From the NCBI GenBank assembly GCA_001972305.1, contig BDDD01005205.1:1-64000 (forward strand): DNA of 64,000 nt, given 5' to 3'. The position numbers and the translations under genes were made by a program. This document shows positions 1 through 64,000 of the stretch, one piece after another. Origin of the DNA: Cephalotus follicularis. Taxonomy: Eukaryota; Streptophyta; Magnoliopsida; Oxalidales; Cephalotaceae. Within the stretch, counting starts at the first letter, position 1, and each line of letters opens with the position of its first letter. The notes under the pieces were generated by a model. It was not told where the DNA came from, made no database searches, and saw nothing but the letters and a program-made list of their open reading frames with translations.

Positions 1-743
1 CCTGAAAAGGTTTATAGCCGTTGCTTAATTTGTGGAAGCCTTTTGATTAAAAAATGAGAGTTGCATTTGTTGAATTTTATCTCTGCTGGTATAAAGACGT
101 CGACTGCTTTGTGAAAGGCGTCGATGTCTTTTAGTTGATAGCCGTTGGAAGTGGTTAAACTAGCCGTTCCATGTTTCCCGGGTGTTGTCCACTTGAAAAG
201 GAGTCGACTTCTTTGTGAAAGGCGTCGATGTCTTTTCTGGGAAATCTCCAGGTCTTGAAGTTTGAACATTACATCGATCTCTTTCCTTGGAGTCGATGCT
301 TTTTCTGGGAATTATGAAAATGGCGTCGATCTCTATATCAAGGCGTCGATGAATTTTACTTGGACGTCGATGTCTTTTGTTTAAGGATCGATGTCTTTGA
401 GTGCAATTTCATACAGTAGCTTCTGGTCCAGAAAATGACTAAATGCGTCGATGTTATCACTGAAGTAGTCGATGTCATCTTGAAAGTAGTCGACATCTTT
501 GGGAAGTAGTCGATGTCTTTTGGTACAGACGTCGATGCCATTACTGGGAGGACGATGTCTTCTTTGCAGTTAATTCTGTACAAAAGACGTCGATGCTATT
601 TGGAAAGGAGTCGACTTCTTTTTCTGCAGATAGGTTTTAGACTTTGATATTCAACTTGTAATTCCTTGCACATCAAGTAAATTAGTTAGATGCAAATATG
701 TTATCATCAAAACAAGGATTGAGACTTAATCGTCAACAGTTAT
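1..743 (+). mobile_element. J1: copia-like LTR, 3' portion
   Basis: The stretch ends near 740 with a TTATCATCAAAACAAGG tract followed by GTCAACA, the kind of 3' end seen in plant Tork/Angela-type Ty1/copia LTRs. The same end recurs in J2 near 7235-7285. The left end lies outside the window. To its right, gypsy pol sequence of element A starts at once, so J1 is probably inserted in A's pol. About 18 GTCGAC/GTCGATG units lie between 90 and 620. No coding sequence is supported. The copia assignment rests only on the terminal sequence. Confidence 0.5.
90..620. repeat. GTCGAC-type palindrome array in J1
   Basis: About 18 units of GTCGAC, GTCGATG or ATCGATG, many followed by TCTTT, are spaced roughly 20-40 bp apart. 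The commonest full form resembles GACGTCGATGTC, a decayed version of the palindrome GACGTCGACGTC. The spacers are not repeated, so this is a dispersed motif cluster and not a classical tandem repeat. Confidence 0.85.
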
Positions 744-3700
744 CAGAGAGAAGAATGTTTCTGCTCTGATCATTTCGTATACTTGAGCACAGAAGTATCT
801 CAAGCAAGGATCTGAAGGCTATTTGGCATATGTGATTGATTGCACGAAAGGTACGCCTAGTATTGAACAAGTTCCTGTTGTATGTGATTTTCCTGCTGTA
901 TTTCCGGATGATCTCACCTCGTTGCCACCGGAGAGGGATATAGAATTCAGCATTGAACTATTGCCTGGGACTGCTCCTATATCAAAAGCTCCATGCCGAA
1001 TGGCTCTTGCTGAATTGAAGGAGTTGAAGACTCAATTGCAGGATTATCTTGATAAGGGCTTCATCAGACCGAGTGTATCACCGCAGGGAGCACCGGTCCT
1101 GTTTGTGAAAAAGAAGGATGGATCGATGCGGCTATGCATCGATTACAGGCTGCTAAATCAGGTAACTGTCAAGAACAAGTATCCTCTACCACATATTGAG
1201 GAGTTGTTTGACCAATTGCAAGGCTCAACTGTATTCTCCAAACTTGACCTAAGAACAGGTTATCATCAGCTGAGGATCCGGGAAGGTGATGTGGAGAAGA
1301 CAGCATTTTGAACCAGATATGGGCATTATGAATTTCTGATACTGCCATTTGATTTGACAAATGCTCCTGCAGCCTTTATGTGTTTGATGAACAAAGTGTT
1401 CCAGCCCTATCTTGACCAGTTTGTCATTATATTCCTAGACGACTTCCTGATTTATTAAAGGGGTATTGAGGAACACATGCGGCATTTAAGGATTGCATTT
1501 CAGACATTGCGGAAGGAACAGCTATTCGCCAAATTCAGCAAGTGTGAGTTTGGGCTGGATCATGTGACTTTCCTAGGTCACATCGTGTCGAGTGAAGGAT
1601 TGTCGGTGGATCCTTCGAAGATAGAAAGTATTGTTGATTGGCCCCAACCGAGGAGCGTTACTGAGGTTCGTAGCTTCTTGGGATTGGCTGGCTACTACGG
1701 AAGGTTCATCAAAGGGTTTTCAAAGCTTGCCACACCATTGACACAGTTGACTCAGAAGAAGTCAAGTTTTGTGTGGGATGATTCTTGTGAGGCAAGTTTC
1801 CAAGAGTTCAAGAGTCGGTTGATTTCGGCTCCAGTGTTGGCATTACCGGAAGGTAAAGTGGGTTTCACTGTCTATACTGATGCTTTTGGGAAAGGATTGG
1901 GATGCATTCTTATGCAACATGGTAGGGTGATTGCATACGCATCGAGGAATCTAAAGCCGTACGAAGAAAATTATCCCGTACACGATCTTGAGTTGGCAGC
2001 CATAGTGTTCGCTTTGCAGAAATGGAGACACTACCTCTATGATGTCCAATTTGAGATCTTCACTGACAATAAAAGTTTAAAGTATTTGTTTTCACAGAAG
2101 GTGCTCAACATGGGACAAAGAAGATGGGTGGAATTCTTTAATGATTATAACTGCAACCTTCAATAAAACCCAGGAAAGGCTAAAGTAGTGGTGGATGCGC
2201 TAAGTCGCAAAGCAATGATTGCTCACGCAATGGTTTCACATTGGAAGCTATTGGAGGAATTTCAGAGATTGAATCCGTTCATGGTTTCTGGAGGAGTTAT
2301 TGTGGGAAATCTTAGAGCACAACCGGAACTCCTGGAGCGTATTCTGAATGCTCAGCACAGTGACACTGAGTTATGGAGTATTCGTGAGAACCTAGACACT
2401 TATTCTGAATTCTCCATTCATACTGATGGCATATTGAGGTTCTGAGGAAGGATATGTGTTCCGGATGACGAGTGCATCAGGGATGAACTACTGTAACAAG
2501 CCCACAAGTCAAAATGGAGTGTTCACCCTAGAAGTTCCAAGATGTGGCATGACCTAAAAAATAACTACTGGTGGAGTGGTATGAAAAGAGAGATTGCTGA
2601 ATACGTGGCAAGATGTTTAACCTGTCAGAGAGTGAAGGCTGAACATCAGAAACCTGCTGGACTGCTACAATCGTTACCAGTGGTTGAGTGAAAATTGGAG
2701 CATGTGACCATGGACTTCGTGTCGGGATTACCAAGGTCACGGAATCAGCATGAAGTAGTGTGGGTTGTAGTGAACAAACTCGCTAAGTCTGCACACTTTC
2801 TTCCAATGAACATGACGTATTCTATCGAGAAGTTGGCTCGATTGTATATCCAGGAGATAGTGAGATTGCATGGAGTGCCGGTCAGTATTGTTTGTGACCG
2901 TGATGCTAGATTCACTTTGAGGTTCTAGAAGAAGTTCCAAGCGGCAATGGGAACAGCATTGAACTTCAGTACTGCGTTCCACCCACAGACCGACGGACAG
3001 TCCGAGCGTACAATTCAGACTCTGGAGGATATGCTACGGGCTTGCATGATTGATTTTGGTGGGAGTTTGGAGGATCATCTGGCACTGATTGAGTTTGCCT
3101 ACAACAACAGCTTTCACACCAGCATTAGAATGGCTCCCTATGAAGCCTTGTATGGGAGAAAGTGCAGATCGCTTATTTGCACGGACGAAGTGGGTGAGAG
3201 ACAAGTGCTGGGACTGGACTTTGTACAAGAGACCACTGATAAAGTGGAAATAATCAAGAAGAGACTGCTAGCTGTACAAAGTCAGGAGAAAAGTTACGCC
3301 GATATCAAGAGGAGAAAGCTAGAATTCGAGAAGGGGGATCATGTTTTCCCGAAGATCTCACCTTCGAAAGGGATACACCATTTTGGCCTCAAAGGGAAGT
3401 TGGGTCCATGGTATATTGGACCTTATGAGATACTGGAAAGAGTGGGGGATGTGGCATGTCAGATTGCACTACCGCCCAGTTTGTCGGGTGTGCATAACGT
3501 ATTTCACGTTTCCATGTTACGAAAATATGTACCTGACCCATCTCACATATTGAGCTACGACCATGGATTCATCAGTAATCAATTGTCTTATGAAGAGAGG
3601 CCGACAAGGACCGTGGATCGAATGGAGAGGGTGCTAAGGAGTAAGACTATTCCTATGGTAAAAGTACTGTGATCTTTTCACAGATCTAAAGAAGTTACGT

Positions 3701-3794
3701 GGGAGCGTGAAGACGAAATGATGGAGACATTTCCTCACTTGTTCAGAATGTAAAGGCTAAATTCGGGGACGAATTTTCTTTAAGGAGGGGGGAA
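744..3794 (+). mobile_element. Element A: Ty3/gypsy chromovirus pol remnant
   Basis: Conceptual translation shows the linker before reverse transcriptase ([21 protein letters not shown]), reverse transcriptase to about 1740, RNase H ([11 protein letters not shown], about 1870-2210), integrase zinc-finger and core (about 2440-3300, with TAFHPQTDGQSERTIQTLED) and the integrase tail with HNVFHVSMLRKY and a chromodomain-like end (about 3440-3750). This order and these motifs fit the Tekay/Del group of plant chromoviruses. Gag and protease are not seen; they would lie left of J1. The pol is broken, with roughly half a dozen interruptions, so it is a fossil. It is followed directly by its own polypurine tract and 3' LTR. 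Confidence 0.93.
3759..3794 (+). promoter_or_regulatory. Pre-PPT inverted repeat and polypurine tract of A
   Basis: Arms AAATTCG (3759-3765) and CGAATTT (3770-3776) flank GGGA, then AAGGAGGGGGGAA abuts the LTR start at 3795. The polypurine tract would prime plus-strand DNA synthesis in reverse transcription. The same arrangement occurs in H, B, D and E. Confidence 0.85.
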
Positions 3795-6404
3795 TGTAAT
3801 AAACGCAAACTTCACTAAATGTATATTGTACCCAATGATGAATAAAATATGCATTGCATTGAGTTTTAGTATCCAATTACTATATAATTTGGGGTTGTCA
3901 AATTGCTTGACTTGAATTAAAATGCAAATGTGATGAAATACACTCAACAAACCAAAACCAGCCTCAAACAACTGACTGTGACAAGGCAACAGTCGACTGC
4001 CTAGTTTATGGAGGAACGGTCGACTGTCACAGGGGAACAGTCGACTGGTTGATATAAGGAGTAGACAGTCGACTGCCAAGTGAATACAGTCGACTAGTAT
4101 GGCACATGACAGGTGTATGTGCACGGCGTGAGATAGAGCAAAGGTGTGGCATGCAATGGACAAGTGTTGCATGCATGCCACCAGCTGTAACTACATGCAA
4201 GGGTGATGCCTTGCATGTCCTCTATTCCTTCTGCAAGACTTGCAGACCTGCAACCTACAAAAATAGGTGAGAAATAGCAAAGAAAGACATGTGCATGTCA
4301 GAGAGGGAGAGAGAGGGGAGAAGGCTAAATTAATGGAATCTGGCGAGTTCTAAGGTTTGAAACCTTTATATCAGCTACTGAGGGATGGAAAGGAGCGTTG
4401 GAAACACTTGAGAGAGAAGGAAACACATTGGACAGTAGCTGTTGGCTAGTGGATACATGTTGAAGGATTGGAGTCCAAAGAAGGAGTTGAAGCTTCGATC
4501 ACCCGGTAAGCTCCAAGTTCTGTTATTGTTGAAGTTATAGTTAAACAATAGCATGTTCGTTCTATAACCCTATTGATTAAACATGAACAAGAACAATAAA
4601 CCTGGAATTTGGGGAGTGATTTTGGGTTAGTTAAGGAATAGAAATGGAACTTATAAAAAATTGATTGTAAGCTTCTGGTTCCGATTATAGTTGTTATCAT
4701 GACTAGATAACTAGATGAACGTACTTGTGTTGATATCTAAACCTGTGTACATGCAAACATATAGATTAATTACTGGATTTTGGAGGATTGAGTTGGGTGA
4801 AGCACTTGGAACTCAAATAGAGGAATCAACTCAATTTGATTCCGGGATAGCAATTGAGGTAGGGGTTTTGACATGTTTTAGAAGATATAATATGTATATC
4901 ATGCCTGGATGTTTTCTGTATGATTGCATGTTATGGACTGATTGAAATTGGATTATGAGCATGCATACTCTGTTTTATTAAACTACTACCTGGCGTTTCA
5001 GGGCAGTAACGAGTCGACTGTTTAATCCCAACAGTCGACTACTCAATCTAACCAGTCGACTATTAAGGACAAACAGTCGACTACCTAATTAAAACAGCCA
5101 GCTATTCTTATGAACAGTCGACAGTTAAGTGACAAAATGCTAAGATTATCTGCTATTAGGCTTATAATTTTGTGTAATTACCCTGGCCTCCACATGGGAT
5201 GATTGTAACTGTCAATCCTGGTCCTATGTAGTTACATTACAGAAAGTAAACAACCTATGCACTCATTGTGAGAATTGTGTAAGGATAACAAGGGTATGAT
5301 AACGTCTTGTTGAACCCTTGAATTGACTGTTCCGCTGCTGTTATTGATGCAGTTATTTGATGTTGTTATACATACTGTATAGCTGTTAAGTGTTCATAAA
5401 TACCATTGTTACACTTAATATTAATGATTGAACCAACTCGTGCTATAAGCACGCATATGGATTTCCCTGTCGTTTTCCAAATGAATTACTGATTTTCCTC
5501 CAATGAGAGGCACCATTAATGTACTGAATACTGTTTCCTCCAAAGAGAGGTACGGTCACTGAATTGTTAAATGTTTCACAAGAGAACAACTTTATATTGC
5601 ATATTATAAACTTATGTAATATTGCTATTGAATTGATTGCATTGTTTGTCTATGCTTATTGCCGTTAGTCGAGTGATAGGAGACATCACTAGCTACGGGG
5701 TGGTCTTATGTGCCAGGAGTTGGCTAGAGCTTCCACCACACTTATCTGCAATACAGATCCTGTTTGTTACCTACCCCCTAATTGCCGGCATAATTGACCT
5801 GATCTATCATCTTCGAAGTGTCTGATGATAGTTAGGTGGTGCACAATTGGTGCTAGGAGTTAGCGACATGTGACACCCAAACCACTGTATTGATTGATTT
5901 TACCCTTGTGCGGTATTCATGAATTGTATTGTCTATGGCCACTTGTCATGTTTGCCTATATATATTTAAATACTTATATATATGTTACTTCAGACAACTG
6001 AAATGCATGTTAATTTATATATTCATTATCATGGTTTATTCCTACTTAGCCAAGTGAGGACAACGGCTAACCCCATACAATTTGAGATTAAGTGAAGTCA
6101 TTCGGGGAAGTGTTGCTGAAGCTTTTGGAAAGCTTCTATTTTGTTAAGGTTTTCATTCATTATGTTTTGTATTGTAACAAACGTTCACACTCCGTTGTTG
6201 TTGATTACTTTTCCTATATGTAAACGGATTATTGTTAGCATTGTATAAGCACGTAGTATGGGCTGCGTGCGGAAAATTTTATAATCCGGCAAATGGAATG
6301 CTTCCGCTAGGTTTAATGAAATTGTTTAAATGTTGAATGCTGGATTATTATTTATGTCTGACATCGCCATGAATGTTGTTTATAACGTAAGGCGGGGTGT
6401 GACA
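3795..6404 (+). mobile_element. 3' LTR of element A
   Basis: A 2.6-kb LTR begins TGTAATAAACGC just after the polypurine tract and ends GGGGTGTGACA. It has two palindrome arrays, a pair of GGAGTTGGCT/GGAGTTAGCG modules (about 5716 and 5858), and the hairpin TTAGCC...GGCTAA (6046-6070). Its family is the same as the minus-strand solo LTR M at 17589-20306. The 5 bases after it are TGTAA; the left partner is outside the window. Confidence 0.9.
3985..5130. repeat. Two CAGTCGACTG arrays in the A LTR
   Basis: The first array is at about 3990-4095 and the second at about 5010-5125. Units are CAGTCGACTG or close variants (ACAGTCGACTA, CAGCCAGCTA), 20-30 bp apart. The same two-array layout is found in solo LTR M. 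Confidence 0.88.
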
Positions 6405-7285
6405 TGTAACCTCTACAAAGGCTGATATAACAGTTTTAAGTATCAAAAAGAAATACTTGAAGATAACTCAAGAACTCTTTGAGAAAATATGAAGACTAGA
6501 ATGCTTTTCTTTGTTATTTGGCTTGCTCTTTTTTACTTGATGATTTCTTCATGGATTAAGCCTCTTTTTATAGCCTTGAGAAGAAAATAGACGTTGCTAG
6601 AGTTTAGGGACTGATCAGAGAGCCGTTGGAGCTATTCAGGGAAAGGATCACCATTACAACACCTTAAAATTTTGCAGATTATGTGTTTAGCTATCATTGG
6701 CGTTGACGTGTTCGAATGGCGTTGACCTCTATCCTCTTATGCGTTGACTCCTATGGTTCTGTGCGTTAACACTTCAAGGATTTCTTCAGCTTCACTTCTA
6801 TTCCCGTTGACGTGCATCCATGGCGTCGACGCTTCTATCATTTGAGTTGACTCCATAATATCTTCGCGTTAACGTCCAAACTCACTGTCCAAAATGTGCA
6901 CCGTTTGCGTTGACGTCTTGATATGTCGTTGACGTCTATAGACAAGGTGTTGACTGCACGTGTTTTCTGCGTTGACGTCCAAGTCATTGACATTGACAAC
7001 TTCCTCAAGGCGTTGACGAAAATCATAATTTCCCAGCTCGTTGACGCTGATAGTGAATGACATTGACGAGAATAATCTTTTCAAGCCTAGAACGCGTATT
7101 CATTCCCAGAACATTGACGCCTAAAATATAAACGTTGACGCCAAAAATACTGATATGCATTTCTAATCTTTCTTTCATAGCAAGTAATCTTAGTTAATGA
7201 TTCCTTCACAACAAACACACATGTCAGGTGTTTTGTTATCATCAAAACAAAGATTGTAACATATAAATGTCAACAATAGCTGTTG
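6405..7285 (+). mobile_element. J2: copia-like LTR, 3' portion
   Basis: It shares with J1 the terminal block around TTATCATCAAAACAA and an ending in GTCAACA (about 7283). It lies between the end of A's 3' LTR and the tail of element H, so A probably inserted into this LTR and J2 in turn sits in H. It carries a dense array of GTTGAC/GTCGAC units at about 6700-7140. The lineage is inferred from the terminal sequence only. Confidence 0.5.
6700..7140. repeat. GCGTTGACG array in J2
   Basis: More than a dozen units, mostly GCGTTGACG(T/C) or CATTGACG, with one intact GCGTCGACGC near 6824. GTTGAC is what GTCGAC becomes after one C-to-T change at the central CpG, so this looks like an older or more heavily mutated form of the array. 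Confidence 0.8.
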
Positions 7286-7996
7286 GTTCCTCCTTCGGGA
7301 GTGTGGATATAATTTGTGTTTTCTTTAGAGGGGGCATAGGTCTGATAAATGAATACTACATGCCTAATTTTTGAGAGATTATAAGAGTTAGAATGTATTC
7401 AATTGATTATTCCATTGACATGATTATCTTTCCCATACGTATGATATTATTGGAGATGATCAAGCCCATCATTGAGAGTATTGAAAGGATTGTCCTTCGC
7501 ATGCAAATGATATATATTGGATTTAGTTATGATGTATCCTGGTGCCTGCTGAGCCCCCAGCATATAGATTATGAGGAGATATGAGAGATGATCCCCAAAC
7601 ATATAAACTATGGTTATTAGGTGGCATGGAGTCCAATAAACGGATACTACATGCCCGATTTTCTAGAAATCCTAAGGGTATGATTTTTAATGGGTATCCA
7701 TATTGTTTGAGTGTTCCGTTGGGAAAATCTGGTTGATCAGAGTTTTAGATAATAGCACTTTTGGGAATATGATTTATATGAGTTAAGGATGGATACTAGT
7801 CTTGAAGAGATACCTATCTGGGTGAATGATCATCGAATCGAATAGTGGAGAAAGGAAATTTCATTGGTGAAAGTGTGATGGTAATACCATGGGCTTGAAA
7901 AGCCACATGGAACGTGAGGAAGAAATGACGGCATTCTACCTTCACATGTTTTAACCTAGTGAATCTCGGGACGAGATTTCTTTAAGGAGGAGACAA
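7286..7996 (+). mobile_element. Tail of internal region of element H (gypsy)
   Basis: The stretch is badly decayed, but its end reads like the chromodomain-side tail of a gypsy polyprotein (SHMEREEEM near 7900-7930). It is followed by the inverted repeat AATCTCG-GGA-CGAGATT (7962-7978) and the polypurine stretch TTTAAGGAGGAGACAA (7981-7996). The same tail and PPT occur in reverse at 26999-27070 in element E, so H and E are one family. No reading frame of note remains. Confidence 0.75.
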
Positions 7997-8619
7997 TGTA
8001 ATGTCCAAGAATTTCATAAATATTTAGTATGAAATTGGTGCAGTGTATGGCCGTAATAAAGCCGATAGAGGTCCGGAGTAATAAAAGGCATTACGCATTG
8101 AAGCCGCAATTATGTTGCCCAAAACGGCAAATAAAGCCTATTTTTAATGCGCGACAGTAAGGCCCAATGTTCGCATTATTATTACGATTATTTTACTGGC
8201 AGCTAGACTAATTTAATATTGCAATGCGTAGAAAAACGGGAGGTATATGGAGTTATATTTTGGATATGATCTTATGATATAAATATTAAATTACTTTGAA
8301 TGGGTTGAAAAATATTATTTAGTGCTAAGGATCAAAGTAAACTATATGATACTGTCACTATTAAGGTATCACAAAGTGGGCTCTTTTTTTAAAAATAAAA
8401 ATCCACCTATCTATCAAAAAAATATATTTGGTGAATGTAAAAAATATGTGATTCCAAGGATTAGCAATATATGTAAGATACTCCAATTGTATGTAAATAT
8501 GGGATATGATATTATACAAAGAAGAAAGGCAAGAAAATGATAAAGAATGAAGGGAGCAACAAATAAAGAAAGAAAAGGAAGGGACTTGGGCACATAACGC
8601 TCCCGTGCAAAAGAAAGAC

Positions 8620-9130
8620 GAAAGAGACACAGGGAGAGAGTGTGTGAGAGAGCGGGAGAAAGCGTGGGAGAGAGAAAGGGAGAGAGCGTCAGAGCAAGCC
8701 ACCGGACCAGGAGAGGACGTCGAGCAACTCAGGTGCACCAACCGACGGTAACTTCTTCCCTCTTATTCTATTCTCTCTCTTTTCTGCTCTTATCTTCCCC
8801 GTCACTATAGGCATTGACCGTGCGATTCTGGCGCCGTTAGCATCGCGGATGGAGCGGGTCTTCGTCTAGGAGGCCAGCTCTGACCATTTTGACCGCCGTT
8901 GAGGCGTTTCTCAGCCTGAATCGGCTGGAATCAGTCCATTGAGTCGACTCAGAGAGCTCGACTCGTTGTCGCCTGAGACCGTGCGTCCGATGCCGAGTCT
9001 CGGTGTGTCTTGGAAAGTTGTGAGTAGAACTGATTATGGTGTGGTGTTTTTGGGTGGCGATCGGACTTGTTGAAGTCCGGCGAGTTTACTCATTGAGTCA
9101 AACTCACTGCCGACCTGGCGTTCGGGGCCA
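8620..9130 (+). repeat. GAGA-rich leader and GAGTC-rich block in the H LTR
   Basis: A purine run with GAGAGAG units (about 8625-8700) is followed by GAGTCGACTCAGAGAGCTCGACTC (two GTCGAC-like cores near 8941-8966) and ACTCATTGAGTCAAACTCACTG near 9090. The block corresponds to the triplicated GAGTCAACTC module of the E LTRs. Confidence 0.55.
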
Positions 9131-9589
9131 AGTCACAGCGAGTCTTGAGCGGTTTTGAGTACACCGTTCAATGTGGAACCTGTTTATGGGTGTTGCACAA
9201 GCTGGGTGAGTCGGCCGGAATCTGGCCGACGCTCTGGTGACAAAAGGGTTGATTCTTGTGTGTTGAGCGTAACGGGAACGTGTTGTATATGCGGGGGGAA
9301 TGAAGTGATCAAGGACAGGAGGTTCCAAACGATGAAAATTCGATAACCAATTCAAGCTTGGAAGAGCTGACGGTTCGTCAGTTCTGCTACAGAATCCCCT
9401 TAACGGCAAGCGCGGCTGTTGTTACTGCTTTGAGAGGTAGGGGTTTTGACATGATTTTGAACATATAACTTGCATATTGTGTAAGGTAGTTCATGTATGC
9501 TTGCATTCGATTGTTGGATTCATGGTTGCTTGGGTTTAATGCAGGATCTGTGTGATTATTGCTGAGAATAATGCATGAACCCAATATTC

Positions 9590-10010
9590 ACGTTAACGCC
9601 TATCGGATACACGTTAATGCCATATTGAAATGATCGATGTTTTGGCCAGTTGGCGATTGGTTCTCGTCGACGCCATGAGTGATATCATTGACGCCTAGAG
9701 TTACTGTCTGCACGGACATTGACGTCATGCATACACGTTGACGCGTAAGGTTTCTACCTAATGCATCAACGTTGGAGTGAACTGTAAACGCGTAAGGTTT
9801 CATGTTATACGTCGATGCCCTTATACACGTTGATGCCTAAAGGACTGTTGTGAGTGATAAGCATGGTATGTGCCTTGATGCTTAAGGATATTGTCTACAC
9901 GTTGACGCCTAGGTTTACGTCGATGCCATAAGGACTTTTTTACACGTTAAAGACATGGATACACGTTGACGCGATGGATGCACGTTGACGCCTTTTATGC
10001 ACGTTAATGC
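9590..10010. repeat. ACGTTGACGCC array in the H LTR
   Basis: More than a dozen units of CACGTTGACGCC, CGTCGATGCC or CGTTAATGCC, mostly GTTGAC forms, with spacers of 15-40 bp. The distance from the LTR start (about 1.6 kb) matches the array in the E LTRs. Confidence 0.8.
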
Positions 10011-10684
10011 CTTTATGTGCTGTTTATGCATAAGTGATTGTTTAATGATTGTTGATGATTGTTGATCCTTGAACTGCATATTGTTATCGTTATAGATGTT
10101 ATATCTATCAAGTATTCTCAAATACTAGTGTTTAAAGTGTTTTCAAGGATTTCAACAACGGAGTGCTATAAGCACCATTTACTGTTAGTGTTACAAAGTA
10201 TTTCAAATATAAATACTATTGCTCAAGTGTTTACCCGAAAGGGCAAGTGATAAAGTGTTTAAAGTGTTTAAGTGGTTCTTTGATAATGAGGACAAGTGAT
10301 AAGTGAATTTTTTTTATGCCATTGAGCTAAAAGTGTTTTATTGTTTTCTCTAACAAAGAGAAAATTGTTACATTACATTATATATGTAATTTTGTGTGAC
10401 TGGTTGTTATTTAAGTGATGCTGATTGTTTAGTGATCGGAGTGTATCACTGGAGTAGGCGGTGAGCGGATGTGCCAGGAGTTGGCTTTAGCTTATTCACC
10501 AAATTAATCTGTATTGCAGACAGTGAGTGTTAAATTGCCAGCCAAGTGCTGAAAATAAGTGTTTACCTAGTCTATCATCATCGGAGTGCATGGTGGTAGT
10601 CAGGTGGTGTATCGGTTGAGCTAGGAGGTAGCACTAGATGACACCCACCCAGTGTAGTTATTGATTGTACCCTTGTACGGTTTT

Positions 10685-10830
10685 ACTGATTGGATTAATT
10701 GGTCCTTTGAGACTCGATTGAATTGATTGGTCCTTTGTGACTTGATTTGATTGATTGGTCCTTTGTGACTTTATTGGATTGATTGGTCCTTTGTGACTTG
10801 ATGGATTGATGGATCCTTTGAGGACATGAT
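10685..10830 (+). repeat. Short tandem repeat GATTGGTCCTTTGTGACTT
   Basis: About five copies of a 30-36 bp unit around TTGATTGGTCCTTTGTGACTT lie in tandem inside the H LTR. Copies differ at a few positions. An AT dinucleotide run follows at about 10886-10905. Confidence 0.75.
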
Positions 10831-11330
10831 TGATGGATTTCATGGTTGTAGCCACTTAACATGAGTTCTTATATATTTTGAGATATATATATATATATAT
10901 ATATACCTACTGCTTTAAATCATATAAACTGTCATGCATGATTGCATTCATATATTCGTTATCATGCGATTTTCCTACTTAGCCAAGTGAGGACAACGGC
11001 TATCCCTTACAATTACATATTGAAGTGAAGGATTTCAAAAGCTGCTAAAGCTAAACTTGGAGGCTTCTTGCTTCAAGGTTGTTAAGGTTGTAATGTTATA
11101 TTGTATTGTAATAAGTCATACTCCGTTATGTTATATTTACATTTTTGTTATGTAAGATATAACCTGTTTTGTACTAAGTGGGCATGTAGTTTGGGATACA
11201 TGCGAATACTTTTCTATCATCCAGTATGAATGATTGCTTCCGCGAAAGTTTAAATTTTATTGGATTTTATAAATGCTTGATTAATTGATAACCATGTTTG
11301 ATAAATGGAAATTGAAAATGGGGTGTGACA

Positions 11331-12425
11331 TGGATCCATACCCTACCCTTAGGATATATATATATAGAGCGACACTGTAGACCGATCACACCGCCACGGC
11401 AGGTGTCATGTTCTTCGTGCCAAAGAAACATGCCTATGAGACCTCACAGGTAAGTTTTTCTCGGTATGTTATTATGCCAAAATATTGTTTTATTCTGAAA
11501 ACAATTTAAAACATAAATAGATTTTCCAAACAATTTCTGAACATATCCAAAATCATAATCATATCCGTATCCCAAAATTAACATACTTTCGAAAGTGAAA
11601 GTCATGTTAGAAATCAAAATCAGTATACTTTCGTAAGTGAGAGTCGTACTCGTTTAGCATATTTCTGATAGTGAAAGTCATTCTCCATTAGTTTTATTAA
11701 ACTTTATTCATAAGGAAATTAAACAGAGTTTATAAAACTGAAACAATATCTGATAACAAAATCCGTATATTTTCATAAATCAAAAGGGTAAATAACGAAG
11801 AGTCCGTATCAAAAGATATAGAATTCATTTCAATAAAATCAGATGTCCAATAACGAAAGTGTCCGTACCTTAGCTGCTCAAATAACTAAACAAATCTGAA
11901 TACAGAACAAAACCACACTAGGACTATCCTAACCTCCCCCAAAGATGATATCAAGACCTAAACATTTAAGCCCAAACATCACATAACATAAAAATAAAAT
12001 TATCAAAAACTGCCAGAGAAACCGTCGACGTTATGGACCAAAAGCGTCGACGTGTATGTCAAAAGCGGTGATGCTTAACGTAGGGCGTCGACGGTTTTGA
12101 TGCAGCAAAGGCCAAAAGCGTGTAACAAAGTGTTGACAAAACATAGCATTACACAGTGGAAAGCGTTGACGCTCAACGAATAAGCATTGACGCTTTACGT
12201 CGAAAGCATGAATCCCAGTGCAGAATATCATATGAGAACCATGATCATAATTCTAATTTTCATAAACGTACGTCATAACAGTAATATGCAGGCTTTCAAA
12301 ACATGTCTTCTATGCATGTAAACGTCAGTATAGCATTTATAAACATACAGACATGAAGATAAACAAGTTGAACGCGGCATTAGAATTTTCAAAACATGGT
12401 TTCTTAACAACACGGTTTAGAGTAG

Positions 12426-12457
<32 letters not shown>

Positions 12458-13287
12458 TAGCAGAGTTAAAAGATTCTAATCAGTAATAATAGTGATATAT
12501 TTACAGGTTTTAAAACATGTTTTCTTTGCTATAAAATATCAGTACAACATTTTGATGCATAAATACACAATATACAGGTTACATATATCAATAACAACTT
12601 TGAAAACATATTTTCTAATATCCTAGCAATTTGCATGGATTAACAACTGGGTTTTACATGAAATAAACTGATGTTCATCAATAATAGCAGTATATACATA
12701 TGAAAATAAGATCAGTTTATTATCATTCCTGAAAATGATTAAATGACAGTGCAGAAGACGTTTGCAAAGATGGTGTTTTCAGTTTTTGTAAAATATGCAG
12801 ATGGTGTAGTTTTTAAAGATGATATAATATGAGTTTTAAATGTAAAAACGTACATGTTAATGGTCAAAATCGGTGGATTAAATACATTTTCTTTCATACA
12901 GAAAACGCGTTCAACAAACAAGGAAATCAGATAAACCAAATATGGCAAGAATCCTTTCCAAAAATGAAGCCACTGTCCAAAACAGAAATGGAAAATTCAA
13001 CTTAAGCGTCGATGGTATGCAAAAAGCGTCGACGGTTAAACCTTTTAAAGCCATAAGCGTCGATGCCATAAGCTTAGTTGGTGACATGTTCCACAACACC
13101 AAAGCCGCAACGGTTCTGATGAAGGCATCGATGCTTAACGCCCAAATATTTAAAAGGATTTCCAAAATAAAATCGAACGGTCCAAAAACATAGCACATAA
13201 CAGAAGGCAAAGACATAACATGAGACAATAACACGTAGGTATAGAAACGAGATATTACATTAGTGATCTCGGATCAGGGGCGTTACA
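11331..13287. mobile_element. LTR-derived block I, mixed orientation signals
   Basis: The left half matches solo LTR C read in reverse: GATCACACCGCCACGG near 11390, ATGCCTATGAG near 11430, and GTCCGTACCTTAGC near 11865. The right end reads as the end of a plus-strand LTR (GGATCAGGGGCGTTACA, ending at 13287) and is followed directly by a primer site. Either two LTRs of opposite orientation are joined here or one minus LTR happens to abut an internal region. I cannot place the internal boundary. Palindrome arrays lie at 12020-12200 and 13000-13140, and an AT dinucleotide run at about 12427-12452. Confidence 0.6.
12020..13140. repeat. AAGCGTCGACG arrays in block I
   Basis: About eight units at 12020-12200 (AAAGCGTCGACG, AAAGCGTTGACGCTC, AAGCATTGACGCTTT) and five at 13000-13140 (AAGCGTCGATGG, AAAGCGTCGACGG, GGCATCGATGCTT). 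The arms tend toward the palindrome AAGCGTCGACGCTT. Confidence 0.82.
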
Positions 13288-13291
13288 AGTT

Positions 13292-13300
13292 TGGTATCAT
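13292..13300 (+). promoter_or_regulatory. Primer-binding-site-like sequence of I
   Basis: TGGTATCAT starts 5 bases after the LTR end GGCGTTACA. It resembles the TGGTATCAGAGC site that pairs with initiator tRNA-Met in B, D, E and F. Confidence 0.65.
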
Positions 13301-13442
13301 AGATTGTTGAATATTAGTATAAATTGAGGATATACACTTTACAGAAATATTTACTGATCTGATTTCTTTGTTAAGGATGTCGTCAAGGAATGAGACGGAT
13401 CCTTCGGAGACTAGTACATGATTTTCTTGTTGTGGTTCATCC

Positions 13443-13769
13443 GTGGAACCCTTAGGATGGAAAATACAGGATTTAATAGCTAGAAATCAGGAACTTCACA
13501 TGGAGAAGGAAAATTTACGAGAAATCATAGCAAAGAAACTAGAAGAATTTTATGCTCGTATATATGAAATGGAAGAAATGTATAGGCAGGGGTTAGCAAG
13601 AAAGGATGAACATCTTAGACAAACTAAGGCGGGTTTGAAGGTTATTTTGAGTTATATCTTGGGAGTCGATGGAATGATCTATCGAAGAGTTAGGGAAAAC
13701 TTGAGAATATTGATAAGGTATATTCATGAAGAGATCCCAGATAGTACCGCATCAAGTGATGAGGATTAG
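13443..13769 (+). CDS. Small open frame upstream of gag remnant, coiled-coil-like
   Basis: An open frame of 108 codons lies between the primer site of I and its gag remnant. The first two thirds are rich in E, K, R and L with heptad-like spacing (residues about 10-60), which suggests a coiled coil. The C-terminus is acidic (PDSTASSDED). I do not recognise it. An extra frame ahead of gag is known from some plant gypsy lineages, but this one could be only the N-terminal part of this element's own gag. It is intact while the neighbouring gag is decayed, which may be chance given its short length. Treat it as part of a fossil element. Confidence 0.4.
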   Translation: MEPLGWKIQDLIARNQELHMEKENLREIIAKKLEEFYARIYEMEEMYRQGLARKDEHLRQTKAGLKVILSYILGVDGMIYRRVRENLRILIRYIHEEIPDSTASSDED

Positions 13770-13962
13770 AATAAGCTATGAAGAACTCTTATGTAAGAAA
13801 TATACAATGAATGTATAAAATGTATAGAGAAGCGTAAATATTGTATAGTAAATAAAACTTTTAGTTTCTTTCAAGGCATTGAGTATTAGAATCATATCCT
13901 ATTTTGCTTAACAAATGAACAGAATTCCCTAAGGCTAGGAACTAACTCCTGAATAATAAATA

Positions 13963-14450
13963 GATGGCTGACTTAATAAGAGGTCGTGGTCAACGAAGAT
14001 AAGCACAAGACAATGAAGGAAATAATTCTCCAACTGCAGTATTAAATCAGTTAGCTCAGGATATCACGCATAACAACTGTAATAACCATCAAGTGCCTTT
14101 GCCAGTTGGGCCAACTCTAGAACAGTTTGCGAGGCAGAACCCGAAAACCTTTTCGGGAGCAGTAGATCCATTGGAAGCAGAAGTGTGGATTCAAGGAATT
14201 GAAAAGATCTTTAGAGCCTTAAATTGCACGGATCGCCAGAAGGTGGAGTTCTAGATTTATAAACTGGAAGGAGAAGCATATCTATGGTGGAATATGGTAG
14301 AAAGGACGAAGACACATTGAGAGTTGGAGGCGATGACATGGGAGGTGTTTAAGGAAATATTTATGGAAAAATATTTTCCTCAAACAATAAAAGATAAGAT
14401 GGACGAAGATTTCCTCGGATTAGAGAAAGGGGAGTTTGAAACTGAATAAA
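13963..14450 (+). mobile_element. Gag remnant of element I (gypsy)
   Basis: Translation gives a retrotransposon gag core: LEQFARQNPKTFSGAVDPLE, then EVWIQGIEKIF, YKLEGEAYLWWNMV and EIFMEKYFPQ. The WIQ...KIF, A..WW and Y(F)P landmarks align with the gag cores of B and D. It has several breaks and stops being recognisable at the poly-G stretch near 14458, where K begins. Confidence 0.8.
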
Positions 14451-15654
14451 CTACAAGGGGGGGGGGGGGAATTGTAGTTTTTAAAGAAAAATTAAACTTT
14501 TCGTAATTTAAAAAAAAAAAAAACAAAAGGGGGGGGGGGGGAATTGTAGTTTCTAAAGATAAATTAAACTTTTCGTAATTTAAAACAATGAACAACGAAA
14601 TCAAGCAATAGCAATTTAAACAACAATTCAAAGAGAGAGAGTTAGAGAGATTGCAAACTCTATTTTATAGTGGTTCGGCGTAACTCTTGCCTACATCCAC
14701 TTTTCCCAAGGATCTCCTTGAGTTTCCACTAGTCTCCGAATACAATTCCGGGTGCTATTCGGTACACGTTTGTGATTGACCTCAATCACTTACAATTCTC
14801 TTGGGTTTACTCCCCAATTTCACTTAGGGTTCACTCCGCTATTACAATCAAAATAGATGAAGTAGTGTTTTGATCTAAACCTCTCACTAGGTTGGATATT
14901 ACAAGATAAATTCTCTTAAACAAAGTGAGAACAAAAATGGCTTAAGATGTAAGATGAAAGCTTTTGAGATTAGCTTTGTATTTGAATGCTTGGTATATGA
15001 TTTCTTAGAATTCTTCTGTGATTTGATTTCTCTTGTGTTTTTCTTCTACTTTCTCTTCAAAACATCTTTGTATTTATATCTTTTTGCGTCAGAGATCCGT
15101 TGGGTATTGTCTTCCAAGTGGTTGCATAAAAGACAGCTCATTAAAACCTGTCAGAATTCTGTTCTACGTACAAAGCGTCGACTGTCACCGTTAAAGCGTC
15201 GACACTTATGTGACCGTTAGGGATCTCAATTTGAAATTATCGAGTCAAAGCACAAGCGTTCTTTCTTCAAGAGTCGACCGGCAGCTCAAAGCGCTGACGC
15301 TTAGTCTTGGGCATCGACGCTTAGGCCAAATTGAATTCCAATTTGGCTCGCTAGTTTAATCGGCAGACGCTTTGCACAAAGCGCAGACGTTTTGTGTCAA
15401 AGCGCAGACGCTTTGAATTTGGGTGTCAACGGTTTGAGTGTTTGTTCCTCTTTTCAAAGTGCTTCACCGGTAGACGCTTTGTTCCTTGTCTCGACTTCCT
15501 CTCAAAGCGTTGACGCTTTATCATTGAGCGTCAACGGTTTGCCCTGTATCTACAGAATTCTTGTGCTGTTTTGAACATTCCAAGGTTTTCTTGCACATCA
15601 AGAAACTTAGTTAAACACGTATATAAAATCCACGTTACAATAATCCAATTAACA
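14451..15654 (+). mobile_element. K: LTR-like unit with duplicated poly-G head
   Basis: The unit sits between a gag remnant and a minus-strand LTR. It starts with two copies of a 65-75 bp block (poly-G, AATTGTAGTTT, TTAAACTTTTCGTAATTTAAA) at about 14458-14520 and 14530-14587. It then has TGGTTCGGCG and CCACTTTTCCCAAGGATC, common in plant LTRs, and ends near 15654 with CCAATTAACA after TTGCACATCAAGAAACTTAG, a block shared with J1. No coding frame is supported. It could be a solo LTR (TGTAG...AACA) whose polypurine tract was duplicated. No target duplication was found. Confidence 0.5.
15165..15550. repeat. AAAGCGTCGACGCTTT array in K
   Basis: About ten units, including AAAGCGTCGACTG, AAGCGTCGACACTT, GCATCGACGCTTAG, AAAGCGCAGACGCTTTG and AAAGCGTTGACGCTTT. 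The arms form a 14-16 bp palindrome when intact. Confidence 0.85.
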
Positions 15655-16564
15655 TAGTCATTGTTCATTAATCTAGTACATAAAATAAGAGAAACAATTC
15701 AGTCTTCTCCTTAAGTCTCCTTGCGTGCTCCATGTCAAATCCCACTCCATCAATCTGTTACAGTAGGGGTTAGCCTTTGTGCTCACTCGGCTAAGTGAAT
15801 AAACTCATAAATGCAGTTCGAGGTATATGATAATAAGTATCATGAATGAATGCATTATGATGCAGTACAGTATATATATCGTAGTATATATGTTGCAGTG
15901 TATACATATGTAAAATATATGCATGTGCACAGTATAGGTATAACCTCATAAGGCTACATCAACCCAAGCAGTAGGTATGTCCAAAAAGAAATCAGACAAA
16001 CAAAACGTCACGACCGTCGCCACCTCTTGTCCCCAACGTCATGTACTCTTACCCCATCCCCGTTTGCGAACGGTTTGGGGCAAGCCCTCCGTACAGGTTG
16101 CTTAGCACGATGGCTAAACAATCAACAGGTTATTGGCACAGCGGCTAATAATCAACAAGCACAAACACCATACAGTAGAAGTCAAGCAATAAAATATAAT
16201 TGCTTGATCAAATATATTTGTTTAAAATATATTACTCCGTTCTCAGGTTGTGATAAGTTATAAAACTTAAAACAATACAGTTTGATTGTGTAACCAATCC
16301 TTTAAACATTTCACCGTCTTTGGGAAATACTTTCCCCAGTCATTTGAAAAAATATATATATATTTGGCAAATATACATTTTCGTACAATTAATGATTATA
16401 ATAATCATGCAAGCTTTTCAAAATGGTTAACACTTTTTAGCAATCAACTACAATGCAATTCATAGTTCAGTAATAATGCAAACATATGCTCAGCATGCAC
16501 CTAGGATCATTTCTAGAGTCATTTCGGGTCTAACGGGTCCCATTAGAGTAAAAGCTTTTCAAAT

Positions 16565-17000
16565 AGGGGAATAAGCGTCGATGCTTATCCCCTGGGCGTC
16601 GACGTCTTTACCCTAAGGCACCAACATTTCGTGTAGTTATTTCCAGGCGTTTTAGGACCAAAGACATTGATGCTTTTCAAAAGACGTCGATGTCTTTATA
16701 ATACGAGGAGTTATCAGTTCGCGAATCTTGATTCTAGGGGGAAGAATCTGACCCTTAAATCTTCACACAAACAAATATCATTCTCTCACCTTGTAAGGCA
16801 TGCTACTGGCTATCAGAATACGTAACCAGAACATCAATTCATGGATAAAACATGCAACCACAAGTGGCAATTCCCCGTCCACAGTAAACACAAATGTTCT
16901 ACAATTACCCAGAAAAGGCGTTGATGTTTCAGTCAAAAATCGATGTCTTTCGCATTCACACACGAAGGCATAGACGTCCTTATGTAGGCGTCGACGTCTA
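16565..17000. repeat. GTCGACG/GTCGATG arrays in L, left part
   Basis: Units at about 16570-16700 (AAGCGTCGATGCTT, GGCGTCGACGTCTTT, AGACGTCGATGTCTTT) and 16915-17000 (GGCGTTGATGTTT, GGCGTCGACGTCTA). The arms tend toward GACGTCGACGTC. Confidence 0.82.
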
Positions 17001-17588
17001 TTTAGCCCAGAACGTCATTTACATGGTTTTAACACACCAGGCCATTACCAATCCAACCTTTACATAAACTAGTTCAAATATTCATGTAAATCACACATGC
17101 ATGGTTACTCTGTACGTCACAACAGTCATCACAACAAATCCAGAGATTACAATTCATCCATTAACATGCAATTCATCAATGGCATTTTATTATCTTAAAA
17201 CTCAAAATGCATGTATAAGATCATCACTTTCCCCTACCTTGATGTTCCAAGTTAGGAACTAGCAAGTCCACCCCTTTATGTCCTGGAATCCGCTCTCAGT
17301 AGCTTCAAGTTTCGTCCACAGTTGCAATCACAGGGGCTCCAAGGTCCAAGCTCCAAGTCCTCAACAATGGTAGTTCTATATTCTCTCTTTCTTTCTCTGT
17401 TCTATCTCTTTTCTCACAGTGTTTAGCTGAGAAGGAGGGGAAGGGAGAGGTGTTTTATGCTGGCAGGAATCCTTTCCTTCTCTCTTGATTCACATGCACC
17501 CATACACACCCGTGCTCTCCCCTCTCTCCTTCCTGTTTTGACTCCTTCCTTCCCCCTTTCTGTAGGTTGCATAAGAAGATGGCACATC

Positions 17589-20306
17589 TGTCACACCCCA
17601 TTATTCCATTACATTTAGACAACATGTAGTGATATCAGGAATAAGTAAATAATCCAGCATTTCATTCAACATTTCTTAAATAAGCGGAAGCATTCATATA
17701 TGGATTATAAATCAAAAACATCCGCACGCAGCCTATACTACGTCCTTGTACAATCCAACAAATATCCTTTTACATAAGGAAAGTAAAACAACAACACGGA
17801 GTGTGAACCGTTCAATACAAATACAGTACATCATAAGAATAACAACCTTAAGTAGATAAAACTCTCCAAGCTTTAGCAACACTTCCCGTACGTCTTTCAT
17901 TAATCTGAAATTGTAGGGGGTTAGCCGTTGTCCTCACTTGTCTAAGTAGGAATAATGCATGTTAAGGAATATATAAATGCAACATGTATGACATTTTATA
18001 TTGAAAATAACATAATTAAGTATTCCAATATATAAGCAACCATGCCAAGTGGCCATAGGCAATACAATTCAAGAATACCGCACAAGGGTACAATCAATCA
18101 GTACAATGGTTTGGGTGTCACATGTCGCTAACTCCTAGCACCAACTGTGCACCACCTATCTATCACCCTTCACTCCGAAGATGATAGATCAGGTCAGTTA
18201 CTACCGGCATTAGCGGGTAGTTTAACAATCAAGATCTGTATTGCAGACAGTTTGGGTGGGTACTCTAGCCAAATCCTGGCACATAGGACCACCTCCTTAG
18301 TCAATGATGTCTCCTATCACTCGACTAACGGCAATAGCATAGACAAACAGTTCAATCAATTCAGTAATATTACATAAGTTTTTAAAATGTAATATAGGGT
18401 TGTTTTCTTTTGAAACATATAGCAATTCAGTGATCGTACATCTCATAGGAGGAAACGATATTCGGTCCAGTAACAGTACCTGTTATTGGAGGGAAAACAG
18501 TAATCATTTGACAATATACATTTCCATTTTGAAAACCGTAAGGAACTCATATTTGTGCTTAAAACACTAGTTGGTTCAATAATTTGAAAATAAGGGACAG
18601 TAGTGTTAATGAACGCCCTAAACAGTATATACTGCTTATAACAGTAGCATATACGGCAAACAGTAAAGCATAGTAGAAATCCAAGGTTCAATAAAGTCAT
18701 TAGCATACCATAGTCATTCTTGCACAACTTTAACAAGAAGTGCATACATTGTTTAACTTCTGAAATGTAATTATATAAGGCCAGGGGTGACTGTTACAGT
18801 CATCCCAAATGGAGGCCAGGTTAATTACATTCAATTTAAGGCCTCAACAGGACCTATATCAGAATTCTAACTCAAGACAGTTGACTGTTCCCAAGAACAG
18901 TCGGCTGCTTGGATTGAGTAGTCGACTGTTTTGTTCTTAGCAGTCGACTGGTTCGTTTGAGTAGTCGACTGTCAAGAAGAACCGTCGACTGCTTTGCCCA
19001 GAAAATGGCAGGCAGTAGCAAGTTATGTATTTCATTGTCCAAATACAAACTCAATCAATGCATGCAATCAAACAAAAAATAACCATACATGATATGCATA
19101 ATTATATCTTCAAAAACATGTCATTACCCCTACCTTAAATGCTATCCCGAAATCAATTTGGATTGATTTCTCTCTTTGAGCTCCCAATGCTCTTTCACCT
19201 ACTTAACCCTCAAATCTCAGCAGAATTTATCTATAACAATGCATGCTCGAAGGTTCAGTCACTTAATCAGTAAGTTTAACTAATTATCCAGTTACAAATT
19301 ACTACTCCAACAGTAGCTTATCACAATTCCATTAAGTCTCTCTTTCACATTATCAGACAACTTCTAATTTCATCTTAATTTCTAGGTTTAATCATTCGTT
19401 CTCATGTAAACAGTTCTCATGTCAATAGTGGATATATATTACTAACATTAGTACGTTTAATCCACTAACAACCTAATATCCAACTAGTAGCTCATCATTA
19501 GCTCATAAGTTTCAACCCTTATTGGCCCATTTATCATTCCCTTCATAATTCAAACTTATTAACTCATAATCATGTTAACAGAAGATATGGATATCTAATC
19601 CTAGTCTGTTCTCCTAGCTATTAACCATAACAACATTAAGGGATTCGAATTAGTGACTTACTAGGAGAATCAAAGCTTCAAAGTCTCCTTGAACACTCTA
19701 ATCCTCAACATGCAAGCTCCAACAATTCTCCAGCAAGCTCTCCTTTATCCTCAGTGTTTTCTAATTCTCAAAACACTCAGGCAGCTTCTGTTTATAAGGG
19801 AAAAGTATTCACAATCCTGTTTTCATTCTTTAGCTTTGTCATTTATCATTTCCTCCCTTCTCTCTCTCACATGCATAACTTCCTCTCACTTTACTTCTTT
19901 CAATTCTCATGTTGCAGGTCAGCATGTCTGCATAGCACATGCAGGGCACTCCTCCTGCATGTTATGGTAGCTGTTGTCTCGCATGACACCTGTCCATCAT
20001 GCACTTCCTTTGGCTGCGTCTCACATGCATGTACAGACACCTGTTCTGTACCATTCCAGTCGACTGTCCTTAATAGGCAGTCGACTGTTACACCACGCGT
20101 CAGACAGTCGACTGTTACCTTGTGACAGTCGGTTGTTTGAGCTGCTTGTATGGTTCCTTTAATTTGTTTGCCAATTTGTATTTCAAACAAACCCAAGCAT
20201 TCACTAATCAGAATTATTATGATAATTGGACAAATAATCTCGATTAAAATGTATATTTATTTAAAAAGTGGAGCAATATACATTAATTGAAATCGCGGTT
20301 ATTACA
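17589..20306 (-). mobile_element. M: solo LTR (A family) with perfect target duplication
   Basis: The plus strand runs from TGTCACACCCC (17589) to ATTACA (20306), so the LTR reads on the minus strand. It is flanked by ACATC on both sides (17584-17588 and 20307-20311). It is 2.7 kb with no internal region, the usual result of recombination between two LTRs. It matches A's 3' LTR throughout by eye: hairpin at 17921-17945, CTAGCACCAACTGTGC near 18136, and palindrome arrays at 18880-18990 and 20055-20130. Confidence 0.93.
18880..20130. repeat. Two CAGTCGACTG arrays in M
   Basis: About six units at 18880-18990 and four at 20055-20130, such as GCAGTCGACTGG, GTAGTCGACTG and CAGTCGGTTG. The layout is the mirror of A's LTR, as expected for the opposite orientation. 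Confidence 0.87.
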
Positions 20307-20454
20307 ACATCCTTTTTCATGCACCAGGTGAGGGACACATTTTGGAGCTAGCCTGGCAACACACCAGCGTGATCAACATGTCACTTGTCAAGATGCCTCA
20401 AAAGTTGCCCATTTGCATGTTATTCTGTCAGTGTATAACGTGCTCGATATTCTT

Positions 20455-20605
20455 TTCAAAGACGTCGACATCTTCCTTAGACGTCGATGTCTTTTCCTCT
20501 TTCATACGAGGGTGTCGATGTCTTCGTCTACATCGACGTGCATGTACATGCATTCACGTTCACCCTTGTTCCCATAGGCATCGACGTCTTTCAAAGGACA
20601 TCGAT
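20455..20605. repeat. GACGTCGACATC array in L, right part
   Basis: Units such as AAGACGTCGACATCTT, AGACGTCGATGTCTTTT, GTGTCGATGTCTT, ACATCGACGTGC and GCATCGACGTCTTT occur in about 150 bp, next to a CATGCATTCACG segment. The same arrangement is in D at 31920-32060. Confidence 0.82.
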
Positions 20606-20812
20606 GCATTTCCCCCAAAAGTGCACCGTTTTGCCTCTAATTGCATCTTTTAACATTTCTTTAACATTCCAATCATTCCCTCTTCCAAAATCTAACCTTT
20701 TAAATTTTGGAAGGCGTCATCTAAATCAGAAATTATGCCATTCTCATTAATTCAATAATAAGATTACATTTCAAATTGCAATATTACAATATTAAAGATC
20801 CCGGGCGTTACA

Positions 20813-21220
20813 TCTATAAGTAGTTAACATCTAGTGGTTGACTATATCTATATATCTATATATATATATATATACTATCCCATACCAGCATATATAAGTA
20901 TTTAACCGCTTCCCCTTTTTAATCAGTCGTTCGTTCACTAAGCCACCCAATCAATTATTCTATCATTCATGCACTATATGTTCAATCATTCATTCAGTCA
21001 ATCCATTATGCAATCAATCATTCACTCAATTACTCACTAGCTAGTCCCCGAGGGTTCTAGCTTAGGATCCACAAAACAATCTACTCAATCAATAAATCTA
21101 TCAGTCAATTGTCGTCTGATACAAAATCCATTCTGTCAAACACGTATGCCTTTAGGTCCATTTCATCGATCACTTGTTCATCCTGATCCATACAGCCGGT
21201 CACTTATCCATTTCGGTTCA
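20813..21220. other. Unassigned low-complexity stretch
   Basis: No gene is visible. It holds a TATATC/TATA run (about 20845-20875) and a pyrimidine- and CAAT-rich part with repeats of CAATCATTCA-like words (20930-21050). It is neither a polypurine tract nor a recognisable internal region. It could be old flank of L or part of an older LTR. Confidence 0.5.
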
Positions 21221-21274
21221 TGTAATGACCAGAATTTTCAATGAATATATTATTTATGGAAATGTGCTTACTCT
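21221..21274 (+). mobile_element. O: start of an LTR (G-like)
   Basis: TGTAATGACC at 21221 followed by AGAATTTTCA and TATTATTTATGGAAATGTG resembles the first 55 bases of solo LTR G (33170). It is cut by the start of N at 21275, so N may be inserted into it. The evidence is short. Confidence 0.4.
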
Positions 21275-22802
21275 ATGTAACGCCCCGTAATGTTTCCTTC
21301 CTGGAGATAAAGAAAATTTGAGGATAAAGAGCTTATGTTTTCATATACGATATGTTAAAGCAAGAGATTCTATGTTATTCTTTTAATATATAGAAAGAAA
21401 ACTTATGTTGTTCCTTCTGTTGGCAGAGAAAGCAATGTATGTCTTTAGTCAGAGGATTAGCATGTTTTGTAATAGTACTTTGATGAAAGAAATAGATGTT
21501 TCGAGTATGTGGACTAGTTTTACCTTGTCCTTTGATGAATGTTTGGCATTATAAGTTTTCTGTTATCAAATACATCTGAGGAACTAAGGAGCCCTCAGGT
21601 AGCAAGGCCATGCAGGGCAAGGGCTGATAGTTGTGCGTATGAGGTTTTTCCAAGGAGGCGGGTAGTCCTCGGATGATGGGATATGGCTTTATGTGTTGAT
21701 GGGTGAGACTCGTTGAGGAGTCGTCGGATGCAAGGTCAGAGGAGACCAGATTGAGAGGTCCGAGGATGACTTGATGTTTCCTACGACGGTTTATATAGGG
21801 GTTTCTAGGGCTACAGTGCTTGAGTTAATTAAGCTGTGTGTTTTGATGCAAGTTTTTATGTTGTGTTTATGAAATGCTCTTTGGAGAAGAGCAGAAGAGA
21901 GAGAGATCCGTGGACAGATGGTGTCCTTCAGCTTGAGCAGACCTTGGTGTTTAAGTGATCACGCGAGGATCTAGGGAGTCCTCGGATATCATAGCAGAGG
22001 ATGGCAAGGGCAACTAGTTATGCGTTTGAGGTTTTACCCGATGAGGCAGGTAGTCCTTGGATGATGAGATATGACCTTATGTGTTGTGTGAAGCCTATTG
22101 AGGAGTCCTCGGATACAAGGTTAGAGGAGACAAGAAAGACAGAGGTCCGAGGAAGACTTGAAGTTTCTTGTGGAAGATTATTTTTAATAGTTCTAATGCT
22201 ACAGTGTTTTAAGTTAGTTAAGCTGTGCGTTTTGAGGCATGGTTTAGTGTTATGTTGAGAAGTGCATAGGAGAGCTGAGATGTGGATAGAGTGTGTCCTC
22301 GGGCGTGGGCGGACCTAGGTGTTTAAGTGATCTTGTGAGGACCACGTAGGTGTTCTCCTCAGACGTTTAGTGATTTGGGGCTTTTTAGGGTTCTGGGACG
22401 TGTTCAGTTGGTGACTTAATGAAATGGGGAGTTTGAGTCGTCGGCTCTTTTCGTCCCCTGCCTTTTGTCAACTGACGACGCTTGGTAGAAAGCGACAACG
22501 CTTTGGACTGCATACCAGTTACAATATCTAACTTTTTGTCACTTTGTGAATGAATTATACTAATTGATGGACACATGTCAAGCTAGGGAGAGAGGAAACC
22601 AGATATTTCTGCCATGTGTCCTGAGTAGAATGATGGAATGGGACAAGTGTTATCAATTTGTAGGTAGAGAATTAAGTCACATGGGCAACTAGCATGGTGA
22701 CTGACATGGGAAGAAGCATACATCCCAAGTCTCTATCTTTATATATATGCGTAGTTTTATCCTGAGAAGAGGTTGTTTTCTACTCAGATTGGCTAGGATA
22801 AC
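21275..22802 (+). mobile_element. N: LTR, 5' portion, host of element F
   Basis: It starts TGTAACGCCCCG and runs to ATAAC at 22798-22802, where element F begins. The part at 22555-22800 (GACACATGTCAAGC, TTAAGTCACATGG, TATATATATGCG) matches solo LTR G at about 33525-33720, so N is a G-family LTR. It holds a 370-bp tandem duplication and a small palindrome array (22468-22507). Its right portion would lie beyond the window. Confidence 0.65.
21590..22335 (+). repeat. Tandem duplication of about 370 bp in N
   Basis: Two diverged units, roughly 21590-21962 and 21963-22335, share GGCAAGGGC, AGGCGGGTAGTCCTCGGATGAT-like, GCTACAGTG, TTAATTAAGCTGTG-like and TGTTTAAGTGATC segments in the same order. The offset between the TGTTTAAGTGATC marks is 371 bp. 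The units contain repeated TCCTCGGA/TCCGAGGA words. Confidence 0.8.
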
Positions 22803-23040
22803 TGTAACGCCTGGGAATTTGACACATTGTAATAATTTAAAATCTGATGTAACATTATCATGGAATTAGCGAGAATAATGAAATTCCTGACTTTGATGAC
22901 GTTTTCCTTTTACATAATGTTGTTTGAGTTATGTAATGTTAAGGGACGTTGAGATATATCACTAGAAATGACGGGTGGAATTTCGGAAGGAATATGCCAA
23001 ACAGCCAACTATTTTGTAGGGACAGCTGACTGGATGGTTA

Positions 23041-23135
23041 TACTGGGGTAGTTGACTGTTTGTGGAAACAGTCGACTGGATGGCCTCGAGTTGCCAGCCG
23101 ACTGTCGAGTAAGAACAGTCGACTGGATGACACTC
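23041..23135. repeat. CAGTCGACTG array in F LTR, first part
   Basis: Four to five units (GTAGTTGACTG, CAGTCGACTGG, CAGCCGACTG, CAGTCGACTGG) within 95 bp. Confidence 0.8.
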
Positions 23136-24484
23136 TGTCAGCAAACATGTGAAGTGATGACATGCAGCAGCTGACGGGAATGAAATCGGGTGACACCTTG
23201 GCGTCATGCGGCTCATGCAGGGAACAGAGACAACACCTGCATGCTGTCCAGACCGAATCTAAGGCAGTTTTTGATAGATGGTGCTTAGGAGTTACCAAAG
23301 GGTGAAGGAAATGGCACATGGGTAGGCAATTCGTGTCACGCCACGAACCACGAGAGTAAACCCCCACGATCCGACGCGTGATATTCATTCTCTTCAGTCA
23401 TTCAATCATATATAATCATACTCCAAAAAGTGCTATAAATTTAAAACTTTAAAATCAAAGTCATATAAGCGGAAGAATCATTATATAACATCAGCGGAAT
23501 AAATCAAATCCAATAAAAACTAACTCTTAAAATCTCCCAAAATTTCGGCACAAAGTATTTGTTTATAGGACTAAACCCCCTGTAAAGGAAAACTCAATTT
23601 ATATCTCAACACTCCCGAAGGAGGAATCAGCAGTTTATGTATATATACGGGCTCAGCCCTCAGCAATCACTACAAAATCAGTATCATATCATTCTAATGC
23701 CTCAAATGATGGGCTTGTTGCTGTTTAATACATCCATACACATATCATAAGCACTGCCACATGTCGGTAGGTCGATAGCTGAATAAAACATATCTATAAC
23801 ATCTTTATATTTGTCTCAAATACATAGGGTTCCTTTTCACAATCCTTATACATAACAAGCCTTATATCTCAATACATCTAATCATAAACATGAGGCCCCT
23901 TTTATACAACTCTTATATACAACTCATATAAGCAAACCCAAATACAGGCAACTCCATATACAATTGGCTAATAAAATCTGTTATAGAAAACCTGTCATTC
24001 TCAGCTTACCTCGTTGCAATCCATCACCTATACCTGAGCCTGACCCATTCCACACACAGAAGAAATGGGTCAGTGACATAATGTCGTGTAGGTATACTAT
24101 GCTATGTATGCAATAGTATAATAGTGTATGTGTGCAACAGTATATCAATGTATGTCATGTAGTGCATCAGCATAATGGTGATATGCGTGCAACAATATAA
24201 TATATATGTATGGCATGTCCTGTGCATAAATGACAATTGCGGATGGTGTCAATATACCAACTGTCCCTAAGCAGTGGTATATTGGGCTGGTCCTAGTCAC
24301 ATAAAAGGCCATAGGCCTGCAGACAATCTATACAATAATCAATATCAATCACAGGGACAACCAGTCCATATGTCTGAGTAGTACTCTCCCCCGCCGGCCC
24401 GAGATAGTACTACCACCGACTACCTACCCTTTTGAGGTCGTAGTCGAGTGGGGAAGATATAACGCTGATCACATCATGGCTAAG

Positions 24485-24590
24485 CCGTAAAAACGGTCAG
24501 AGCCCATAAGTATAGTGGTAAAGCCATAAAAATGGTCAGAACCCATACTATACTGGTAAAGCAGTAAAAACGGTCAGAACACATAGGCGC
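24485..24590 (-). repeat. Triplicate TAAAAACGGTCAGAACCCATA repeat in E LTR
   Basis: Three near-identical copies, each about 37-40 bp (AAGCCGTAAAAACGGTCAGA, then a CCATA...GTGGTA stretch). The same three copies are in the other LTR at 31508-31605, so the repeat predates insertion. Confidence 0.8.
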
Positions 24591-25277
24591 CGGTAACCTC
24601 CAACGATGATGTGATCGAACACCCATAATCCTCGCGATGGAAACGTAGGTTATGGATGGGTTATCTCATAGGTCTCAAACAATAGTATATATCATAGTCG
24701 TATCTTGTAATACTCGTAACCCATAAAATATATTCATTTAAAGGATAGGGACCATTTCATAAAGGATCTCGTAGGATCCACATCCGTCAAATCATATAAA
24801 GATCATTTCATAATCATAAGTCATTTTTCATATCCAATGGCCATTTTTGTGTCCATAATCCATGTTGTAATCAATTTTTTTCATATATCATTTGGTTGGT
24901 CCCTATCGAAGTTATAATGAATGGAAAGGAAGTCCAAATGGAAGTATCCGTGCCCAGATATTCCAATGGAACTATCCTGACCATTTGAAATCCATAAAAT
25001 AATGGAGAGGAATACCAAATAAGATATCTGTGTCTCGATATCTCAATGGAACTATCCTGACCATTTTGAAAACCATTTAGAAACCATTTGCGTAAAACTC
25101 TTTCATGGAGAACTTTCCTTAAAACTTCACTTTGAACATCGATTTAGATATCAAAACTGATACATAAGGATTTCCATAGGTTACAAAGCCTTAGGGAGGC
25201 TTTCTATGGAATCCGGTTGAAGATAAAACCATTTTGGATGGAAAACCATGTAAAAAAGTGTGTTTGGGCTGAATAGG

Positions 25278-25475
25278 GCACTAAGCGTCGATGCTTAGCC
25301 CCGAGCGTCGACAGTTTTAAAAAGCACAAGTATAAAATGTCAACGGTTTGTTTTAAAGCATAAGGCGTCGACTGTTCTGTTTAACTCATAAAAGTGTCGA
25401 CTGTAAGTTTAACACATATAAGCGTCGACAGTTTTTGTTTTGAAAGCATAAAGCACCAAAGGTTTTGATAGAAAA
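25278..25475. repeat. AAGCGTCGACG array in E 3' LTR
   Basis: About seven units: AAGCGTCGATGCTTAG, GAGCGTCGACAG, AATGTCAACGG, AGGCGTCGACTG, AGTGTCGACTG, AAGCGTCGACAG and a decayed AAGCACCAAAGG. The homologous array at 58020-58200 has the same units in the same order. Confidence 0.85.
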
Positions 25476-25969
25476 TGCAGTTTGTGAAAGACTTCGTAAA
25501 TTAACGGAACTATGTCCAAAACAGTTCAAAGCCCTTTAAGATTCATCCCATAGCCCGTGAATTAAGAGAAGGCAAGAACTCATCTCCTCTTAATTTAATA
25601 TCGAACCCTTATATCATATGCCATATGCAATTATATATATATACAATCATGCATCCATACAAGTACAATTCGTACACATCAATCCATATAATTATTTAGA
25701 ATGCATGAATGTAATGCAAGCAATAGTATAACCTACCTCGTAGCAATTGAGCTTGTAAAGCTCGAAAATCCTCAATCCTTGATCATTTCGTTTATCCTTC
25801 GTTTCCTTTATCCCGCATGCACAACATATTTCCATTACACTCTACGCATGGAAACCAAGCACAGCCGCCATTGGATATTCGGCCAGTTTCCGGCAACCTC
25901 ATTCAGCTCTGGCGAAACCCAAAAAGAGGTTCCACATCGAACGATATGTTCAAAACCATAGGAGGCCCA

Positions 25970-26350
25970 CCGTGACTCGCCGTGAATCGCGTAGTCACAG
26001 CTGATAGTGAGTCAAGTCACTGAGTTGACTCGCCGGACATCCACAATTTTGGCCACTTCACAAAAGTTTCACAAACAGTCGGCTTAAGGTGTCTCCACCC
26101 GTAACTCACCGTGAATCGGCGCTGAAACGCCCAGCCACGGCCGGCAGTGAGTTCAACTCACTGAGTTAACTCGTCGGTCGTCCACAACTCCGGCCACCAC
26201 CATAAAACGCATCACAACCACCATCCCTACACATCCTTGCCCTTAACTCGCCGAGACTCGGTGCTAAATGCACGGTCCAAGGCGGCAGCGAGTTGGCTCC
26301 ACTGATTCAACTCGTCAGTTCGAATCCGGCCATTTCCGGTCAAATGGCGC
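25970..26350 (-). repeat. Triplicated module with GAGTCAACTC cores in E LTR
   Basis: Three diverged copies of about 130 bp begin near 25975, 26105 and 26243. Each has an ACTCGCCGTGAATCG-like head and a core of the form GTGAGTTCAACTCACTGAGT that can fold on itself. Each ends in a CGTCCACAACTCCGGCC-like tail. The second LTR shows the same at 58700-59070. Confidence 0.7.
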
Positions 26351-26998
26351 CAAATCGGTCACTGAAATAGGTGTAGCCGGCCTCCTAGGTGAAGACCGGA
26401 CCCTCCCGCCATGGTAACCGGCGGTGGAACGCACGGCAACAAGAGACAGTGGCAGTGTCAGGGAGGAGAAAAGGGGTAGAAAAAGAAGAAAAGAGAAGAG
26501 ACAAAGGAATGAGGCTTACCGTCGACAGTGGAGGCTCTGACCGGTGAGCTCCTGGTCCGGTGTCGTCGTCTTCTTCGGTGCTGAGCTCTCCCTCTCTCCC
26601 TTTCTCTCCCACTGGTCTCTCTCCAGAAGTCTCTCTCTCTCAATGCGTCACCTGCTTCTTCAGACACGGGTGCCTTATGCGCCCGAGTGTTTTTTTTTTC
26701 TTTTAGTCTTTTGTCTCTCCTTTAGTATTTACCAGCCAAAATACTAAGTCCTAGGTCCCGTTTTATCTGCAAACGGCAATATTAATTATCCAAAAGGGTA
26801 CCAAAATAATCGCAATAAAAATGCAAACATAGGTCCTTATTGTCGCGCATTAAAAATGGGCTTTATTAGTCATTTTGGGCCTTATAATTTGTGGCTCCAA
26901 TACGCGATGCTTTTTATCTATTCGGGCTCCATCGACTCAATACAACCTTACACTATGCCAACATTAAAATAATCATTTATAAAATTTCAGGCGTTACA

Positions 26999-27034
26999 TC
27001 CTCCCCTCCTTAGAAAAATCTCATCCTGAGATTT
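26999..27034 (-). promoter_or_regulatory. Polypurine tract and inverted repeat of E
   Basis: Next to the LTR end, TCCTCCCCTCCTTAG is a polypurine tract on the minus strand. It is followed by AAATCTCA (27016-27023), TCC, TGAGATTT (27027-27034), a perfect 8-bp inverted repeat matching those of A, B, D and H. Confidence 0.85.
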
Positions 27035-29339
27035 CCTAGGTTAAAACATGTGAAGGTAGAATGTCTTCGTTTCATTATCGCGTCTCATACAACTTTCTCA
27101 AGCTCATAGCATTATCATCACACTTCACCCATGAAGCGTCCTCATCCTTTAACCATTTGGTCCATGACTGTATAACCCATTTCATCATCCTTCGGCGTCC
27201 ATATCATTCAAAAACAATCTCTGAACATATATTTATATACATATATATGAGTTCTCCTCAAGCTTGTATCCGTCCTTAGCTCTAACGGCTCATATGGTAG
27301 CACGTGAGAAGGATTTGGATAATACATTCTGAGTATTGAGGTCTGAACACCATATGAAACACATGATCTTCCTGTATGAGTTCTGCTAATGGCAGAAGTC
27401 CATTCCAACTATTATCTCTATCCATCAAGCTTCTGTGAGGCCACCCTGATCCAGGCATATACTCTACCTTATATGTTAGGTTCCGATCCCGTAGGCTGAG
27501 GGGTAAGGCAAGCCTATAGGATACTGTGCCCACTCTTTCGTCATGTCTTTCCACCAAATTGAATTACAGATCTCGATACATCTTGCTGAATGCCGGATGT
27601 ACTGAGAAACTGGAGTGATAAGCTTGTAACTATAGCTCCTCCGTCAGCTTTTCGTTGAAAAGGGCACAACTCTTCCTTGTGATTTTATCAACTCATCACC
27701 ACGAATCAATAATTCTGGTTTGAATCCATCTTGATCATGTAATGCAGCCTTAAGTAATTCACCACCCATTCCTTGAGCCTCTCAATTCTATCCATCAACC
27801 ATGCTCGTGCTAGAACTTAGGAAACCGTCACGCAAGCTAATCAACGACCTAAGGCATCTACAAGCATATTAGCATCGATTGGTTGACATTGGATCTCACA
27901 GATGTAACCATTGAGCGGCTCCATCCATCTTCTTTGTTTCATATCTAGATCCTTCTAAGAGAAAGGATATTTGGACCCTTGTGATCTGTTAAAACCTCTA
28001 ACTTTGTACCGTATAGACAGGGTCTCCATTGGCGTAGCGCACGGCTAACGCTGTAAATTCTAGGTCATGAGTGGAATAACCCACTCCTGAGGCTCCAACT
28101 TTCCATAAGACATAGGGGCTCATTCCCCAAACAATCTCAAAATACAATTCCCACCGTTCACTGAGGCATCACTATATACCACGAAACCATCATTGCTCTC
28201 AGCTACAACCATGATCGGCGCAGATATTAGATGGTGTTTTAACTCCTGGAAGCTCCCTTTACCACTATCATCCGTTACATCCCGTCTTTCTGCGTCAATC
28301 GAGTCAAAGGTTTGGTAATCCGTAAAAATTCCTGGCCAAAGCGGCGATAGTAACCCGCTAAGCCTAAGAAACCACGGAAAATTGTCACGTTCATCGACCA
28401 TTCCCAATCCTTCACTACTTCTATACTTGTTAGGTCCACAGACGAACCAGCACTGTGGTCAAGGTGAACAAGGAAACTACCTCCAATAACAAAACTCCAT
28501 ACTTGCTGAATTGGCATACCACAGGCGATCTCGCAAGACTTGCCATGTTTAGTAGAACCACTTCCCATGGCATTTCGCAAGCTTGGAATGCACTAACACA
28601 TCATCGAAGGAGACCACGATGATATGGTCAAGATATGGATTACACACCCCTTCCATAAAGTTCGTGGATGTAGTAAGGAATTGATCATCCCCTTTAACGA
28701 CACTACGATCCACCCACAAGGTTCATATCGTGACTTGGAGACTGTCGATGATAACACATATCCAAATGGATCCATCTCAGTAATCACTTTCTAACTCATC
28801 CATCGGCAACACTAGGAGATTTGTCATCATATAGGGTCGGCTATCTTTATAGCGCACAACTCACACTCTTCGGGATGAATAGATTCTCCCATTGGGGTGT
28901 TAACTTACATAACATTCCACAAGGGTTCTGGTTTCACATTAGCATGAAATATGAGTCACAAGGCAATACATGAACTGAGAGAATCCGGGTCCATAACCGT
29001 ATCTTTTCCATGCCATAACCATATACCATAAACTGTATACATATGTCCTGTAGTCAGGGCTCGTCGACCCTTCCTCTTGGTGCCACACAGATCTACCACG
29101 GTCATCTCAGTCGGTGGCCTGTTCGCTTCACATGTCATGGCCCTCACTGTCACACCATTGGTATATCTCATGGGGTTTCAGAGGGGTTTCATTTTCGAAG
29201 TCGGCCTCCCTAGCAAATCTAGACTACTCGGCGGCCTCAGAAACGGCCTACTCGGTAGCCTTAGGTGCTAGACTGACTAGGGAATCCTTTAAGGATAGAA
29301 CCCAAGAAAAATGAGAAACTTCATATAAAACAGAAAATT

Positions 29340-29535
29340 TGGGCGTCAACACCATCCTCTAGGCGTCGACGTCATCACTGTAGGCATCAACGTGTAACAC
29401 TGGTTAATGCACAGAAATGCGAAAGAATGGTCATCGCGTCAACTGCTCACCTCTAGGGTGTCAACTCTTCCCTCATAGGTGTCGACACTATAAACCAATG
29501 CATCCACGTGTTGATCGACAGAGGGGTTGACAAAC
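29340..29535. repeat. GTCGACG array inside E's internal region
   Basis: Units include GGCGTCAACACC, AGGCGTCGACGTC, AGGCATCAACGTG, GCGTCAACTG, GGTGTCAACTC, GGTGTCGACAC and GCATCCACGTG. It is the only array in this window that clearly lies between the LTRs of its element. Confidence 0.75.
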
Positions 29536-30345
29536 AAAGGAGAATCCCTGCCAAACCCCTAGAAATAATCAATCAGATACTCTAAACCCTTCTCTAGAGG
29601 TAAGGATGTTAACTCACCCGAAAACACGTCCGAGTATTCACAAACAATCAGAACATCCTCAAACCTTGGTACCAATCTCCTGTTATCGGTCACATATGCC
29701 AGATATCCACTGTAACCTTGTCCATAAGTCTATCAGCATGAACGACTGATATCAACTGAACTGGCTGATGATCTAAAGTCCCAATAAACTGGAATTGAGA
29801 CTATCTTGATATATTGGAGATTACGACCTCCCCGTAACCATTCACATGGGTACAATGTGCTGCTAACCAATCCATCATATATCCTTAGGAGAGTTAACTA
29901 AACACACGAACTGTCTTCTAACTATACCGTCACAATCCGAACCATTACGATCCGTAACGATATGATCTGCAAACATAACATATATGTATCCATACCTTAT
30001 CCCTTAGCCATAACCGTACAATCCCTAGCCGTACGATCTATAACTGTATAAACAGCCCATACCATAAAACTGTGAGACTAGGTCAAATTATATGTCCTCC
30101 GTAATTCCCGATGGTGGGACTAGTCTAAATGTGGTATGGTAGTTCCTATCCTTTTCCGTTCCATATCTACTTGTTTAAGAGACAAAGATTCAGCTATCGA
30201 CTTCTCATACCCATAATTCGAAGAAACTCCATGTAACACTTATCATTCCGCTATTCCAAGTAACTCCAAATAGCACTTTATTTCCATTAATCATTCTCAA
30301 TTCCCATAGCCAAGGACCCTATCCTGGCGTATCCAGCATAGGACC

Positions 30346-30358
30346 GGCTCTGATACCA
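30346..30358 (-). promoter_or_regulatory. Primer binding site of E
   Basis: The plus strand reads GGCTCTGATACCA, that is TGGTATCAGAGCC on the minus strand, three bases from the LTR at 30362. It fits the 3' end of initiator tRNA-Met. Confidence 0.92.
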
Positions 30359-31734
30359 GGTTGTCGCGCCCCAATCTGAGAGAGTAAACCCCCACGATCC
30401 GACGCGTGATATTCATTCTCTTCAGTCATTCAATCATATATAATCATACTCCAAAAAGTGCTATAAATTTAAAACTTTAAAATCAAAGTCATATAAGCGG
30501 AAGAATCATTATATAACATTAGCGGAATAAATCAAATCCAATAAAAACTAACTCTTAAAATCTCCCAAATTTTTTGCATGAAGTATTCGTTTATAGGACT
30601 AAATCCCCTGTAAAGGAAAACTCAATTTATATCTCAACACTCCCGAAGGAGGAAGCAGCAGTTTATGTATATATACGGGCTCAGCCCTCAGCAATCACAA
30701 CCAAACCAGTATCATATCATTCTAATGCCTCAAATGATGGGCTTGTCCCTATTTAATACATAAATACAAATATCATAAGCACTGCCACATGTCGGCAGGT
30801 CGATAGCTGAATAAAACATATCTATAACATCTTTATATTTGTCTCAAATACATAGGGTTCCTTTTCACAATCCCTATACATAACAAGCCTTATATCTCAA
30901 TACATCTAATCATAAACATGAGGCCCCTTTTATACAACTCTTATATACAACTCATATAAGCAAAACCAAATACAAGCAACTCCATATACAATTGGCTAAC
31001 AAAATCTATTATAGAAAACCTGTCCTTCTCAGCTTACCTCGTTGCAATCCATCACCTGTACCTGAGCCTAACCCATTCCGCACAGAGGGGAAATGGGTCA
31101 GTGACATAATATGGTGTAGCTATACTATGCTATGCATGCAACAGTATAATAGTGTATGTGTGCAACAGTTTATCAATGTATGTCATGTAGTGCATAAGCA
31201 TAATTGTGATATGCGTGCAACAGTATAATAGGTATGTATGGCATGTCATGTGCATAAATGACAATTGCGGACGGTGTCAATATACCAACTGGCCCTAAGC
31301 AGTGGTATACTGGGCTGGTCCTAATCACATAAAAGGCCATAGGCCTACAGACAATCCATGTAACAATCAATATCAATCGTAGGGACAACTAGTCCATAGG
31401 TCTGAGTACTACTCTGCCCCTCCGGCCCGAGATAGTACTACCACCGACTACCTACCCTTTTGAGGTCGTAGCCGAGTGGGGAAGAGATAATGCTGATCAC
31501 ATCATGGCTAAGCCGTAAAAATGGTTAGAGCCCATAAGTATAGTGGTAAAGCCGTAAAAACGGTCAGAACCCATAGTATAGTGGTAAAGCCGTAAAAACG
31601 GCCAGAACCCATAGGTGCCGGTAACCTCCAATGATGATATGATCGAACACCCATAATCCTCGTGACGAAAATGTAGGTTATGGATGGGTTATCTCATAGG
31701 TCTCAAAAAATAGTATATATCATAGTCGTGCCTT

Positions 31735-31739
31735 GTAAT
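31735..31739 (+). repeat. Target duplication GTAAT of D, left copy
   Basis: GTAAT at 31735-31739 is repeated at 57442-57446 on the far side of D, and the undisturbed E LTR reads TTGTAATACTCG at the same place (about 24706-24717). Confidence 0.93.
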
Positions 31740-31917
31740 TGTAACGCCCGAGATTTCCCTATGTTGTAATTTCATAATGTAATGTGTTTTATTATGGAAT
31801 TAATAAAAGAAAGGATTTCCAAGGATTTGATGATGTTTTCCAAACTCTAATAATGTTGAATTTTGGAATAAATTGTTAAAGGAAGGTTTAGAAGGTAAAC
31901 GGCGCTGTTTTTGGAGA

Positions 31918-32065
31918 AACGTGTCGACGCCTTTCGAATCACATCGACGTCCTTGAAGCAAGGGGTGCACGTAAGTGCACGCACATGCACATCGATGCAG
32001 GTGAGGACATCGATGCCCTCGTGTACAAAGGGGAAAGACGTCGACGTCTTTGAAGACGACGTCTA
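31918..32065. repeat. First GTCGACG array in D 5' LTR
   Basis: Units GTGTCGACGCC, ACATCGACGTCC, ACATCGATGCAG, ACATCGATGCCC, AGACGTCGACGTCTTT and a decayed GACGTCTATGCG surround a CACGCACATGCACATCG segment. The homologue is at 51770-51920. Confidence 0.85.
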
Positions 32066-32329
32066 TGCGTTTAACATCGAATGTCAGGCACGTTACTCTG
32101 CTGTCAAATAACGTGCAAGGGGGAACTTTTTAGGGCCTTTTGCAGGTGCCTTGGGATATGGACGATACGTGTTGAGCACGCTAGCATGATGCCAGGCATG
32201 CAGGTGCTAGAATGGAAGGAAGGGCATGACACTTGGGTGTGCATGCAGGCTGTGTGCCACCTTCAACGTCTGCTCCTGCAAAAGAAGTGAGGCAGAGTTG
32301 GGAAAGAGGGAAGAATGGGAAATGGAGCC

Positions 32330-32334
32330 TGTGT
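32330..32334 (+). repeat. Target duplication CTGTG of B, left copy
   Basis: CTGTG at 32330-32334 recurs at 44746-44750; the unoccupied 3' LTR of D reads CATGTGAGATGC at the same place (about 52178-52189). Confidence 0.88.
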
Positions 32335-33169
32335 GTAATACCCTACTTGCCTGTACATATTTTCTTACGGGTTTTATCTATTCCGTTTAAGTAATTGTAT
32401 GTTTTACGTTGGGTTTATGTTTTTGGGCTGACTGATACCAGCCTTAGTTTTGGGCATGTTAGTATCGACATTTTGCTGGGTAAATTTAGTCACTTATTAT
32501 TACTATAAACCAATTCATAAATACATAATTATCATATAATGTTTACAAAATGATTTTATTAAATTATGTTTTCAAAATTTGTTTTTCTTTTTAAAACAAA
32601 ATCTTTTATCTTAATTTACTTTCCTTCTCCCTCTCAAACTCTCTCTAACCCGTATCCCTCTCTCTTCAATCTCCCTCTCCCGCACAACTCTATCTCTTTC
32701 CTTTCGTTCTCCCGAAAAATCTGCACTCCTTCCATATCTGAACAGATTCTGTTTCCTAAATCCCTATCCTACCCGATTGGTTCCCTAAATTGCAATATAA
32801 GAATGCCAACGCCATTGTGTCAACCATTCCTTCACCTTCTATGTTGCTGTCGAACCTGTCATTGTGAGTGTGCTACGTTTTCTGTGTCTCTGGCTTCAAC
32901 AATAAGGTTTGTCTCTCCATGGATTAATTGTAGGAATTATGGTTACATTGTCTTGTATGGTGGGCAGGCTTTGAGTTCATTATTTTCCTTCCTTTCATTT
33001 CATTTTGAGCAGCTACTGTGTCCTCTGACTTCGTGTCTCTCCCACTAGTTTTGGTATAATCAGGTTGGTTTCCATATGTTGTTATGTCATGGTGATTGGT
33101 TATGTGTTACTGTCTATTGAATTCTTAGGTTATAGGCTGCTAGATTTTAATCCAGTTTTGGTTGCTACC

Positions 33170-35296
33170 TGTAATGACCCGAATTTCCATTAAAGATATT
33201 AATTATGGAAAGATGATTGCTGTTGTATAATTGGCAAATAGTTCAAGGGACCCGTAGTATGACCTTAACGGTGCTTTAAACCAGTGCGATATGAAATTGG
33301 ACAAATGCCTCTAACCAACGATGCTTGGAAGAAAGCGGTGACGCTTTGAAGTAAAGCGCCAGCGCTTCGAGTTTAACGGACGACGCTTTGAAGATCGAGT
33401 ATTGAAATTGACCTGGAGGAGGCTTAAAGCGGCGACGCTTTAAGTAAAGAGTCGACGCTTTGCCCTGTGTCAGGTGCAGAATTCTAGCTTTTTATCCCGT
33501 TTCGGAGGAATTAAATGGATTGAGGGACACATGTCAAGCAAGGGATGGAAGACTTATTATATTTTGCTAAAAAGGGCAGGTGGCATCAGTTGAATGGATT
33601 TAATTTAGTCACATGGAGGCAAGCTCACAAGGGTGAGGTCATGGATGACACCACCCAAGCTTGGCCTCCAAGTTTGCCTCTCCTATATATGCATGTGTAT
33701 CTTCAGCTGAGCAAAAGGTTCCTTTCTGCTGATATTGAAGAGGGAGATTCGTGGGAGAGAAGAAGAGAAGGAGATCAAGTGAGGTAAGGAGATTCTATAC
33801 CCATTTTATCAAAGTTATTCCTCTGTTTTACTTCCAAATTATGCAGCAGATAGTTTAATTCATATCTTGTAGAGTTCTTGATGAAATTTCGAATAGTTTC
33901 ATGTTTTGAAAACTTTAAGATGTCTACTTCAACTGTTATGTTTTATGCATCTCGAAATTCTGTCGAATTCTTGATGAAAAGCCATGTTTTCTTCTACTGC
34001 TCAGGTCCTGTTTTCAAAAGCAAACTGCAACTTTAAAAAATTCATTGCAGCTTCGTTTCTCAATTGAATTTTATGATTTTTATCTCTATAAATTTATTGA
34101 GATGTCTACTTTAACTTTTATGTTTTAAGTTTTCTATGACAGTGATTATTTCTATATAAAATATCTATTTTAGAAAAGTTATGCAAAACTGTTTTCTAAA
34201 GGGTTTTGAGTTAATTATTCAAAGTGATGAGAAATGTTTTATGATTGTGAAATGAAATGAAATGAAGGTTTATACATGAGAAACCAGTTTTAGAAAGGCT
34301 TTACAATGATGTTTTATGAATGCTTTGGGCTGATCACTCAAGGTATTAAGAAAGATTTTATGAAATGATTTGATGTTTTGTTTATGAATATGAATAAAAT
34401 GATTTTAATGCTGTTTTCAAGTATGGCTGTGATACCAGCCAAAAGAAGGTATGATTGGAAAACGTTTTTGATTGTTTTCACGTATGCTGGTTATATATAC
34501 CAGAAAATGTACGATTTTAAAAATGTTCTGGTTTTATAAAACTAGAAGAAGATTTTCAAAGATATTTTGAAATGTATGAACTGGAAACGTTTAGATACAG
34601 ATTATCAAAAATAACGGATTTTGATAACGTTTTATGACTATGTTTCTTACTGAGCTCTTAAAAGCTCACTCCTTTCAATGTCTTGTTTTGAAACAAATCT
34701 TCTAGGAAACGTTGAACGTGAAGTTGCGAGCTTTAGTGGAAGTTCACGAAAGAAGAGTAAGGAAAGAAGTAGGACATACTATGAAGTTATGTTTTAATGT
34801 CATATGTTTATGTTTTTCGCTGTGTAATGTTTTATGATAGACGATGTATAGATGTGAATGTATAGAAACAAATGCTATAGATTATGATGTTTTTTTTATG
34901 TAAGATGATGATATCAAAGGTTTTTTAACACATTTGAGTGTATGAGAAGTTAATGGTAAAGGTGAGTATATGATTATTTTATGATGTGATAAGATTATGT
35001 TTTTTCGCTGTGTAAGGTTACATGATTAGTGATGTATAAATGCAAAGGTATTAGAAACGATCATGATCATAAGAATATGAAATTTTGAAATTGATGTTTC
35101 AAAGATGTAAGCATATGTGATCCTGTGAAGTTATTGAGTAATAATGTTAGGTTTTAAATCTACGTTAAGAATAAATGATATGAAATGGATCGTTAAATGA
35201 TTGAACGATTTGACAGTCAAAGGTTACACCCACGTAACGCACCGATCTTCGGAGCTCGCTTTGAGCTAAAAGTGGACTCGGGACGGGGGCGCTACA
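33170..35296 (+). mobile_element. G: solo LTR in B's 5' LTR
   Basis: 2.1 kb from TGTAATGACCCG to GGGGGCGCTACA, flanked by CTACC (33165-33169) and CTGCC (35297-35301), with CTGCC in the empty site at about 42719-42723. No internal region. It carries a palindrome array at 33315-33465. The family is the same as N and probably O. By nesting it is the youngest insertion on this branch. Confidence 0.9.
33310..33470. repeat. AAAGCGNCGACGCTTT array in G
   Basis: About six units: CGATGCTTGG, AAAGCGGTGACGCTTTG, AAAGCGCCAGCGCTTCG, GGACGACGCTTTG, AAAGCGGCGACGCTTTAAG and AGAGTCGACGCTTTG. The AAAGCG...CGCTTT arms are better conserved than the core. Confidence 0.82.
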
Positions 35297-35619
35297 CTGC
35301 CTTTCATAATCTGCCAATCACTTTCTGAGGTGGTTAGCAAGCCTATTGTCATTTCATATGTGTTATGTAATCTGGTTTTATAAGTTGAATATGAAAATTA
35401 TGCAAAAAAGTGATTAGGAAGAGTTACGCATGGTAGAAATTTTCTGTCATCTTAAATAAATTGCTGTTAATAGGTCTTTGTCAAATTCTGTGTTATGACA
35501 TTGTTTTACATGCCATATAAGGTTGTTTTTAATGTTGGTAATCTTTTGGTGTCGAAAAATCTGAGTTCTGGCAACTAAATTGCACAAAACTGCACAAAAC
35601 TGTTGTTCTGTCACCCAGA

Positions 35620-35830
35620 GCAGTCGACTGCCCATATGAACAGTCAGCTGTTTAGTTGTGTAGTCGGCTGTCTTGTGCGAATAGTCGACTATTTTATGTT
35701 GAGTAGTTGGCTGGACCCCTGATTCAGTCGACTGCCTGCAGTCCTAGTTGAGTAAGTTGACTGGCCCTGTTGTGTAGTCGACTGCCATCCCTTGAACAGT
35801 CGACTGGATTCCTGAAACAGTCGGCTAGAT
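35620..35830. repeat. Ten-unit CAGTCGACTG array in B 5' LTR
   Basis: Ten units of CAGTCGACTG or one- to three-step variants (TAGTCGGCTG, TAGTTGGCTG, AAGTTGACTG) about 20 bp apart. The ten units recur in the same order in the 3' LTR at 43040-43255. Confidence 0.92.
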
Positions 35831-37095
35831 TGTCCTGTAACTTTCTGTTTTCATCCGTTTGCTCTTCCGATGAATCTGGGTCTATTGTAAGCATCAATAT
35901 GATTCTGTTTTATGCCTAACATGAATTTTAGACCCTTATTTGAACATTGTTATGTTGTATTGATTATTGTGCTACGTGAGGCAAATTAAGTTTACCGGAT
36001 ATTCGTAAGTTAGTCTGTGATCGCATAAGGTACGGATCTTCGTTTCTTGATACACTCTTACTGATTCAGTTCTGTTTTGAGAATGAATTACAGATTCTTT
36101 GTTTTAGTTATCATTCAGTTTATCTGAATTGAATCTGTTTTGTTTTAATGAGATGTACGAATATTTCTCTTTTTGGGCATCTGGTTTATTTGGAATAAAT
36201 TTAGTTTTATGAATATGCCCCTTTCAGATTATGAACTCCGTTATGTTTGGATTTTGAAATAAAGTCAGTTAATATTTTATTGTAATGAATATTTTTCTGG
36301 CTTAATGGATTCAGTTGTGTTGTGTTTACGAAATTCTATGCAAATGTCTCTTTATTGTGAAATAAAAGAGTTGCATTTTGATTATGAAAGTATACGTAAA
36401 ACTATATCGTTTGAGAACGATTTATGATTATGTTTTGGGAAACCTTTCTATGAATTTTAAATTGATTTGATGAAATCAAAGTTTTTGAAATGGTGAAATA
36501 CTGAGCTTTTATAACCAGCTACTATGTGTTTCTGATATGTTATGGGTTTTGGTGCTCAGTTATGGAACCTATGTTTTGGAAAGGTATACTTTATGGTTTC
36601 AAGTTATGAACTTGGTTTACATGTTTTGCCATGGGCATTTACGAAGTATGTTTAAACTATTTTATTGCTTAAGATTTCAGTTTTAAGGTACTTTTGGAAA
36701 TCTTCCTGCTTTAAAATATCGTTTACTGTTTTACATTCTATATTCGTACTGAGGTTTTCTCAGCTGTGTTTTTGTTTCCATGCGGCAGGTTATCAGGAGC
36801 GACGGGGCAATGTGTGATGAGAGTGACTCCCTTATGTCTGAGGATCATCTAGGAGCTGATCCCTTTGTGTTTATGTGGTCATAGTGGACCCGTTTAATAA
36901 ACAATATGTTAAATTCAGTTATGACTTTTGGATTATGAATAAGTTTCAGTTTATGATCAGTTTCAGTATGTTTTTGGATATGCTTTAAACCATAACGTAT
37001 TTAATAAAGATGTGCATTTCTAGTATGTTTAGTTATGTTAAGTTTTGTTATATGCACCTATAGCGACTCCCACAGCTCGGGGGTGTTACAGTTTA

Positions 37096-37106
37096 TGGTA
37101 TCAGAG
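37096..37106 (+). promoter_or_regulatory. Primer binding site of B
   Basis: TGGTATCAGAG, five bases after the LTR end at 37090, fits initiator tRNA-Met. Confidence 0.9.
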
Positions 37107-37260
37107 AATAGGCTTTGTTCCTTAGAAGACCTAACTAGGTTTGACCTGTGAGATTGGGTAGACTTGGGTTAGGACTGTTATGTTATGGCCTTTCTGATAT
37201 GTTTTCTATTTTGGTTTTTATGTTTCGGTTTGATATCTCGTGTTCCGGTTTCCTTCGTAG

Positions 37261-38530
37261 ATGGTACGTACAAGAAACACTCCTCAGAGAACTGCACCAG
37301 CTGGGGCTCGAAATGAAGTCAGAAACGAGCCTTCTGTGGAAGAGTTGGTTCGTCAGGCAGTTGCTCAGGAAGTGAATCGTGTAATGCAACAACAGAATCA
37401 GGAATAAGTTGTTGAGGAGAATGCTCTGGCAGAAGTTCAGAGGGATATAGGAACTGGGGATAGGCTTGACACACCTACTCATGTTTGGCTTGAGCAGTTT
37501 CAGAAACAGAGGCCGCAGTCCTTCAGTTCGGCTGCGACACCCGTGGAAGCCGAACACTGGATAGCACACATGGAGAAGATCTTTAGTGTTATGAGGTGTG
37601 ATGATCAGCAGAAGGTGAGGTTGGCGGCTTACAAACTCGAAGGAGACGCTCAGAAGTGGTGGAATACTTTGAATATGGCTAAGGGTGGAGGTTATGCTGA
37701 TGCTCTGTTATGGTCTGAGTTCCAGGAAGTTTTCTATCAACAGTATTTCCCCACTACTGATAAGGAGGCCTATGCTAGAGAATTTTTTAATACCAGGCAG
37801 AGGGATGGAGAAACAGTTTCGGAGTTCTTGGCCCGTTTCACTAGATTGGCTGGGTTTGCTGGATCCGCGGCGGGGACAGCATCGGAACAAGCTGAAAAGT
37901 TCAAGCGGAAGCTGCATTACCAGTTTAGGGGAAAGCTGATAAACTCCAAGTTTGCGGATGTAGCTGAAGTTGCTAATGCTGCGAAAAACATTGAGTTGGA
38001 GAGATTGGACTTCCAGGAAGCACGCCAGGAGGGGGATAAAAAGCGGTATAGGAGTGAACAAGATTTTGGACAGGAAAGCAAGGGTCAAGGCAGTTCATGG
38101 AACAGGGGCAGAGGAGGTAAACAACGTAAGAGAGATCACAAGCAGAATAAAGATGGTGATCAACAGCGTCAGCAAGGAAATGATCAGAAAAATGCACAGG
38201 GAGTTGCTGGGGGTAACCCCAATGTTCAGATTACTAAATGTGATACTTGTGGTAGGTATCATCCAGTCGGTACCTGTTATAAAGTCAGTGGGGCCTGTTT
38301 TGTGTGTGGACAAATGGGACACTTCACGAAGAATTGTCAGGATCCTCGTGCTAAGAAAGGGAAGGGTAATGGTGCGGATGCTGGGCAGCGCAACGTGGGA
38401 GCCAAGTCTTTGCAATTACGACTCATCAGGCAGCTAATGCTCCAGGTACAGTTTCGGGTCTTATTTCTATTGGTAACCGTAGAGCTTATGTGTTATATGA
38501 TACTGGATCGATGCACTCGGTTGTAGCGAA
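37261..38530 (+). mobile_element. Gag region of B
   Basis: Gag forms the virus-like particle of an LTR element. The region opens with a basic N-terminus (MVRTRNTPQRTAP at 37261). It then has the gag core with WIAHMEKIFSVM, AQKWWNTL and QQYFPTTDKEAYAREF (about 37558-37790), a long K/R/Q/G-rich basic stretch (about 38030-38200) and one CCHC zinc knuckle (CFVCGQMGHFTKNC, about 38296-38337) that binds RNA in the family. It directly precedes the protease motif. Part of a broken element. Confidence 0.92.
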
Positions 38531-38780
38531 ATCTTTTGTTCGGAGTCTTGGGATGCCTTCGTAGTTGTTTCATCCAGCTTTGGTTCTTTCTACCCATATG
38601 GGGACATCTGTTGCGATATCCGAGTGTTTTTATGCTTGCCCACTTGTTTTCGATGATCGGATTCGTGATGCGGATCTTTTTCCTATGGAAATGTATGATT
38701 TCGATATGATTCTGGGTATGGATTGGTTGGATCGCTATCGGGCTATGATTGATTGTCATACTCGGAGGGTTTTGTTTGGA
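38470..38780 (+). mobile_element. Protease region of B
   Basis: YDTGS at about 38496-38510 is the aspartic protease active-site box (D-T-G). The second half has [10 protein letters not shown] (about 38710-38740), typical of the end of plant gypsy protease domains. The protease would cut the polyprotein during particle maturation. Confidence 0.85.
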
Positions 38781-41700
38781 GATGTGGGTCGACCTGATTT
38801 TATTTATCAGGGTACACGGCCTATGAAAGATGTTAAGATCATATCTGTTATGAAAGCTCAGAAGTTAGTATCTAAGGGTGCCGAAGGGTTTCTAGCGGTT
38901 GTGAAGGATATCTCAAGGGTCGAGCCTCACCTTGAGGATTATCCAGTGGTTAGAGAGTTTTCTGATGTGTTTCCGGAGGAGTTACCGGGTTTGCCACCGC
39001 AACGGGAAGTAGAGTTTACCATTGAGCTCATTCCTGGGGCGGCACCTATATCTAAAGCACCTTATAGGATGGCACAGTTTGAGTGGCAAGAGCTGAAGGA
39101 GCAGTTGCAAGAGTTGTTAGATCGGGGTTTTATCCGGCCGAGTGTTTCGCCATGGGGAGCTCCGGTTTTGTTTGTGACGAAGAAAGACGGATCTATGAGA
39201 CTGTGTATTGACTACAGAGAACTAAATCGGATCACTATTCGTAACAAATACCCTTTGCCTAGGATTGATGACCTATCTGATCAACTCCAAGGTGCGCGGT
39301 ATTTTTTTAAGATCGATTTGAGGTCTGGATATCATCAGTTGTGGATAAAAGATGAGGATGTGCCTAAGACCGCTTTCCGCACACGGTATGGGCATTATGA
39401 ATTCCTGGTGATGCCGTTTGGGCTTACGAATGCACCGGAAGTTTTCATGGACCTTATGAATCGGGTTTTTCATGAGTTTTTGGATCGGTTTGTGATTGTG
39501 TTCATCGATGATATCCTCGTGTATTCGAAATCGAAGGAAGAACATGAAGATCAACTTTGTATAGTGCTTGGTATTCTGAGGAAGAATCAGCTATACGCAA
39601 AGTTCTCAAAATGTGAGTTCTGGTTGGAACAGGTGGCGTTTTTAGGCCATGTGGTTACAGAGGAAGGAATTACTGTGGATCCTGCTAAGGTTGAAGCTAT
39701 TACTAAATGGCCAAGACCTACTACAGTATCGAAGGTTCAAAGCTTCTTGGGTTTACCTGGTTACTATAGGCGGTTTGTGGAAGGCTTCTCCTCCATAGTC
39801 TTGCCACTGACTCAGCTTATGAGGAAGTGAGCGAAATTTGTGTGGAATGATGAACAGGAGGCAAGCTTCAAGAAACTGAAGAATGGTCTTGTGTCTGCAC
39901 CGATTCTTCGTTTACCATATGGGTCAGGAGGATACCAGATTTATAGTGATGCTTCTAAAAAGGGTTTGGGTTGTGTTCTGATGCAGCATGGTCATGTGAT
40001 AGCATATGCTTCGAGACAGTTGAAGCCTTACGAGTTGAATTGCCCTACACTTGATCTCGAGTTGGCGGCAGTTATGTTTGCATTGAAGATTTGGAGGCAC
40101 TACTTGTATGGAGAAACTTGTGACGTCTTTACTGATCATAAGAGTATCAAGTACATCTTCATGCAAAAGGAGTTGAATATGCGTCAGAGGCGTTGGTTAG
40201 AACTTTTGAAGGATTATGATCTGAATATTCAGTACCACCCTGGTAAAGCAAACGTGGTAGCTGATGCTCTGAGTAGGAAGTGTTCTGGGAGTGTAGCGGC
40301 TTTGGTTACTCAGTTGCATTTGATAGCAGATATGGAGCGATTGGATTTGAATCTGTTTGTTCGGGGTTTAGATGGATATATGGCTGGCATGTGTATGGAG
40401 CCTACCCTTATATCTCGAATCAAGGCAGCTCAGAGTGATGGCGGCGAGCTTTGGGCCTTGATTCAGAATGTTGAAAAGGGTAAACAGTTAGAGTTTCGTG
40501 TGGATGAGCATGGAGTGATCTGGTTGGGTAGTCGGTTGTGTGTTCCGGTAGATACTTCTATCAGAGATGTTGTCTTGTCTGAAGCGCATAGCTCTCCATT
40601 CTCTATACATCTGGGTTCTACAAAATTGTACAAAGACTTAAAGGAAAATTTCTGGTGGAACGGAATGAAGAGGGATGTAGCAGAGTTTGTCGGGAAGTGT
40701 TTGGTCCGCCAGCAGGTCAAGATCGAACATCAGCGTGCTAGTGGTTTGTTACAGCCCTTGGAAGTTCCAGTATGGAAATGGGAGAGTATTGCGATGGATT
40801 TTGTTACAGGCTTGCCGAGAACTTACAGGAGGAACGATGCTATTTGGGTTGTGGTGGATCGGTTGACCAAATCAGCTCACTTCTTGGCAATCCGAGAGGA
40901 CTTTTCTGTGGACCGCTTGGCGGAGGTTTTCCAGCGGGAGATTGTGACACTGCATGTGACTCCCGAATCTATTGTTTCAGATAGGGATCCCCGTTTCACG
41001 TCACGGTTTTGGAAGGGGTTTCAGAAAGCTTGGGGTACAAGGCTAAATTTCAGTACAGCTTTCCATCCACAGACAGATGGGCAGACAGAGAGGACCATTC
41101 AGACCTTAGAAGATATGTTGAGGTCTTGTGCTTTGGAGTGGACTGGGAGCTGGGACGAGTATCTGAGCCTAGAAGAGTTTGCCTGTAATAACAGTTGGCA
41201 TGCTAGTATTCGTATGGCTCCGTTTGAAGCTCTTTATGGGAGGAAATGTCGAGCTCCAACATGTTATGATGAAGTCGGAGAAAGAAGTATCGAGGGGCCA
41301 GAGCTAGTACGAATCACTACTGAGAAAGTGGCTATAACATGGGAGAGGTTGAAGGCAGCTCAATCTCGACAGAAAAGTTATGCGGACAAACATCAAAAGG
41401 ATTTGGAGTTCAAAGTAGGTGAACATGTGTTTTTAAAAGTTTCACCTTGGAAAGGCGTCCGACGGTTTGGACTGAAGGTGAAGTTAAGTCCTCGGTTTAT
41501 AGGACCGTTTGAAGTTCTGGAAAGGGTTGGCGCAGTTGCGTATCGGTTAGCTTTGCCTCCACGGTTATCTCATGTTCATAATGTGTTCCATGTGTCCTTG
41601 TTGAGGGGTTATCAGTATCATCCCCTACACGTGGTCCACTACCCTTTGGACAGCATTCAGGAGGATCTATATTATGATGAGGAGGTGGAGGCTATTCTGC

Positions 41701-41840
41701 ATCGACAGGAACGGGTTACGCGTAGCAAGACCGTTCCGTTTGTAAAGTTGTTATGGAGGAACCATCCCGAACGTTAAGCTACTTGGGAGATGGAGGAGCA
41801 CAATCGGGAATGATACCCTCATCTGTTCGTTTAAGGTATG
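38780..41840 (+). mobile_element. Pol of B: reverse transcriptase, RNase H, integrase, chromodomain-like tail
   Basis: Domains in order: [16 protein letters not shown] linker (about 38990); reverse transcriptase to about 39820 with [11 protein letters not shown] at about 39501; RNase H with YSDASKKGLGC (about 39942) and [16 protein letters not shown] (about 40233-40280); integrase with a zinc-binding N-terminus (about 40590-40710), MDFVTGLPR (about 40795), SDRDPRF (about 40977) and AFHPQTDGQTERTIQTLED (about 41060-41110); C-terminal VHNVFHVSLLRGY (about 41573) and a tail ending in a TWEMEE-like stretch near 41780. In chromoviruses this tail is a chromodomain that directs insertion to heterochromatin. 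Mostly open; about two breaks. Confidence 0.93.
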
Positions 41841-41849
41841 TGTATGTTA

Positions 41850-41887
41850 AGATTTCGGGACGAAATCTTCTTTTTAGGGGGGGTGGA
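41850..41887 (+). promoter_or_regulatory. Inverted repeat and polypurine tract of B
   Basis: AGATTTCG (41850-41857), GGA, CGAAATCT (41861-41868) form a perfect 8-bp inverted repeat. AGGGGGGGTGGA (41876-41887) then abuts the LTR. Confidence 0.9.
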
Positions 41888-44745
41888 TGTAATACCCTGC
41901 TTGCCTGTACGTATTTTCCTACGGGTTTTATCTGTTCCGTTTAAGTAATTGTATGTTTTACGTTGGGTTTATGTTTTTGGGCTGACTGATACCAGCCTTA
42001 GTTTTGGGCATGTTAGTATGGACATTTTGCTGGGTAAATTTAGTCACATTATTATTACTATAAACCAATTCATAAATAGATAATTATCATATAATGTTTA
42101 CAAAATGATTTTATTAAATTGCGTTTTCAAAATTTGTTTTTCTTTTTAAAACAAAATCTTTTATCTTAATTTACTTTCCTTCTCCCTCTCAAACTCTCTC
42201 TCACTCGTATCCCTCTCTCTTCAATCTCCCTCTCCCGCACAACTCTATCTCTTTCCTTTCTTTCTCCCAAAAAATCTGCACTCCTTCCATATCTAAACAT
42301 ATTATGTTTCCTAAATCCTTATCCTACCCGATTGGTTCCCTAAATTGCTATATAAGTATGCCAACCCCATTGTGTCAACCATTCCTTCACCTTCTGTGTT
42401 GCTGCCAAACCTGTCATTGTGAGTGTGCTACATTTTCTGTGTGTCTGGCTTCAACAATAAGGTTTGTCTCTCCATGGATTAATTGTAGGAATTATGGTTA
42501 CATTGTCTTGTATGGTGGGCAGGCTTTGAGTTCATTATTTTCTTTCCTTTCATTTCGTTTTGAGCAGCTACTGTGTCCTCTGACTTGGTGTCTCTCCCAC
42601 TGGTTTTTCTATAATCAAGTTGGTTTCCATATGTTGTTATGTCATGGTGATTGGTTATGTGTTACTGTCTATTGAATTCTTAGGTTATAGGCTGCTAGAT
42701 TTTAATCCAGTTTTTGTTCCTGCCTTTCATAATCTGTCAATCACTTTCTGAGTTGGTTAGCAAGCCTATTGTCATTTCATATGTGTTATGTAATCTGGTT
42801 TTATAAGTTGAATATGACAATTATGCAGAAAAGTGATTAGGAAGAGTTATGCATGGTATAAATTTTCTGTCATCTTAAATAAATTGCTGTTAATAGGTCT
42901 CTGTCGAATTCTGTGTTATGACATTGTTTTACATGCCATATAAGGTTGTTTTTAATGTTGGTAATCTTTTGGTGTTGAAAAATCTGAGTTTTGGCTACTA
43001 AATTGCACAAAACTGCACTAAACTGCTGTTCTGTCACCCAGAGCAGTCGACTGCCCATATGAATAGTCGGCTGTTTAGTTGTGTAGTCGACTGTCTTGTG
43101 CGAACAGTCGACTGTTTTATGTTGAGTAGTCGGCTGGACCCCTGATTCAGTCGACTGCCTGCAGTCCTGGTTGAGTAAGTCGACTGGCCCTATTGTGTAG
43201 TTGACTGCCATCCCTTGAACAGTCGACTGGATTCCTGAAACAGTCGGCCGGATTGTCCTGTAACTTTCTGGTTTCATCCGTTTGCTCTTCCGATGAATCC
43301 GGGTCTATTGTAAACATCAATATGATTCTGTTTTATGCCTAACATGAATTTTAGACCCTTATTTGAACATTGTTATGTTGTATAGATTATTGTGCTACGT
43401 GAGGCAAATTAAGTTTACCGGATATTCGTAAGTTTGTCTGGGATCGCATAAGGTACAGATCTTTGTTTCTTGATACACTCTTACTCATTCAGTTCTGTTT
43501 TGAGAATGAATTACAGATTCTTTGTTTTTGTTATCATTCGGTTTATCTGAATTGAATATGTTTTGTTTTAATGAGATGCACAGATATTTCTCTTTTTGGA
43601 CATCTGGTTTATTTGGAATAAATTCAGTTTTATGAATATGCCCCTTTCAGATTATGAACTCCATTATGTTTGGATTTTGAAATAAAGTCAGTTAATATTT
43701 TATTGGAATGAATATTTTTCTGGCTTAATGGATTCAGCTGTGTTGTGTTTACGAAATTCTATGCAAATGTCTCTTTATTATGAAATAAAAGAGTTGCATT
43801 TTGATTATGAAAGTATACGTGAAACTATATCATTTGAGAACGATTTATGATTATGTTTTGGGAAACCTTTCTATGAATTTTAAATTGATTTGATGAAATC
43901 AAAGTTTTTGAAATGGTGAAATACTGAGCGTTTATAACAACCTATGGGAGAACCATAGGCATGCTGTGGGCCTGGCACGGGGGCATGACACTTTCCGTAA
44001 CGGTGTGATTAGTTTACGGCGTCTCTCTGGGATATCCTTTGATAGGATTTGCGATAGAGGCGTATGGATCGATCCTAGTTATATGTTTTGGGATATGTTA
44101 TGATATGGGAATTGTATGTGTAGTGTCGTACACTGCAATTCTATTTGGCAATGTGGGTGTCACGAACCCCTTGCTACTATGTGTTTCTGATATGTTATGG
44201 GTTTTGGTGCTCAGTTATGGAACCTATGTTTTGGAAAGGTATACTTTATGGTTTCAAGTTATGAACTTGGTTTACATGTTTTGCCGTGGGCATTTACGAA
44301 GTATGTTTAAACTATTTTATTGCTTAAGATTTCAGTTTTAAGGTACTTTTGGAAATCTTCCTGCTTTAAAATATCGTTTACTGTTTTACATTCTATATTC
44401 GTACTGAGGTTTGCTCAGACGCGTTTTTGTTTCCATGCGACAGGTTATCAGGAGCGACGGGGCAATGTGTGATGAGAGTGACTCCCTTATGTCTGAGGAT
44501 CATCTAGGAGTTGATCCCTTTGTGTTTATGTGGTCATAGTGGACCCGTTTAATAAACAATATGTTAAATTCAGTTATGACTTTTGGATTATGAATAAGTT
44601 TTAGTTTATGATCAGTTTCAGTATGTTTTTGGATATGCTTTAAACCATCACGTATTTAATAAAGATGAGCTTTTCTAGTATGTTTAGTTATGTTAAGTTT
44701 TGTTATATGCACCTGTAGCGACTCCCACAGCTCAGGGGTGTTATA
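41888..44745 (+). mobile_element. 3' LTR of B
   Basis: 2.86 kb from TGTAATACCCTGC to the GGGGTGTTATA end. It has the same pyrimidine-rich leader, ten-unit array (43040-43255) and GTACAGATC block as the 5' LTR. A block at about 43940-44175 (CCTATGGGAG...GGCCTGGCACGGGGGCATGACAC...GGCGTCTCTCT) is shared with solo LTR C at about 54970-55215 and, in reverse, with I near 11380-11440. Confidence 0.92.
43040..43255. repeat. Ten-unit CAGTCGACTG array in B 3' LTR
   Basis: Ten units in the same order as 35620-35830. Compared by eye, the two arrays differ at ten positions within units and two positions in a similar length of spacer, and all the differences are transitions. Confidence 0.92.
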
Positions 44746-45227
44746 CTGTGAGATGCATGCAACGGGACAGAGAGGGAAGAAGGATGTGAGACTTGCATAA
44801 AACGCCTCCTCTCTTCATCCCTGGTCCGGATAAAACACCAGTGTAAGAAAACAGAGAGTGAAGGAGAGCCATTATTGAACTTGGTTGGAGCTTGGAGCTT
44901 GGAACTGGTGGCTTGCAGCAACGGGGGGGACCTAGGGGCTGCCGTGACCAGTTAGGAATGCAATGAGGTGGACTTTCCAGTTCCTAACGTGGAACGAAAG
45001 GTAGGGGAAGCCATAACTATAACCTTGAGATTAATATTCATGCATGGTCTATGGTTTTTGTGTATGAAATGCATGATTACTGAGTTGATTTTGTTTACTG
45101 GATTGATGCCATAATATGTTAGATATGTGATGTGTTTCTGCATGTGGTTTACTGCCTTGATTACATGTTAATTTGCATGTATATGGTTTGTTATGGCTAC
45201 TGTCTGTTGTGTCGCGGGGAAGAAGAC

Positions 45228-45565
45228 GACTGTTACGCGAAACACATCGACGCCTTTTTATAACATCGACGTCTTTTGACCATTTACTTGGTTATTGATG
45301 TGAAACGGATCGACGACTTTGGAAAGACATCGACGCCTTAGCATACCTGCCTGAGTTTTGACGTGTTACACGTCGACGTCTAAGGTTCCCTCCTTAACAC
45401 GTCGACGCTGTAAGTAATACGCTGACGTTTTAAGGTTCAAGACCTTGAGCGTCGATGCGTATGATGGACATCGACGTCTTTAGACAGTAGAACGCGCTGA
45501 CACTAAGGACTTGGACGTCGACGTTAATGGACAAAGACATCGACACCTTTTGGATAGACCTCGAC
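45228..45565. repeat. Second GTCGACG array in D 5' LTR
   Basis: About 15 units: ACATCGACGCC, ACATCGACGTCTTT, GGATCGACGAC, CACGTCGACGTC, CACGTCGACGC, GAGCGTCGATGCG, GGACGTCGACGTTAA and others, alternating in GACGTC and GACGCC arms. The homologue in the 3' LTR is split by solo LTR C (52675-52865 and 56055-56135). Confidence 0.9.
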
Positions 45566-46462
45566 GTCTTTTGGTACTGTTTGGAGGTTTCTTCATCTAA
45601 CGATACGAAACGATCCCGATTCCTGTTGGGGTGCATTTGAGCATTTGTATGCATTGCACATACACTATTTACTGCCTGTTTGTGTACTGTTTGTAAATTT
45701 TTTATGATTTCTAAAGTTATGATATTTAGAAATGCATATGTGAGCTCGGAATATGCTATTTTGAGTATGGAAATATGTATTGGTTAATGACGTATTTTCA
45801 AGCGAACTGATAAACGATTTACACTACTGATTTGTTCAAAGTGATTCAACTACTGAAAAATACATTTTCAAAAATTATCACTTTTAAAATATTTTGAAAG
45901 AGAACTGCCTGTTGTCGATCTAAACGATCACCACTGTACTGCTACTGCACTGTTTACTGCCTGGATTCACTGTTTGCTCTATGTTGCTCTGTGAATTGTA
46001 CTGTGTTTGTGCTTGAGCCACTAGTTGCATGGCGGAGACTGCCAGCGCATGCTAGTGGTAGGGTTGAACTAGGGGCCAGGAGTTGGCTGGGTGACTCACT
46101 GTACTGTACTGTTGCCTCGCTTGGTTGCCTGGAGAAGGGACCGAAGTGGGAGTGTAACGTGGGGCCAGGAGTTGGCGGCGTTACACATATTGCCTGACTA
46201 TTGTGGTCCTTTGTGGACATACTGTGCTGCCTGTTGGTCCTTTTCGGACATTACTGTGACTGTGGATGTGATCCTGGCCGGATCACTACTGTACTGTTCT
46301 TGCATACATATATTTTCTTATATATGTACCCACTGCTATTTTTACTGTACTATAAAATATATATATTTCTCATATATATAACCTGGTATTTCCTGCACTG
46401 CATCATTTATGCATACATTACATGACATGCATTTAATGTTGATCCCGAGCTACCTTTATGAC

Positions 46463-46487
46463 TTAGCCGAGTGAGGACAAAGGATAA
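46463..46487 (+). promoter_or_regulatory. Hairpin region TTAGCC...GGCTAA in D LTRs
   Basis: The 3' LTR of D keeps TTAGCC (57022-57027) and GGCTAA (57041-57046) with GAGTGAGGACAAA-like sequence between; the 5' LTR has the same element here in slightly decayed form. It occurs in A, H, F, L and M at the same relative place, about 350 bases before the LTR end. Confidence 0.7.
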
Positions 46488-46891
46488 CCCCTACTTTACA
46501 GATTGATGCAGTGGACCGGTTGGACAGGCATGGGCGAAGGACAAGATGTTATGATGTTCTGTTCTGGGTATTACTTATTCTCCTGTTTTGTTATAAACCG
46601 GGTTTTGTTTAAGGACGGCTGATGTATCGTTCTTGTGTTTTGTTAACAATGGGATGAATCTTGTACTGTAATCACGCTCCGTTTTGTGGGCTTTTAACAT
46701 GTTGAACTTTTTTTGGGTAGCGTGCAGTATGGGATGCACATTACATGTGTTTCAGCTTATGAATTTTATGCTTCCGCAACTGATATCTGTTTAAAAGTTT
46801 AATTTTTATGGTATTTGCATAAGCTGGATTTTTATGTTAATTGCCTTTATAACATTTATGTGTGTCTACCTGAGATCGGGGTGTGACAGCG

Positions 46892-46903
46892 TGGTATCAG
46901 AGC
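46892..46903 (+). promoter_or_regulatory. Primer binding site of D
   Basis: TGGTATCAGAGC three bases after the LTR end GTGTGACA (46888); fits initiator tRNA-Met. Confidence 0.93.
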
Positions 46904-46999
46904 ATATTCCATATATGCTTAGCTAGGATACTTTCCTTGGCAATTAATGAATTGTTTTCCTAAAGTCGTGACTAACTGGCACCCTTCTTATAGGAACCA

Positions 47000-48200
47000 A
47001 TGGACCGAAGGAGAACACGTGCTAGGGCTAGGGCTGTTGGAGCCAATGCCCCTGAGGAAGCAAATATTCCGCAAGGGATGAATATTCCCCAAGATGACAG
47101 AGATTTGATGGCCCAAATTGCGGATTACTTTCAGCAACAGATGGCCTTTAATAGGGCTAATACGGAGGAGATGCGCCAATACTACGTGCAAGCTCGACCG
47201 CAACACGGAGCTCCCGACCACTGCCCGGGGGAGGATATTAACCAGTTCAAGAGAGACATTGAAAAGTTCATGAGGCTGAATCCACCCAGTTTCCGGGGGG
47301 AACTTGATGCTACTGTTGCTGAGAGATGGCTGCAGGACTTGGAGAAAATCTTTGAAGTGATGGACTGTACTGATGCTCAGAAGCTGAAGTTTGCTGTATA
47401 CCGCCTATGGGGTGAGGCCACTCATTGGTGGGAGATGGTCAAGGCAAAATGGGAATAACAGGGACTGGACAATACTTGGGACAGATTCCAGACGGAGTTC
47501 TTGGAGACTTATGTTCCGCGTATTGAAAAAGAGTGACGAGAGTCGGAGCTGTTGGAGTTGAGACAAGGAGAGATGACTGTGGCTGAGTATCAAGCAAGGT
47601 TCATGGAGCTGGCCAGACATTCACCTTATCTGGTAGCTGATGAGGAGAAGAAGATTCAGAGATTCCTGAGAGGTCTACGACCAGATCTTCGATCAAGAAT
47701 TAGAGCTATGGAACTGAGGACTTTTGTGGAGGTTGCTCAAAAAGCAAGACTGTTGGAGGCAATATCCAGTGAAGACCGGGCTGAGAGAGCTCGTGCACAG
47801 CAGAATAAACAAAGTCCTACACAAACCTGACCAGCATCGTCGAAGTGGAAAGATGGTGGTTCTCCGACGAAATCGTCTCAGAACAAGTCTCAACAGACAC
47901 CTTCACAGGGTACTCCCAGCCAGGGGAGTAATGCTAGATCTGGGGGTTGCTTTTACTGTGGTCGTACAGGCCACCAACAGAAAGATTGTTGGAGGTTTAA
48001 TGGTTGGTGCTTGAGGTGCGGGGCACCTGGTCATTCAGTGAAGGACTGTCCGAAGAGTCCAACTACAGTGCCTACTGGGCCGGGGAGCAGTAGTGGTGCG
48101 GCGGCGGGACTGTCACAGAGGAGGGACACCGGCAAGTGCATCGTAAAAGGTAGAATTTTTGTACTTGCTCAGACAGAGGTTCCAGAGTCGACTTCTGTTG
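47000..48200 (+). mobile_element. Gag region of D
   Basis: It starts with an R/A-rich stretch (MDRRRTRARARAVGAN at 47000). The gag core has FRGELDATVAERWLQDLEKI, WGEATHWWEMV and MTVAEYQARFMELARHSPYL. Two CCHC zinc knuckles follow (CFYCGRTGHQQKDC at about 47950, CLRCGAPGHSVKDC at about 48010), against one in B. The segment after them is S/G-rich. The region is broken in more than one place. Confidence 0.9.
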
Positions 48201-51200
48201 TTGGAGGTACTCTGTATTAATTTTGTTTTTCTGCTAGAGTACTGATGGATTCTGGAGCATCGCATTCTTTTATATCTGCACGTTTTGCATCTTGCTTAGA
48301 TGTCACCCCTGACTGCATGTCATACATACTTGATGTGAGTACACCGACCGGGACTTCCATGTACACTGACTCGGTATATAGAGGTTGTGAGATGTCTATG
48401 GTAGGTATTTCTCTCTATGCGGATCTGATAGTGCTACCTATCCGTGACTTTGATGTTATATTGGGGATGGATTGGCTTTCAGCACACCAGGCTTGTATGG
48501 ACTTTTATAATAAAACTATGGATTTTTGTCTGGCCGACGGAACGACCTTTCAGTTCAAGGGAGACAAAGGGTTCTCGACACCGATCATATCCTTTACTCG
48601 AGCATCGAGATACCTGGAGAAAGGATGCAAGCGATACCTGGCATATGTAATTGATCGAAGGAAGGAGAAAGCTTTAAGCTCGGCGGAAATTCCTGTTGTG
48701 TGTGAATTTCCGGATGTGTTCCCTGATGACTTGGGATCCTTACCACCAAAGAGGAGTATGGAGTTCGTTATTGATCTTGTTCCTGGAACGACTCCTATCT
48801 CTAAATCACCCTATCGGATGGCTCCTGCTGAGTTACGAGAGCTGAAGCTACAGTTACAAGATCTGATTGATAAGGGTTTTGTTAGACCCAGTGTTTCTCC
48901 GTGGGGTGCGCCTGTGCTATTTGTCAAGAAGAAGGATGGGTCGATGAGGCTGTGCATTAACTACAGAATGCTGAACAAGGCCACTATCAAGAACAACTAT
49001 CCTTTACCCCACATCGAGGATTTATTTGATCAGTTGCAAGGATCAAGAGTGTTTTCCAAGCTCGACTTGAGGTCAGGATATCACCAACTGAGAGTGAGGG
49101 AAGGAGAGATTGAGAAGACTGCCTTCCGGACACAGTATGGTCACTACTAGTTCTTGGTGATGCCGTTCGGTGTTACCAATGCACCAGCAGCTTTTATGTC
49201 ATTGATGAATGACGTATTCCGACCATACCTAGATCGGTTTGTCGTTGTGTTTATTGAAGACATACTGGTATACTCGAGGAGTGAGGAGGAGCACACTCGT
49301 CATCTAAGGATGGTATTGCAGGTTCTCAGAGAGCATCGGTTGTATGCCAAGTTCGGCAAGTGTGAGTTCTGGCTTGATCATGTGATCTTTCTTTGTCACA
49401 TCGTATCTGGGGAAGGCTTGACGGTGGATCCGTCAAAGATTGAAGTGGTACAAGATTGGCCACAGCCAAAGAATGTGACGGAGGTACGCAGTTTTCTTGG
49501 CTTGGCGGGGTATTACAGAAGGTTTATCTAGAACTTTTCAAGGATAGCCGTGCCCTTGACTAGACTGACCCAGAAGAAAACCCCTTTTGTCTGGGACGAA
49601 GACTGTGAAGCTAGTTTCTGTGAACTAAAGGATCGATTGGTTTCCCCTCCTATCTTGGCATTACCTGAGGGTAATGAGGGCTTCGCGATCTATAGTGATG
49701 CATCAGGTAAGGGCTTGGGCTGTGTATTGATGCAGCGAGGCAGAGTGATTGCATATGCCTTGAGGAAGCTAAAGCCGTATGAGGAAAACTACCCGACTCA
49801 TGACCTCGAACTTGCAGCTATTATCATCGCCCTTCAGAAGTGGAGGCACTATCTTTATGGGGCGCAGTTTGAGATCTTTACCGATCATAAGAGTTTGAGG
49901 TACCTATTTTGTCAGGACACGCTGAACATGAGACAACACAGGTGGGTAGAATTCTTCAATGGTTATGATTGCAGTGTTCAGTACCACCCGGGGAAAGCGA
50001 ATGTAGTCACCGATGCCTTGAGCCGCAAGGCTATAGTTGCCAATGCGATGGTGTCGCAATGGAAAATGCTAGAAGACTTCCAAGAATGGTCTCTGTTCAA
50101 TCAGTCACCAGGGATCTTTGTGTTACTGGATCACGTCAGGGATGCACAACCACATGATGCAGAGCTGCAACGAATTCGGGGAAACCTGGACTCAGAATCC
50201 AACTTTTGAGTGCATGCTGATGGTATTCTGAGGTATCGGGGATGTGTGTGTCTTCCGAATGAACCTAGGTTGAAGAGTGAGTTACTTTGCGGGGCTCGTA
50301 AATCTTTGTACAGCATTCACCCTGGCAGCACAAAAATGTATCAAGATATGAAGAAGACTTACTGGTGGCCTGGTATGAAACGAGAGATCGTCGAGTATGT
50401 GGCAAGGTGTTTGACTTGTCAGACAGTTAAAGTTGAACATCAGAGACCGGCAGGGTTACTACAGCCCTTACCGATTCCAGAGTGGAAGTGGGAACATGTT
50501 ACGATGGACTTTGTTTGGGGTTTTCCTCTGACTCGGAACCGTCATAATGTCGTATGGGTCATCGTGGATAGACTCACCAAATCAGCACACTTTCTGCCTA
50601 CACACGTTACTGATTCTGCAAACAAGTTAGCTCGTTTGTATGTGAAGGAGACAGTGAGATTACACGGTGTTCCAGTCAGCATCGTATGCAACAGAGATGC
50701 CATCTCCACTTCCAACTCCTGGAAGAGATTTCAGATAGCTTTCGGGACGAGACTGAACCTGAGTACTGCCTTCCATCCGCAGACAGATGGGCAATCTGAG
50801 CGTACCATGCAGACTTTGGAGGATATGCTACGGGCTTGCATTATTGATTTTGCTGGTACTTGGGAGGATCATATCCCTTTGATAGAGTTCTCTTACAATA
50901 ATAGCTATCATTCCAGTATCGGCATGGCACCTTTTGAGGCACTGTATGGGAGGAAGTGCCGATCTCCTATCTGTTGGGACGAGGTCGGTGAGCGACCTTT
51001 ACTCGGGACTGAGTTGGTAGAGGAAACTTCGGAAAAGATCAGGATGATAAAAAAGAAGCTGCTTGCTGCACAGAGTCGGCAGAAGAGCTACACTGACAGT
51101 GTGAAGAGAAGACCTCTGATATTTAACGTGGGTGATCACGTGCTTTTTGAAGGTACCACCATGGGAGGACGTGCAAAGGTTTAGGAAAAAGGGAAAATTA

Positions 51201-51550
51201 GCTCCTCGCTACATTGGTCCCTTTCAGATTCTAGAAAGAGTTGGGGAGGTAGCCTATCAGCTTGCCTTACCTCCTGCACTGTCAAACGTCCACGACGTCT
51301 TCCATATCTCCATGCTGAGGAGATATATTCCGGACCCGTCACATGTCCTGGATTATGATACTGTTCTGGTACAAGATGATCTCTCTTGTGAGGAGTTGCC
51401 TGTACAGATCCTAGATCGGAAGACCTGGACTTTGAGGAACTGAGCCATCTCCATGGTCAAGGTTCAATGGCAGTTCCACCAACCAGGTGAGGCAACTTGG
51501 GAACGTGAGGAAGATATCCGAGAGCGATTCCTGCACTTGTTCTAGTCTCG
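48200..51550 (+). mobile_element. Protease and pol of D
   Basis: Protease with [10 protein letters not shown] (about 48242) and [11 protein letters not shown] (about 48460); linker with [18 protein letters not shown]; reverse transcriptase to about 49540; RNase H with [11 protein letters not shown] (about 49692) and [16 protein letters not shown] (about 49981-50030); integrase with a zinc-binding N-terminus (about 50310-50430), MDFVWGFPLT (about 50500) and TAFHPQTDGQSERTMQTLED (about 50764-50822); tail with VHDVFHISMLRRYIPDPS (about 51290) and a chromodomain-like end TWEREEDIRERF near 51500. Very close to the pol of A and F; slightly more distant from B. Several breaks. Confidence 0.92.
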
Positions 51551-51554
51551 TTTT

Positions 51555-51588
51555 AATTTCGAGGATGAAATTTCTTGAAGGGGGTGGA
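51555..51588 (+). promoter_or_regulatory. Inverted repeat and polypurine tract of D
   Basis: AATTTC (51555-51560) and GAAATT (51567-51572) flank GAGGAT; GAAGGGGGTGGA (51577-51588) abuts the 3' LTR. Confidence 0.87.
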
Positions 51589-52674
51589 TGTAACGCCCGA
51601 GATTTCCCTATGTTGTAATTTCACAATGTAATGTGTTTTATTGTGGAATTAATAAAAGAATGGATTTCCAAGGCTTTGATGATGTTTTCCAAACTCTAAT
51701 AATGTTGAATTTTGGAATAAAATGTTAAAGGAATGTTGAGAGGGTAGAACGGCGCTGTTTTTGGAGAAACGCGTCGACGCCTTTTGAATCACATCGACGT
51801 CCTTGAAGCAAGGGGCGCACGTAACTGCATGTACATGCACATCGATGCAGGTGAGGACATCGACGCCCTCGTGTAAAAAGGGGAAAGACGTCGATGGCTT
51901 TGAAGAAGACGTCGATGCGTTTAACATCGAATGTCAGGCACGTTACTCTGCTGACAAATAACGTGCAAGGGGGAACTTTTTAGGGCCTTTTGCAGGCGCC
52001 TTGGGACATGGACGATACGTGTTGAGCACGCTAGCATGATACCAGGCATGCAGGCGCTAGAATGGAAGGAAGGGCATGACACTTGGGTGTGCATGCAGGC
52101 TGTGTGCCACCTTCAACGTCTGCTCCTGCAAAATAAGTGAGGCAGAGCTGGGAAAGAGGGAAGAATGGGAAATAGAGCATGTGAGATGCATGCAACGGGC
52201 CAGAGAGGGAAGAGGGTTGTGAGACTTGCATAAAACTCCTCCTCTCTTCATCCCTGGTTCAGCTAAAACACCAGTGTATGAAAACAGAGAGTGAAGGAGA
52301 GCCATTATTGAACTTGGTTGGAGCTTCGAGCTTGGAACTGGTGACTGGCAGCAATGGGAGGGACGTAGGGGCTGCCGTGACCAGTTTGGAATGCAAAGAG
52401 GTGGACTTTCCAGTTCCTAACGTGGAACGAAAGGTAGGGGAAGCCATAACTATAACCTTGAGATTAATATTCATGCATGGTCTATGGTTTTTGTGTATGA
52501 AATGCATGATTACTGAGTTGATTTTGTTTACTGGATTGATGCCATAATATGCTAGATATGTGATATGTATCTGCATGTGGGTTTACTGCCTTGATTACAT
52601 GTTAATTTGCATGTATATGGTTTGTTATGGCTACTGTCTGTTGTGTCGTGGGGAAGAAGACGACTGTTACGCGA

Positions 52675-52870
52675 AACACGTCGACGCCTTTTTATAACAT
52701 CGACGTCTTTTGACCATTTACTTGGTTACTGATGTGAAACGGATCGACGTCTTTGGAAAGACATCGACGCCTTAGGATACCTGCCTATGTTTTGACGTGT
52801 TACACGTCGACGTCTAAGGTTCCCTCCTTAACACGTCGACGCTATAAGTAATACGCTGACGTTTTAAGGT
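52675..52870. repeat. Second GTCGACG array in D 3' LTR, left part
   Basis: Units CACGTCGACGCC, ACATCGACGTCTTT, GGATCGACGTC, ACATCGACGCC, CACGTCGACGTC, CACGTCGACGC and CGCTGACGTTT. It continues at 56055 after solo LTR C. Confidence 0.9.
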
Positions 52871-53999
52871 TCCAGACCTTGTGTAATACCCCGTTCGTTC
52901 ACGTGCATATTTTCGGATTTTAAATTTGAATTATTTGGTTGCGTTGGCATGATGTGTTCTTTGGGCTATATAATTTTAACTTAGGGCTTTTTGTATTTAT
53001 TAGAATATGAATGTTGGAAAAGCAAAAATTTATTGTTTTCTATTTTAAAATCAGTTTTTAAAATATTAATATGGTTGCTGAATATTAATTTGGGCTTTTA
53101 TGTTTTAGGCTTAAAGACGTTAATTTTGGGCTTTATTATACCAATTATGTTGCCTTTTGGATAATTGATAAAATGTAATTATAAATAAGTAATAATTGTA
53201 GTTGGTATTTTTTTTTATTAAGTGATCAAAATTGGTTTTTAATACAAAAGGATTTTAAAAAGGGAATAAATATTGTATTATGGCAATTTTATTTGATTCT
53301 TTCTATTTCTCTCCCTCTCTTGCACGTTTCTTCCCTCCCTCTCCCGTACTCTTTCTCTCTCCCTCACAAAAACAGATTTATTCCCTTAATTCTCCCCCTC
53401 AATCCCGAATTGTGTGCCTCTTCCCCTATTCCTATCAGATTTTGGATTCTCCTTTCCCTATCTGGTCAAATATTGCCTCATATTTTCTGTTTATATGCAC
53501 AATTGCACATTGTTTATGCCTCACGACTTTGTGGTGCCTGAGAACCGAACCTGCAAGTGAGAAGGCAGTTGTGTTCTTCTTGTTCATCATAACAGGTTGG
53601 TCTCTCTGTTTTTAAGGTTTAATTTGGGTGTTGGTTGCGTGTTCATAGAGGGTACTAGTGAGCTTTGTGTTAATTCCTGCTATGCATGACTTGTTAATGT
53701 TTTGAGATTATTAGTAAGTCCTGGGAAGTCTAGTAATGGTACTAAACTTGTTTTGGATTTAACAGTAAAGGTTTGACAGAAAATTTAACACATGGTTATG
53801 CAAATAAAAAATTGGAACTTGCTTCTCCCTATAAGTGTGATCACCAATTGCATGAAACTTTTGATTCTGGATGTTTAAATGCCACGGTTAAGTCACATAA
53901 GTCTTGTTTAAATGTTGGTAATCTTCTGGTAATGTTGTAACATGGTTTTGACAGAAAAATGGAATTGAATTACTGTGTTTTTGCTGTTCTGTCCCCCAG

Positions 54000-54168
54000 A
54001 ACAGTCGACTGCCTCTTGAAACAGTCGACTGTTTGGCCTTGCACGGTCGACTGGACCCCTGTCCCAGTCGACTGGATTCAACCCAGATTGAGTAGTCGGC
54101 TGCCTATGTTGTGTGGTCGACTGCCACCTTTGAGTAGCCGACTGGATCTTGATGCAATCGACTGGAAT
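54000..54168. repeat. CAGTCGACTG array in C
   Basis: About eight units: ACAGTCGACTGCC, ACAGTCGACTG, ACGGTCGACTGG, CCAGTCGACTGG, GTAGTCGGCTG, GTGGTCGACTG, GTAGCCGACTGG and GCAATCGACTGG. Confidence 0.88.
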
Positions 54169-54844
54169 TGTGCAGGAAATTTATGGTTTCAAGTTTTGTC
54201 ATCCGTTTGGTTTTATAATGAATTGGACCATGTTTTAAGCATTGTTAAATTACTGTTTGATGTTTGAAAGTGATTTTGAACCCTTGTATGAATGGTATTG
54301 TATCTTTTAGATTGTTGTGCTTCGAGGGACTTTTAAATTGTTGATCAATTCGTAAAGTTATTTTGTGATCGCTTAAGGTACGGATCTTCGTTCTTTGATA
54401 CACTCTAGTGATTTTATTAAAATAAATCAGTTATGTGTTTTTGGTGAAAATGTACGGATTTTCTACTCTTTGGCTATCTGATTTTATTGAAACTGTCCCG
54501 TTTTACTTTTAGGATTAAAGTACGGATGTTTCGTTCCTTCATACACTCCTACTGTTTTTATAGTAAAAAGATAGTTTTACTTTATGAATATGTCCCTTCG
54601 ATTTTATGAACTCCGTTATGCTCCGTATTCGATATGTTTTGAAATAAAGTCGGTAGGATATTTTTGTGAAAATAAATATTTCCCGACTTTATATTTGACT
54701 CTGAAATGTTTACGAAATGTTATGCAACCTCGGATGTTTTATAAAATCTGTTTTTACTACTAAAGTTTAATGTCACCGGTTTTATAAACTAAGTATGACT
54801 TTCATATTCGAAAGTATACGGATTTTGATTTTTGATTTCATATG

Positions 54845-54955
54845 GAACATGACTTTCACCTTAGGAAGTTTGTTAAACGGACATGACTTCCACCTTAGGA
54901 AGTATGTTAAACGGACATGACTTCCACCTTAGGAAGTATGTTAACTTTGGATATA
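54845..54955 (+). repeat. Short tandem repeat in C
   Basis: Three copies of a 37-38 bp unit around GGACATGACTTCCACCTTAGG and AAGTATGTTAAAC. Block I has related ACTTTCG..AGTGAAAGTCAT units in reverse near 11585-11680. Confidence 0.8.
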
Positions 54956-56049
54956 CAGAGATATTTCCCACCTATGGGGTGTACCATAGGCACATCGTGG
55001 GCCTGGCACGGGGACGTGACACTTCCGTAGCGGTGTGATTAGTCTACGGCGTCTCTCTATGTTTTGAATAAGTCCCATGAGGTGGACTTATGGATCCGCT
55101 ATCTGATAGAGGCGTATGGATCGATCCTAGGATATGTTATGGATTCGGATTTTGGGGATTGATTGTGTAGTGCCGTACACGTCTTTCCGTCAGAGCCTGT
55201 GGGCCTTGCAAACCCCTTACACTTATGTATATGTACTTTGGATCTCTATTATGAGATATCGGAATCGGATAAGTCTCTGTTATATGTTTTGGATCTCTTT
55301 TATGAGATATCGGAATCGGATATGTTTTGTTTTGAAAAACCTTTTTGACTCGGACAATGTTAAAAAGATTTTGAGTATCATTTTGAATATCGTTTTGGGA
55401 TTTTGATTTGCATTGAAACTTAGACTATGCTTTGAAATCAGGCTTTGCTTTCATATATCGTTTTGAAAATTGGTTAACGTTTTGAGATTCGGATATTAGT
55501 TTTGAATTGATAGAATTGTTTATAATTATTTTATACATGTGTCGTATGATATTTCAAAGTTCAGGTATTTTCTATCTTTTAAATTATCGTTTTATGTTTT
55601 ATGATTCTATATCCGTACTGAGGTTTGCTCAGTCGCGTTTTTGTTTCCATGCGGCAGGTATTCTGGGACAGCATCCGGGCAATGGGCGATGAGCGAGATG
55701 TCACTTATGATAAGGATCACATAGGAGATGGACTTGGTTTTGTTTAGTTATTTTTATGGTCATGTTAGACCCTTATTTGAACTATGTTATGCCTTTTAGT
55801 TTATGTGTTAGAATTATGTTTAAGCTTTTGGTTTATCTTTAAGTTTTCGGTTTATGAATAAAGTTTTCACACTATGTCTTGGATTATAAATGTTATGTTT
55901 AGACCATCACGTAATTTGAATAAAAGATGACTAAAAGATGACTTAATATTTTGAGAAAGAGAATAAAATTGAGCCATGATATAAAATAGGTTATGTTTAG
56001 TTTTGGATTAGGAACCGTGACGACTCCCTCCGAATCAGGGGTGTTACAC

Positions 56050-56135
56050 CTTGAGCGTCGATGCGTATGATGGACATCGACGTTAATGGACAAAGACATC
56101 GACGCCTTTTGGATAGACATCGACGTCTTTTGGTA
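56050..56135. repeat. Second GTCGACG array in D 3' LTR, right part
   Basis: Units GAGCGTCGATGCG, ACATCGACGTTAA, ACATCGACGCC and ACATCGACGTCTTT continue the array cut at 52881. Confidence 0.88.
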
Positions 56136-58014
56136 CTGTTTGGAGGTTTCTTCATCTAACGATACGAAACGATCCCGATTCCTGTTAGGGTGCATTTGAG
56201 CATTATCATGCATTGCACATACACTGTTTACTGCCTGTTTGTGTACTGTTTGTAAATTGTTTGTGATTTCTAAAGTTATGATATTTAGAAATGCATATGT
56301 GAGCTCGGAATATGCTATTTTGAGCATGAAAATATGTATTGGTTAATGACATATTTTCAAGTGAACTGATAAACGATTTACACTACTGATTTCTTCAAAG
56401 TGATTCAACTACTGAAAAATACATTTTCAAATATTATCACTTTTAAAATATTTGGAAAGATAACTGTCTGTTGTCGATCTAAACGATCACCACTGTACTG
56501 CTACTGCACTGTTTACTGCCCAGATTCACTGCTTGCTCTGTGTTGCTCTGTGAATTGTACTGTGTTTGTGCTTGAGCCACTAGTTGCATGGCGAAGACTG
56601 CCAGCGCCGGCTAGTGGTAGGGTTGACCTAGGGGCCAGGAGTTGGCTGGGTGACTCACTGTACTGTACTGTTGCCTCACTTGGTTGCCTGGAGAAGGGAC
56701 CGAAGTGGGAGTGTAACGTGGGGCCAGGAGTTGGCGGCGTTACACATACTGCCTGACTATTGTGGTCCTTTGTGGACATACTGTACTGCCTGTTGGTCCT
56801 TTTCGGACATTACTGTGACTGTGGATGTGATCCTGGCCGGATCACTACTGTACTGTTCTTTCATACATATATTTTCTTATATATGTACCCACTGCTATTT
56901 TTACTGTACTACAAAATATATATATTTCTCATATATATAACCTGGTATTTCCTGCACTACATCATTTATGCGTACATTACATGACATGCATTTAATGTTG
57001 ATCCCGAGCTACCTTTATGACTTAGCCGAGTGAGGACAAAGGCTAACCCCTACTTTACAGATTGATGCAATGTATCGGTTGGACTGGCATGGGCGAAGGA
57101 CAAGATGTTATGATGTTCTGTTCTTGGTTTTACTCCTGTTTTGTAATAAACCGGGTTTTGTTTAAGGACGGCTGATGTGTCGTTCTTATGTTTTGTTAAC
57201 GATGGGATTAATCTTGTACTGTAATCACGCTTCGTTTTGTGGGCTTTTAACATGTTTGACTTGTTTTGGGTAGCGTACAGTATGGGATGCACATTACATG
57301 TGTTTCAGCTTATGAATTTTATGCTTCCGCAACTGATATCTGTTTAAAAGTGTAATTTTTATGGTATTTGCATAAGCTGGATTTTTATGTTAATTGCCTT
57401 TATCACCTTTATGTGTGTCTACCTGAGATCGGGGTGTGATAGTAATACTCGTAACCCATGACATATATTCATTTAAAGGATAGGGACCATTTCATAAAGG
57501 GTCTCATAGGATCCACATCCGTCAAATCATATAAAGATCATTTCATCATCATAAGTCATTTTCCATATCCAATGGCCATTTTTGTGTCCATAATCCATTT
57601 TGTAATCAATTTTTTTCATATATCATTTGGTTGGTCCCTATCGAAGTTATAATGAATGGAAAGGAAGTCCAAATGGAAGTATCCATGCCCAGATGTTCCA
57701 ATGGAACTATCCTGACCATTTGAAGTCCATAAAACAATGGAGAGGAAGTCCAAATAAGATATCCGCGTCTCGATATCTCAATGGAACTATCCTGACCATT
57801 TTGAAAACCATTTAGAAACCATTTGCGTAAAACTCTTTCATTGAGAACTTTCCTTAAAACTTCACTTTGAACATCGATTTAGAAATCAAAACTGATACAT
57901 AAGGATTTCCATAGGTTACAAAGCCTTAGGGAGGCTTTCTATGGAATCCGGTTGAAGATAAAACCATTTTGGATGGAAAACCATGTAAAACAGTGTGTTT
58001 GGGCTGAATAGGGC

Positions 58015-58205
58015 ACTAAGCATCGATGCTTAGCCCCGGGCGTCAACAGTTTTAAAAAGCACAAGTATAAAACATCAACGGTTTGTTTTAAAGCATAAGG
58101 CGTCGGCTGTTCTGTTTAACTCATAAAAGCATCGACTGTAAGTTTAACACATAAAAGCGTCGACAGTTTTTGTTTTGAAAGCATAAAGCGTCGACGGTTT
58201 TGATA
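58015..58205. repeat. AAGCGTCGACG array in E 5' LTR
   Basis: Same seven units as 25278-25475, with differences mostly at CG steps (for example AAGCATCGATGC against AAGCGTCGATGC, and AAGCGTCGACGG against a decayed unit in the other copy). Confidence 0.85.
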
Positions 58206-60344
58206 GAAAATGCAGTTTTTGAAAGAGTTCGTAAATCAACGGAGCTATGTCCAAACCAGTTCAAAGCCCTTTAAGATTTATCCAATTATCCGTGAATTAA
58301 GAGAAGGCAAGAACTCATCTCCTCTTCATTCAATATTGAACCCTTATATCATATGCCATATGCAATTATATATATATACAATCATGCATCCACATAAGTA
58401 CAATTCGTACACATCAATCCATATAATTATTTAGAATGCATGAATGTAATGCAAGCAATAGTATAACCTACCTCATAGCAACTGAGCTCGTAAAGCTCAG
58501 AAATCCTCAATCCTTGATCGTTTCGTTTATCCTTGACCAATTCCTTTATCCTGCATGCACAACATATTTTCGTTACACTCTCCGCAGGAAACCAAGCATA
58601 GCCGCCATCGGAGCTTCGGCCAGTTTCCAGCAACTCATTCAACTCAGGCGAAACCCAAAAACAGGTTCCACAACAGACGATATGTTCAAAACCATCGGAG
58701 GCCTACTGTGACTCTCCATGAATCGCGCAGTCACAGCCGACAGTGAGTCAACTCACTAAGTTGACTCGCCGGACATCCACAATTTCGGCCACTTCACAAA
58801 AGTGTCACAAACAGTCGGCTTAAGGTGTCTCCACCCGTAACTCGCCCTGAATCGGTGCCGAAACGCCCATTCACAGCCGACAGTGAGTTCAACTCACTAA
58901 GTTGACTAACCGGTCGTCCACAACTCTGCCACCACCATAAAAGGCATCACAACCACCAACACTACATATCCTTGCCCTTAACTTGCCGAGACTCAGCACT
59001 AAATGCATGGTCCAAGGCGGCAACGAGTTGGCTCCACTGAGTCAACTCGTCAGTTCGAATCTGGCCATTTACGGCCGAATGGTGCCAAATCGGTCACTGA
59101 AATAGGTGTAGCCGGCCTCCTAGGTGAAGACCGGACCCTCCTGCTACGCTAACCGGTGGTGGAACGCACGACAACGCGTGATAGTGACGGCGTCGGGGTG
59201 GTGAAAATGGGCAGAAAAAGAAGAAAACAGAAGAGAAGAAGGAATGAGGCTTACTGTCGGCAGTGGAGGCTCTGACCGGTGAGCTCCAGGTCCGGCGTCG
59301 TCGTCTTCTCCGGTGCCGAGCTCTCCCTCTCTCCCTTTCTCTCCCATTGGTCTCTCTCCCAATGTCTCTCTCTCTCAACGCGGGCACCTTATGCGCCCGA
59401 GTGTTTCGTTTCTTTTTCTTTTAGTCTTTTGTCTCTCCTTTAGTATTTACCAGCCAAAATACTAAGGCCTAGGTCCCGTTTATTCGGCAAACGACAATAT
59501 TAATTGTCCGAAAGGGTACCAAAATAATCGCAATAAAAATACGAACATAGGGACTTATTGTCGTGCATTAAAAATGGGCTTTATTAGTCATTTTGGGCCT
59601 TATAATTTGCGGCTCCAATACGCGATGCTTTTTATCGATTCGGGCTCCATCGACTCAATACAACCATACACTGTGCCAATATTAAAATAATCATTTATAA
59701 AATTTTGGGCGTTACAATTCAAGTTGATGAAGGAGGGAGAGCTTTTCAGATGTTTAAAGCCTCTCTTTACCCCATTATGCCAAGCTATTGAAACCTGAGA
59801 GGAACTGTGATTTTAGAAGGGAAGAAAACGGTGTATAGAGAAAGAAATAAGAGAGGATTTGTGAGAGAAATAGGGAGAACTTTACCTCCACTATTGAAGC
59901 AAAGGAACTGGGACTTGGAGCTCTAACCTGGACTTGCAAACCGAACCTGGGAAGCTTGGAGGAGCTGTGGTTTGTACTAAAAGAGGTGGACTTATAGATT
60001 CTTAACTTGGAATCAAAAGGTAGGGGAAGTTATATTTGTATTTTGAGCTCAAAGTTACTGGATGTCCTGTGATCGAATGCCTGGTTATATGAATTATGGT
60101 TTCAACTTTTATGACATGGTTAGTGCTGTTTTCGTCTGCATTGCTCACTGTTGAGAATTAAACGAGATTATGTGCATGCATGTTGAGTTTGATCATGGTG
60201 TTGATTTGCTTGATGAAATGCTTGTTAAATGTGGTGTTATATGGACAATATGATAACTAGCACCGATGTTCTGTCCTATGAATATGAACGTATAGCCTAC
60301 AATGATCTGTTTGAGTAGATAGATCCAATTGCACATTGTTGGTT

Positions 60345-60625
60345 CGCTAAGCAGCCGACTATCAAAGGAAGATAGTCGAATACTCAACGGAAACAGTCGA
60401 CTGTCAAGGGAAAACAGTCAACTGCTCATGCGTTATCCTGCCCAGAAAGTGGTGGGAACGTGTATTCTGAGCAATATTATGAATGGTAGTGCAGTTACAG
60501 TCGACTGTTGAAGGATAATAGCCGACTGCCAGATAGACAGCCGACTGGTGAAGGAAACCAGCCAGCTGCCCACGCACTAATCGACCCAGAACAGCCTACT
60601 GGGAAGGAATCTAGCCGACTGTCAG
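60345..60625. repeat. CAGCCGACTG / CAGTCGACTG array in F LTR, second part
   Basis: About eleven units: GCAGCCGACTATC, ATAGTCGAATA, ACAGTCGACTG, ACAGTCAACTG, ACAGTCGACTG, ATAGCCGACTG, ACAGCCGACTGG, CCAGCCAGCTG and CTAGCCGACTG. The middle CCGAC form is commoner here than elsewhere. Confidence 0.87.
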
Positions 60626-61932
60626 GCTGCTGTTTGGACTTCTCTTGCTTAAACGGTGCGCGATGATCCCGATTCTGATTAGGATGCATTAGAGCATTTG
60701 TATGCATTGCATATGTACTGTTTACTGCCTGTAAGTTAACCGTTTATAAACTGATATGATTTCTAAATTATTATATTAATTTAGTAATGCACATATGAGT
60801 TTGAAAACTACTATGTTTGATTACGGAAATATAAAATGAGTATTTTTTATATTTTTGGAACATACTGGGAAAGCAATTTCCACTACTAAAACGGTTTAAA
60901 GTATTTTCTATCTATTGGAAATACATATTTCAAATGTTTACGACTTTTGAAAATAGTTTGAAATGAACTGCCTATTGTTGATCTAACGATCATTACTGTA
61001 CTGTTTAATGCACTGTTTACTACGACTATCCACTGTTTGCTCTGTGAATTTTTCTGTGTTTGTGCTTGAGTCACTAGCTGCGTGGCGGGACTGCCAGCGT
61101 TGGCTAGTGGCAGGGTTGACCTAGGGGCCATGAGTTGGCTGGGTAACTCACTGTACTGTACTGTTGTCTTGCTTGGTTGCTTGGAGAAGGGACCGAAGTG
61201 GGAGTGCAACGTGGGGCCAAGAGTTGGCGGCGTTGTACATACTGCCTGCCTGTTTGTGGTCCCTTTGTGGACTTACTGTACTGTTTGCTAGTCCTTTTCG
61301 GACACTACTGTGCCTGTGTTGTTGCCCTGGCCGGGTTACTACTGTATTGTTATTGCATACATGTATTTTCATATATATGCCCCTACTGTTAGTTTACTAA
61401 ACTGTAAACTTATATATATTTCCATATATATATAAACTGGTGTTTTTACTGTACTGCATCATCCGCACATACATTTCATGACATGCATGTGATGTTGATC
61501 CCAAATTTCTCTTATGACTTAGCCAAGTGAGGACAAAGTCTAACCCCCTACTTTACAAATTGATGGAGTGGACCGGCTTGGGAATCATCATGGATGAAGT
61601 ACAAGTTTTTAATAATGTTTTCACCAGGGGTTAGGTCCCCTTTGGGTGTTGTGTACTTTATTTTCCTGTTACTAGACTTTTGATGTTACTAGATAATGCA
61701 TTATGGATCATTCTCCGTTTTGTGGGCTTTTAACTACGACAGACATGTTTTTGCGTAGCGTGCAGTATGGGATGCACGTTACGTGCTTTTCAACTTATGA
61801 GTTTTAATGATTTCGCAACTGATATCTTGTTTGAAAAGTTGAAATTTTACGGTATTTGCATAAGTTGGATCTTGATGTTAATTGCCTTTACCACCTTTAT
61901 GTGTGTTTATCGAAAGCGGGGTGTGAGAAGAG

Positions 61933-61944
61933 TGGTATCAGAGC
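61933..61944 (+). promoter_or_regulatory. Primer binding site of F
   Basis: TGGTATCAGAGC shortly after the LTR end GGGGTGTGAGA (61928); fits initiator tRNA-Met. Confidence 0.9.
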
Positions 61945-62089
61945 ATATTCCATATATGATTAGCTGGGATACTGTCCTTCGCAACTAAGTGTTTGAAAAA
62001 GGAACTTGTTCAAAGCTAATAAATTCCTAGACAATTAACAAATTGTTTCCTTGAAGATACTTGCTAATGACATCTTCACTATAGGAACA

Positions 62090-64000
62090 AAGATGGACGG
62101 AAGAGGAAGAGCTAGGACTGTAGAAGGGAGTGTTCCTCAGGGAACAAATGATAAGAAAGACCCATTGGATTGATTGGCCGACTACTTTCAATAGCAGATG
62201 GCTGTGGATGCGGCCAACATAGAAGACATGCGGCGATGATACATGGACCGTATAAATGACCATTTCCATCGACATATGGCTGCTAATACGGCGCGCCTAG
62301 AAGAAATGCGGCAATTGTGTATTGAAACCCAACAAGCTAAACGGACTAAGTTAGCTCCGCCAGAGTGGCAAGATAGTGACTGTTCGACCAAGTCATCAAG
62401 GAACAGCTCTCAACAAAGAGCCGCTCAAGGAACTCCTGGTCAAGGGAGTAAGGTGAAATCTGGAAATTGATTTCATTATGGACATTCAGGCCATATGCAA
62501 AGGGATTGTTGGAAAAGGAATGGGTTGTGCTTAGGGTGTGGGGCCTCTAACCATTTCCGGAGGGATTGTCCAGAGAGAAAAGGAACAATACCGACTGGAC
62601 CAATGAGTAATAGCGATGCTGCGGCGGGATCCCCACATCAGAGAAACACCGGTAAAAGCATCACAAGAGTTATGGCCTTCACTCTTGATTTTAAAAGATT
62701 ACCTCTATTGTTAGAAGTATGTCGTTTTAATACTGATTGTAAGTCGCTCGTGGATGTTAAGTTAGGACCTTTTGGACTAACTCATGAATAAAAGGATGAT
62801 TGTTCTAAGTAACTAAGTGAGTAAACATATACAGGCATATACAGATGCGACGACACACGCACTTAGCAAATGTCTAGACCCCCTAATAGAGTTATGATTG
62901 CATAGACCGTGTCGCATCGGTGTCGGTTATATAGAATATTTATCGGTAATGGGCATATGAGGCTTTGCATCTACTACATAATGCTGAACAAGGCAACTAT
63001 TAAGAACAAATACCCCCTCCCCCACATCGAGAATTTGTTCGACCAGTTGCAAGGGTCAAGGGTGTTTTCCAAGCTCGATTTGAGATCGGTTTATCACCAA
63101 CTGAAAGGAAGGAAAGGAGACATTGAGAAGACTGCCTTCTGAACACGGTATGGTCACTACGAGTTCTTGGTGATGCTGTTTGGTGTTACCAATGCACCGA
63201 CAGCTTTCATGTCATTGATGAATGACGTATTCCGGCCATACCTGGATCAGTTTATCATAGTGTTTATTGATGACATACTGGTATATTCAAGGAGTGAGGA
63301 GGAACACACTCTCCATCTGAGGCTGGTATTGCAGGTTCTCAGAGAGCATTGGTTGTACGCCAACTTCAGCAAGTGTGAATTATGGCTTGATCATGTGATC
63401 TTTCTCGGTCACATCGTATCTGGGGAAGGCTTGACGATGGATCCGTCAAAGACCAAAGTTGTGCGAGACTGGCCGCAACCAAGAAATGTAACTGAAATGC
63501 GCAGTTTCCTTGGATTGGCAGGGTACTACAGGAGGTTTATCCAAAACTTTTCGAGGATAGCCATGCCTTTGACTAGACTGACCCAGAAGAAGACCTTATT
63601 TGTCTGGGATAAACATTCTGAAGCTAGTTTCCATGAGCTGAAGGATCGGTTAGTTTCCGCTCCTATCTTGGCATTACCTGATGGTAATGAGGGCTTTGTA
63701 ATCTACAGTGATGCATCGGGTAAGGGCTTGGGCTACGTACTGATGCAGCGAGGCAGAGTGATCGCTTATGCTTCTCGGAAGCTAAAGCCGTATGAAGAAA
63801 ACTACCCGACGCATGACCTTGAACTTGCAGCTATTACCTTTGCCCTTCAGAAGTGGAGGCACTATCTTTATGGGGCGCAGTTTGAAATCTTTACAGATCA
63901 TAAGAGTTTGAGGTACCCGTTCTGCGAAGATACACTGAAAATGAGGCAACGAAGGTGGGTGGAATTCTTTAATGATTATGATTGCAGTGTTCAGTACCAC
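62090..64000 (+). mobile_element. Gag-pol remnants of F, continuing past the window
   Basis: A short gag piece (MDGRGRARTVEG at 62093; repeated RHMAANTARLEEMRQ-like words near 62220-62320) is followed by two zinc-knuckle-like segments (GHMQRDCW and CLGCGASNHFRRDCPE, about 62488-62575). From about 62950 comes reverse transcriptase ([20 protein letters not shown], then RT to about 63590) and RNase H ([11 protein letters not shown] near 63705, [19 protein letters not shown] near 63853). It closely matches D's pol. Broken in several places. Confidence 0.87.

Follow-up and report, generated by a model that had tools for sequence, protein, structure and literature searches.

The 64-kb stretch of the Cephalotus follicularis genome analysed here (positions 1 to 64,000 of contig BDDD01005205.1, assembly GCA_001972305.1; hereafter the window) raises the question of why LTRs of retrotransposons contain arrays of short palindromic units with the core GTCGAC, and what might recognise them. 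The hexamer occurs 76 times in the window, with a mean of 6.8 and a maximum of 12 in 100 shuffles, and it ranks first in over-representation among the 64 hexamer palindromes (6.6 expected to first order, ratio 11.5). Nine strict clusters, defined as at least three GTCGAC with gaps of at most 65 bp, are present in the window and none in the shuffles. Twenty-five 10-kb pieces of other contigs contained 126 GTCGAC (shuffle mean 20.8) and 15 strict clusters (none in 30 shuffles), and the excess is huge in the genome as a whole (1.58 Gb), where 105,145 GTCGAC pairs lie 21 bp apart, 12,877 at 28 bp and 696 at 14 bp. Triple arrays, counted as overlapping matches, number 101,716 genome-wide for GTCGAC versus 478 for the backward pattern; for the control palindrome CTCGAG there are 308, and 4,748 for its backward control GAGCTC. 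The arrays are real, as a preliminary description of the locus had proposed, and far above chance. When RYCGAC variants are included, a scripted listing gives 21 runs of at least three sites in the window; run 20 (58736-58881), which lacks a regular phase, was left out. The runs in the window comprise 3 to 10 units and the longest run in the window and the sampled pieces 15 sites (locus L022, 717-1140), rather than the 4 to approximately 18 units first reported.

Exact units are mostly spaced 20-22 bp apart, with a second value of 27-31 bp, instead of the 20-40 bp noted initially, and the closest pair of exact GTCGAC in the window and sample (LTR copies kept in the count) is at least 20 bp apart. 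At the eight offsets 19-22 bp either side of GTCGAC there are 79 GTCGAC, 34 ATCGAC, 25 GCCGAC, 18 CpG-decayed and 8 transversion variants, LTR copies included; at 24 off-phase offsets the first three are absent, and 2 CpG-decayed and 12 transversion variants occur. The site is RYCGAC, comprising GTCGAC and the in-phase variants ATCGAC, the commonest, and GCCGAC. Differences within LTR pairs (copies again kept) have a Ts/Tv ratio of 1.65, and the rate of transitions at CpGs is about 7.7-fold that at other sites, so that plain decay should yield mostly GTTGAC or GTCAAC, a predominance not seen among the in-phase variants. The flanks at positions ±1 match symmetrically in 143 of 195 units (202 before identical 34-mers were counted once), with 75.8 expected, and position -1 of the core is mostly A or C. 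Within clusters, variants share the same orientation in 128 cases and are opposed in 50, with 89 expected (repeat LTR copies removed via a list of five start positions); genome-wide, ATCGAC pairs, counted at 21 bp only, are direct in 20,492 and inverted in 9,755 cases, a ratio of about 2 to 1, both far above their backward controls. This bias suggests either that local duplication shapes the arrays or that the site is partly directional.

The units fall into two flank dialects, which differ in sequence and agree in phase: dialect I reads CAGYCGACTG and dialect II approximately AAAGAC-RTCGAC-GTCTTT. With LTR copies kept in the counts, flanks of dialect II stand on either side of ATCGAC in 63 of 93 cases and those of dialect I in 3; GCCGAC has dialect I flanks in 23 of 28 and dialect II flanks in 3. 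A single dialect is common to both arrays of an LTR in all seven LTRs. It is hardly credible that the units act at the RNA level, pairing with each other in the LTR transcript through dimerisation or hairpins. Such a role would be in line with the self-complementarity of dialect I units and with the position of several arrays in the probable leader, but the commonest variant, ATCGAC, would give A-C mismatches on self-pairing, there is no obvious RNA reason for a 20-bp minimum spacing and a 21-bp phase, and the array of locus L018 lies upstream of a probable TATA box (by eye). Phase, dyad symmetry and the retention of CpGs described below make the sites look rather like targets of a DNA-binding protein, as had been surmised.

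The arrays are features of LTRs (Table 1). The 23.5 kb of delimited LTR parts in the window contain 44 sites (1.87 per kb), the 16.9 kb of element interiors 5 (0.30 per kb) and the remaining, unassigned 23.5 kb 27 (1.15 per kb), where the J-family LTR limits were set by homology, without an LTR pair; seven of the nine strict clusters lie inside delimited LTRs and two in unassigned stretches. The density in the window is thus not equal in LTRs and element interiors, in agreement with the preliminary description. Its further statements that nearly every LTR carries an array, and that copia and gypsy elements of unrelated families share them, did not hold. The arrays assignable to coding sequence come from a single Ty3/gypsy clade, the decayed element W being unsure. 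All window elements with readable pol are Ty3/gypsy, and a tblastn comparison with 13 open pieces from copia loci of the same genome (L030-L035, E up to 1e-4) found no copia coding sequence in the window; these copia loci, whose LTRs are only partly covered, contain no GTCGAC. GTCGAC is absent from six sampled pieces with other pol lineages: an LTR pair that is 99% alike (L017) lacks it, and five loci with other gypsy or copia pol pieces (L008, L011, L014, L016, L021) have none in 10 kb. In L018, a copia pol (984-3870) was considered as owner of the array at 5438-5691, but a separate gypsy-type LTR start (TGTAATGACCCGG, identified by eye) intervenes near 5254, and copia is therefore not credited with it. 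Pieces of W are only 31-42% identical to Y, as in a distant lineage; however, its 121 alignable RT residues are closest to X (50%), so that W more plausibly represents a decayed member of the array-bearing clade, although its placement in the tree has no support (0.062). The lineage of L016 and L028 is not safely regarded as array-free: despite the absence of strict clusters, L028 contains a run of five sites (one exact, mostly with C flanks) at 2062-2211, directly after its pol piece, and another of four at 6786-6925; the two runs in L016 comprise three sites each, none of them an exact GTCGAC.

Table 1. Retrotransposon features and RYCGAC arrays in the window
Feature	Position	Strand	Dialect and units	Remarks
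Two GTCGAT-rich runs	292-615		first mostly dialect II, second mixed	upstream of J1 pol
J1 gypsy pol	769-3669
J1 3' LTR	3796-6404	+		PPT, then TGTAAT at 3796 (by eye); homologues in L007, L013 and a second window copy; end by homology
J1 array c1	3992-4094		dialect I, 5 units	gaps 27, 21, 28, 21
J1 array c2	5013-5122		dialect I, 5 units	gaps 21, 21, 21, 41; inverted homologue of Y array
Array	12024-12092		dialect II, 3 exact GTCGAC	decayed units to about 12170
Run	13008-13064		dialect II, 3 sites, 1 exact
J2, J-family LTR copy	17589-20306	-		limits by homology
J2 array c2	18900-18989		dialect I
J2 array c1	20059-20133		dialect I
Run	20464-20585		dialect II	within stretch 20396-20812 (minus) resembling X LTR start
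Run	23071-23123		dialect I, 3 sites, 2 exact
W LTR	23334-26998	-		other copy 30362-31739 + 57442-59716
W array	25287-25429		half dialect I, half dialect II flanks	gaps 20, 32, 28, 29, 28
Element X	31740-57441	+		nested in W; 5-bp target duplication GTAAT
X LTR copies	31740-32333 + 44747-46889; 51589-52881 + 56049-57441
X array c1	51773-51916		dialect II	about 185-330 bp into LTR
X array c2, left LTR copy	45246-45544		dialect II, 10 sites
X array c2, right LTR copy	52680-56124		dialect II, 6 sites (52680-52840) and 4 sites (56057-56124)	interrupted by Y-like insert
Element Y	32334-44746	+		nested in X left LTR; target duplication CTGTG
Y LTR copies	32334-33170 + 35297-37088; 41888-44746
Y coding	37543-38526; 38565-39830; 39840-41777			gag; PR-RT; RNaseH-INT
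Y array	43046-43248		dialect I, 9 RYCGAC-type units	left-copy equivalent 35623-35825
Y-like LTR stretch without interior	52882-56048	+		inside c2 array of X right LTR; right end is where X resumes
Array of Y-like stretch	54004-54162		dialect I, 8 units	gaps 20-22 and 28
Right-end element LTR piece	59717-61926	+		pol 62948-64000; sister of X
Right-end element array	60350-60619		dialect I, 7 RYCGAC-type sites (2 exact) plus decayed units	X has dialect II there

Units are better kept than the spacers between them. In three alignments, evaluated by leave-one-out, units were conserved at 86.3, 78.7 and 91.4% and spacers at 79.3, 50.4 and 62.8%, respectively, the first contrast (J c2) being small, and CpGs within units were kept at 76, 74 and 87% versus 25, 60 and 40% for other CpGs. 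The bias towards direct orientation would fit a passive minisatellite, that is, an old functionless 21-bp tandem repeat that expanded and then diverged, as would words such as TTGAGTA, which a few spacers have in common in front of a unit. This explanation is very unlikely, since the spacers decayed while units with their fast-mutating CpGs stayed, the dialects have the same phase and unlike sequences, and the variant spectrum is non-neutral. We also consider it improbable that the arrays are recognised by a silencing or architectural factor of the host, through which the LTRs would be repressed or compacted. Sites so abundant genome-wide and so regularly phased would be suitable targets for a multivalent chromatin protein, and a silencing factor could leave the same footprint. 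However, loss of sites would then benefit the elements, and yet units outlast spacers and both LTRs of the L025 pair (98.8% alike) carry sites; selection that keeps the sites of a silencing factor is hard to explain.

The dialect differs between close relatives. J1 and L007 carry dialect I and L010 dialect II, with RT sequences that are 90% alike; likewise, the right-end element has dialect I and X dialect II at the corresponding LTR position, with RT 85% alike. The arrays at one LTR position in these sister families (RT 85-90% alike) are non-homologous, and such pairs represent a natural specificity-swap experiment. One tentative interpretation, which we regard as possible rather than probable, is a two-dialect regulatory code, in which gypsy-clade LTRs would carry modular, helically phased arrays for either of two related DNA-binding specificities, and families would switch by replacing both LTR arrays at once, as though they tracked paralogous trans-acting factors or divided them among themselves. 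The dialect difference between sister families, the purity of most arrays and the kept CpGs also resemble the targets of VANC proteins, and the dialects might by analogy be co-evolved pairs of factor and target, with a trans-acting anti-silencing factor that lands on the arrays and strips LTR methylation. We judge this unlikely: in the three Y ORFs that were scanned, the other copies being too decayed, only gag and pol domains, and no VANC-like gene, were seen, and VANDALs are DNA transposons.

Entire cassettes appear to have moved between families. A cassette of about 93 bp is common to the Y and J families and inverted between them. Among 26 arrays tested with 60 shuffles each, only L025 gives a strong inverted match, at z 10.5 to Y and 7.6 to the Y-like stretch; z is lower for J1 (4.9) and L013 (5.5), at values near 5 that also arise in low-score array pairs without other likeness, and J2 and L007 are not among the matches listed. 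The gaps 21, 28, 21 of J1 array c1 recur in L025, and L007 and L013 have the variants 21, 27-28, 21. Together with the non-homologous arrays of sister families, the inverted cassette supports the movement of regulatory cassettes between families, one of the two possibilities raised in the preliminary description, the other being convergence. Because the carriers that can be assigned, with W unsure, form one Ty3/gypsy clade, the sharing of arrays may largely reflect common descent plus exchange and not convergence. Arrays c1 and c2 were considered as inverted copies of each other, a relation that we do not claim: in X the score was 49 in both orientations (reached in 0 of 200 shuffles inverted and 1 of 200 direct), and such likeness was not seen in J1, J2, L007, L025 or L010.

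The explanation that we consider reasonably probable is that the arrays serve a single Ty3/gypsy clade as enhancer-like, cis-regulatory platforms within its LTRs, bound by a dyad-symmetric protein, likeliest a host transcription factor, with cassettes exchanged between families. Each unit, with its RYCGAC core and either flank dialect, would be the site of a protein reading DNA with two-fold symmetry, and as 21 bp equal two helical turns, adjacent protein molecules would share one face of the DNA. Placed next to the LTR promoter, within U3 and/or the leader, the arrays would most likely raise or protect LTR transcription, and families might exchange or replace entire array cassettes, also in inverted form, and in this way shift between two binding specificities. 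Judged by eye, the array lies upstream of the TATA-like box in L018 and about 700 bp downstream of it in Y (box at 42348); for a simple upstream enhancer it is unusual that the likely TATA box has several of the arrays downstream of it, and this counts against the reading. Among named candidates for the binder, AP2 proteins of the CBF/DREB type fit best, since GTCGAC and RYCGAC are the cores listed for them; MYB, WRKY, ARF, bZIP and NAC sites were also considered, and presumably only CBF/DREB fits the core plus its variants. CRT/DRE elements are stress-gene promoter sites of a monomeric AP2 domain, and an AP2 protein would require no more than a single oriented site instead of a symmetric unit of 18 bp, which argues against this candidate. 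Should the binder be a stress factor, CBF/DREB for example, host stress regulation would be tied through the arrays to retrotransposon bursts and to some 100,000 dispersed site pairs. The site definition itself (RYCGAC, 21-bp phase, two flank dialects) may be the signature of a trans-acting protein on which these plant retrotransposons depend, and is usable as bait.

In a limited literature search we found no earlier account of GTCGAC arrays in Ty3/gypsy LTRs; a report on insertion-site palindromes (PMC6911290) concerns a separate matter. The nearest parallel, already drawn in the preliminary description, is the LTRs of Sireviruses, in which high-copy palindromic boxes, rich in CpG and with a common core and family-specific flanks, are clustered near the promoter (Bousios et al. 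2010, PMC2829016). The likeness stands in so far as the window arrays are also high-copy palindromic boxes clustered in LTRs. According to that paper, Sireviruses are Ty1/copia elements with a CGG-CCG core (Tnd-1 excepted), and the motif is absent from the classic retrotransposons compared. In contrast, the carriers in the window are Ty3/gypsy, with no copia carrier found there, the core is RYCGAC, the phase is 21 bp, and arrays occur on either side of the probable promoter. The core thus differs as had been stated, but the Vitis Sirevirus box CGGTCGACCG nonetheless contains GTCGAC (PMC2829016). Among plant promoter motifs, the CBF/DREB CRT/DRE entries CRTDREHVCBF2 (GTCGAC) and CBFHV (RYCGAC) match the core and the tolerated variants kept in the arrays (PMC9138379), whereas phased symmetric arrays and two flank dialects distinguish the sites described here from those entries. 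Finally, VANC targets of Arabidopsis VANDAL elements are short motifs, repeated in non-coding parts of the elements and differing among related families (YAGTATTAY, AGTTGT[CA]C), which are recognised by one TE-encoded protein family with diverged specificity (PMC5735166). As with these targets, the array motif here differs between closely related families (RT 90% and 85% alike); unlike the non-palindromic VANC motifs, the array units are palindromic. If true, the two-dialect code would be the LTR counterpart of VANC target evolution, with host factors and about 100,000 phased site pairs in this one genome.

GTCGAC occurs 76 times in the window; 100 dinucleotide shuffles average 6.8 (sd 2.5) and never exceed 12. 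The excess of clustering over shuffled sequence that the preliminary description had anticipated was borne out, with 9 clusters of at least three exact sites (gaps up to 65 bp) observed and none in the 100 shuffles. In 25 pieces of 10 kb sampled from other contigs (designated L) we counted 126 sites (shuffle mean 20.8) and 15 clusters (none in 30 shuffles). In cluster number GTCGAC is surpassed by only two of the 64 hexamer palindromes, ATATAT and TATATA. Within the window its density is 1.87 per kb in delimited LTR parts, 0.30 per kb in interiors and 1.15 per kb in the unassigned rest, which is no gene control because it includes LTR pieces, some of them resembling the LTR of element Y.

Self-comparison, termini and a junction check show the window to be a nest of LTR retrotransposons, with gypsy-type domains in the scanned ORFs of elements Y, X and J1; those of Y comprise gag, RVP_2, RVT_1, RNase H, integrase and SH3_Tf2-1. 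The Y-like LTR stretch interrupts the second array (c2) of X, with junctions at 52881 and 56049. Self-comparison also revealed a tandem duplication of about 400 bp at 21578-22341, whose copies are 73% alike, and the words TGTACTGT and ACTGTACT, each with 17 copies in the window, recur within the right-end element's LTR (60950-61330).

Elements and phased runs located in the window
Feature	Position	Strand	Remarks
Element W, LTR	23334-26998	minus	second copy 30362-31739 + 57442-59716
Element X	31740-57441		inserted in W; target duplication GTAAT
Element Y	32334-44746		inserted in left LTR of X; target duplication CTGTG
J1, pol	769-3669		3' LTR from 3796
Second J-family LTR (J2)	17589-20306
Y-type LTR stretch without interior	52882-56048		inside c2 array of right LTR of X
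Right-end element, LTR	59717-61926		pol from 62948
Phased run	292-371		mostly dialect II
Mixed-dialect runs	447-615		also the two W copies

The sites are regularly phased. In window and sample, with repeat LTR copies included in the counts, exact cores up to 80 bp apart lie at distances of 20-22, 27-31, 40-43, 47-50, 60-64 and 69-76 bp, with one or two cases each at 39, 53, 54, 57 and 59 bp and none below 20 bp. Across the genome (1,577,397,061 bases in 9,746 contigs, the window being positions 1-64000 of one of them), GTCGAC pairs number 105,145 at 21 bp, 12,877 at 28 bp and 696 at 14 bp, compared with 1,224, 65 and 95 in backward-read controls. Triple arrays (gaps 10-40, overlapping matches counted) number 101,716 for GTCGAC and 478 for its backward control, and 308 for CTCGAG; the backward control of the latter, GAGCTC, reaches 4,748, and other palindromes thus also form triple arrays, at a lower level.

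At the eight in-phase offsets, 19-22 bp either side of an exact GTCGAC, we found 79 GTCGAC, 34 ATCGAC/GTCGAT, 25 GCCGAC/GTCGGC, 18 GTTGAC/GTCAAC and 8 other variants, whereas the 24 off-phase offsets gave none of the first three types, two GTTGAC/GTCAAC and 12 others. The common variants all differ from GTCGAC by transitions, which made it necessary to rule out mutation bias as their source. In the three LTR pairs of the window, the transition/transversion ratio is 1.65 (1.19 outside CpG) and the transition rate is 0.164 at CpG versus 0.021 at other sites. Such a bias predicts mostly CpG-decayed forms, and these are not dominant. The site that is kept is RYCGAC.

Conservation was measured by defining units on one copy and scoring the others. 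For J c2 (4 copies), Y (3) and the first J array, c1 (4), identity is 86.3, 78.7 and 91.4% in units, 79.3, 50.4 and 62.8% in spacers and 77.5, 67.8 and 72.1% in flanks; the unit/spacer contrast is modest in J c2 and strong in Y and J c1. CpG retention in units is 76, 74 and 87%, compared with 25, 60 and 40% elsewhere.

Of 195 distinct units, 143 carry symmetrical flanking bases at -1/+1, where 75.8 would be expected, and the flanks split between A (CAGYCGACTG, termed dialect I) and C (termed dialect II, with a consensus of about AAAGAC-ATCGAC-GTCTTT at 100 distinct oriented ATCGAC sites in arrays). GACGTC ranks second in over-representation among palindromes in the window and fourth in the first 20 sample pieces, an effect probably due to its presence in dialect II units. 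Most arrays use a single dialect: dialect I accounts for 9 of the 20 phased runs in the window (102 flank positions pooled: 95 A, 1 C) and dialect II for 7 (68 positions: 63 C, no A); one run is mostly II and three are mixed. GCCGAC has dialect I flanks in 23 of 28 cases and ATCGAC dialect II flanks in 63 of 93. Both arrays of one LTR agree in all seven LTRs compared (J1, J2, L007, L013, L025, L010, X), which represent about three independent families. The existence of two dialects hints at a pair of paralogous binders. In W, units at 25287-25429 combine one half of dialect II with one of dialect I (e.g. GGCGTCGACTGT at 25367) and are possibly intermediates between the dialects.

Dialect can differ between close relatives: over 231 RT columns, such sisters are 85-90% alike. 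J1 and L007, with dialect I in both arrays, and L010, with dialect II in both (at 3075-3250, 7 of 8 flank positions are C; at 3765-3915, 7 of 10 are C and none is A), have RTs 90-92% alike, and L010 shares blocks with the J LTR at 2902-2981, 3501-3660 and 4212-5051. The right-end element uses dialect I (13 of 14 flank positions are A) and X dialect II (in c2, 11 of 12 are C), with an RT identity of 85%; the two LTRs correspond at 59980-60029 (52395-52443 in X) and again from 60630 on, with no match across the array between these blocks. Over 71-127 bp that take in the spacers, the Y array matches c2 of J1, J2, L007, L013 and L025, in the opposite orientation with respect to the LTR. When 26 arrays were compared in both orientations, with 60 spacer shuffles each, this inverted match had a z of 10.5 for Y and L025, 7.6 between L025 and the Y-like stretch, 5.5 with L013 and 4.9 with J1; those of J2 and L007 fall outside the best 45 pairs. 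Since some low-score array pairs without other likeness also reach a z near 5, the case for an inverted cassette rests on L025. On this evidence, the arrays behave like modules whose orientation is free.

Array-bearing elements with readable RT (J1, L007, L010, X, Y, the right-end element, L026 and L015) are 62-92% alike, and the decayed RT of W is 37-50% alike to these eight. Gypsy pieces L008, L011, L016 and L028 (RT 32-42% identical to Y) contain no strict cluster; L016 and L028 have weak site runs not assigned to an owner element. L017 has an LTR pair 99% alike that lacks GTCGAC altogether. Elsewhere in the sample, L023 carries a tandem array at 536-1846 (period about 163 bp, units 86-88% alike), and L014 (1-10000) has a G+C content of 19.5%, versus 33-49% in 19 other pieces, and a gypsy pol fragment at 5280-6682. 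Judged by eye, the L018 array lies 230-490 bp upstream of the probable TATA-like box TATATATG, and that of Y about 700 bp after the corresponding box TATATAAG; in X and J1, two arrays lie at depths of about 185-330 bp and 1.1-1.3 kb within the LTR, and between them is what is likely a first exon, bearing a GT splice donor.

ATCGAC-type pairs, counted at 21 bp, occur genome-wide at 20,492 places in direct (backward controls 188 and 222) and 9,755 in inverted orientation (76 and 50). Together with the minimum distance of about 20 bp, the dyad symmetry of the flanks and the CpG retention, this enrichment points to proteins that would bind the units cooperatively on one face of the DNA. Such binding may activate the LTR, considering the places from which LTR enhancers work and the advantage to the elements of retaining the sites. 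CBF/DREB proteins are a candidate binder, albeit an improbable one, named because the motif-table entries CRTDREHVCBF2 (GTCGAC) and CBFHV (RYCGAC) in PMC9138379 match the array cores. Judging from the portions of the two sources considered here, the repeated motifs of Sireviruses (PMC2829016) are the nearest precedent in kind and the VANC targets (PMC5735166) the nearest in evolutionary behaviour, and the arrays agree with each of these systems in part.
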